Source of the DNA: Beijerinckiaceae bacterium
GTDB lineage: Bacteria > Pseudomonadota > Alphaproteobacteria > Rhizobiales > Beijerinckiaceae
Direction: 5' to 3'
DNA length: 36,119 bases
Assembly: GCA_947498445.1 (NCBI GenBank)
Contig: CANMLK010000012.1
Location: 1-36,119, forward strand
The translations under genes and the position numbers were made by a program. The first letter of the stretch is position 1, and the number at the start of each line of letters is the position of its first letter. Below, in pieces: positions 1 to 36,119 of the stretch. Under the pieces are notes generated by a model. It made no database searches. It had not been told where the DNA came from and saw nothing but the letters and a program-made list of their open reading frames with translations.

Positions 1-328
1 GTTGCCGCCAGCGGCGGATGACGCTCAATAACTCCATGATGATCACTCCGTTGCCTCCCGCTCAGATCGCGGGGAAGAGGTTCAAACATGGGTCAGTTCT
101 CGATGGAAAAACCTTCGCTTACCGGGTCAGTTCTCAGTGGAAATCAACATCTCGCGCTTTCAAAGTCCGCATGCGCTTCAAATGCGCCATTTCGGCACTC
201 CATAGAAGGAATGTGCGCCTCAGCTTGTGAGGGGCTTGCTTGTTGGTTCAGAGGGGTTTCAGTGGCCGCCGTGCGCGCACCGTGGCGTAGAGCTGGCGTT
301 GCGCGCCCAAAGCGGTTCTGTCGCGCAG
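1..328. other. left edge, no gene recognised, IS-like ends
   Basis: I see no convincing gene here. Short open frames exist on both strands but none has a recognisable family or a good ribosome binding site. The only structure is a pair of direct repeats at 90-140 (listed separately). The stretch lies downstream of the minus-strand DUF6876 gene and is probably the debris of an insertion element. Confidence 0.5.
90..140. repeat. direct repeat pair resembling an IS21-type terminus
   Basis: The motif GGGTCAGTTCTC followed by a two-base variable step and TGGAAA occurs at 90-107 and again at 124-141, a period of 34 bases. Elements of the IS21 family carry several short tandem repeats inside each end, and repeats of this look are common at their ends in rhizobia. 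No istA or istB gene is visible, so this would be an isolated end. The IS21 assignment is recalled, not computed. Confidence 0.35.
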
Positions 329-697
329 TCAATACTCGCTGGGTAAGTGGATGACCCAGTCCGAGTAGTAGAATCGGATACCCGGCTCGGGAAAGTCCGT
401 GAACGGAACAGGCTTTGAGTAAACTTCCCGCCCATTGCCGTCGCCGCAAGTGAGCAGGGCTGTCTGGTCGGCATTGACCGTCAAATCCCAGACCTGAAAG
501 TCTTCCCTCTTGACCGGGACGATGTGTCGTTGCGCCAGCGCAATCTCATCCAGCAGCCAGAATGCTCCTGCGGTCTCTGCTACATATTCCGCGCCTTCCG
601 TGTACAGGACCTCCCGCACGAGGCTGTGACGATAAAAATTCTGCGACCCCGTAAACTGGGCAAGCGTCTGCGGATCCAGCGTTCTGCGCTGTGACAT
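329..697 (-). CDS. DUF6876 family protein
   Basis: This encodes a 122-residue protein of unknown function. The overall pattern (an N-terminal TLAQFTGS segment, then FYRH, a central AYWLLDEIA-like segment read here as GAFWLLDEIA, and a C-terminal FYYSDWVIHLPSEY) matches the DUF6876 family, which I know mainly from plasmids and integrative elements. I chose the ATG at 697 because GGAGA lies five bases upstream on the minus strand; a longer reading from a TTG at 709 is less likely. No signal peptide or membrane segment is seen. It lies downstream of the DUF6641-type gene on the same strand, separated by a perfect inverted repeat. The role is unknown; it marks mobile-element cargo. Confidence 0.7.
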   Translation of the reverse strand: MSQRRTLDPQTLAQFTGSQNFYRHSLVREVLYTEGAEYVAETAGAFWLLDEIALAQRHIVPVKREDFQVWDLTVNADQTALLTCGDGNGREVYSKPVPFTDFPEPGIRFYYSDWVIHLPSEY

Positions 698-724
698 GTC
701 AGTCTCCAAATTTTGGGAAAGAAC

Positions 725-776
725 TTGAGTTGCTCAGGATGCTGAAACCGAAGTCGGGTAATCCTGAGCAACTCAA
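725..776. repeat. perfect 16-bp inverted repeat
   Basis: TTGAGTTGCTCAGGAT at 725-740 is repeated as its exact reverse complement at 761-776, with a 20-base spacer. It sits between the stop of the DUF6641-type gene and the start of the DUF6876-type gene, both on the minus strand. There is no run of T after the stem on either strand, so it is not a classical intrinsic terminator. It could be an attenuator, a protein-binding palindrome or part of an element end. Confidence 0.7.
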
Positions 777-792
777 AGTGGGTCAGCTGATT

Positions 793-1263
793 TTAGCTGG
801 CCTTCTTCAGCTGCTTTGCTGCCCCCTTGAGGCGCAAGTCCGCCGTGCCCTTCTCGGCCACATCCTCGATCTGGATATCAAGCTCGCCAAATTTCACAGC
901 GTCCATGATTGAGCGGATCGCATCGGGCAATTCCTCGCGCTTGTTAACGCTGATTGCCGTCATGCCGGGCTTCAATTCCAGCACCTTGCTGCCGTACCAC
1001 ACTGAGAAGTAGCAGCCGCCAGCACCGCTCATCCAATACCAGGGGCGCGTGCGCTTGATGCGCTCAACCAAGACGCGTTCACCAGCGTCATTGGTCTGCC
1101 ATGCACGACGATGGCGTGTGAAGGTCTCTCCGGCGATCAGCGCATCAATCATTGCCAGCTGATCTTCCAGCTTCTCAAGCAGCTTGGCGCGGCGATGCTC
1201 GCTCTTGGTCTGCTGGCGCTTGGCTGCTTGGGCTACGATCTTCAGCTTGCTAAGGTGGCTCAT
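793..1263 (-). CDS. DUF6641 family protein
   Basis: This encodes a 156-residue basic protein of unknown function. The N-terminal third is rich in Lys, Arg and Gln and probably helical (LSKLKIVAQAAKRQQ, then ERRAKLLEKLEDQLAM-like). The middle contains an aromatic segment RTRPWYWMSGAGGCYF. The C-terminus ends in a lysine-rich tail. This layout fits DUF6641, a family seen on mobile DNA. AGGAG lies seven bases before the ATG, supporting the start at 1263. No signal peptide or membrane segment is visible. The neighbouring DUF6876 gene suggests that both are cargo of the same element. The biochemical role is unknown. Confidence 0.7.
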   Translation of the reverse strand: MSHLSKLKIVAQAAKRQQTKSEHRRAKLLEKLEDQLAMIDALIAGETFTRHRRAWQTNDAGERVLVERIKRTRPWYWMSGAGGCYFSVWYGSKVLELKPGMTAISVNKREELPDAIRSIMDAVKFGELDIQIEDVAEKGTADLRLKGAAKQLKKAS

Positions 1264-1633
1264 TACACACTCCTGAATTGCGAGCGACGTGCTCGTTACT
1301 CAGCAATGTTGCTGTCTGATGGTGGGGAAATCCTACCGGAAAAAGACGTCAAATCAAGTGTTTGAGCCTGATTTTTCGGTTGACGTGCAGGTGTTTTGAC
1401 GTAGCCGGTTTATCATTCGGTGTGACCTGATGTTTGATAAATGCCTTAAGCAAATATTAGATTTCGAGAAACCGTTTTTGTCTCGCTTCAAGATTTTATG
1501 CAGAGCGCAACACAACATTTTTGAAGCAAACGTCATCTTTTTTTACATACGAAATGCAACGTCGCTATCATTCCTCTTCATCGCCTGGATCCAGCTCTGG
1601 ACTGAAATGGACAGCACTTAAGGTTTTAGAGAA
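1264..1633. other. AT-richer intergenic stretch
   Basis: There is no recognisable gene. The stretch is visibly richer in A and T than the region to its right and separates the divergent DUF6641 and ClpP-like genes, so it should hold both promoters. I could not fix the -35 and -10 boxes with confidence. Confidence 0.4.
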
Positions 1634-2125
1634 ATGCCACAATCACTTTTGATGATTACGCAACGAATCCATTTAGATCGCCGATGCCTTCGGCTGCCGA
1701 AAGTTATGCTATTTGCCATTAGCGCGTTCATCGCCCTCATAGAGACATCAAATAGCAAAGCTCATGCAGCTGTTTTTATAAGCAGGGAGTGCAGCGAAGA
1801 AAAGCAAGTACCTGACTGCGAAAAAAATGGCAGCATTAAATACATCTATATTTACGATTCAATTGAAATGGAAACTGCGGATGATGTCGCAAGAGTAAAT
1901 GGAGCGATACCTATCGGAGAACCATTTCCCATCGTATATTTAAACTCTGAGGGCGGATCTGGACAAGCGGCCTATCAAATTGGAAGAATACTCCGGCAGC
2001 GATCTGCGTCTGTCGAAAGTAAGGACATGTTTTTTCCAAACCGGATGCCATCATGCAACTCTGCATGCGCGTTGATTGCGATGGGATCGAAGCCCTTCGT
2101 CAGTCCATCGCACGGATGGCGATGA
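1634..2125 (+). pseudogene. secreted ClpP-like protein, 3'-truncated
   Basis: The open frame gives 163 residues. After a hydrophobic leader (MLFAISAFIALIETS near residues 25-39, ending AHA) comes a domain like the periplasmic ClpP-fold proteins (COG3904 type). FPIVYLNSEGGSGQAAYQIGR, around residues 98-118, is the strand-and-glycine segment that shapes the oxyanion hole. CNSACALIAMGS, around 141-152, carries the serine in the usual nucleophile context. Such proteins normally continue for about another 80-100 residues. Here the frame ends nine residues after KPF, inside the antisense 3' end of the adjacent TctC gene. I infer truncation at a junction near 2095-2110. The start is weakly supported, with only a poor purine stretch before the ATG. 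AT content is higher than in the region to the right. Confidence 0.6.
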
Positions 2126-3143
2126 GCTTGTCAACGACAGAGGCGGGCGTCGCATACAGTCTGTCGATGACCTCCTTCACGGCCGCTCCATCAATGGGGT
2201 CCACTTCCAACTTCATCTTCCGTGCTTCTTCCAGAAAGGTGGTATCGACCATGGTTCTGTCGAATGCAGCGCGCAGGACTTCCATCCTTTCGCTCGAAAC
2301 GCCAGGGGGCGCCCCTAGTGGTCTCGCCGCCTCCCAGTTTCCTGCTAATACGGTCAGCGCCTGCCTCCAGGACTCGTCGGTCGCGAGGTCGAGCATGAGG
2401 GGCACCTGCGGCAGTTCCGGCGACTTCTGCATCCCGAGTTGCACAAGGATATCTATACGCTTGTGATCCAGCCATTCGGGGCGCGCGGACTTGATGCTGG
2501 AAAGCGAGAAGCTACAGAAGCCGTGAAGTTCTCCTCGTTCCATCGCTATGCCGATCGCGCCGCTGTCCGGATAGCCCAGGACTGGCTTGAATTTCGTTCC
2601 AAGCACTGAGTTGATAATCTGCGGGAAGTAATAACTATCACTATAGCGACCAACTGCGCCGACAAGCGTTTCACGCGTTTTAACATCTTCCAGGCTTTTC
2701 AGTCCCGCCGTATGCCACGTGAAGCACAGTGGTGTGGAGCGGCTGACGCTGCCGAGCCAGTTGAACTGTTTGGGATCATATCGGGCAAGTTCGTTTTTGA
2801 ATAATGGCTCAAGGAAAACATTAACGAGCAAGCCAATTGTTGCTCCGTCCTTCGAGGCGGCGTTGTAGAGGTGGTTCGCCATCGTCAAACCGCCGGCGCC
2901 AGGCATGTTTTCTACGATGATATTGGGCTTGCCTGGAATGTTACGGCCTAGGTGGCGCGCAACGGCTCGCCCATAAACGTCAAAGCCCGTTCCTGGCCCA
3001 TAGCCAACTAAAAGCCGTACTACCTTTCCGGCGTAGAAGGCGCCTGCCGTTCCCTGAGCGTCAGCGGATGACTGGGCATGCGCGCCGGCGCAGACGCAGG
3101 TGATCGCCGCGAAGCTCGCGACGGTGGCAAGAACCTTACCCAT
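2100..3143 (-). CDS. TctC-type periplasmic solute-binding protein
   Basis: This 347-residue extracytoplasmic receptor belongs to the tripartite tricarboxylate transporter (Bug/TctC) family, whose ligands are mostly carboxylates. A Sec signal peptide runs to AHAQ (residues 21-24). Then come FYAGKVVRLLVGY (36-48), the domain-1 motif with GFDVYGRAVARH (53-64), and NMPGAGG (79-85). LCFTWHT (139-145) and GELHGFC (204-210) carry the cysteines C140 and C210 of the pair discussed in the findings. The ATG at 3143 is preceded by GGGAGG at good spacing; a longer open frame upstream has no such site. It is divergent from the isomerase-like gene, with a 110-base shared promoter region. No TctA or TctB gene is nearby, so the transport partner is unknown. 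Confidence 0.9.
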   Translation of the reverse strand: MGKVLATVASFAAITCVCAGAHAQSSADAQGTAGAFYAGKVVRLLVGYGPGTGFDVYGRAVARHLGRNIPGKPNIIVENMPGAGGLTMANHLYNAASKDGATIGLLVNVFLEPLFKNELARYDPKQFNWLGSVSRSTPLCFTWHTAGLKSLEDVKTRETLVGAVGRYSDSYYFPQIINSVLGTKFKPVLGYPDSGAIGIAMERGELHGFCSFSLSSIKSARPEWLDHKRIDILVQLGMQKSPELPQVPLMLDLATDESWRQALTVLAGNWEAARPLGAPPGVSSERMEVLRAAFDRTMVDTTFLEEARKMKLEVDPIDGAAVKEVIDRLYATPASVVDKLIAIRAMD

Positions 3144-3253
3144 GGCGTTCCTCCCGAGAACAAATCTAATTATGATTGCATGCGGCGGGTCGGATGGAAA
3201 GTCCTTTCCCCCGGGAAGTTTTTTGATTAGCTTTTGCCAGCGGAGGACCGCAT

Positions 3254-4033
3254 ATGCGAACCAACGACCCTTTCTCAAAGACGAACGACGATTTATCGCT
3301 GGAACGCTCGACAGGGTATGCCCGCGCCAGGGTAGGCCTCATTATCCCGTCGAGCAATCGACTTACTGAGCCGCAATTTCGTGCCTATATGCCTGCCGAC
3401 ATCGCCGTTCACGTCACACGATTGCAGATGACGGGGCGCCACAGTAAACCAGTCAAAGTCCTGGCGCAGGACGTGGCGGGCGCCGCCAGCGCGCTAGCTG
3501 ATGCAAGATGCGACGTCATCGTGTTTCACTGCACTGGCAACGCGATGGAAAATGGCCCCGAGGGCGAGCGCTTGCTGCTTGAGGCGATCCGTTCGCGGTC
3601 GGACGCCGTCGCGATTTCAACTGCGCAAGCTATCATCCAGGCGCTGCGGGCCAGCGCGGTCCAACGGCTCGTGCTGGTATCGCCCTATCACCAGTCCATA
3701 AACGATCACGAAAAGGACTATCTTGCCGCGTTCGGCATAGAGACGATACATGACGTGGCCCTCGACGCTCCAGTAAGCGACGGCTTTATCGCAGTGCCGC
3801 CACACCGGTGGCGAGAGATCGTGCATGATAATGCGCGCGCGGACGCCGACGGTTACTTCCTCAGCTGCACGAACACGACGCAGATCGATGTAGTCCCAAT
3901 TTTGGAGGAAGAGTTGCGCAAGCCTGTGGTCTCTTCGAATCAAGCGACCATCTGGGCCTGTCTTCACGCGCTAAGCGGTAAGTTAGGAGGCATGAGACGC
4001 GTCGAGGCGCTGGGCAGCCTTGCTGGCCGCTGA
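3254..4033 (+). CDS. maleate isomerase / arylmalonate decarboxylase-like protein
   Basis: This 259-residue cytosolic protein belongs to the Asp/Glu racemase superfamily, in the branch of maleate cis-trans isomerases and arylmalonate decarboxylases. The N-terminal GLIIPSSNRLTEPQF (residues 28-42) is typical of that branch. Both catalytic-site cysteines are visible, C93 in FHCTGNA and C205 in SCTNT. Two cysteines favour an isomerase or racemase over the single-cysteine decarboxylases. GGAGG precedes the ATG. It heads a plus-strand cluster with a flavin monooxygenase (46 bases downstream) and two TctC-type genes. In N-heterocycle catabolism such isomerases convert maleate to fumarate; a similar late step here is an inference. 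The exact substrate is not certain. Confidence 0.8.
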   Translation: MRTNDPFSKTNDDLSLERSTGYARARVGLIIPSSNRLTEPQFRAYMPADIAVHVTRLQMTGRHSKPVKVLAQDVAGAASALADARCDVIVFHCTGNAMENGPEGERLLLEAIRSRSDAVAISTAQAIIQALRASAVQRLVLVSPYHQSINDHEKDYLAAFGIETIHDVALDAPVSDGFIAVPPHRWREIVHDNARADADGYFLSCTNTTQIDVVPILEEELRKPVVSSNQATIWACLHALSGKLGGMRRVEALGSLAGR

Positions 4034-4079
4034 TGTCATGATCGCTAAAAGCGAACCTCTCGCGCCTTAAGGGATACTC

Positions 4080-5219
4080 ATGAAGATCGAGGTTACACGA
4101 GCCGCCCGTATCTCGATGCGCAATGATAATGCTCTTAAAATCGGGCTTTTCGGCGCTAACTGCTCATCGGGCCGAGCAGTTACGCTGCTCGATGAGCGGT
4201 GGTCGGGTGAATGGAAAGATTGCCTTGCCCTCGCGCGAACAGCCGACGAGGTAGGGATCGATTTCATGCTGCCGATTGGCAGGTGGAAGGGCTATGGCGG
4301 TGATACGGATTATCAGGGCGCCACATTGGAAACGGTCACTTGGGCTAGCGGCCTGCTTGCGTCCACGAAACGGATAACGGTGTTTGGCACGGTGCACGCG
4401 CCACTTTTTAATCCACTGATCGCGGCAAAAGAATTCGTGACGGCCGATCAAATCGGTGAGGGGCGCTTCGGGCTCAATATCGTTTGCGGCTGGAACGAGG
4501 GTGAATTCGATATGTTCGGCGTCGCGCAGCGCGACCATGATCGCCGCTACGATTATGCGCACGAGTGGATCGATGTGGTGAACCGCGCGTGGAGCACTGA
4601 AAGCAATTGGGATTACAAGGGCGAGTTCTTCAAACTCCGTGGCGTTCGGATGAATCCAAAGCCCTTTGGTGGCTCATATCCCATCACGATGAACGCCGGC
4701 GCTTCCCCGAACGGGCGCGCTTTCGCGCTAAAGAACTGTGACGCCTTCTTCACTTCGGCGACGAGAATGGATTCAGAGAAGACGGCGGAACGGGTGCGGG
4801 ATATCAAGAGTGAGGCGAAAAGTTATGGACGTGAAATCGGCGTTTACACCGTGGGCGTCGTCACTTGCCGACCGACGCAGAAGGAAGCGGAGGAATATCA
4901 TCACTACGCCACAGTGGAGCGGGCTGACTGGAACGCCGTGCGAGATATTCTGGCCCTCAAGAACATTTCCCCTGAGACTGTCGGTCAGGAAACCTATGAG
5001 GCGCAGCGTAGGGCCTATGCGAGCGGGATGGGCGGCTTGCCGATCGTAGGCGACCCAGATAATGTCGCCGATGTGCTTGCGGGGCTGTCGCACGCCGGGC
5101 TGAGCGGCATTGGCATATCTTTTGTAAATTACGGGCGTGAACTTCCATTCTTTGCAGATGAGGTCCTGCCGCGCCTGCAAAAGAAGGGTGTCCGGGCCGC
5201 TAGAAACGGGAGGAGTTGA
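4080..5219 (+). CDS. LLM-class flavin-dependent monooxygenase (RutA/SfnG-like)
   Basis: This 379-residue FMN-dependent oxygenase of the luciferase-like superfamily is expected to be a TIM barrel using reduced FMN supplied by a partner reductase. KIGLFGANCSSG (residues 20-31), the GRWKGYGGDTDY segment (about 72-83), GRFGLNIVCGWNEGEFDMFG (about 132-151) and RRYDYAHEW match the group of pyrimidine oxygenase RutA and dimethylsulfone monooxygenase SfnG. Which substrate it uses cannot be told. AAGGGA lies five bases before the ATG; an internal ATG near 4116 lacks such a site. Its stop codon TGA overlaps the ATG of the following Bug gene (TGATG), so the two are translationally coupled. A paralogue lies at the right end of the window. 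Confidence 0.88.
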   Translation: MKIEVTRAARISMRNDNALKIGLFGANCSSGRAVTLLDERWSGEWKDCLALARTADEVGIDFMLPIGRWKGYGGDTDYQGATLETVTWASGLLASTKRITVFGTVHAPLFNPLIAAKEFVTADQIGEGRFGLNIVCGWNEGEFDMFGVAQRDHDRRYDYAHEWIDVVNRAWSTESNWDYKGEFFKLRGVRMNPKPFGGSYPITMNAGASPNGRAFALKNCDAFFTSATRMDSEKTAERVRDIKSEAKSYGREIGVYTVGVVTCRPTQKEAEEYHHYATVERADWNAVRDILALKNISPETVGQETYEAQRRAYASGMGGLPIVGDPDNVADVLAGLSHAGLSGIGISFVNYGRELPFFADEVLPRLQKKGVRAARNGRS

Positions 5220-6190
5220 TGCGGCTTGTATTGAGTGCTTTGGCAATTTGCGCCCCGTTCGCGTTGCACGACGCGATTGGCCAGACTTCGGGCCAGGAGA
5301 CATATCCCAACCGCCCTGTGCGGCTCGTTGTTCCGTTTCCGGCTGGCGGGCCGACAGATGTCCTTGCGAGGGTGCTCGGGCAGAACATGAGCGAGAAATG
5401 GGGACAGAGCGTCGTTATTGAAAACCGTCCGGGTGCTGGTTCCGCAGTCGCTGCAACGGCGGTCGCGCGAAGCAAGCCCGACGGATACACCTTGCTCATG
5501 GCGATGGACACGACGCTCGTCATGAACCCTATTGCGATGAAATCGATCAACTACAAGGTTGACGACTTCGCGCCCATCTCACTCGCGGCGTCAAATACGT
5601 CTATCCTTGTGGTGCCCGCCAACGGGCCGAAGACCATCGAGGAGCTGATTGCCAAGGGGCGGGCCGATCCCGGAAAGCTAAACTACGGCGCCGGCATTAT
5701 CACCACCCGCCTTGGCGCGTTCCTCTTTTCCAAGCTCGCGGGACTTCAGGCCGTTTCCGTCCCTTACAACGGCAGCGCCGAAGTGGTGCGCGCGCTCCTC
5801 GACGGCAGCATCGATTATGCGGTCGATGGAATCGCTCCACACCTGCCTCATATCCGTGACGGAAAGCTCCGCGCCCTCGCCAAGCTCGACTCCAAGCCAA
5901 TAGAGTCGTTGCCTGATCTCAAGTCGCTGGATCAGATTGCAAAGATGCCTGCACTCGCGGAAACCGCGACCTGGGTTGGAGTTGTCGCACCGGCGGGCGC
6001 GCCCCAGCATGTGATCGACACAGTGCGAGAGGCCGTCGTGCAGGCGACAAACAACGCGGATATCCGCCGCAAGTTGGCCCCGCTCGGGATTACAGTCACG
6101 AATAGCACCCCCGACGAGTTCGCCGCGCTTATCAAGTCTGAAGGTATACGCTGGGATCCGGTGGTCAGAGAGAGCGGCTTTGCAAACTGA
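5219..6190 (+). CDS. Bug-type solute-binding protein (canonical branch)
   Basis: This 323-residue periplasmic receptor is the one member in the window from the canonical Bug branch. After a signal peptide (LSALAICAPFALHDAIGQ) the mature protein begins with YPNRPVRLVVPFPAGGPTD, the classic Bug motif, and continues with VIENRPGAGS. The pocket region has SLAASNTSILVV and DGSIDYAVDG, without the cysteine pair of its divergent neighbours. The ATG overlaps the stop of the monooxygenase gene and GGGAGGAG lies just upstream, so it is co-translated with the oxygenase. This tight coupling suggests that the binding protein and the oxygenase serve the same compound or its breakdown product. Confidence 0.92.
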   Translation: MRLVLSALAICAPFALHDAIGQTSGQETYPNRPVRLVVPFPAGGPTDVLARVLGQNMSEKWGQSVVIENRPGAGSAVAATAVARSKPDGYTLLMAMDTTLVMNPIAMKSINYKVDDFAPISLAASNTSILVVPANGPKTIEELIAKGRADPGKLNYGAGIITTRLGAFLFSKLAGLQAVSVPYNGSAEVVRALLDGSIDYAVDGIAPHLPHIRDGKLRALAKLDSKPIESLPDLKSLDQIAKMPALAETATWVGVVAPAGAPQHVIDTVREAVVQATNNADIRRKLAPLGITVTNSTPDEFAALIKSEGIRWDPVVRESGFAN

Positions 6191-6271
6191 GGCCGCAGAG
6201 GCATTATGAGCGGAAGCATTCGAAGGTGCGCGAAGCTGGGTAATGGCTTCAGAAAAAGCGGGAGGATGCCG

Positions 6272-7312
6272 ATGCGCTCGACACACTTGGTTCTGTCCGG
6301 ATTTCTGTGCGCCGGGGGGATTAGCTATTGCAACACCGCGGGCGCGGTCGAGAACTTTTACAAGGGTGCGACCGTTTCTATCAACGTTGGCTCTGATGCT
6401 GGTGGAGGCTTTGATCTGGTAGCGCGCGTGGTTGCGCGTCACCTAGGGCAGCACATACCGGGAAAGCCCGCCATTATCGTTCGGAACATGCCGGGAGCGG
6501 GCGGTCTCGTAAACGCCAATTATCTGTACAATTCGGCGCCACGGGACGGCACCGCGCTGGCCGCCCCGTTCAACACCGTTTTTCTGTTGCCGTTATTGGG
6601 CGATCCCGCAGCCAAATTCGATCCTCGCGAGTTCACCTGGATTGGCAGCACGGACAAGCAGCAGGGCATTTGCCTCACCTGGCATTCAACTCCATTCAAG
6701 ACGTTTGACGACCTCAAGGCACGCGAAGTCGTCGCCGGTACGACCGCGCCAAACGCCACGCCGGCGACCTATCCATTTCTGCTGAATTCGGTTCTTGGGA
6801 CGAAATTCAAGATCGTGGGCGGGTATTCGTCAGGAGGCCTTCGGCTCGCACTGGAACAAGGTGAGGTGGACAGCATTTGCGGAATGGCGATCCAGACGCA
6901 CATGGCTGTCAGTCCGCAATGGTTCGAAAAGAAGCTGGTGAATGTGCTGGTTCAATTTGGCCTTGAGAAGCATAAGGATCTCCCGGACGTCCCCTTGGCT
7001 ATCGATCTGTTGAAAGGCGAGGATCGGGAGGTGCTGGACCTTATTTTGATCCCGCATGAATTCGGTAGGCCATTCGTGGCCCCGCCGCGCATTCCTGCTG
7101 ATCGGCGCGACGCGCTGCGTGCGGCGTTTGATGCGGTTCTCAAGGACGCCGCTTTTCTTGCCGATTCAGGGAAAGCTAAACAGTCGCTTGATCCGCTCAG
7201 CGGACCGCAGATCGAAGCGCTTATCCAGCGCGCCTACAAGGCGTCTCCGTCATCGGTTCAGCGGGCCGCGCGCATCCTGCGGGGGCCGGAATCCATTGAT
7301 CAAAAGCGTTAA
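6272..7312 (+). CDS. TctC-type periplasmic solute-binding protein
   Basis: This is a 346-residue receptor of the divergent TctC branch that dominates the window. A signal peptide is followed by NFYKGATVSINVG (residues 28-40), GGGFDLVARVVARH (44-57), IPGKPAIIVRNMPGAGG (62-78) and YNSAPRDG. The cysteines C134 (ICLTWH) and C203 (VDSICG) form the conserved pair. Of the possible starts I prefer the ATG at 6272, because GGGAGG at 6260-6265 sits at proper distance from it but directly abuts the other ATG at 6266. The gene follows the Bug gene by 81 bases and closes this plus-strand cluster. Confidence 0.88.
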   Translation: MRSTHLVLSGFLCAGGISYCNTAGAVENFYKGATVSINVGSDAGGGFDLVARVVARHLGQHIPGKPAIIVRNMPGAGGLVNANYLYNSAPRDGTALAAPFNTVFLLPLLGDPAAKFDPREFTWIGSTDKQQGICLTWHSTPFKTFDDLKAREVVAGTTAPNATPATYPFLLNSVLGTKFKIVGGYSSGGLRLALEQGEVDSICGMAIQTHMAVSPQWFEKKLVNVLVQFGLEKHKDLPDVPLAIDLLKGEDREVLDLILIPHEFGRPFVAPPRIPADRRDALRAAFDAVLKDAAFLADSGKAKQSLDPLSGPQIEALIQRAYKASPSSVQRAARILRGPESIDQKR

Positions 7313-7464
7313 TCACGGTCCGGCCTCATTCATCGCTGCATTGGGCATGGGATGAGAGACATCTTTGCAGTGATCCAGCGCTCTTGAAGCCTTGCATCCG
7401 GTTACTTGACGATCGATTGCACAAACGTGACGAGGGTCCGCTCAGTCATGTTCTGGCGCAAAAC

Positions 7465-9852
7465 TCACATCGGTGGGTCGCTGGCACAAAGGCCGTTATT
7501 GACGAGCTTGCTTATCTGTTCGTCATCCAGGCGCGCATAGGATTTAAGGATCGAGGCGGTATGCTGGCCGAGGCGCGGAGAAGCTGCCGCAGGCTGACAT
7601 CGCTTCCCTCCGAACAAAAGCGGCAGGCCGGCATGGTCATGCACTCCGGCTTCAGCATGTGAAATACTTGTAAACCAGTTTTTGGCCCGCAGGTGCGGGT
7701 CTTCGAATAGCTCTCGACCGTTCAGCACAGGAGCTGCAGGGATATGGACCCGCTGGAGCGCCATGCTGAGTTCAAATTTGTCAAATGTGCGGGTCTTCTC
7801 GGACAAGATCGCATAAAGGAGATCCGAATTGGCCAAGCGAGATTTAACGCTGGCAAATCGGAGATCTCGCTCCAGGTCAGTCTCGTCCAGCGCCTTGCAG
7901 AGAGCCACCCACTGAACCTCGTCGAAGACCGCGATGGCGATCCATTCGTCGTCTCCCTTCGTAGGAAACGCATCGTGCGGCGCCGTGTACGATACCGCGT
8001 TTCCACAGCGCGACGCGTTAGACGGAGGGCCAAGGAGGATCTCGCCGATCCACGTCATGGCGGCCTCACGTTGAGCGATCTCGGTGAATGTGCCCCGCCC
8101 GGACGCAAGCCGTCCATAAAGCGACGTAAGGGCCGCCGCCGCGCCGTGCAACGCGCCCATGGGATCCATGTAAGAACTTCCGGATCCAAGTGGTCCAGTG
8201 TCCGTGTATCCGATGAGATCGGCGATGCCGGCCATCGCCTCCATCGTCGGCCCGAGGCCAATCCGGTTTTCATCAGGCCCTCTTCCCACCACGGACATTT
8301 CGATGATGCAAATGCGCGGATCGGTTCGAGAGAGCGTGTCGTAGTCGAGACCCATTCGCTTGAGCGCGCCGGGCCTGAGATTGGCGACGACGGCGTCGAC
8401 CTTGGGAACGATGCGCCGCAACACGCCGCGCCCTTCTTCGGATTTGAGGTCGAGCACCACGTCAAACTTACCGAGATTCTGTGCATTGAAGCGTACACAG
8501 CGATTGTATGGACGCGCGCCAGGTTCACTATCGGGGTATTGTTCAAAGCGCGCGGGCGAAATCGGCCCGCGCCAAGAATCAAGCCATTGGGGTCCCTCAA
8601 TCTTGATGACGTTTGCGCCCAACAGCGCCAGAATGCGGGTCGACATCGGGCCCGCCCATGCGGTCGTTAATTCCAGAACAGAGATGTCGCGAAGCGGACG
8701 GTGAACGGGTGTTCGCTTCGGCTCTGCCCCAGGTGTCCTGCTGGCGTTAACTGGCCACGGGTCGCCTTCACCAAGACTCGGGCAAGGCCGGTTCCGAATG
8801 GCGGGCGCTGAAGGAACGCTGAAGAGCGCACCAAGCGCCGGGCGAATACCGGAGCGGGTTTGCACGCGTTGCCAGAAACCACGCTCGCTGAGATGGTGAT
8901 CAATGCGAAGACTGCCGTAGTTTTCGACCTTTGCGATCACCAACCCGGCAGACGCGCAGGCGTTCACGAGGTCTTCGACAAGCCAGTTTCGCGACCTCTG
9001 ATTGAGCTCTTCGCTTGCGTCCTTCCAATTTCGGGTGATGCTTCCCCAATTGCTGAAACGCGAGTCTTCAGCCAGTTCGGCGGCGCCCAAGACATTACAG
9101 AGCGCACGCCATTGGCCGCTCACGCTCCGCACGAACAATATAGCGTAGCCTTCCTTGCATTCGAGCGTACACACGGCGCGCGATGAATCACCGCCGCGCT
9201 CCATGAGTTGATGGCTGTATGCCCAGCGCAGCGAAAAATTTTCTTCCATCGCCGCTGCCGCTTCGTGAAGCGTTACTTCGCAGACTCCATAATGTTCACC
9301 ATGCGCCTTTCGGCCGTACAGAGCCGCCAGAATCGAAATATAGAGCCAGAGACCGGCGGCATAAGATGCGCGTTCGCCAATTCCATACAAAGGCCTTCGG
9401 CCAGGCAGCCCGCCAACATACATGGAGCCGGACAATGCTTGATGGATTAGCTCGGATCCTGTCCAGCCCGCGTAAGGTCCGGTATCTCCGAAGTCTGTCA
9501 CTAGCCCAATGATGCTCTGCGCGCATTCCTTCTCCAGGCGCTCCGCCATGGCCGAATCAGCGACGATAACAACGTCAGCATCGCGGCAGAACGCCACAAG
9601 TCTCGTCCACTCGGCAGGGTCCGTCTTGTCCAGAACAATTGAGTTTTTACCCGAATTTAAATGCCAGAACAGGATCGACTCTGCTCCGCTGTCGTCGAAG
9701 AATGGGGCGCGCATGCGCAGCGGCGAACCTGAAGGTGCCTCCACCAGACCGACCCGGGCTCCATAATCGGCCATGATCCGCGCAGCGAATTGCCCGGCGA
9801 TCGTGTCGGACAGGTCGAGTACGAGAAGGTTGGACAGGAGCGGCGTCGCCAT
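7465..9852 (-). CDS. tandem CaiB/BaiF-type (family III) CoA-transferase
   Basis: This 795-residue protein consists of two family III CoA-transferase halves, about 1-370 and 385-795. Such enzymes move CoA between acyl-CoA and a free carboxylate through an aspartyl-CoA anhydride. The second half has the start typical of the fold (ISVLELTTAWAGPMSTRILALLG, about 390-412) and the catalytic-type Asp563 in SYMDPMG. In the first half the matching place reads GERASYAAG (159-167), with Ser at the likely Asp position, so that half is probably structural. Fused transferases with a degenerate N-half are known. The ATG at 9852 lies two bases after the stop of the upstream TctC gene; a TTG at 9858 would overlap it. 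The two are one minus-strand operon. Confidence 0.88.
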   Translation of the reverse strand: MATPLLSNLLVLDLSDTIAGQFAARIMADYGARVGLVEAPSGSPLRMRAPFFDDSGAESILFWHLNSGKNSIVLDKTDPAEWTRLVAFCRDADVVIVADSAMAERLEKECAQSIIGLVTDFGDTGPYAGWTGSELIHQALSGSMYVGGLPGRRPLYGIGERASYAAGLWLYISILAALYGRKAHGEHYGVCEVTLHEAAAAMEENFSLRWAYSHQLMERGGDSSRAVCTLECKEGYAILFVRSVSGQWRALCNVLGAAELAEDSRFSNWGSITRNWKDASEELNQRSRNWLVEDLVNACASAGLVIAKVENYGSLRIDHHLSERGFWQRVQTRSGIRPALGALFSVPSAPAIRNRPCPSLGEGDPWPVNASRTPGAEPKRTPVHRPLRDISVLELTTAWAGPMSTRILALLGANVIKIEGPQWLDSWRGPISPARFEQYPDSEPGARPYNRCVRFNAQNLGKFDVVLDLKSEEGRGVLRRIVPKVDAVVANLRPGALKRMGLDYDTLSRTDPRICIIEMSVVGRGPDENRIGLGPTMEAMAGIADLIGYTDTGPLGSGSSYMDPMGALHGAAAALTSLYGRLASGRGTFTEIAQREAAMTWIGEILLGPPSNASRCGNAVSYTAPHDAFPTKGDDEWIAIAVFDEVQWVALCKALDETDLERDLRFASVKSRLANSDLLYAILSEKTRTFDKFELSMALQRVHIPAAPVLNGRELFEDPHLRAKNWFTSISHAEAGVHDHAGLPLLFGGKRCQPAAASPRLGQHTASILKSYARLDDEQISKLVNNGLCASDPPM

Positions 9853-9854
9853 GC

Positions 9855-10943
9855 TCAACGACCGGCTGCGTTCTTGGTGTACTCCCGGATGAAATCCCGG
9901 ATCTTCGGGTCGACGACGAGCATCTTCCGTATCTCGTCAGCGCGGTCAGCGCTAGCCTTGTAGTCGGGAACGAAGCCGATCATGGTCATTGCTTCGGTAG
10001 CAAATTCTGTGTCGCTTGCAAGCGACAGAATTCCCTTTCTCATTGCGTCGATTGCAGCTTTTGGCGCCTTCGGTGGGAGTGCTACAATCCGCGTGAGAGC
10101 AGCATTCGTTTCGAAAATCGTTTTATAGGCCTCCCACAATTGCCCCGATGGTTCAGCGCCTTTGATCTTACAATACAATTGTGGAAACGTTGGAATATCG
10201 AGACCGGCGAGCTGGGGCGAACTTGGCGCACTCTCCGAGGGGTCGATTTCGTCGATGAAAAGAGGAATAGCAATTCCTGTGCTTATTAATGTTGGCACGA
10301 CAATCGACCGGTAGGCGGGGGGCGATTCAGAATAGACGTGGATCTCGCCGCGCTGCAGCGCCAGGCGCGCCGGTGGACTGGACCGGTAGCCGGTAACGTA
10401 CTTGTATTTCACCCCCAGCATGTCCAATCCAAGGCGCAGGCGTAAATCTTTCGAAGCGTCTGCGTTGAGGCCGCCGGCGATGAGTCCTTGCGCCCGGGCA
10501 AGGTCCGCAGGTTCCTTTAGCCCGGGAGGCACATCCGCTCTCGCGAAATGAATCGTCGTTGATGCATGCGAGGCGAGAAACTCGTAGTTCCTGTAATCGA
10601 CACGCCATCTGCTTGGCTCGCTGGCGAAGCGCCACGCAGTGCCGGTGAGATAGCCAACTACCGTTCCATCTTTCGGGGCAATCTCACCGAGATATTGCGC
10701 ACCTATCAATCCGCCCGCGCCATCCATGTTCTGCACAATGACAGCTGGCTGCCCGTCGAGATTTCTTGCGAGATACTTCGCGAAAAGACGGCCCTCTATG
10801 TCCGTCGGGCCGGCCGCTTCGAAGTTGATAAGGACGGTAAGGCGCTTACCCTTGAAAAACATTTCCTCGGCAGCCAGTGCGGGAAAAAAAAGCGAGCATG
10901 CCGCAAGGCAAAAAACATTGAACGCCGCCAGCCGTCTGAGCAT
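9855..10943 (-). CDS. TctC-type solute-binding protein, divergent member
   Basis: This 362-residue periplasmic receptor is the most divergent of the TctC set. The signal peptide ends near FFPALAAEE. The mature protein starts FFKGKRLTVLINFEAAGPTDIEG, where the usual GGGYD is replaced by AAGPTD. NMDGAGG replaces NMPGAGG. The two pocket cysteines are absent (TTIHFARAD and GEIHVYSES). GGGAGG directly precedes one ATG at 10949 and is six bases before the ATG at 10943, which I prefer. It is co-transcribed with the CoA-transferase, whose start lies two bases past this stop, so an organic acid that the transferase activates is a plausible ligand. Confidence 0.85.
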   Translation of the reverse strand: MLRRLAAFNVFCLAACSLFFPALAAEEMFFKGKRLTVLINFEAAGPTDIEGRLFAKYLARNLDGQPAVIVQNMDGAGGLIGAQYLGEIAPKDGTVVGYLTGTAWRFASEPSRWRVDYRNYEFLASHASTTIHFARADVPPGLKEPADLARAQGLIAGGLNADASKDLRLRLGLDMLGVKYKYVTGYRSSPPARLALQRGEIHVYSESPPAYRSIVVPTLISTGIAIPLFIDEIDPSESAPSSPQLAGLDIPTFPQLYCKIKGAEPSGQLWEAYKTIFETNAALTRIVALPPKAPKAAIDAMRKGILSLASDTEFATEAMTMIGFVPDYKASADRADEIRKMLVVDPKIRDFIREYTKNAAGR

Positions 10944-11620
10944 GTTCATCCTCCCTGACTTGTTGAGGAAGTGTAATCCTCGATTGGATGCTGCGTCCAG
11001 TGGCGCCCGGGGGCACCCTAACTCGCAGAAAGATTCGACACCACCGTCAACCACGGGCTGGGCGCGCGAGCGCTTTTTCATCTCCTTCAAGACGATCGCG
11101 GAGCTTCGCGTGCACATTCCGAAGATAAAATGCCGTCTTCTCGTCAGAGTCTTTGTGGCGATCTACACTGAAATGAGCAGATTAAACTAGGGCTTTCAAT
11201 TTGTAGATACTAGACGAAGGTTTCTCTCACTGCGTTCAGCATGAATGCTGCAGAAATTTCGCGTCATGTAGATGTACCACGTCTGACTTCTGTGTATCCG
11301 CACTCCCACGACGTTTTTTTTGCGCTGACCCCGTGGATGCTCTTTTCCGATAGTTCCATAGCGCGGTGGAAAGCAAACAGGCATCTCGCCGAAGCCGCTT
11401 GCAAAGCCAACAACAAGCTGCATAATTAGCAACACATTATAACCAGAGCTTGCGATCCTCGAACCGCTCGCTTGTCGCAATTATATGACGGCATACAAAA
11501 TTCGAACAGCATGAGCTTTTCAATACTCCAAGGACAGTTGTCGACACGGCGAGAATTGCTACAAGCGGTCCATGATGCAACCGGGAATCCGGCGCCGCTA
11601 AATAATGACAGGGAGGATGA
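10944..11620. other. long divergent intergenic region
   Basis: This stretch of about 680 bases lies between two divergent TctC genes. A 62-codon frame at 11241-11429 has no good ribosome site and no family resemblance. The right half (about 11150-11560) is AT-richer and probably contains the promoter of the plus-strand TctC gene at 11621. I see no clear terminator, operator or RNA gene. Confidence 0.4.
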
Positions 11621-12634
11621 ATGAACAGGTTACTGCACCTCGCATCGGCGTTTTGCGCCGCGTTTGCTTCAATCGCCATGGCGCAGGAGCCTGTGTCCGA
11701 TTTCGCTGGCAAGACAATCTCGCTCTACATCGGCAACAGCGTCGGTGGCGGTTACGATCTCTACGCTCGGGCGGTGGCGCGCCACATGACGAAGCACCTG
11801 CAGGGCGCGCCCACCATCATCCCAAAGAACATGGAGGGCGGCGGAAGCATGCGAGCCGCGAACTTCATGGCGGAACTGGCCCCTCGCGACGGAACCGCGA
11901 TTGCGACCATAGGCAGGGGTACGATTTTCGCCCCTCTCATGGGACAGCCCGGCGCCACATTTGATGCGACGGCGCTGTCATGGATCGGCAGCGCCAACGA
12001 CGAGGTCAGCGCTTGCGCCGCATGGCATACCTCCGGCGTCTCGTCGTTTGACGACCTTAAAAAGAAGGAGCTCATCATTGCGACCACCGTCGCGACAGAC
12101 GACGCGACGCAGCTGCCAAAGCTGCTCAACGGGCTGTTCGGAACGCGCTTCAAGGCCGTGCTCGGCTATCCGGGCGGGACGCAGATGAACAAGGCCATGG
12201 AGAGCGGCGAGGCGCAGGGGAGATGCGGGCTTTCCTGGGGAAGCTTCAAGGCGACGCACCCACAGTGGATCGAGAAGAAACTGGTCACGCCGTTATTCCA
12301 GGTTGGGCTTGCCAAGCACTCGGATCTTCCAGATGTGCCGCTGCTGTCTGACCTCGCAACAAACGAGGAGCAAAGGCAGATGATCGCCACGTTTGTGGCG
12401 CGACAGGTGATGGGGCGGCCGTTCTTTGCGCCGCAGCAAGTTCCAGCCTCCACGGTCGTGGCGCTGCGCGAAGCGTTCGACGCCACGATGCGCGATCCAG
12501 ACTACCGGGCGGAGGCGGAAAAGATGGGTTTGGAAGTCAATCCCGTCTCTGGCGCGCGGGTTCAGGACATGGTGGCCGAGATTTACCGGACGCCTCGAAC
12601 CGTCATCCAGAAGATGATGAAACTTTCGAAGTAA
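11621..12634 (+). CDS. TctC-type periplasmic solute-binding protein
   Basis: This is a 337-residue receptor. The signal peptide ends at SIAMAQ (residues 17-22). Domain motifs are FAGKTISLYIGNSVGGGYD (28-46), LYARAVARHMTKHL (47-60) and KNMEGGGS (69-76, where E replaces P). The conserved cysteine pair is C132 in VSACAAWHT and C202 in GEAQGRCG. A GGGAGG site at 11611 is four bases from the ATG. It starts a short cluster followed 21 bases later by the flavin-reductase-like gene and then by another TctC. The ligand is unknown; the pairing with a flavin reductase hints at the substrate of a two-component monooxygenase. Confidence 0.9.
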   Translation: MNRLLHLASAFCAAFASIAMAQEPVSDFAGKTISLYIGNSVGGGYDLYARAVARHMTKHLQGAPTIIPKNMEGGGSMRAANFMAELAPRDGTAIATIGRGTIFAPLMGQPGATFDATALSWIGSANDEVSACAAWHTSGVSSFDDLKKKELIIATTVATDDATQLPKLLNGLFGTRFKAVLGYPGGTQMNKAMESGEAQGRCGLSWGSFKATHPQWIEKKLVTPLFQVGLAKHSDLPDVPLLSDLATNEEQRQMIATFVARQVMGRPFFAPQQVPASTVVALREAFDATMRDPDYRAEAEKMGLEVNPVSGARVQDMVAEIYRTPRTVIQKMMKLSK

Positions 12635-12655
12635 CAAGGCGTATGGAGTCGATGA

Positions 12656-13315
12656 ATGTTTTACCAACCTGAACTCGACGATCATGGACTGCCGTACAAC
12701 CCGTTCAAGGCCATCATCGTCCCGCGCCCTATCGGATGGATTACCACGCTGGACCTCGAGGGGCGCGTGAATCTTGCCCCCTACAGCCAGTTTCAGAACA
12801 TCGGTTACGATCCTCCGTATATTCTGTTTTCGTCGTCCTCGGATCGGCACAAGCACACGGCGGCGAACTGCATGGACACAGGGGAGTTCGTCACTAACAT
12901 GGCAACCTATGACCTGCGCGAGGCGATCAACGTCACGGCGCAGCCGGTCGAGGCGGGCGTGGACGAGGCGCAACTTGCGGGCCTCGAACTTGTCCCCTCA
13001 AGGCTCGTGAAGCCGCCGCGCGTTGCTGCCTCGCCGGTGCATCTGGAATGTAAGTATTACACCTCGCTGACTTTGCCCGGCCGTCATCCCGGGACATGCG
13101 ACACCGTCGTGGTGGGCCGCGTGGTCGGTGTTCACATCAAGGACGAGTACATCACCGCCGAGGGACGCATCGACATACTCAAGATCCGGCCGCTCGCTCG
13201 CATGGGTTACATGGACTACACGTCTGTCACGGATCTCTTTTCCATCGAACCTGTAGGAGTAGGCCAAGACCGGCGCCGCAAAGGCTTGCAAGGCCTGCCG
13301 CGTAAAAGGTGGTGA
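12656..13315 (+). CDS. flavin reductase-like FMN-binding split-barrel protein
   Basis: This 219-residue cytosolic protein has the split-barrel flavin-binding fold (DIM6/NTAB type). PRPIGWITTLDLEGRVNLAPYSQF, near residues 24-47, is the signature FMN-binding segment. FVTNMATYDLREAINVTAQP near 81-100 and the later SPVHLECKY are also typical. Such proteins reduce FMN with NAD(P)H and hand it to monooxygenases. It is the only reductase candidate for the three luciferase-like oxygenases here, although it is not adjacent to any of them. GGAG lies eight bases before the ATG. The last 15 or so residues are unusually basic (QDRRRKGLQGLPRKRW), which may reflect a 3' frameshift. Confidence 0.85.
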   Translation: MFYQPELDDHGLPYNPFKAIIVPRPIGWITTLDLEGRVNLAPYSQFQNIGYDPPYILFSSSSDRHKHTAANCMDTGEFVTNMATYDLREAINVTAQPVEAGVDEAQLAGLELVPSRLVKPPRVAASPVHLECKYYTSLTLPGRHPGTCDTVVVGRVVGVHIKDEYITAEGRIDILKIRPLARMGYMDYTSVTDLFSIEPVGVGQDRRRKGLQGLPRKRW

Positions 13316-13473
13316 CCTGGAAGCTTGAGGTGAAGCGAAGGCCAGAGGTGCATCATGAAGCCATGCCAGCATTCGCGGACTGTAAGACACTTGAGCCCGT
13401 GCGTTCAGTCTCCTCATATTGGCGTCAGGCAGAAAACCAAGTTAGCTTGAAACTTTGATCCGGAGTGGGACAA

Positions 13474-14529
13474 ATGAAAACAGTATCACGCGGAACATGT
13501 TTGCCCTGTCTGCTTGTATCATTAGCGTTACCGTTTCTGGCCTCAGGCGCCTTGGCGCAGAGCGGCGCCGATTTCTATGCTGGTCAGAAGACTTTGACGA
13601 TGGTCGTCAGCTCCAGCGCCGGGGGCGGCTACGATGGATATGGGCGGCTCTTCGCCAGGTACATGACGCGGTATCTGCCGGGACAGCCAGTTTTCGTCGT
13701 CAATAACATGCCGGGGGCGGGCGGTGTGCGGGCGACCAATTATCTTTATAGCGCCGCTCCCCGGGACGGCACTGTGATCGGGATCGTCAATCGCGGCGCT
13801 CCGACCGTACCTTTACTTCTCGGCGACTCGTCGCCGGTGCAATATGATCCGACGAAGTTCAGCTGGGTTGGCAATGCTCAACGCGATTACGGCGCTGCTG
13901 CGGTCAGCAAAATGTCGCCGGCACAATCCATAGAAGAGGCCAGAAACGTCGAAGTCGTGATCGGGGCCAGTGGCGCGGATGGAGATTCGGCGCTGTTGCC
14001 GCGGATGTTCAATGAGCTTCTCGGGACGAAGTTCAAAGTGATATCCGGCTACACGGGAATGACCGAGGCGATTGTCGCAATGGAACGCGGCGAAGTGCAT
14101 GGCATCATGGCGAATGGTTGGGGCGGTCCGACTACGGAAGCGATGGTGAGGATGCATCGCGACAAAACTGGCCGTATCATCATTCAGCTCGCCCTGGACT
14201 CCAAACCGGAAATGACGGGAGTTCCGCTGCCGATGGACTTCGTAACAAAGGAAGAGGACCGCGCCATCATCGAGACGGTTCTTTCGCGGATGGAGGTAGG
14301 GCGGCCCTTCTTCGGTCCACCCGGAATACCAGACGAGCGCCTGGCAGTGCTGAGAGCGGCATTCGACCGCGCTGCCGCAGACCCTGAACTGGTAGCGGAG
14401 GGCAACCGGACGCAGTTTTATGTCAACCCGATGAGCGGACAGGAATCGCTGGCCGTGATCGAGAGGATCACAAAAACGCCCAAGCCTATCCTGGACCGTA
14501 TCAAGAAGATGCTGGACGCCACCAAGTAG
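13474..14529 (+). CDS. TctC-type periplasmic solute-binding protein
   Basis: This is a 351-residue receptor with a clear signal peptide ending LASGALAQ (residues 22-29). Motifs are DFYAGQKTLTMVV, GGGYDGYGRLFARYM, LPGQPVFVVNNMPGAGG and YSAAPRDG. The pocket positions that hold cysteines in five relatives read DYGAAAVSK and GEVHGIMANGW here, so both cysteines are missing together. The ATG at 13474 has CGGAG eight bases upstream; a GTG at 13465 overlaps that site and is unlikely. It follows the flavin reductase gene by 158 bases, possibly with its own promoter, and faces the MetE-like gene tail to tail. Confidence 0.9.
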   Translation: MKTVSRGTCLPCLLVSLALPFLASGALAQSGADFYAGQKTLTMVVSSSAGGGYDGYGRLFARYMTRYLPGQPVFVVNNMPGAGGVRATNYLYSAAPRDGTVIGIVNRGAPTVPLLLGDSSPVQYDPTKFSWVGNAQRDYGAAAVSKMSPAQSIEEARNVEVVIGASGADGDSALLPRMFNELLGTKFKVISGYTGMTEAIVAMERGEVHGIMANGWGGPTTEAMVRMHRDKTGRIIIQLALDSKPEMTGVPLPMDFVTKEEDRAIIETVLSRMEVGRPFFGPPGIPDERLAVLRAAFDRAAADPELVAEGNRTQFYVNPMSGQESLAVIERITKTPKPILDRIKKMLDATK

Positions 14530-14569
14530 CGATCCTGATCGCGCAACACGTCGTTGTAGAGGGCCGGGT

Positions 14570-15580
14570 TTACAGCCGTGCCCGTATCGTCTTTGACGCC
14601 TCCACCATCACTCGCAGTTTCTCATACGCGAGATCACGAGTGATCGTCATTAGCCCACAGTCCGGGGCAAGCCACATCCGCGCGGGGTCCACGACTTTCA
14701 ATGCCTGCTCTATTCTGTCGACGACAGATCGTACCGATGGCGCAGGCGAGTCGCCGGGATCGATGCAGCCGAACATGATGAAGCGGCCTGTACAGTCGCG
14801 AAGCATGCCAGGGTCGAAAGTGCTGCGACCGAACTCGACAGTAAATCCGCTTATTGCGCTCTGCATCAGCAAGGGCAGGAGGCGATCATATCCATATTGA
14901 TGCTGCAATGACACGCCGCCAGGATAGCCATAGCAAAGGTGCACAATAGCGGGAATGTGAATCCCTTCGAGGCACCTGTCGAGCGCCTTCACGCCATGAA
15001 ATTTTACTTTGTCATGATACCGCGTCATCGCGGGCTCGTCTATCTGGAGGACGTCACAGCCCGCCGCCTGCATCTCCAGGAGCTCCTGGTTGAGGGCAGC
15101 GGCTATGTCCATCGCCTGTTCCGCCTCGTCCTTGTAGAAATCATTTACAGTGCTGTCGACAACTGTCATGGGGCCGGGAACAGCCACTTTGAGAGGCAAT
15201 GTTGTATTGCGCTTGGCGAAGCGAATTTCGTCCGAAGTCGTGCCCGCCTGATGGACAATTCTGCCAGCGATGCGAGGCACCATCCTGTCCACGTCGCGGT
15301 TGCGGTAGCGCGTGGTTCGCCCAAGCTGCCGGGTGTCGACGCCCAACCAATTGCCGACAACGTGGAAAATGAAACTTTGCCTTCGCATCTCGCCGTCGGT
15401 GGCAATATCGAGGCCGAGCTGCTCCTGCTGTCTGAGCACCAGGACGGTTGCATCATCCATAGCCTGGGATAGCGCCTCTCCGGAAAGTTTGTAGTGAGCC
15501 TGGCTCCTTTGTGTGTCAGCGAGCCAGAGCGGCCGGGGAAAGCTTCCTACTGTGGTCGTCGCAAGTGGCTGAAGCGTCAT
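14570..15580 (-). CDS. MetE C-terminal-domain-like zinc methyltransferase
   Basis: This 336-residue protein resembles the catalytic C-terminal half of cobalamin-independent methionine synthase, standing alone. This superfamily also holds epoxyalkane:coenzyme M transferases and uncharacterised catabolic proteins. The opening TTTVGSFPRP (residues 8-17) is diagnostic. Zinc ligands are all present: H214 and C216 in VHLCYG, E249 in TVEFGR, and C308 in APDCGL. DEIRFAKR and LQIDEPAM are further family motifs. It lacks the N-terminal half needed for a full MetE, so a role in handling a thiol or methyl group during catabolism is as likely as methionine synthesis. AGGTGA precedes the ATG at 15580; a GTG at 15589 is the alternative. 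Confidence 0.82.
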   Translation of the reverse strand: MTLQPLATTTVGSFPRPLWLADTQRSQAHYKLSGEALSQAMDDATVLVLRQQEQLGLDIATDGEMRRQSFIFHVVGNWLGVDTRQLGRTTRYRNRDVDRMVPRIAGRIVHQAGTTSDEIRFAKRNTTLPLKVAVPGPMTVVDSTVNDFYKDEAEQAMDIAAALNQELLEMQAAGCDVLQIDEPAMTRYHDKVKFHGVKALDRCLEGIHIPAIVHLCYGYPGGVSLQHQYGYDRLLPLLMQSAISGFTVEFGRSTFDPGMLRDCTGRFIMFGCIDPGDSPAPSVRSVVDRIEQALKVVDPARMWLAPDCGLMTITRDLAYEKLRVMVEASKTIRARL

Positions 15581-15642
15581 TTCTTTCACCTATGCCTGTG
15601 AGCAGCTGTGTAATCGGATCATGCCACGACGCTAATATCAAG

Positions 15643-15658
15643 ACCTGCTCAGGCAGGT
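15643..15658. promoter_or_regulatory. small palindrome upstream of the MetE-like gene
   Basis: ACCTGC-TCAG-GCAGGT forms a perfect six-base stem with a four-base loop, 63 bases upstream of the MetE-like start. It could be an operator half-site pair or a leader hairpin. This is an inference from position only. Confidence 0.25.
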
Positions 15659-15738
15659 GGGGAATTAACTGGACAGACTTGTGGGTTAGTTTTTGCGTCC
15701 CAGATTCGATAATGCGATAAAGCCCAAAAGTCGCCTAT

Positions 15739-16902
15739 TTATTTGGATATGTTCTTCAAAATCCAGTCGAGCATGATATCTGCGATATCATCGCTATTTT
15801 TCTCCCACATCATAATATGACCATTACCCCAAACGCCCGCTTGCTTGATGCGGTTAAACAACAGACTGCTAGGCAGCTTTGGCAATGAAAGATAAGTCGC
15901 GTTTCCTCCGGCTTCCTTGATACGTTCATATCTATCCAGACACGGCTCAGTATCTGCGCGCCCGACCTGATTGATGCCGTGAATTGTGAGCACCGGAACA
16001 CTAACAATGCCTTTGATGGGCGATTGCGCCGAGATAGCACACACCCCCGCTGGTTCGATTCCAATCATCGCGAGAAATGCGCCCGGATTTTCATTAGCGA
16101 GTTGACCACCGTAAGCCCCAGCCTGTGAGTGACCAATATAAATAGCGGGGCCAATTTTTTTCAAGGCGGCGAGGACGCCGGCAGCTGGCCCCGCCGCAAC
16201 CGGACCTTCGGGAACATGCGCAGCAAGCCAATGTGCGTATCCATCCGGGTCCAAGGCCGGCATCAAGTCACCATTGCAATAGACAGACTTTGCCTTCGGG
16301 TCGCGCGCATCATTACCTATACAGGTGGAATCATGAGGTCCATGAGATGGAGCCGGTAAAGGTCCTTGATTCCACTCCAGCCAGGCCGAACTGTCCCAAA
16401 TTCTGATCTCGGGCTGACTCTTCGGTTCGGCCGAGCCATTGCGAACATTGTTGAAAACATCAGGGTTAAAGCCCGCGCGTCCGCGCCCGGGAACGTCTAC
16501 GACGTAAACGGGAAATCCCTTGCGAACAAAATAATGCGCCCAACCTTCCCGTCCGTCTGGAGTGGTCAGGAAATGCACGCCAACAAGCGCGCCGCCTGGC
16601 ACCAGCACGACAGGCGGAGTTTGTGCGCCCATTCTCAACTCGCTCGGAATGAAGTATTCGACGTAGGCTTGTCCCACCAGCAGGTCCTGGTCGCGAACAG
16701 GAAGGGCCCGTTCATCGCCTGCTGGCGCCGTCCCGACTTGCTGTCGTTTTACAACAGCGCCACCAGCCCAAAAGATGCCATGCGCCTTTAACGACAACGG
16801 AGGACGACCTTGATCGGCAGGAGGATAGGGCGATGCCGAGCAAGCCAAAGTTGTAGAAACAAAAGTTGCCGCAGCGATTGTGCGACCGATCAAATGGTTC
16901 AT
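15739..16902 (-). CDS. secreted alpha/beta hydrolase (esterase-like)
   Basis: This 387-residue hydrolase is exported: a hydrophobic leader (residues 5-20) ends in TLACSASP, which is either a Sec cleavage site or a weak lipobox at C21. VVLVPGGALVGVHF (98-111) is the oxyanion strand. GHSQAG (257-262) gives nucleophile S259, IGIEPAG offers E283 as a possible acid, and GNGHIMM gives H362. Several cysteines (C194, C209, C288, C321) could form disulfides, as expected for an exported protein. GGGAG precedes the ATG. The product is likely a carboxylesterase or lactonase; its ester substrate is unknown. It lies between the MetE-like gene and the UbiD remnant, with no close operon partner. Confidence 0.82.
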   Translation of the reverse strand: MNHLIGRTIAAATFVSTTLACSASPYPPADQGRPPLSLKAHGIFWAGGAVVKRQQVGTAPAGDERALPVRDQDLLVGQAYVEYFIPSELRMGAQTPPVVLVPGGALVGVHFLTTPDGREGWAHYFVRKGFPVYVVDVPGRGRAGFNPDVFNNVRNGSAEPKSQPEIRIWDSSAWLEWNQGPLPAPSHGPHDSTCIGNDARDPKAKSVYCNGDLMPALDPDGYAHWLAAHVPEGPVAAGPAAGVLAALKKIGPAIYIGHSQAGAYGGQLANENPGAFLAMIGIEPAGVCAISAQSPIKGIVSVPVLTIHGINQVGRADTEPCLDRYERIKEAGGNATYLSLPKLPSSLLFNRIKQAGVWGNGHIMMWEKNSDDIADIMLDWILKNISK

Positions 16903-17201
16903 TTTTTCACTCCCGGCGCCTTCATCAACTGTATCGCCAATGAGATTTGAAGGGGCACTTCACTGATGAAATATTTTTATGTCTACTTCCGGCGACTTAC
17001 GATGGAACGCGTTATCGCGCGGTTAGCACTTTTCCCACAGTCGACGGCTGACAATTTTCGCGCCTTCGCCCTTGTCCGTCGTAAATAAATAGGACATCGG
17101 AGTGTTTGAGTGTTGAGGCTCTGATTTTTATTGTGGAGCCAATTATGCAGCTTGTCTTCGGTGTTGCAAGTGGCGTTGGCGGAAAGTCACGAGATTCACA
17201 C

Positions 17202-18134
17202 TCATCGATGAGGCCAAGATTCCGAGCCCAGCATTAGACGGCTGGCCGCACTTTCGTCGTGAGGAATTCGATAACATAGGCGTTGGGCGTTCCGCCTTCC
17301 TTTCCCGAACTTGAATGGGCCTTCGGGCAACGTCTCATGGGTGGGCGGCGACATAAAGCCTTCGAATACGAGCTCAGCGTCGGCGGGAATTGGAAGTCCC
17401 GTCAGTTTGCCTCGCACGACTTTGATCGGTTGCCCGATACGCCCGCCTGCGGTCGCATACTCGCTAATACCCGAGCGCGACGATGTGCCGGCGACCACGC
17501 CGAGGATGGGCGCTTGGCCTACACTCACCGCCATGGGGCAGGGCAGGCCCTTGCTCCAGTATTTCTCGCTGATCAAAGCTCCGTGCTTGCCAGGCTCCAT
17601 GAACACCGTGAGCTTACGCGGAGCGTGCATCTGGGTTCGGTATGTACCCAGATTCACCCAATCGCTCTCGGGGTCTTTGTTGATGACGAGACATTCGGTC
17701 CCGATGTAGGGTCCGCCGTCCTGATCGTGCCATTTTACGGCGGGAAAGTCGTAGATGTTGACCGCATCGCCCGTGATGATGTTTTGGAAGACGGGGCCCG
17801 TTTCGACTTCTTCGGGCGGGATCGATTTCTCCTCCCACTTGCCGGCAGCCCGGTGGCGTATCACGGCGTCTAGGTCGAGCGGACCAACAAAGATTCTTGA
17901 GAAGCGCACGTTGGTGAGCACACGCCGGTCCGCATTGCACCCCTGGATGCGCTCGAACATCAGCGCAGGCGGATAGCGATCACGGAGGCTTAGTTCATAA
18001 AGCCCACCCATTTCCAGATGGGGGTCTGCATTCTCTATTCGTTTGAGCTCTCCCCGCGCCTCGGTAATTTCGACGAACCGGCGCAGATCTGAGAGGGCAT
18101 CAATGCGCTCCCGGTCCTCTTGCGAGGTGTTCAT
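17202..18134 (-). pseudogene. UbiD-family decarboxylase, C-terminally truncated
   Basis: UbiD enzymes are prenylated-FMN (de)carboxylases of about 450-500 residues. Here residues 1 to about 275 read as a normal UbiD: DLRRFVEITEARGELKRIE, then NIITGDAVNIYDFPAVKWHDQDGGPYIGT, LGTYRTQMH, and PADAELVFEG followed by THETLPEGPF. Right after this motif, where GEFTGYY is expected, the reading becomes KFGKGRRNAQRL and runs to a stop with no family resemblance. The other forward frame gives a short tail ending in stop near 17233, also unlike UbiD. About 180-200 residues, including the dimerisation part and active-site residues, are missing, so the enzyme should be dead. Start ATG at 18134 follows a G-rich stretch. 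No UbiX is in the window. Confidence 0.82.
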
Positions 18135-18800
18135 GCGTTTATTCCCCCCAACGCGAACAGCAGCGCCCCATGTTCTCGGGTCGATTCGAGACTTTTTGAA
18201 TTTGATACAGATTTCGAAATTTAACAACCCCGGCTCTATTGTAAGCTGGGTCAGAGACGATCTTATAAACAACGGGCGCAAGGTCATGGTGTGGGCGGCC
18301 CTTGCACGGCATTTTAATTGCCAGAGGCAGCCGTGTTGAAGCAACGATGGCGAACAAGGCGCCATTCACATGCCAAATTTGCGGAATGGGGCTGGATATC
18401 GCCAAGCGCTGGTTTCAGGTTCATGCCGTGCAGACAGACGGCTCGGACGTATTGAAGTCGCCCGATGAAGTGTGCATGCGCGTCCGATATAAAAATTTCT
18501 TGTATTTTCTAACGCGAATAGTGTTGGATAGAACTTACTCACTGCGGACATGATGTTTCGCCCAACACGGGAGCGTTGCCCAAACAGCAAAAAGAGCAGC
18601 CCGCAAAGAGTGTCCAGGTCCGGCTCGCGGGAGGAATCAATGCACGGCGTGATGGTCGCCACTCATTGAAGCGAGCCCGATTTTGGAATCAATGCTGGTT
18701 CCGGCCACTTCAAGCGCGCTGCAATGGCGCAACTATCCAGTCGGGAAAATTTCCGGCACACTGAGCTGAGAAGAAGAAAATCTTGGAGGACATCGGGCTC
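18135..18800. other. intergenic region between ubiD remnant and GMC gene
   Basis: I recognise no gene. A plus-strand frame at 18302-18553 (83 codons, with CQICGMGL) has no convincing ribosome site or family. The AT-rich part around 18485-18540 is a plausible promoter area for the plus-strand GMC cluster. It may also contain debris from the event that damaged the ubiD gene. Confidence 0.35.
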
Positions 18801-20534
18801 ATGGGTGCGACGCAGCGAACCTGGGATTACGTGATCATCGGCGCCGGGGCTGCCGGCTGTGTCGTCGCCAGCCGGCTGTCCGCTGACCCGGCAAAGCGCG
18901 TGCTCTTGCTGGAGGCCGGCAAGGATTACGCGCCGGGATCGGAACCGTCGGAGATCATGGATATCTTTGCGGCGACCGCCCATTCAAACCCGGCATTCAC
19001 GTGGGACGGGTTGTCAGCCGCGTTCGGCCCGACGCCCAGCAACGCTCCGGATCAGCGACCGAGGCGGCGATATACGCAGGGTCGAGTCATCGGCGGGTCG
19101 TCCTCAGTGAACGGGATGGCGGCAAACCGGGGCTTGCCCTCTGATTATGACAATTGGGCCAGGCTCGGCGCCGAGGGATGGGACTGGGAGAGCGTGCTCC
19201 CCTTCTTTCGACAGCTTGAGACCGACCGCGACTTCGATGGGCCGCTTCACGGCAAGGACGGTCCGATACGTTTGCAACGATATCCGCGAGAGGTGTGGCC
19301 TCAGTTCACCAAGGCGGTGATCGAGGCGATTGAAGATGAGGGCTGGTCGAACATCGAAGACCAGAATGGCGTCTTCAAGGATGGATACTTTCCGGTCGCG
19401 TATAACCATACCAATGAAAGGCGCGTCGGCGCCGCCTGGGCGTACCTCACGACCGAAGTTCGCCAGCGTAAAAACCTGACCATCGTCGGCGAGTGCAGGG
19501 TTCTGAAACTGCTATTTGACGAAACTAAATGTGGCGGCGTCCTCGCGCAGCGCGAAGGTGTGGAGGTCGAATTCCGCGCTCGCGAAGTCATCGTCAGCTG
19601 TGGCGCGCTTCATACGCCTGCGCTCTTAATGCGCTCGGGCGTAGGCCCAAGAGACGAACTCGAAGCGCTCGGAATTGAGCCAGTGATCGACAGCCCGGGA
19701 GTGGGCAAGAACCTTACCGAACATCCCGGCGTGAACTTTGGCTGCTTCATGAAGTGCCCCGCGAGATTGCCCCCTGAGCTGCGTCGGCAGATGTTTGCAG
19801 GCCTGCGCTGGTCATCGGGCATGGAGGGATGCCCATCGGGCGATATGTACGTCATCCCGGCAAACAAGGCGCAGTGGCATGAAATTGGCGGACGCATCGG
19901 CCTTATCATGATGTGGGCCAATAGGTCCTTTTCGTCGGGACAGGTGCGCCTGAAGTCCGCTGATCCACGCAGTCCGCTGGATATCGATTTTAACATGCTC
20001 TCTGACGAGAGAGATATCGCCCGCCTCGTGCAGGGCGTTCGACTGATGGTGAAACTGCAAGCGCACCCTGCGGTGCAAGCGTGCGTGGAAGATGTCTTCC
20101 CCATCAGCTATAGTGATCGGGCGCGCAAGCTCGCCTTGTACTCTCGCTGGAACAAGCTGCAGACGGATGTGGGCGCCGCCTTGATGGATGCCTCAAGCAT
20201 CATTCGCAAGCTTGTGACCAAAATTCTCATAGCTGATGCGCCGTCACTCAAGGATCTTGCTGAGAACGAGTCGATATGCCGCGAATGGCTCAAGACGGCG
20301 GTGCACGGTCACTGGCATGCAAGCGGGACGTGTCGCATGGGCCGCCCTGGTGACAAGGCCGCCGTCACTGACTCCCATGGCCTTGTCTACGGCGTCAGCG
20401 GCCTGCGCATCGCCGATGCGTCGCTCATGCCGTCAGTCCCCTGCGCCAATACGCATATCCCCACGTTGATGATTGGCGAGAAGATCGCGTCATCGATCCT
20501 CTCAAAATACGCCACGAATACAGCAGTCGCCTAG
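18801..20534 (+). CDS. GMC-family FAD-dependent oxidoreductase
   Basis: This 577-residue flavoprotein belongs to the glucose-methanol-choline oxidoreductase family, which oxidises alcohols, often to aldehydes. The Rossmann motif GAGAAG is at residues 14-19, followed by LLLEAGKD. GRVIGGSSSVNGM (about 95-107) and SCGALHTPALLMRSGVGP are the two GMC signatures. The C-terminal HWHASGTCRMG and CANTHIPTL supply the likely catalytic pair His506 and Asn550. There is no signal peptide. GGAGG sits 11 bases before the chosen ATG; a TTG at 18783 is the longer alternative but overlaps that site. It leads a four-gene plus-strand cluster with a hydrolase 48 bases downstream and two TctC genes. The substrate is unknown. 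Confidence 0.9.
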   Translation: MGATQRTWDYVIIGAGAAGCVVASRLSADPAKRVLLLEAGKDYAPGSEPSEIMDIFAATAHSNPAFTWDGLSAAFGPTPSNAPDQRPRRRYTQGRVIGGSSSVNGMAANRGLPSDYDNWARLGAEGWDWESVLPFFRQLETDRDFDGPLHGKDGPIRLQRYPREVWPQFTKAVIEAIEDEGWSNIEDQNGVFKDGYFPVAYNHTNERRVGAAWAYLTTEVRQRKNLTIVGECRVLKLLFDETKCGGVLAQREGVEVEFRAREVIVSCGALHTPALLMRSGVGPRDELEALGIEPVIDSPGVGKNLTEHPGVNFGCFMKCPARLPPELRRQMFAGLRWSSGMEGCPSGDMYVIPANKAQWHEIGGRIGLIMMWANRSFSSGQVRLKSADPRSPLDIDFNMLSDERDIARLVQGVRLMVKLQAHPAVQACVEDVFPISYSDRARKLALYSRWNKLQTDVGAALMDASSIIRKLVTKILIADAPSLKDLAENESICREWLKTAVHGHWHASGTCRMGRPGDKAAVTDSHGLVYGVSGLRIADASLMPSVPCANTHIPTLMIGEKIASSILSKYATNTAVA

Positions 20535-20582
20535 ACAGGCTTAACCGTCGCGAAAGTGGCCGGGCAAGAAAGTGGAGCGAAA

Positions 20583-21392
20583 ATGTCGACACTCAGAACA
20601 GATGGCGCAGATATTTATTATGAGGTCCATGGGAGCGGACCGCCGATGCTTCTGATTTCGGGCACCGCATGCGACGGCGCCTTCTGGTCTCCCCATCAGG
20701 TGAACGACTTCTCGAAAGATCATACCGTCATCATTTTCGACCAGCGCGGAATCGGGAAGACGGTAACGCGAACGGATGACTACTCGACAACGCGTCTGGC
20801 GACCGATGCAGCCGAGATTATCCGGCAGGTAGGACTGGGGCCGGCGATCGTTGTCGGCCATTCCATGGGCGGCCGCGTGGCGCAACTTGTGGCGCTCGAT
20901 CATCCGGACACCGTGAAGGCTATGCCGCTGCTGTCCACCGGATCAGGCTATAAGGCCAAGGGAGGAATCCCGCCCAAGATCTGCCTGGGCATTCTCAAGT
21001 CTGGCTACGAAAATTACATTCGCGATCACAACATCGACATCGGGTTCACAAAGCAATTTGCGGCTTCGAATCCGCAACGCGTAGACGAGTGCATCGACGT
21101 GCTCATGAATGCACTTCCATCTGTTGATATTTACCTTGAGCACGTGAATGCGCGGCAATGGCATGACACGCGGGAGCGCCTCAAGGACATTCGTGCCCCG
21201 TGTCTTGTGACCGTTGGAGACGACGAGGTCCACGGCCTGTCCGACACCACTCACGTCGCATCGGCAAAGATACTTTCGGAGAATATCCCGGGAGCCAAGT
21301 TTGCTGTGATTCCCAATGCGGGCCATTTTTACATGTTTTCCCATCCTGAGTACTTGAACCGTCTCATCCGGGATTTCATAGACGGTCTTTAG
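20583..21392 (+). CDS. cytosolic alpha/beta hydrolase
   Basis: This 269-residue alpha/beta-hydrolase is of the PcaD/haloperoxidase-like kind (enol-lactonases, C-C bond hydrolases, esterases). VHGSGPPMLLISGTACDG (residues 15-32) holds the oxyanion loop and FDQRGIGKT (52-60) the second loop. GHSMGG (92-97) gives nucleophile S94, VGDDEVHG supplies D213 or D214, and NAGHFYMF supplies H248, so the triad is complete. No signal peptide is seen. The ATG at 20583 follows GGAG at six bases; a longer reading from 20556 is less likely. Between a GMC oxidoreductase and a TctC gene, it may open a lactone or ester formed by the oxidoreductase. Confidence 0.88.
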   Translation: MSTLRTDGADIYYEVHGSGPPMLLISGTACDGAFWSPHQVNDFSKDHTVIIFDQRGIGKTVTRTDDYSTTRLATDAAEIIRQVGLGPAIVVGHSMGGRVAQLVALDHPDTVKAMPLLSTGSGYKAKGGIPPKICLGILKSGYENYIRDHNIDIGFTKQFAASNPQRVDECIDVLMNALPSVDIYLEHVNARQWHDTRERLKDIRAPCLVTVGDDEVHGLSDTTHVASAKILSENIPGAKFAVIPNAGHFYMFSHPEYLNRLIRDFIDGL

Positions 21393-21460
21393 CCGCCGGA
21401 AAGCAATCTACGAACGATCGCGATGTAAGTGATTGAACGGCAAAAATCAGGAGGGCAGGC

Positions 21461-22504
21461 ATGAAACAGATCGCAATTCGACCCCACTCGGCGCTTTGCT
21501 ATATCTTTGCTGCGTTCGCTTTATGCTCGCCTGCTGTTTCGCAGACACCCGATTTCTACAAGGGTAAGAACATTTCGATTATCGTCTCGACGGATTCGGG
21601 AACCGGCTATGATTTGTACGCACGAACGATCGCGCGACACTGGGCTCGCCATATTCCCGGGCAACCTTCAATCGTCGCACAGAACATGGCTGGCGCCGGC
21701 GGTCTTCGAGCCGCAAACTTGCTCTATAGCGTCTCGTCAAACGATGGTTTAACGCTTGGCATGGTCCAGTCCACTGTGCCGTACGAACCGCTTTACGAAA
21801 ATAAGCAGGCGACATTCGATCCCCTGAAATTCAATTGGCTTGGAACGCCCGGTCAAGAAACATCAACGATGATCGTGTGGCAGACCGTGCCCGTGCATTC
21901 AATTGATGAAGCCAGAAAGCGCGGCCTTACTCTTGGCGCGACAGGAGCAGCCTCGACGCCGGCCTTTTATGCGCGGGTGATCAATACGCTGATCGGCGTT
22001 CCGATAAACGTGATAGCCGGCTACAAGAATCAGAATGAAATCTTTCTGGCTATGGAGCGTGGCGAAAACGACGGGTCAGCGGCCACGTTCTACTCGACCA
22101 TGAAAGCCAACAAGCCCGATTGGCTGTCTGAAAAGAAAATTCGAATTCTCCTGCAGTACGGTCGGGCTCCGAATCCAGAATTGAAAGATGTTCCGTTTGC
22201 GCTTGATCTGATCAAGGATCCACAGGATCGACAGGTCATGGAACTCGCCGCCGCGCCGCTCGCAGTAGGAAGGCCCCTGGTCGCGCCTCCGGGTGTGCCC
22301 GCCGAGCGCGTCAACTTGCTGAGGAGTTCACTCATGTCGACGTTCGATGATCCACAATATCGCGCCGATTGTCTGAAACAGGCAATCGATTGCGATAGCG
22401 CGCTGTCGGGTCAGGCAATTACGGAGATCCTCGAGATGTCCTATCAATCACCGGAGGTTATTCGAAAGCGGCTCCTGCAGATTTACGTAGGCAAACCGAG
22501 ATAG
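21461..22504 (+). CDS. TctC-type periplasmic solute-binding protein
   Basis: This is a 347-residue receptor. The signal peptide ends in SPAVSQ (residues 23-28) and is followed by DFYKGKNISIIVSTDSGTGYD. Then come YARTIARHWARHIPG, QNMAGAGGLRAANLLY and NDG. The pocket positions carry no cysteines (STMIVWQT and GENDGSAATF). A cysteine pair near the C-terminus (C373-like positions are absent in relatives; here DCLKQAIDCDS) is peculiar to this copy. AGGAGG lies seven bases before the ATG. It follows the hydrolase by 68 bases and precedes a broken paralogue by 70 bases, so the four genes are probably one transcript. Confidence 0.9.
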   Translation: MKQIAIRPHSALCYIFAAFALCSPAVSQTPDFYKGKNISIIVSTDSGTGYDLYARTIARHWARHIPGQPSIVAQNMAGAGGLRAANLLYSVSSNDGLTLGMVQSTVPYEPLYENKQATFDPLKFNWLGTPGQETSTMIVWQTVPVHSIDEARKRGLTLGATGAASTPAFYARVINTLIGVPINVIAGYKNQNEIFLAMERGENDGSAATFYSTMKANKPDWLSEKKIRILLQYGRAPNPELKDVPFALDLIKDPQDRQVMELAAAPLAVGRPLVAPPGVPAERVNLLRSSLMSTFDDPQYRADCLKQAIDCDSALSGQAITEILEMSYQSPEVIRKRLLQIYVGKPR

Positions 22505-22534
22505 GTCCTTGTCACAGCGTTTTGAGGCTAGCAA

Positions 22535-22560
22535 TTTCCGCTTGAGGTTATCGAGCAGGC
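22535..22560 (+). mobile_element. 26-bp relic of an IS6-type transposase start
   Basis: Translated in the frame from 22535 this reads FPLEVIEQA, close to the FPPEVIQQA at the N-terminus of IS6/IS26-type transposases. It matches 23622-23647 in 23 of 26 bases. It lies in the 70-base gap before the broken TctC gene, in the same orientation as the second copy beyond it. No inverted ends are seen, so it is only a fragment. Confidence 0.5.
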
Positions 22561-22574
22561 CTGGGAGGGACAAG

Positions 22575-23618
22575 ATGACCAAGTCGAGCCGGGCAATCAG
22601 AAATGTTTGCGGCGTCCTGCTTCTTCTTTGGGGCGCTGCCGCTCATGCACAGTCCCGCAACTCATTCTATGCAGGCAAGACCATTTCAATTGTCGTGCCC
22701 TTCGCCGCCGGGGGGATCTACGATACCGGTGCGCGACTCCTGTCGCGCCATATGGTGAGGCACATCGCTGGCAGCCCCTCAATCATCGTTCAAAACCAGC
22801 CTTCCGGCGGCGGTGGCATCGATCTGGCTAACCGGCTTGGGACGATTACTGGTGATGGAACGCTTATTGCTACCCTCCCACGTGGACTGCCACAGTTCGC
22901 AATGACGGGTGATCCAAGTATCAGGTTCGATCCGCTGAAATTAACGTGGTTGGGATCTTTGTCCGCTTATGCCGACGATGCTTACCTCCTCGCACTCAAC
23001 TCAACCCATCCTGTAAAAACCGCTGAACAATTAAGAACAGGAATGCCGAGCGTACGGATTGGCGCGATATCCGCTGGCTCAACTAATCTGACGCTCGCTC
23101 TGGTGGCGCGCGAGACGTTAGGCTTCAAGTACGACATTGTGCGCGGGTATCCAGGCGCATCGGCGATTAATCTGGCGTAGCAGCGTAACGAGGTGGATGG
23201 CCAATTTGGCGATGTCAGCTTCTTCGCAACAAACATGCGTGATCTTTGGGAGGCCGGGAAGCTTGTAGCTCTTGTGCAGTTTGGACGCAGGACGCGTTTG
23301 CCGACGCTGGGCGATACGCCGATGGCAAGGGAGCTGACGGACAATCCAGACGATCTCGCCTTGCTTGAATTTGCTGAGATGCCATTTTTCATGGCGTTAC
23401 CGATTGCTGCCCCCGCGGCCATACCGGCTGAACGGGCAAAAATATTGCGGGCGGCATTCATAGCTGCCGCTAGAGATCCTGCGTTACTGCAAGACGCCAA
23501 GAAAATGAACTTCGCTGTCGATCCAATCTCTGGAGAAGAGGTCCTTGCCGTGGTGCAGCGCGCTTCACGCACTCCCAAAGCTGTCATCGAACGTTACAAG
23601 TTGATTATCGCGCAGTGA
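22575..23618 (+). pseudogene. TctC-type solute-binding protein with internal amber stop
   Basis: The reading frame is 347 codons, the same length as its neighbour, but codon 202 is TAG (23178-23180). Upstream lie a signal peptide ending GAAAHAQ, NSFYAGKTISIVVPFAAGGIYDTG, and QNQPSGGGG. Downstream, in the same frame, the family continues normally with QRNEVDGQFGD, TRLPTLGDTPM, AAPAAIPAERAKILRAAF and PISGEEV. In relatives the stop position holds M, L or V of the AMERGE-type segment, so a one-base change from TTG would explain it. The ATG at 22575 follows GGGAGGG. Without suppression only a 201-residue fragment lacking much of the second lobe is made. Copies of an IS6 transposase fragment lie just before and just after it. 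Confidence 0.9.
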
Positions 23619-23621
23619 CAG

Positions 23622-23737
23622 TTTCCGCCTGAGGTCATCCAGCAGGCGATCTGGCTCTACTTTCGATCTTATTGAGCTTACGCGGCGTCTCGGTTTCCTT
23701 CCAGACGATCCGGCGCCGGGTGAATCACTTTGGGTCG
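23622..23737 (+). mobile_element. degenerate IS6-family transposase N-terminus
   Basis: From 23622 one frame reads FPPEVIQQAIWLYFR. After a frameshift, the frame from 23672 reads LSLRG and then VSFQTIRRRVNHFGS. IS6-family (IS26-like) transposases have exactly this order of segments at the N-terminus, with about ten more residues (the ERG-type stretch) between the last two. The relic thus has a frameshift and a small deletion and stops before the catalytic DDE domain. It abuts the 3' end of the minus-strand monooxygenase gene. I am fairly sure of the family from the motif order. Confidence 0.75.
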
Positions 23738-23742
23738 TTCGG

Positions 23743-24771
23743 TCATGTCAGAGCGGAGGACCGCAGCGGGGTCACGACTTCCTCGCCGATGAGCGAGATG
23801 TTTTCGACCGTTGGAATCATCTTGCACAGGATGAGATCGAGCCCGAGGTCGCGGAAACGATGCATCTGCTTGCGCACTTGTTCAGGCGCACCCATGCAAC
23901 CAGCACGCGTGTTTGGCAACATCCGCCGCTTTAGCTTGCGAATATCCGGGGCGGGATCAAATTGTAAAATTCGGGCAATGGTGGCATCAATCGCGGTGTC
24001 CTCATCCGGCCCAAGCGCAACAAATGGATTCATGCCAAACCGAATCTTGCGCCCAAGTTTTTCTGCGCGACGCGTCATGTCTCGGACACACCCGTCAATG
24101 GCGCGCAAGACATCGTCCGAAGTCTCGGCTTCCTTGGGATAATTGATGAACCACCAGTCACAGGTTTCCGCGACGAACTCTCTCCCATCGTCGCCGAAGC
24201 TTACCGAGAAGATTTTCGGTGGTGTCGTGGTTGCAGGCTTCAAGAGCAGCTTGGCGTTCTTCAGCTTGTAGAAATCTCCATCGATTGAAAATGTATCGTT
24301 CTGCCAAAGACCACGCACAATCTGTATGAACTCCCTTGACCGCTGATAGCGCTGCGGCCCTTGCAACACCTCGCCGCCGAACATCGTGAATTCTTCGTCG
24401 AACCAGCCGTTCACGACGTTTAACGCCATCCGGCCCTTACACATTCGATCAAGAGACACCGACATTTTCGCCGTGAGGACAGGGTCGAGAAGCCCAGGAT
24501 GGACTGCTACGAGGGCGCGCATGTTTTCGAAGCGAGAGGCAATTGCACCTGCCAGAAGCCAGGCGGAGAGATCGCTCCCCAAGTGCCGCTCTGCGAAAAG
24601 ACAAAGCTCAAAGCCCTTTTGATCGGCGGCCAGGAGGAGATGGGCAGAATGCTCGAACTGATCGTCACGCACCCCCGGTGGTAGTGGTTGGAGAGCGATT
24701 TCGTGCGAGTGAGCAATCTCGGGAGAACCGACAGTGGCCATCGGAATCGGTGCGTAAAGGCCAAAACGCAT
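23743..24771 (-). CDS. LLM-class flavin-dependent monooxygenase (SsuD-like branch)
   Basis: This 342-residue luciferase-like FMN monooxygenase is from a different branch than the two RutA/SfnG-like ones in this window. It starts directly with the first barrel strand (MRFGLYAPIPMATVG). AERHLGSDLSAWLLAGAIAS, the KGRMALNVVNGWFDEEFTMFGG segment (about 112-133), RYQRSREFIQIVRGLW and YKLKNAKLLLKP follow the alkanesulfonate monooxygenase pattern. Reduced FMN must come from a separate reductase. AGGAG is nine bases before the ATG. It stands alone on the minus strand, divergent from the NMT1-like gene across a 297-base AT-rich region, suggesting shared control. The substrate is unknown. Confidence 0.87.
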   Translation of the reverse strand: MRFGLYAPIPMATVGSPEIAHSHEIALQPLPPGVRDDQFEHSAHLLLAADQKGFELCLFAERHLGSDLSAWLLAGAIASRFENMRALVAVHPGLLDPVLTAKMSVSLDRMCKGRMALNVVNGWFDEEFTMFGGEVLQGPQRYQRSREFIQIVRGLWQNDTFSIDGDFYKLKNAKLLLKPATTTPPKIFSVSFGDDGREFVAETCDWWFINYPKEAETSDDVLRAIDGCVRDMTRRAEKLGRKIRFGMNPFVALGPDEDTAIDATIARILQFDPAPDIRKLKRRMLPNTRAGCMGAPEQVRKQMHRFRDLGLDLILCKMIPTVENISLIGEEVVTPLRSSALT

Positions 24772-25068
24772 TGTCAGTGACTCCTTGCTGGCTTGAAACC
24801 TAAACTATCAAATCATGCTCGTGCGGACCAAGAATTGTGAAAGTCGAGCCCGGCGCCGAACCTCGCAAGGGGCCCCCGTCGTTTTATGACTATGCCGCTG
24901 CGTTTAAATGAATTTTATCTGATCTGAAATCGCCTTGCTATGCATCGGTTTATATTTGCAAAAAATGCAAAAGAGAATTGCCATTTTACCGATGAATTTA
25001 TTCTAAGATTTGTGATCATTATTCGAGACTCCAGACGCCGAAGTGCGCTGGTTCCTTTGGGAGGAAAC
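24772..25068. promoter_or_regulatory. divergent AT-rich promoter region with nested palindromes
   Basis: This region lies between the minus-strand monooxygenase and the plus-strand NMT1-like gene. CATCGGT (24943-24949) and ACCGATG (24988-24994) form a 7-base inverted repeat. Inside it TTTGCA (24955-24960) and TGCAAA (24966-24971) form another with a five-base spacer. The surrounding DNA is very AT-rich, fitting a promoter with an operator. Which regulator binds is unknown. Confidence 0.35.
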
Positions 25069-25980
25069 ATGTCTGAACTCAGCGCCTTCAAGGTCGGCCT
25101 TGCGTCGCCTGCAAACACATTTTTCGCGATCTGGATGGCCAAGGCGGCTGGGCTTTACGAGGCTTTCGGACTCGACGTGGAGATCGTCCCAGTCGTCGGG
25201 GGGAGCCAATCGGGGCCTGACCTGGACAGCGATCGTATTCAACTGATGCACATCGGAATGTCGTCCGTCGTCAGAGCCAATTCCATGGGCCATGATCTCG
25301 TCACGATTGGATCGCTCAGCAACATTATCCGCAATTCCATGTTCGCGGCGCCAGGAATCAACAGCCCTTCAGATCTGAAGGGCGGCATCGTCGGCATCAG
25401 CAGCGTCGGGTCCGAAACAGATCCCACGACGACTCTTGCGCTGCGGAAGATGGGACTTTCCCGCGACGACGTGACTATTGAAGAAATTGGCGTTGAGAGG
25501 CTTTCCGCTGTGTGCGCAGGCAAAGTGTCTGCATCACTGATGGGCGAGCCGTATCGCAGCAAGGCGTTTGCGTTGGGCATGAAGCCGCTCATCGACCTAT
25601 ACGCCGATAGGACTCCATGGCTCTATAGCGGCCTGGTTGTAAGCCGAAAATTTCTCACCGAGCATCGCGATCTGGTCGTCGCGTTTATCAAGGCCACGGT
25701 TGAAGGAAACTATCTGGCGCTCGCCAATCCCGAGCAAGCCAAAAAAGTGATGGCCCGAGAACTCAAGCTTACTGACGCGAAGATCCTGGATGACACGTAC
25801 GAGAACTTCAAGCGCGAGACGCCGATCAACGCTGAACTGACCGTCGCAGGCGCGCAAAATATTATCGAAGTCCTAGAGCCAGCCAACAAGGACATTAACG
25901 CCTATCTTGACGATTCTGTTCACGAGGGACTTAAGAAGGAAGGCTTTTTTGCCAAGACCAAGGCGAAATACAACGTCTAG
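25069..25980 (+). CDS. NMT1/THI5-like (SsuA/TauA-type) substrate-binding protein, no leader
   Basis: This 303-residue protein has the fold of ABC-type solute receptors of the NMT1/SsuA group, which bind thiamine-precursor pyrimidines, sulfonates, nitrate or phthalate-like acids. FKVGLASPANTFFAIWMAKAAGLYEAFGLDVEIVP (start) is the classic first strand and helix. DRIQLMHIGMSSVV, SDLKGGIVGISS, GEPYRSKAFALG and SRKFLTEHRDLV follow in order. GGGAGG lies four bases before the ATG at 25069, and the protein starts directly at the domain with no signal peptide. A longer frame from 24940 adds no hydrophobic leader. No ABC permease or ATPase is near. It could be a cytosolic ligand-binding or enzyme-like protein. 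Confidence 0.85.
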   Translation: MSELSAFKVGLASPANTFFAIWMAKAAGLYEAFGLDVEIVPVVGGSQSGPDLDSDRIQLMHIGMSSVVRANSMGHDLVTIGSLSNIIRNSMFAAPGINSPSDLKGGIVGISSVGSETDPTTTLALRKMGLSRDDVTIEEIGVERLSAVCAGKVSASLMGEPYRSKAFALGMKPLIDLYADRTPWLYSGLVVSRKFLTEHRDLVVAFIKATVEGNYLALANPEQAKKVMARELKLTDAKILDDTYENFKRETPINAELTVAGAQNIIEVLEPANKDINAYLDDSVHEGLKKEGFFAKTKAKYNV

Positions 25981-26038
25981 GTCCGACCGAAACTTCGGCG
26001 GCTGAAAACGCTTCGCGCAGCAGAGGGACGCCAGATAA

Positions 26039-27091
26039 ATGTGCCAGCTAAAGTTGACGTCTGTCACCCGCACTCGTCTAACCCGCTTAAGCGCGGCAAT
26101 GTCGGTAGTGCTCGCACTAACTTATACGGGCGGCGCCATGGCCGACGACTTTTACAAAGGCAAGATGCTGTCCATCGTCGTTGGCGCAACCCCCGGGGGC
26201 GCTTTCGACGTGATCTCACGATCAATGTCACGCTTCATCGGTAAATACTTGCCCGGTCGTCCAAACGTTGTCGTTCAGAACATGCCCGGCGCGGGAAGCC
26301 TGACGTCGCTCACCTATATCGAGTCAGTGGCGCCCACAGATGGCACAGTCATCGGCACGTTTCTGCCCGGGATCATAACCCAATCGGTTGTGGCGCCGGA
26401 AAGGATCCGGGCCAATTTATCCAACATCTCCTGGGTTGGCGTCGTTAGCGCGGATTACTCACGCGTTTGCTACGGCTTTGGTCCCAATGGCGTGAAGAGC
26501 TGGGATGATCTGATGGCCAGGCAAAAGGATCAGCCCTTCATTATGGGAACGACCGGTACTGGCGCCAGCAATTACATAAACGGGTCGTCGCTGCGGGAAG
26601 TATTTGGCGCAAATGTGCGTATTATATTGGGCTTTCCCGGTAGCTCGGAACTTCGACTCGCTGTTGAGCGTGGGGAACTCGAAGGCGATTGCGGGGGCAT
26701 GGCCAGCATTCCTCCCAACTGGATTCAAGGCGGGCGCGCGCACGTTTTCGTACGATTCGGTGAAAAGCTGATGCCAGGCATTCCGCCCAGCGCTATTTAT
26801 GTTGGCGATCTCGCAAAGACCGAGGATGAACGTCAACTTCTGGATCTTCTGTATTCGGCAGATAAGCTTGGACGCCCCTATGTGGCGCCGGGACGTGTTG
26901 CGCCCGAGCGTCTGAACCTTTTGCGCGTTGGCTTCAACGACACCATGCGCGACGCCGGATTCATTGCCGAAATGGAGAAGCTGCAGGAGACGATATACCC
27001 ACTGACCGGCCAGGAGGCAGAATCGGTCATCGCGAAGATGAGGAATGCGCGGCCCGAAATTGTGAAAAAGGCTCGGCAAATTTACGAATAA
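26039..27091 (+). CDS. TctC-type periplasmic solute-binding protein
   Basis: This is a 350-residue receptor. The leader is long (about 35 residues: basic N-region, then MSVVLALTYTGGAMA) and is followed by DDFYKGKMLSIVVG, PGGAFDVISRSMSRFIGKYLPG and QNMPGAGS. The conserved cysteines are C144 (SRVCYGFG, where the usual WHT is lost) and C218 (GELEGDCGG). The start at 26039 has only a moderate purine site (GAGGGA about 12 bases upstream); an internal ATG at 26099 would cut the basic N-region. It follows the NMT1-like gene by 58 bases. Its last 10 bases overlap the end of the convergent LysR gene. Confidence 0.88.
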   Translation: MCQLKLTSVTRTRLTRLSAAMSVVLALTYTGGAMADDFYKGKMLSIVVGATPGGAFDVISRSMSRFIGKYLPGRPNVVVQNMPGAGSLTSLTYIESVAPTDGTVIGTFLPGIITQSVVAPERIRANLSNISWVGVVSADYSRVCYGFGPNGVKSWDDLMARQKDQPFIMGTTGTGASNYINGSSLREVFGANVRIILGFPGSSELRLAVERGELEGDCGGMASIPPNWIQGGRAHVFVRFGEKLMPGIPPSAIYVGDLAKTEDERQLLDLLYSADKLGRPYVAPGRVAPERLNLLRVGFNDTMRDAGFIAEMEKLQETIYPLTGQEAESVIAKMRNARPEIVKKARQIYE

Positions 27092-28020
27092 GGGCGCGAC
27101 GTGTTGCGCTCCGCCCAGGCTGCTTTCTTGAAGCGCTCGGAGAGATACTTGAGAAACAATTGGAGGATTTTTGGCTGTTTGCGAGCCTGTGGGTAGAACG
27201 CGCAAATAGTTTGTTGTTGCACGTCGTACCCGGTGAGTATCGGGATAAGGCGACGCGCCTGGATATCCTCGGTCACACAGAATTTCGGCAGCAATGCTAT
27301 TCCAGCCTCATCCATAACCATATACCGCATCGTAATTGCATTGCTCGGCGAAACGACGCCAGACACTTTCACTGATTCTGTCCCGTCCGGGCCGTGGAAT
27401 CGCCAAATACCCCGCCCATAGGGTCGCGATGTAATCAGGCACGAGTGGTGCGCCAGGTGTGCGGGCTTCTGAGGCACTCCCGCCTTGCGAAGATATGAAG
27501 GCGATGCACAAACGACCCACCTCATGACGCCTAGTTTTCGCACAAGTAGCGTCGATGTTTTGGGGCGGGTGAACCGAATGAGCACATCCGCGCTATATTT
27601 GCGTGGGTCAAAGGTGTCATGCCAATTGTCGCCAACAATCAGCGTCACCTGAATCTCCGGATACTCGATCATGAAGGACGTAACAGCTTTGCCCATCTCC
27701 ATGATGCCAAATGACATTGGCGCGACAACGGTAAGGCGACCCGCCGGCTCGTCGCTTGACTGCGTAATCGAGCGCTCTTCCTCTTGAATTTCGTCCATGA
27801 TGCGCTTGCAGAATTCAAGGTAGCGGTGGCCTGTCTCGGTAAGCGATAGCTGGCGTGTTGTCCGGTTGACGAACCGCACACCAAGGCGCGTTTCCAGACT
27901 CTTGAGACGGCGGGAAACAAGGCTTGGTGAAATGCCCAGTTCCATTGCCGCACGACTCACGCTGGCGGTCTGTGCGACACGAACAAACGCTTCCATTTCG
28001 ACAAGACGATTTGAGCTCAC
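27082..28020 (-). CDS. LysR-family transcriptional regulator
   Basis: This 312-residue DNA-binding regulator is the only transcription factor in the window. The winged helix-turn-helix is at about residues 12-68 (FVRVAQTASVSRAAMELG, ISPSLVSRRLKSLE, RLGVRFVNRTTR). The effector-binding domain follows from about 95 (GRLTVVAPMSFG). I chose the GTG at 28020, preceded by AAGGA, because it gives the usual LysR length. The open frame extends upstream to 28365, but that part has no family resemblance. An internal ATG at 27996 would cut close to the HTH. It is divergent from the crotonase/ligase/TctC cluster, its most likely target, and ends by overlapping the TctC gene at 26039-27091 by 10 bases. Confidence 0.9.
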   Translation of the reverse strand: MSSNRLVEMEAFVRVAQTASVSRAAMELGISPSLVSRRLKSLETRLGVRFVNRTTRQLSLTETGHRYLEFCKRIMDEIQEEERSITQSSDEPAGRLTVVAPMSFGIMEMGKAVTSFMIEYPEIQVTLIVGDNWHDTFDPRKYSADVLIRFTRPKTSTLLVRKLGVMRWVVCASPSYLRKAGVPQKPAHLAHHSCLITSRPYGRGIWRFHGPDGTESVKVSGVVSPSNAITMRYMVMDEAGIALLPKFCVTEDIQARRLIPILTGYDVQQQTICAFYPQARKQPKILQLFLKYLSERFKKAAWAERNTSRPYS

Positions 28021-28617
28021 GAAATTGATTTCCTTTAGCCCGATGCCTGACCTGAGATGACGGGCAATGTTTTCAGCGACGTTACTCGACAAATCAAGAA
28101 CAGCCTTTAGGAGCAGATTATGCTCGAAACACCAGGCTCTGTCACGTCGCGGGGCTTTGCGAATAAGGCCACGGCTCCATAGCTCACCGGGATGACAAAG
28201 ATCAGCTACACTGGCCCGGGCGTGATCGCGCGGCAAGACAAGGGATTCAGCTATATTGCGGAAGACTTTTTGAGCGAGATCAGATCCTTCGGCGTCATCC
28301 GTTTGTCCGCTCTCGTGCGCCTTCTGGAGGGTAACGGCATCGCTAAGCGCGCCGCCCGGACGCAAAAGGAGCAGCTCCTGGGGGGTGCTACTTCACCACA
28401 CTTCGGGAGTTGGATCAGACGCTCGCGGAGTACGCGACCCTACACAACACGTTGCTGCGGGAGCGGTGTGGATACAAAGCTACGGATCATATCAGGGCTG
28501 ATTAGATGGGCCTTGCATCCGAAGCCGCTACAGAGTTTAATTTAGCCGCCTTCAAGGCGAAACGGGCTGTCTAATGAGCATGACCCGGTACATTCAATAC
28601 TCTTGGGAGGATGCGGC
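28021..28617. other. divergent region between LysR and crotonase genes
   Basis: This stretch of about 600 bases has no intact gene. An antisense frame (28192-28545) and the upstream extension of the LysR frame both lack recognisable domains. A possible transposase relic lies at 28388-28504 (listed separately). The part next to 28618 should hold the promoter of the crotonase cluster and LysR binding sites, but I could not define the boxes. Confidence 0.4.
28388..28504 (+). mobile_element. possible integrase/transposase C-terminal relic
   Basis: The frame from 28388 reads YFTTLRELDQTLAEYATLHN, continues with LLRERCGYKATDHIRAD and stops at TAG. The pattern of LxxTLxxYxxLxN followed by a GYK-type turn resembles the C-terminal end of DDE transposases of the IS481/IS3 type. 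No upstream part remains: the frame is closed by a stop shortly before. The family call is tentative. Confidence 0.3.
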
Positions 28618-29439
28618 GTGGCCAATCCGGAAGATCAGATCGTCATAACCGAAGTTGATGAAGGCACCGGCGTGGCCAGAATCCTGATGAACAGGCCAAA
28701 AAAGAAGAATGCTCTCAGTCGGAAGTTGATGTTCACCATAGTCGACGAGATCAAGGCGATACGCGACAATGACAAAATCAACGTCATCGTTCTTGATAGC
28801 GCTGGCGATACGTTTTGTGCAGGACAAGATCTCCAGGACCTGCGGAACGACTGGAGCAGCAAGAATCGTGCGCGGTGGGGAGATTACACAGGATCCACGC
28901 TCAGCATCGCGTTGCTGCTGAGAGGCGCGCGGCAAATCACTATTGCATCCGTTCGTGGATATTGTCTTGGCGGCGGCATCGTACTTATGAACGCCTGCGA
29001 TATGGCGTTTGCGGCCAGCGACGCGCAGATCGGGATGCCGGAAATCATCCGTGGCAGCTATGGGCGCTCGGCAACCCCGACGCTTTACCATTCGGGAATT
29101 CCAACAAAGTTAGCTTTCTATATACAGGTCAGCGGTCGCAATCTTTCGGGGACGGAAGCTGCGCGGATAGGTCTTGTCACCGGCGCTATGCCTAAAGAGG
29201 ATCTGCAAGCCTACGTGGCGCAGCTCGCAGCAGAGGTGGCGTCCCGAAATCCCGTGGCGCTGGAGCATGCGAAGATCGCAGCGTACACCGAGATGGATCT
29301 TCCATTCGAGGCGGCGTTGAAGGTCGATGAGGCGCTCGCTCATCGAATGCGCGTTTACACCAACCCGCTGGGTGATGTTGAGGGTTATCTTGCTTCCCAA
29401 AAGGGCGGCGGTAACCTAGGTTACAAGGCGCCCAAGTAG
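28618..29439 (+). CDS. enoyl-CoA hydratase/isomerase (crotonase) family protein
   Basis: This 273-residue crotonase-fold protein acts on acyl-CoA thioesters. The oxyanion-hole segments are CAGQDL (residues 67-72) and RGYCLGGGIV (113-122). The catalytic Glu of the second site is kept as E142 in GMPEIIRG. The first Glu of true hydratases (the E in GGGCEL) is replaced (GGGIVL), so this is more likely an isomerase, hydrolase or lyase-type member than a classical hydratase. GGGAGG precedes the GTG at 28618 at good spacing; a TTG at 28603 lies within that site. It starts a cluster with an acyl-CoA ligase (58 bases downstream) and a TctC gene, divergent from the LysR gene. Confidence 0.88.
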   Translation: MANPEDQIVITEVDEGTGVARILMNRPKKKNALSRKLMFTIVDEIKAIRDNDKINVIVLDSAGDTFCAGQDLQDLRNDWSSKNRARWGDYTGSTLSIALLLRGARQITIASVRGYCLGGGIVLMNACDMAFAASDAQIGMPEIIRGSYGRSATPTLYHSGIPTKLAFYIQVSGRNLSGTEAARIGLVTGAMPKEDLQAYVAQLAAEVASRNPVALEHAKIAAYTEMDLPFEAALKVDEALAHRMRVYTNPLGDVEGYLASQKGGGNLGYKAPK

Positions 29440-29497
29440 TTGTCATCGGGCGTTACGGACAAAATTGTGATGTCATCAAACCGCGGGTGAAGAAGAT

Positions 29498-31021
29498 ATG
29501 GATCGCGGGTACGCCACGGTAGGACGATCGTTAAGGATCAGCGCTGCGAATTATCCCGGCAAGACGGCTATCATGGAAGTTGGGCGAGGCCGGCTGACCT
29601 ATTTGGAGCTGAACGCCACGGTGAATCGTCTCGCGCATTACCTTATGTCGAAAGGCGTCGCTAAGGGTGACAACGTCGGGATCGTGATGCTCAACTCGAT
29701 AGAGCACATAGCCTTGCTCTATTCTCTGGCCAAGATTGGAGCCGTCTCAGTTGCGATAGATCCGCACTGGACGGCTCATGAAGTCGCCCGAGTCGTCAAG
29801 CATTTTGACTGCAATCTTCTGTGCGTCGATGTGCACCTGCTGGATAAACTTAATGATGTTGAGGCCTCAACAACTCCTAAGGGACGCATTCTTTTCGATG
29901 GCAAGGCGCCATTCCTCGACAGCTTGGGCGCAGACATACTAGCGCAAAGCGACGTCGAACCTGATGTGCGCGTCCTTGACCACGACGTGTTCACATTGGT
30001 TTTGACATCCGGAACAACCGGCATGCCAAAGGGCTGCATGCGGACGCACCGGAACGTCGAAATGGGTTGCCTTAAAGACGCGTTGGGAAAAAACCTCATC
30101 AACACCAGTCAGGAGTTGATCGTCGCGCCAATATACTACGGAACAGCTCGAGGGAGCGTGCTTGGCCAGATTTATGTCGGCGGCACGATCCATGTCATGG
30201 CTCGGTTCGAGGAAAACGAGGTGGTCCAGCATATCAAGGAGCACCAGATCACGGATATCTCCCTGGCTCCCACGATGATCCACCGCATCCTCAAACTGGA
30301 AGGGTTGCAGCGCGACGATTTCGCCTCGATCAGATCTCTGAGAAAGGTGGGCTCGCCTTTCACCAAGAAAATGGTCGAGGAAATTAGATCGCGCATCACA
30401 ACCAACATCTTTCAGGGGTTTGCATCCACCGAGTCTGGCGGCGTCACGATGCTGAAGCCGGAAGATCAGCTCAAGAAACCGGGATCATCCGGCCATCCGC
30501 GGTGGGGTGTCGAACTCCAGATCGTCGGTCCGGACGACAAGGCGTTACCACGCGGCGAGACGGGCGAAATCCGCGTCAGCGGCGCAAATGTCTGCGAGGG
30601 CTATTACAAGAACCGCGAAGAGCAGGACAAGGTCTTCCGGAATGGCTGGTACTATACCGGAGATCTCGGCTGGATCGATCATGACAATTACCTCTACGTG
30701 GTCGGTCGCGCCAAGAACATGATCAAGACCGGTAGCATCAACGTAGCTCCGGCGGAGATCGAGGGCGCGATTCTCGAGATGCCCGATGTGGATGATTGCG
30801 CCGTGTTCGGCCTACCCGATGAAGAATGGGGCGAGGCCATAAAAGCGACTATCGTTCTGAAGGGCGCCGCTTCTCTTTCTGCGGCGGACATCCAGGCGCA
30901 TTGCAGGAAGTCTCTCGCAGGGTACAAGATTCCCAAGAGCGTCGTTTTTGTAGACTCTATTACACGCAATCCCACGGGCAAGGTGTCGACGGAGTTTATC
31001 GCCTTGCATCGCAAGATCTAG
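29498..31021 (+). CDS. AMP-forming acyl-CoA synthetase
   Basis: This 507-residue adenylating enzyme activates a carboxylic acid to its CoA thioester with ATP. The phosphate-binding loop TSGTTGMPKG is at residues 170-179. FQGFASTESGG is the A5 motif, YYTGDLGWIDHDNYLYVVGR the A7-A8 segment, and NPTGK near the end carries the catalytic Lys495. The length is normal. An AAGAAG stretch precedes the ATG. It stands between the crotonase and a TctC gene; the acid bound by that TctC protein is a natural candidate substrate, but this is inference. The enzyme resembles long/medium-chain or aromatic acid ligases; the acid pocket cannot be assigned by eye. Confidence 0.93.
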   Translation: MDRGYATVGRSLRISAANYPGKTAIMEVGRGRLTYLELNATVNRLAHYLMSKGVAKGDNVGIVMLNSIEHIALLYSLAKIGAVSVAIDPHWTAHEVARVVKHFDCNLLCVDVHLLDKLNDVEASTTPKGRILFDGKAPFLDSLGADILAQSDVEPDVRVLDHDVFTLVLTSGTTGMPKGCMRTHRNVEMGCLKDALGKNLINTSQELIVAPIYYGTARGSVLGQIYVGGTIHVMARFEENEVVQHIKEHQITDISLAPTMIHRILKLEGLQRDDFASIRSLRKVGSPFTKKMVEEIRSRITTNIFQGFASTESGGVTMLKPEDQLKKPGSSGHPRWGVELQIVGPDDKALPRGETGEIRVSGANVCEGYYKNREEQDKVFRNGWYYTGDLGWIDHDNYLYVVGRAKNMIKTGSINVAPAEIEGAILEMPDVDDCAVFGLPDEEWGEAIKATIVLKGAASLSAADIQAHCRKSLAGYKIPKSVVFVDSITRNPTGKVSTEFIALHRKI

Positions 31022-31059
31022 GCTGGAGTATCGCCAGCTTATCGAACGCGGAGGCAACA

Positions 31060-32085
31060 ATGGTATGTCTTAGGACTGTTGTGATAGTAGCCGGCATTAG
31101 CGCTACGCTATCGGGTGGCGTGGCGGCGGATGAAGATCACAAGGCATTTTATTCCGACAAGACACTTCAGATGATCATCCGGTCCGAGGCAGGTTCCGGA
31201 TACGATCAATACGCGCGAACATTCGCGCGGCACGTCACGAAGTACATCCCGGGCGCTTCCGGCATGATCAATCGTAACATGCCCGGCGGCGGCGGCATCA
31301 CTTCCGTGAATCACGTGTATGCTGTCGCGCCGAATGATGGCACCGTGATTACGATTGTTAGCCAGGGCCTACCTGCGGCGCAGGCGCTTGGCGAAGCGAA
31401 AGGCCTGCGCGCCGACATGACAAAGATGCACTGGCTCGGCTCGCTCATCTCATCTAATCAGCTGACGATTACCCGCCGAGAGTCCGAGACGAACTCCTAC
31501 GAGATGGCGCGCAAGAGGGAAACGATTATCGGCACGGTCGGCATCGGTTCGATCTCCGCGCAGATCCCGGTCCTGCTCAATAAGTTCACAGGCACCAGGT
31601 TTCGGCTTGTGACCGGATACAAGGGCACGGAAGACCTGGCCATCGCCATGGAAAGAGGCGAGATTGACGGCTTCGCTGCGATGAACATGGCGACGCTGAA
31701 CTCCGTTTTCTCCCGTTACATCAAAGAGAACAGTATCAACATCATCGTGCAAATGGGGGCAAGCAAGGATCCGCGGTTGCCCGGCGTGCCGCTGATGCAC
31801 GAGATTGCGCAATCGGAAGAAGGTCGCAGGGTCATCGAGTTTTTCTCCCTCGGCGTCGCCGTCGGGAGGCCCCTGGCCGTGGGGCCGAACGTTCCTGCAG
31901 GACGTGTCGCCTTGCTGCGCGAGGCCTTTGCGCGCACCGTGACCGATCCCGAGTTCCTTGCGGAAGCCGCCAAACGCAATCTCGATATACAGCCAACCGG
32001 CTGGCAGGACCTGACGAACATCGTCGACAAGATTGTCAACGAATCGAAGGAAACGCTGGATCTCGCTCGCGCCGCATTCCAGTGA
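31060..32085 (+). CDS. TctC-type periplasmic solute-binding protein
   Basis: This is a 341-residue receptor. The signal peptide ends GGVAADED (residues 19-26). Mature motifs are AFYSDKTLQMIIRSEAGSGYD, QYARTFARHVTKYIPG, NRNMPGGGG and VAPNDG. The cysteine positions read SNQLTITRR and GEIDGFAAMNM, so both cysteines are absent. The ATG at 31060 follows GCGGAGG; the longer open frame upstream overlaps the ligase gene in another frame and is not used. It lies 38 bases past the ligase stop and is surely in the same transcript. A stem-loop follows its stop. Confidence 0.9.
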   Translation: MVCLRTVVIVAGISATLSGGVAADEDHKAFYSDKTLQMIIRSEAGSGYDQYARTFARHVTKYIPGASGMINRNMPGGGGITSVNHVYAVAPNDGTVITIVSQGLPAAQALGEAKGLRADMTKMHWLGSLISSNQLTITRRESETNSYEMARKRETIIGTVGIGSISAQIPVLLNKFTGTRFRLVTGYKGTEDLAIAMERGEIDGFAAMNMATLNSVFSRYIKENSINIIVQMGASKDPRLPGVPLMHEIAQSEEGRRVIEFFSLGVAVGRPLAVGPNVPAGRVALLREAFARTVTDPEFLAEAAKRNLDIQPTGWQDLTNIVDKIVNESKETLDLARAAFQ

Positions 32086-32098
32086 GAGACGTCAGCGA

Positions 32099-32137
32099 AC
32101 GCACCCGCCTTTGCGCTGGCGGAAAAGGCAGGTGCGT
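32099..32137. terminator. stem-loop between convergent genes
   Basis: ACGCACCCGCCTTT (32099-32112) pairs with AAAGGCAGGTGCGT (32124-32137) with a single mismatch (C against A) around an 11-base loop. It lies between the converging TctC gene (stop 32085) and acyl-CoA dehydrogenase gene (stop 32179), the place for a two-way terminator. There is no strong T run after the stem on either strand, so termination may be weak or it may serve as an mRNA 3' end block. Confidence 0.55.
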
Positions 32138-32178
32138 CCAGGAATCAGGCGGCGGTTCTCATATAGAACGCCGTCTTT

Positions 32179-33333
32179 TCAGCGGTAGTCCCTGAACAGC
32201 TGGCGGGCCAGAACCATGCGCATGATTTCTGTGGTGCCTTCACCGATGAGATGGCTTCGCTGATCGCGCCACATGCGCTCGATCGGAAGATCGGTCATGA
32301 GGCCGGCCCCACCGTGCACCTGCAGGCATCGGTCCGCCGCGCGGTAAGCCATTTCGGTGCAGAACAGCTTCGTCATATACGCCTCGGTCCGGACATCCGC
32401 GCCGCGATCAGCGTTGGCGGCCGCGTGGTAAACCATCAGGCGGGCCATGTGAAGATCGACATAGGTGTCGACCAGCATCCACTGGATCGACTGACGCTCG
32501 GAGATAGGTTTGCCGAACGTGACGCGTTGCTGTGCGTAACTGGATGCAAGCTCGAGGCATCTTTCCGTTACTCCGATGGCGCGGGCGCCCTGGCGTATGC
32601 GGGCCCTTCCGAGCGATTGCTGGCCGATAGCGAACCCTTTCCCTTCCTCAAGGATGATGTGGTGAGCGGGAATTCGCACGTCGTCGAAGACGATCTTGTA
32701 AAGCACCTCACCCGTGACGACCTTGTATGTCGTCGGGCGGCTGACGCCTGGCGTGTCGAAGTCGACGATGAATGCCGAGATGCCGCCGTGCGATCCTTTC
32801 GCCCGGTCTGTTGCGGCGAGCACGATCATGAAGTCAGCGCCGCCGGCGTTGATGTAGTGCTTCACGCCATTGATGACGTAGTGATCACCATCCCTCACGG
32901 CAACGGTTCGCATGGCGCCGGGATCCGAACCGGCGTCGGGTTCCGTCTGTGCGAATGAGGCCTTCTTCTCTCCCTTCAGCACCGGAAACAGATAGCGCTC
33001 CTTCATCTCGGCGCTCAGATTGTACAAGGCGGGACGCACTTCCGGGCCCGTAATCCGGCCGCCGCGTGGTGGCAATGCGATCGTTCTCGCCATTTCCTCG
33101 ACGACGACCATTTCCGCAAGCATGCCCATGCCGAGGCCGCCGTACTCCACTGGCACGTCGATCTGCCAGAGGCCGAGCTCCTTGGTCTTGTCCTCGAAAC
33201 GCTTCCGGTATTCGGGCTTGAGCTTCATGTCGGGGGTAAGGGTGTTCATCTCGACCGGGATCAGTTCCGTATCGACGAACTTCCGCACCATCTGCTTGAG
33301 CATCTTGAGTTCGTCGCTGAGATCGTATTCCAT
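32179..33333 (-). CDS. acyl-CoA dehydrogenase
   Basis: This 384-residue FAD enzyme oxidises acyl-CoA to enoyl-CoA, passing electrons to electron-transfer flavoprotein. FAQTEPDAGSD (residues 127-137) is the flavin/substrate signature. RVTFGKPISERQSIQ (270-284) and LQVHGGAGL (337-345) are family motifs. The base glutamate is E365 in IGEGTTEIMR, at the position used by medium- and short-chain enzymes. AGGAG is seven bases before the ATG. It follows a TctC gene by 120 bases on the minus strand, so the two are probably cotranscribed. Together with the crotonase, ligase and CoA-transferase it gives a beta-oxidation-like set for a carboxylate that is not identified. Confidence 0.93.
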   Translation of the reverse strand: MEYDLSDELKMLKQMVRKFVDTELIPVEMNTLTPDMKLKPEYRKRFEDKTKELGLWQIDVPVEYGGLGMGMLAEMVVVEEMARTIALPPRGGRITGPEVRPALYNLSAEMKERYLFPVLKGEKKASFAQTEPDAGSDPGAMRTVAVRDGDHYVINGVKHYINAGGADFMIVLAATDRAKGSHGGISAFIVDFDTPGVSRPTTYKVVTGEVLYKIVFDDVRIPAHHIILEEGKGFAIGQQSLGRARIRQGARAIGVTERCLELASSYAQQRVTFGKPISERQSIQWMLVDTYVDLHMARLMVYHAAANADRGADVRTEAYMTKLFCTEMAYRAADRCLQVHGGAGLMTDLPIERMWRDQRSHLIGEGTTEIMRMVLARQLFRDYR

Positions 33334-33453
33334 TATGACTCCTCTTAGCGCCCGCTATCACGGGCCATGGGATGTTTGGCTGGGCGACTTCGTGTTGCAG
33401 TCTAGATCGTCTGCCCTTTTCGGATCAAGGTCACAAGTTGCACGCGGCACGCG

Positions 33454-34470
33454 CTATTTCGCCCGCCTGAGAGCTTCGACATGCTCTATGATCGCGCGGG
33501 GAGTCTTGTAGAGTTGTTCGACTATCTCTTGAACCCTGGCGCCTGAAATCGCGTCTATCTCCTGATTGGACTTCTTCGCTTCGTCGAGGAAAATTGGATC
33601 CAACATGGTATCGTCGAACGCTTTGCGCAATGCGGCGACGCGATCTTCGGGAACGTGCGGCGGCGCCAAAAATGGCCTGCCCATCTCCTGGGTCGCATAG
33701 AGATATTCCAGCGCGGCGAGGCTCTTCCCATCGGACACGAGATCGAGGATGTTTGGAACATCAGAAAGTTCGGGATGCTTCTGCATCGCCATCTGAACCA
33801 CGATCCTGATCTTCTTCTGCGCCAGCCAGTCCGGCCGGGAGGCTTTAAGGCCGCCCCAACTCATTCCGCATCGCGCTTCCGTCTCGCCGCGCTCCATTGC
33901 CAGGAACATCTCGGCGCCGCCGTATCCACTGACGATCTTGAACTTCGTGCCAAGGAAAGCGTTGAGGAGAACGGGCGCAAGCGCGCTGTTTCCAGCATCC
34001 CCCGCGGCCCCGACGATGACTTCCATTCGTCTGGCGTCCTCGATCGTTCTGGCCTTCGCCGTGTGCCAGAACATGCATACGTCTGTTACTTTCAGCACGG
34101 AGCCTAGCCAGTTGAGCGCCCGGCCGTCGAACTTCGCGGACCCGGGGTTCACCAGGGGCTCAACCGCAATCCGTTCGAACACAGCGCCGATCATCGATCC
34201 GTCGCGCGGCGCAGTATTGGCCAGAACGTTGGTAGCGATGAGCGAGGAAGCACCCGGCATGTTGCTGATGGCGACATTCGGCTGGCCGGGGATGTGCCTC
34301 CCGATATGGCGACCAACCAGTCGAGCGTAGATGTCGTAGGCGGCTCCGCTCGGATAGCCTACCACCAGCGTCACATTTCGCCCGGCGTAGAACGAACTTG
34401 GACTCTGTGCGCTCGCACTGATGGTCGGGAAAACAAATAGCAGGGAGCTCAGAACGAACCTGTACGGCAT
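33454..34470 (-). CDS. TctC-type periplasmic solute-binding protein
   Basis: This is a 338-residue receptor. The signal peptide ends TISASAQ (residues 16-22). It is followed by SFYAGRNVTLVVGYPSGAAYD, IYARLVGRHIGRHIPG, SNMPGASS and TAPRDG. The cysteine pair is present as C132 (VTDVCMFWHT) and C201 (GETEARCGMSW). GGGAGG sits five bases before the ATG. It lies upstream of the acyl-CoA dehydrogenase on the same strand and is divergent from the right-hand monooxygenase gene. It closely resembles the protein at 11621-12634 in motif wording, suggesting a shared duplication history. Confidence 0.92.
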   Translation of the reverse strand: MPYRFVLSSLLFVFPTISASAQSPSSFYAGRNVTLVVGYPSGAAYDIYARLVGRHIGRHIPGQPNVAISNMPGASSLIATNVLANTAPRDGSMIGAVFERIAVEPLVNPGSAKFDGRALNWLGSVLKVTDVCMFWHTAKARTIEDARRMEVIVGAAGDAGNSALAPVLLNAFLGTKFKIVSGYGGAEMFLAMERGETEARCGMSWGGLKASRPDWLAQKKIRIVVQMAMQKHPELSDVPNILDLVSDGKSLAALEYLYATQEMGRPFLAPPHVPEDRVAALRKAFDDTMLDPIFLDEAKKSNQEIDAISGARVQEIVEQLYKTPRAIIEHVEALRRAK

Positions 34471-34926
34471 TACTTCCTCCCGCGGCGCAACCTTATCTCT
34501 CAGAGTAATTCAGCTGGAACGGTGGCGAAACCCAAAAATGCTGACGCGGAACAGCAGCTTTGCGGGGAGGCTATCTAAATACGCTCAAAAATGCGGGCTG
34601 GATCTCAGGACAATGAGGATGCCGCCATCGGCTCAGGCTCGGGATCCGGGGCCAGTTTAGGAAAGGAACTCCAAAATCACAGAGCGGAATGCAAAGAACC
34701 AAGCAGTCCAAAGGCAGAAGCAAAAATAACCCAAAGTGATGAAGAAGGGATACGGCATGCACACAGCAGCGGCAACCCGCCATGCGCATCGTGCGATGTC
34801 CATGTAATCATAGCCATCCGGGCATCGTCATTTCGCGCGGCGCTGAAATTCGAATTTGACGGTCCTCCGAACGCTCCGATAGGATTGTAATGACGCTCTG
34901 GTAAGTTCTTCCAGGAAACGAGGGCA
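34471..34926. other. divergent intergenic region
   Basis: This is 456 bases between the divergent TctC and monooxygenase genes. A minus-strand 33-codon frame (34657-34758) encodes a very hydrophobic peptide but has no ribosome site. Other frames look like chance. The region should contain both promoters; I cannot place their boxes reliably. Confidence 0.4.
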
Positions 34927-36048
34927 ATGACAGTAAGTCTTGGCGACACCAGCCGCTATCAGATGCACAACTCCAATCGCTTGAAAATTGGCCTTTTCGG
35001 TGCGAATTGTTCCTCGGGTCGCGTTGTTACAATGTGCCCAGAACGCTGGTCGGGGGACTGGCCCGATAATCTGCGCCTTGCACACTTGGCGGATGATGCA
35101 GGCATAGACTTTCTCCTGCCCCTCGGGCGGTGGAAAGGATACGGCGGCCAGACCGACTATGAGGGAGAAAGCTTTGAGACCCTGACCTGGGCGTCAGGCC
35201 TGCTCGCTTCAACCAAGCGCATTACGGTGTTTGGTACGGTTCACGCGCCGTTATTTAATCCGATACTTGCCGCCAAGCAGATGGTCACCGCGGACCGAAT
35301 TGGATCAGGCCGTTTTGGCCTCAATATCGTCGTCGGCTGGAACGAGGACGAATTTGACATGTTCAACGTTAAGCAGCGGGAACACGAAGCTCGCTATGAA
35401 TATGCGCAGGAATGGCTCGACGCGGTGCGGCGAATCTGGTCCGATGAATCGGAGTTTAATTTCACCGGACGATATCTGGACCTGAAGGGCGTTAAAGGAA
35501 AGCCGAAGCCCTATGGTGGTCTCAATCCTCTCACCATGAACGCTGGCGCATCCGCGACGGGACAGGTCTTTGCTATCCGCAATTGCGACGCTTTCTTCAT
35601 CCAGGCATCACGCATCTCGGTAGACGAGACCGCCGCCAGAGTCGCAAACGCCAAGGAGCAAGCCGCACAAAGCGGGCGCGCGATCGATTTTTACACGGTG
35701 GGTCTGGTAGTCTGTCGGCCGACGAAAAAGGAAGCTGAAGAATTCTTCCACTATGCTGTCGTCGAACACGCCGACTGGGCGGCTATTGATCTGATGATGG
35801 AGCGGCGCAACCTCACGTCCAAAATGCTGGGCAAGGAAGGCTACCAGGAGAAACGCACCGCTGCGGCGATCAACATGGCGGGGCTGCCGATCGTTGGAAG
35901 TCCTGATAGCGTGGCCCAACAGATTGCGGGCTATAGCGCAGCCGGCTTGACCGGTGTTGCGATCTCGATGGTCAACTTTCTAAATGAAACGCCGTTCTTT
36001 TGCCAGGAGGTGTTGCCACGTCTTGCACACATGGGGCTGCGGGAATAG
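34927..36048 (+). CDS. LLM-class flavin-dependent monooxygenase (RutA/SfnG-like paralogue)
   Basis: This 373-residue luciferase-like FMN monooxygenase is closely similar by eye (about two thirds of aligned positions) to the one at 4080-5219. Shared blocks are KIGLFGANCSSGR, PLGRWKGYGGQTDY, the WASGLLASTKRITVFGTVHA segment, GRFGLNIVVGWNEDEFDMF and TMNAGASATG. Differences concentrate in the C-terminal third, which may set substrate choice. GAGGG lies just before the ATG. It is divergent from the TctC/acyl-CoA dehydrogenase pair. After its stop only 71 bases remain, so its operon partners, possibly another TctC or a reductase, would lie beyond the window. The substrate is unknown. Confidence 0.88.
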   Translation: MTVSLGDTSRYQMHNSNRLKIGLFGANCSSGRVVTMCPERWSGDWPDNLRLAHLADDAGIDFLLPLGRWKGYGGQTDYEGESFETLTWASGLLASTKRITVFGTVHAPLFNPILAAKQMVTADRIGSGRFGLNIVVGWNEDEFDMFNVKQREHEARYEYAQEWLDAVRRIWSDESEFNFTGRYLDLKGVKGKPKPYGGLNPLTMNAGASATGQVFAIRNCDAFFIQASRISVDETAARVANAKEQAAQSGRAIDFYTVGLVVCRPTKKEAEEFFHYAVVEHADWAAIDLMMERRNLTSKMLGKEGYQEKRTAAAINMAGLPIVGSPDSVAQQIAGYSAAGLTGVAISMVNFLNETPFFCQEVLPRLAHMGLRE

Positions 36049-36119
36049 CGCCAGCTTCGGAGACCGTGCATTATTTTCGAAGCTTTAGGTACATTATATC
36101 GTGATCGCCAAAAAGGCGG

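Follow-up and report, generated by a model that had tools for sequence, protein, structure and literature searches.

How can eleven solute receptors serve a cell when no gene for their permease lies beside them? The question is raised by the window analysed here, the whole 36,119-nucleotide contig C12, in which TctC/Bug-type receptors stand amid catabolic genes (Table 1). An initial annotation had listed these eleven genes, one of them broken, and profile search confirmed all of them: an iterated profile built from the 10 intact receptors matched 12 window frames, namely 10 whole genes and two pieces of 22575 (R8), which is interrupted by an in-frame TAG at 23178-23180, while a reversed-sequence control gave 0 matches. 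The curated Pfam cut-off for TctC (PF03401) is passed by four of the ten intact receptors scanned (5219, 13474, 21461 and 33454); four others match below it, and 26039 and 31060 have no match at E 0.01. Pfam alone, which scored 150 of 292 candidates in its genome search, was dropped for counting receptors because it misses many divergent-class members. The first receptor profile missed one partial canonical receptor (L025), which a canonical profile recovered, and the counts include it. In a PDB search with profiles of two divergent types, all matches listed (11/11 and 11/11) are TctC-family chains. Predicted models of two of the 11 receptors, R9 (pLDDT 90.5) and R4 (pLDDT 77.9), show the TctC Venus-flytrap fold, and the 17 best PDB matches of each are all TctC-family chains. 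A hydrophobic stretch occurs within the first 90 residues of all 11 receptors (2.0-2.5), a crude measure that does not discriminate exported proteins, since the GMC enzyme scores 2.36 too.

Table 1. Genes of the window, with the basis of each assignment
Feature	Position	Strand	Basis and remarks
Receptor R1, divergent clade	2100..3143	-	Profile, trees; faces away from racemase/AMDase-type gene
Asp/Glu racemase / arylmalonate decarboxylase (AMDase) / EutA-like enzyme	3254..4033	+	Pfam; NCBIfam below cut-off
Luciferase-like monooxygenase LLM1	4080..5219	+	Pfam
Receptor R2, sole canonical-clade TctC in window	5219..6190	+	Pfam 191.6 bits; trees
Receptor R3, divergent clade	6272..7312	+	Profile
Class III CoA-transferase, two matched stretches	7465..9858	-	Pfam
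Receptor R4, divergent clade, own subclade	9855..11117	-	Profile, PDB profile search, predicted model
Receptor R5, divergent clade	11621..12634	+	Profile, tree
Flavin reductase-like protein	12656..13315	+	Pfam
Receptor R6, divergent clade	13474..14529	+	Profile
Cobalamin-independent methionine synthase (MetE) catalytic-domain protein	14570..15589	-	Pfam
UbiD-family decarboxylase, truncated	17202..18365	-	Similarity to longer relatives
GMC oxidoreductase	18783..20534	+	Pfam
Alpha/beta hydrolase	20556..21392	+	Pfam
Receptor R7, divergent clade	21461..22504	+	Profile
Receptor R8, stop-interrupted; both pieces score divergent	22575..23618	+	Profile
Luciferase-like monooxygenase LLM2	23743..24771	-	Pfam
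NMT1/SsuA-family protein	24940..25980	+	Pfam; NCBIfam below cut-off
Receptor R9, divergent clade	26039..27091	+	Profile, PDB profile search, predicted model
LysR regulator	27082..28365	-	Pfam
Enoyl-CoA hydratase family (ECH)	28603..29439	+	Pfam
Acyl-CoA synthetase family (ACS)	29498..31021	+	Pfam
Receptor R10, divergent clade	31060..32085	+	Profile
Acyl-CoA dehydrogenase	32179..33333	-	Pfam
Receptor R11, divergent clade	33454..34470	-	Profile
Luciferase-like monooxygenase LLM3	34927..36048	+	Pfam

A local TctAB, whose absence the annotation had also noted, is lacking on the contig: no TctA or TctB family match and hence no TctCBA operon was found on this contig, and 0 frames of at least 100 aa have four or more hydrophobic segments, compared with 10-12 in six TctA controls. 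A search of the whole genome found 7 TctA and 7 TctB matches, against ~390 receptors (231-576) estimated from a density of ~101 per Mb in 39 sampled contigs. At the genome-wide density 3.6 receptors would be expected on C12, and 7.6 at that of receptor-bearing contigs, compared with 11 observed; the contig is receptor-rich and, within its own genome, unexceptional. Receptor-bearing contigs have lower G+C than the rest. Among 30 randomly sampled receptor neighbours, 22 match enzyme families, 0 match TctA/TctB and 5 match nothing; one is an RND pump. Across genomes, the number of receptor candidates tracks genome size (rho 0.76) and tracks the number of TctA only weakly (rho 0.27, p 0.055).

The arrangement had been described as modules of one enzyme or enzyme set and one receptor, each receptor beside a different enzyme. 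This is too neat: the receptors at 5219/6272 and 21461/22575 adjoin each other, three enzymes are luciferase-like monooxygenases, and the UbiD gene is truncated, its similarity stopping at residue 351, compared with frames of 506-538 aa in its relatives (L065-L068, L070). The start of R2 touches the stop of LLM1 (5219), and R4 overlaps the start of the CoA-transferase gene by 4 bases. CoA, FMN and FAD are cytoplasmic cofactors. Substrate delivery to exported enzymes, also suggested initially, is unsupported because most neighbour families use such cofactors and only the hydrolase at 15739 looks exported; this judgement of its N-terminus, made by eye, sets it apart from the other neighbour enzymes, and it has no adjoining receptor.

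The expectation that receptor-enzyme pairs would be conserved holds in part. Pairs recur in at least one same-genus genome for 9 of the 11 receptors, the receptors of the other species being 54-84% identical, but pairing is patchy, and at most of the enzyme loci in relatives the receptor seen in the window is missing. With identity limits chosen after the data were seen, 13 of the 53 enzyme loci have a matching receptor, compared with a mean of 1.8 and a maximum of 8 in 20,000 shuffles; without an identity limit 15 of 53 do (mean 2.8, maximum 10). R1 keeps its racemase/AMDase-type gene in three genomes (G013, G003, G020). The LLM1-R2 pair is kept in G079 and G001 and adjacent in G022, with R2 orthologs away from LLM1 at five loci (L136, L138-L141); R3 accompanies the pair in G079, and a DNA match in G007 spans 6260-7313 only. 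R4 and the CoA-transferase recur in G017 (L054), again with a 4-base overlap, and R5 stands with the flavin reductase-like protein at one of three loci (L058). R7 adjoins the alpha/beta hydrolase in four genomes (G014, G027, G017, G025) and R9 adjoins NMT1 in five (G025, G014, G027, G017, G075), with LLM2 near NMT1-R9 in G025, G027 and G017. In G027, R10 lies beside ACS (L091) and acyl-CoA dehydrogenase (L093), and R11 is near ECH/ACS in G027, G073 and G033. No conserved partner was found for R6, and no ortholog-grade partner receptor at 3 MetE loci (R6 ortholog included), 4 GMC loci or 11 LLM2 loci. Strict protein searches had found the CoA-transferase and ACS in 2/61 and 1/41 genomes, own included; their apparent non-conservation was discarded after DNA searches (51 genomes, best 5 candidates scored per genome) revealed conserved sets. 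The R4-like receptors at L008-L012 and L149-L154 were rejected as R4 orthologs (47-53% identity); no CoA-transferase match of at least 40% identity lies near them, and L012 has a 25% match.

The receptors fall into two classes. Ten of the eleven are divergent, nine by their place in the tree and R8 by the scores of both pieces, and R2 is canonical. In the receptor trees (support for the split 100/100 in one, 100 in another), the canonical clade comprises R2 and receptors beside canonical TctA, and the divergent clade takes in the remaining nine intact receptors of the window together with 39 of 40 sampled own-genome frames, one frame having been left out for length. The TctA tree splits likewise into canonical and divergent parts (support 100/99). 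With a distance limit of 1.1 kb, set after the data were seen, 22 of the 43 TctA frames examined have a receptor neighbour, and 21 of these pairs match in class (Fisher p 9e-5; p-values here overstate independence because several loci, L120, L131 and L133, are mutually orthologous). The sole mismatch, L161, combines a borderline TctA with a partial receptor. Other distance limits give p 7e-5 to 3e-4 (0.6-5 kb); a limit of 0.3 kb leaves only 9 pairs and gives p 0.22. Canonical TctA have canonical receptor neighbours in 6/6 cases, though divergent receptors greatly outnumber canonical ones (40 to 1 among those sampled), and within 5 kb the nearest neighbours of divergent TctA are 24 divergent and 5 canonical receptors. 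Permease-linked divergent receptors are dispersed across the orphan clade, and R5 groups with a receptor adjoining a fused TctAB (L158; SH-aLRT 98). For one genome, G009, no divergent-class TctA is listed, possibly through assembly loss, although its receptor candidates number 134, of which the 40 that were scored all match.

The divergent TctA include fused TctA-TctB proteins. Pfam finds both families in one protein for 13 of the 15 long frames that were scanned, among them all 8 from the genus, and the listings for 46 of the 51 genomes of the genus contain long frames of this type; the fusion is not a family-wide trait, because 13/13 same-family genomes of other genera have no match. In the window's own genome, fused pieces are found where contigs C266 and C41 end and are probably two genes. 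On C41 the last 215 residues of the fused protein are followed 1.3 kb on by two divergent receptors; G007 has the same arrangement, with DNA 84% identical across 4.6 kb. At 20 fused-type loci of other families, the nearest receptor is divergent at 18 and absent at 2. At all 8 fused loci of the genus, the 1.1 kb on either side of the TctA domain hold no receptor. Counting from the frame instead, a divergent receptor lies at 0.6 and 1.3 kb in two of them, a canonical receptor is nearest in four (1.2-3.8 kb), and two have none. Three of the four canonical-nearest loci look like one orthologous locus. The notion that the fused permease stands alone in the genus was dropped, given divergent receptors 0.6-1.3 kb away at L126, L128 and C41.

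Judged from genome context, it is probable that exchangeable receptor-plus-enzyme cassettes feed a few shared, class-matched permeases. The shared distant permease proposed initially gains support: permease genes exist elsewhere in the genome and classes agree in 21/22 pairs, from which we infer docking and transport. The genome, that of an uncultured alphaproteobacterium, would hold many receptor-rich islands, the window among them, composed of small cassettes in which compound-use genes stand with up to three periplasmic receptors of TctC type (at least one), which would catch that compound; nearly all of these receptors have no adjoining permease gene. The ten divergent-class receptors would pass their putative ligands to few shared divergent-class permeases, the candidates being the fused TctA-TctB (C266 and C41 pieces) and the TctA and TctB of contig C121, and R2 would rely on a canonical TctAB set. 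A shared docking surface may be what would let a cassette pass from one genome to another and function immediately. The bolder form of this proposal, a plug-in uptake system in which hundreds of interchangeable receptors serve few divergent permeases (fused TctAB, C121 TctA+TctB) and cassettes reside in lower-G+C islands, is offered tentatively, as a possibility that doubt slightly outweighs.

One may argue that the receptors serve sensing, with loaded receptors touching the periplasmic domains of sensors or chemoreceptors and switching on neighbouring enzymes. BctC in Bordetella is described as a precedent (PMC5994714, PMC5812351), a LysR gene lies within the R9 cluster, and receptors per permease are very many, but no sensor kinase or chemoreceptor family was matched among the scanned window proteins or the 30 neighbours sampled (5 of these gave no match at all), and sensing alone would not be expected to produce class matching with permeases; we regard it as unlikely. 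It is quite unlikely, too, that most receptors are passengers without a present role, carried along as islands turn over in a genome with rapid gain and loss of catabolic genes: the interrupted R8, the truncated UbiD, the patchy pairs and the lower G+C of receptor-bearing contigs fit such turnover, but 10 of the 11 window receptors are open, and pairs recur in other species at the identities given above. Permeases of other families elsewhere (ABC, TRAP or others), with the divergent TctA match reflecting shared ancestry only, are very unlikely: Rhodoplanes is reported to have 41 ABC-linked and 8 TRAP-linked TctC genes (PMC5994714) and one sampled neighbour is the RND pump, but ABC or TRAP membrane families match 0/30 sampled neighbours and the class agreement speaks against this.

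If the plug-in reading of cassettes and shared permeases is true, a new diet could come from one cassette, with no new transporter needed. Discussion of orphan TctC receptors goes back to the early 2000s (studies cited in PMC5994714). Matching receptor clade with permease class names candidates (fused and C121-type TctAB) for a large part of these orphans and allows the question of their permease to be tested with a single permease and a few receptors, and recurring pairs provide ligand hypotheses for uncharacterised receptors and enzymes. The evidence on partners, class matching and recurring receptor-enzyme pairs, looks new; expansions of orphan TctC and the presence of TctC genes in catabolic operons are already published, and a literature search found no work joining Beijerinckiaceae with TTT and solute-binding.

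The closest published parallel in scale is Rhodoplanes sp. Z2-YC6860 (Rosa 2018, PMC5994714), described as having 434 TctC in 8.2 Mb and nine complete TTT operons. Both genomes combine TctC-type receptors in the hundreds and tandem arrays with a small number of complete TTT operons; the published density is lower, though by another counting method, and its low-G+C islands are receptor-poor (13.5 vs 57.3 per Mb), whereas receptor-bearing contigs here have lower G+C. In the portion of that study drawn on here, enzyme pairing and permease classes are not treated. The initial remark that orphan Bug genes are usually scattered agrees with that account, but orphans beside catabolic genes were already in print. 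In Comamonas terephthalate uptake, TphC is encoded in the tph operon and the permease genes tpiBA elsewhere (PMC8556258), so a catabolic operon likewise holds an orphan receptor with distant permease genes; there a single receptor is described, whereas here the set is genome-wide and of a different clade. The R1 pair resembles published clusters of an AMDase-type enzyme and a TctC receptor, in which alphaproteobacterial AMDases are reported with complete TTT sets and orphan TctC in betaproteobacteria (PMC4996985); in contrast, the receptor here is an orphan in a probable alphaproteobacterium, and the 3254 enzyme is only a distant AMDase relative (NCBIfam 70.9 bits vs a cut-off of 225). Finally, a TctAB fusion, called rare, is reported for Paraburkholderia caribensis (review PMC5812351) and likewise joins TctA and TctB in one protein; the passage of the review concerned does not tie it to a receptor clade, whereas the fusion described here occurs with divergent receptors elsewhere in the order.

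All eleven TctC/Bug receptor genes named in the initial annotation (R1 to R11; see the table) were recovered in place by profile search on contig C12, whose 36,119 bases are the entire window, in an assembly of 3.91 Mb, 332 contigs and 98% completeness. The Pfam TctC cut-off is passed by 4 of the 10 intact window receptors; against the PDB, two receptor profiles matched TctC-family chains exclusively, and the 17 best matches of the predicted models of R9 and of R4 are all such chains. Five named records with relatives of R4 bear the labels Rhizobiales, Rhizobium sp. and Beijerinckiaceae MAGs. Genus genomes also repeatedly carry R4-related receptors (47-53%), alone or two or three together, unaccompanied by the CoA-transferase (loci L149-L154, L008-L012).

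Features of the window and receptor-enzyme pairs kept in other genomes (G numbers)
Feature	Position	Partner	Kept in	Remark
Frame	1634-2125			no Pfam match; ClpP-like by eye; end falls just inside R1 3' end
R1	2100	racemase	G013, G003, G020	
R2	5219	LLM1 (monooxygenase, 4080)	G079, G001, G022	
R3	6272	R2-LLM1	G079	
R4	9855	CoA-transferase	G017	4-base overlap in both window and G017
R5	11621	flavin reductase	G073	
R6	13474			no kept partner among fetched relative loci
UbiD	17202-18365			3'-truncated
R7	21461	hydrolase	G014, G027, G017, G025	
R8	22575			in-frame TAG at 23178-23180; receptor similarity on both sides
NMT1/SsuA-family protein	24940-25980			by eye, signal peptide not evident; kept next to R9
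R9	26039	NMT1	G025, G014, G027, G017, G075	
R10	31060	synthetase; dehydrogenase	G027	on two separate contigs
R11	33454	ECH (enoyl-CoA hydratase family)/synthetase set	G027, G073, G033	

The membrane parts of the tripartite tricarboxylate transporter, TctA and TctB, are indeed missing from the window, as first noticed: the genome yields seven TctA matches, of which a contig end truncates one, and seven TctB matches, all on contigs other than C12. In trees the receptors fall into a canonical clade (R2) and a divergent clade (the nine other intact ones; both pieces of R8 score as divergent), and TctA splits in parallel, with canonical members on contigs C37, C66, C171, C290 and C10 and divergent ones on C121 and C266. 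C121 carries TctA, TctB and two divergent receptors. C266 has a 334-residue TctA piece that shares 93% identity with a fused TctA-TctB of 708 aa in G007. At the end of C41, a TctB match corresponds to the final 215 residues of a fused protein and shares 80% identity with a second fused protein of G007; because these best matches differ, the two pieces probably belong to two fused genes. Two divergent receptors lie 1.3 kb beyond the C41 piece, and 4.6 kb there is 84% identical to the G007 locus, an arrangement that strengthens the case for shared class-matched permeases.

With frame length as a proxy for fusion, divergent-class long TctA frames (at least 660 aa) occur in at least 46 of the 51 genus genomes, and C121-type TctA in at least 22 of them. 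G009 is the sole genus genome with neither among the matches listed, a possible counter-example to the shared-permease account. Of 15 long frames searched with Pfam, 13 show both TctA and TctB domains and the other two (L171, L173) TctA only. An order-wide search at E 1e-110 matched 39 of 297 genomes, our own included, and none of the 13 same-family genomes of other genera. Fused-type frames vary in length in other families of the order (L164, 4797-8633; L161, L173). Of the 60 loci listed from other genomes, 20 were retrieved, selected on their permease match irrespective of receptors: a divergent receptor is nearest to the long frame in 18, at a distance of at most 300 bases in 12, and two have no receptor. 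L161 and L173 have a second TctA, to which a canonical receptor is nearest. A receptor lies within 1.1 kb of 22 out of 43 TctA frames, and its class matches in 21 of these 22. Fused loci within the genus give a less clear picture than those elsewhere, the nearest receptor being divergent at two of eight, canonical at four (1.2-3.8 kb off) and absent at two; the four canonical neighbours weaken the case for shared class-matched permeases. In the tree, divergent receptors linked to permeases branch off at several points across the orphan clade, and one of them adjoins R5.

Window DNA was also compared with 50 other genus genomes, and 60 loci were fetched round enzyme matches (59 in relatives and one own-genome paralog of LLM2, the monooxygenase at 23743), plus two for the CoA-transferase. 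Ortholog-grade receptors, defined post hoc by at least 54% identity and at least 100 bits above the next window receptor, are distinct from a background at 26-50% identity. The proposed pairing of each receptor with its own enzyme held in part: it is kept in at least one genome for nine receptors, but the partner is present at only 13 of the 53 enzyme loci for which one was defined (label shuffle mean 1.8, maximum 8 of 20,000). Dropping the identity limits gives 15 of 53 (mean 2.8, maximum 10); loci of enzymes that have no receptor next to them in the window, nine in all (UbiD, six; the hydrolase at 15739, three), were set aside. The pairs are thus real, though patchy, and partners change: the DNA similarity at R3 in G007 is limited to that single gene, five R2 orthologs are located away from LLM1, and the flavin reductase (84%) adjoins a different receptor at two loci. 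An R8 relative (62%) in G007 adjoins no window enzyme.

The window holds 11 receptor genes against 3.6 expected from the genome mean density and 7.6 from that of receptor-bearing contigs; it is a receptor-rich island, not unique in the genome. A systematic sample (39 contigs, 406,680 bases) yielded 40 receptor frames with the first profile and 41 after adding the canonical profile, 40 divergent and one canonical, a class that the sample under-represents (29 of the 146 Pfam matches among the candidates scored in a search of the genome have at least 85 bits). The density is 101 per Mb (bootstrap 59-147), extrapolated to about 394 (231-576) per genome, and reversed sequence gave no hits with either profile. 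A genus-wide search returned 362 first-look candidates in our genome (40 scored, all 40 matched); such candidates, mostly unscored, number 16 to 383 per genome across the 51, with ours at the top per Mb (93; median 42). Receptor numbers track genome size more closely than the count of TctA genes, a limit on the shared-permease account. Receptors occur in clusters in the sample (p 0.013; none on 20 of the 39 contigs), and G+C, receptor frames excluded, is lower on receptor-bearing contigs (58.6 vs 61.4%, rho -0.57, p 1.5e-4; rho -0.62 with the first profile).

Window receptors are interspersed with a racemase/AMDase-type enzyme, three luciferase-like monooxygenases, a class III CoA-transferase, a flavin reductase, a MetE-type protein, a truncated UbiD, a GMC oxidoreductase, hydrolases, an NMT1-family protein, LysR, ECH, and an acyl-CoA synthetase and dehydrogenase. 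Outside the window, the sampled contigs have 52 different genes of at least 120 aa next to receptors; 30 drawn at random comprise 22 enzyme-family matches (one merely a cupin domain), one NMT1, one RND pump, one transposase and five without a match, and no TctA or TctB. The NMT1/SsuA-family protein beside R9 may be an enzyme instead of a receptor. UbiD, 75-79% identical to its closest three relatives, loses similarity at residue 351, where their frames run to about 520 aa, perhaps a rearrangement scar; the frame beside R1 looks as if cut by a junction there. Window bases 1-157 match the end region of another own-genome contig (L031) at 91%, and the contig start seems to be an assembly break at a repeat.

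The simplest account of these sequences is that receptor and enzyme genes would form exchangeable cassettes, supplying a few shared permeases of matching class. Within it we infer docking, ligands and transport, and a link between shared docking and cassette mobility. The data behind this account come from a fragmented MAG in which the fused genes are incomplete, the compared loci are not all independent, and thresholds were picked post hoc. Alternatively, the receptors may possibly act in sensing. Orphan TctC expansions and receptors in catabolic clusters are already known, and so is TctAB fusion, in one species (PMC5812351); searches of the open literature gave no report that links a clade of receptors to fused TctAB. 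In Rhodoplanes, low-G+C islands hold fewer receptors (Rosa 2018, PMC5994714), whereas here receptor-bearing contigs are lower in G+C; the densities are not strictly comparable because methods differ. TphC, the receptor of a catabolic operon, can function with permease genes located elsewhere, those of TpiBA (PMC8556258), a precedent for the arrangement proposed here.
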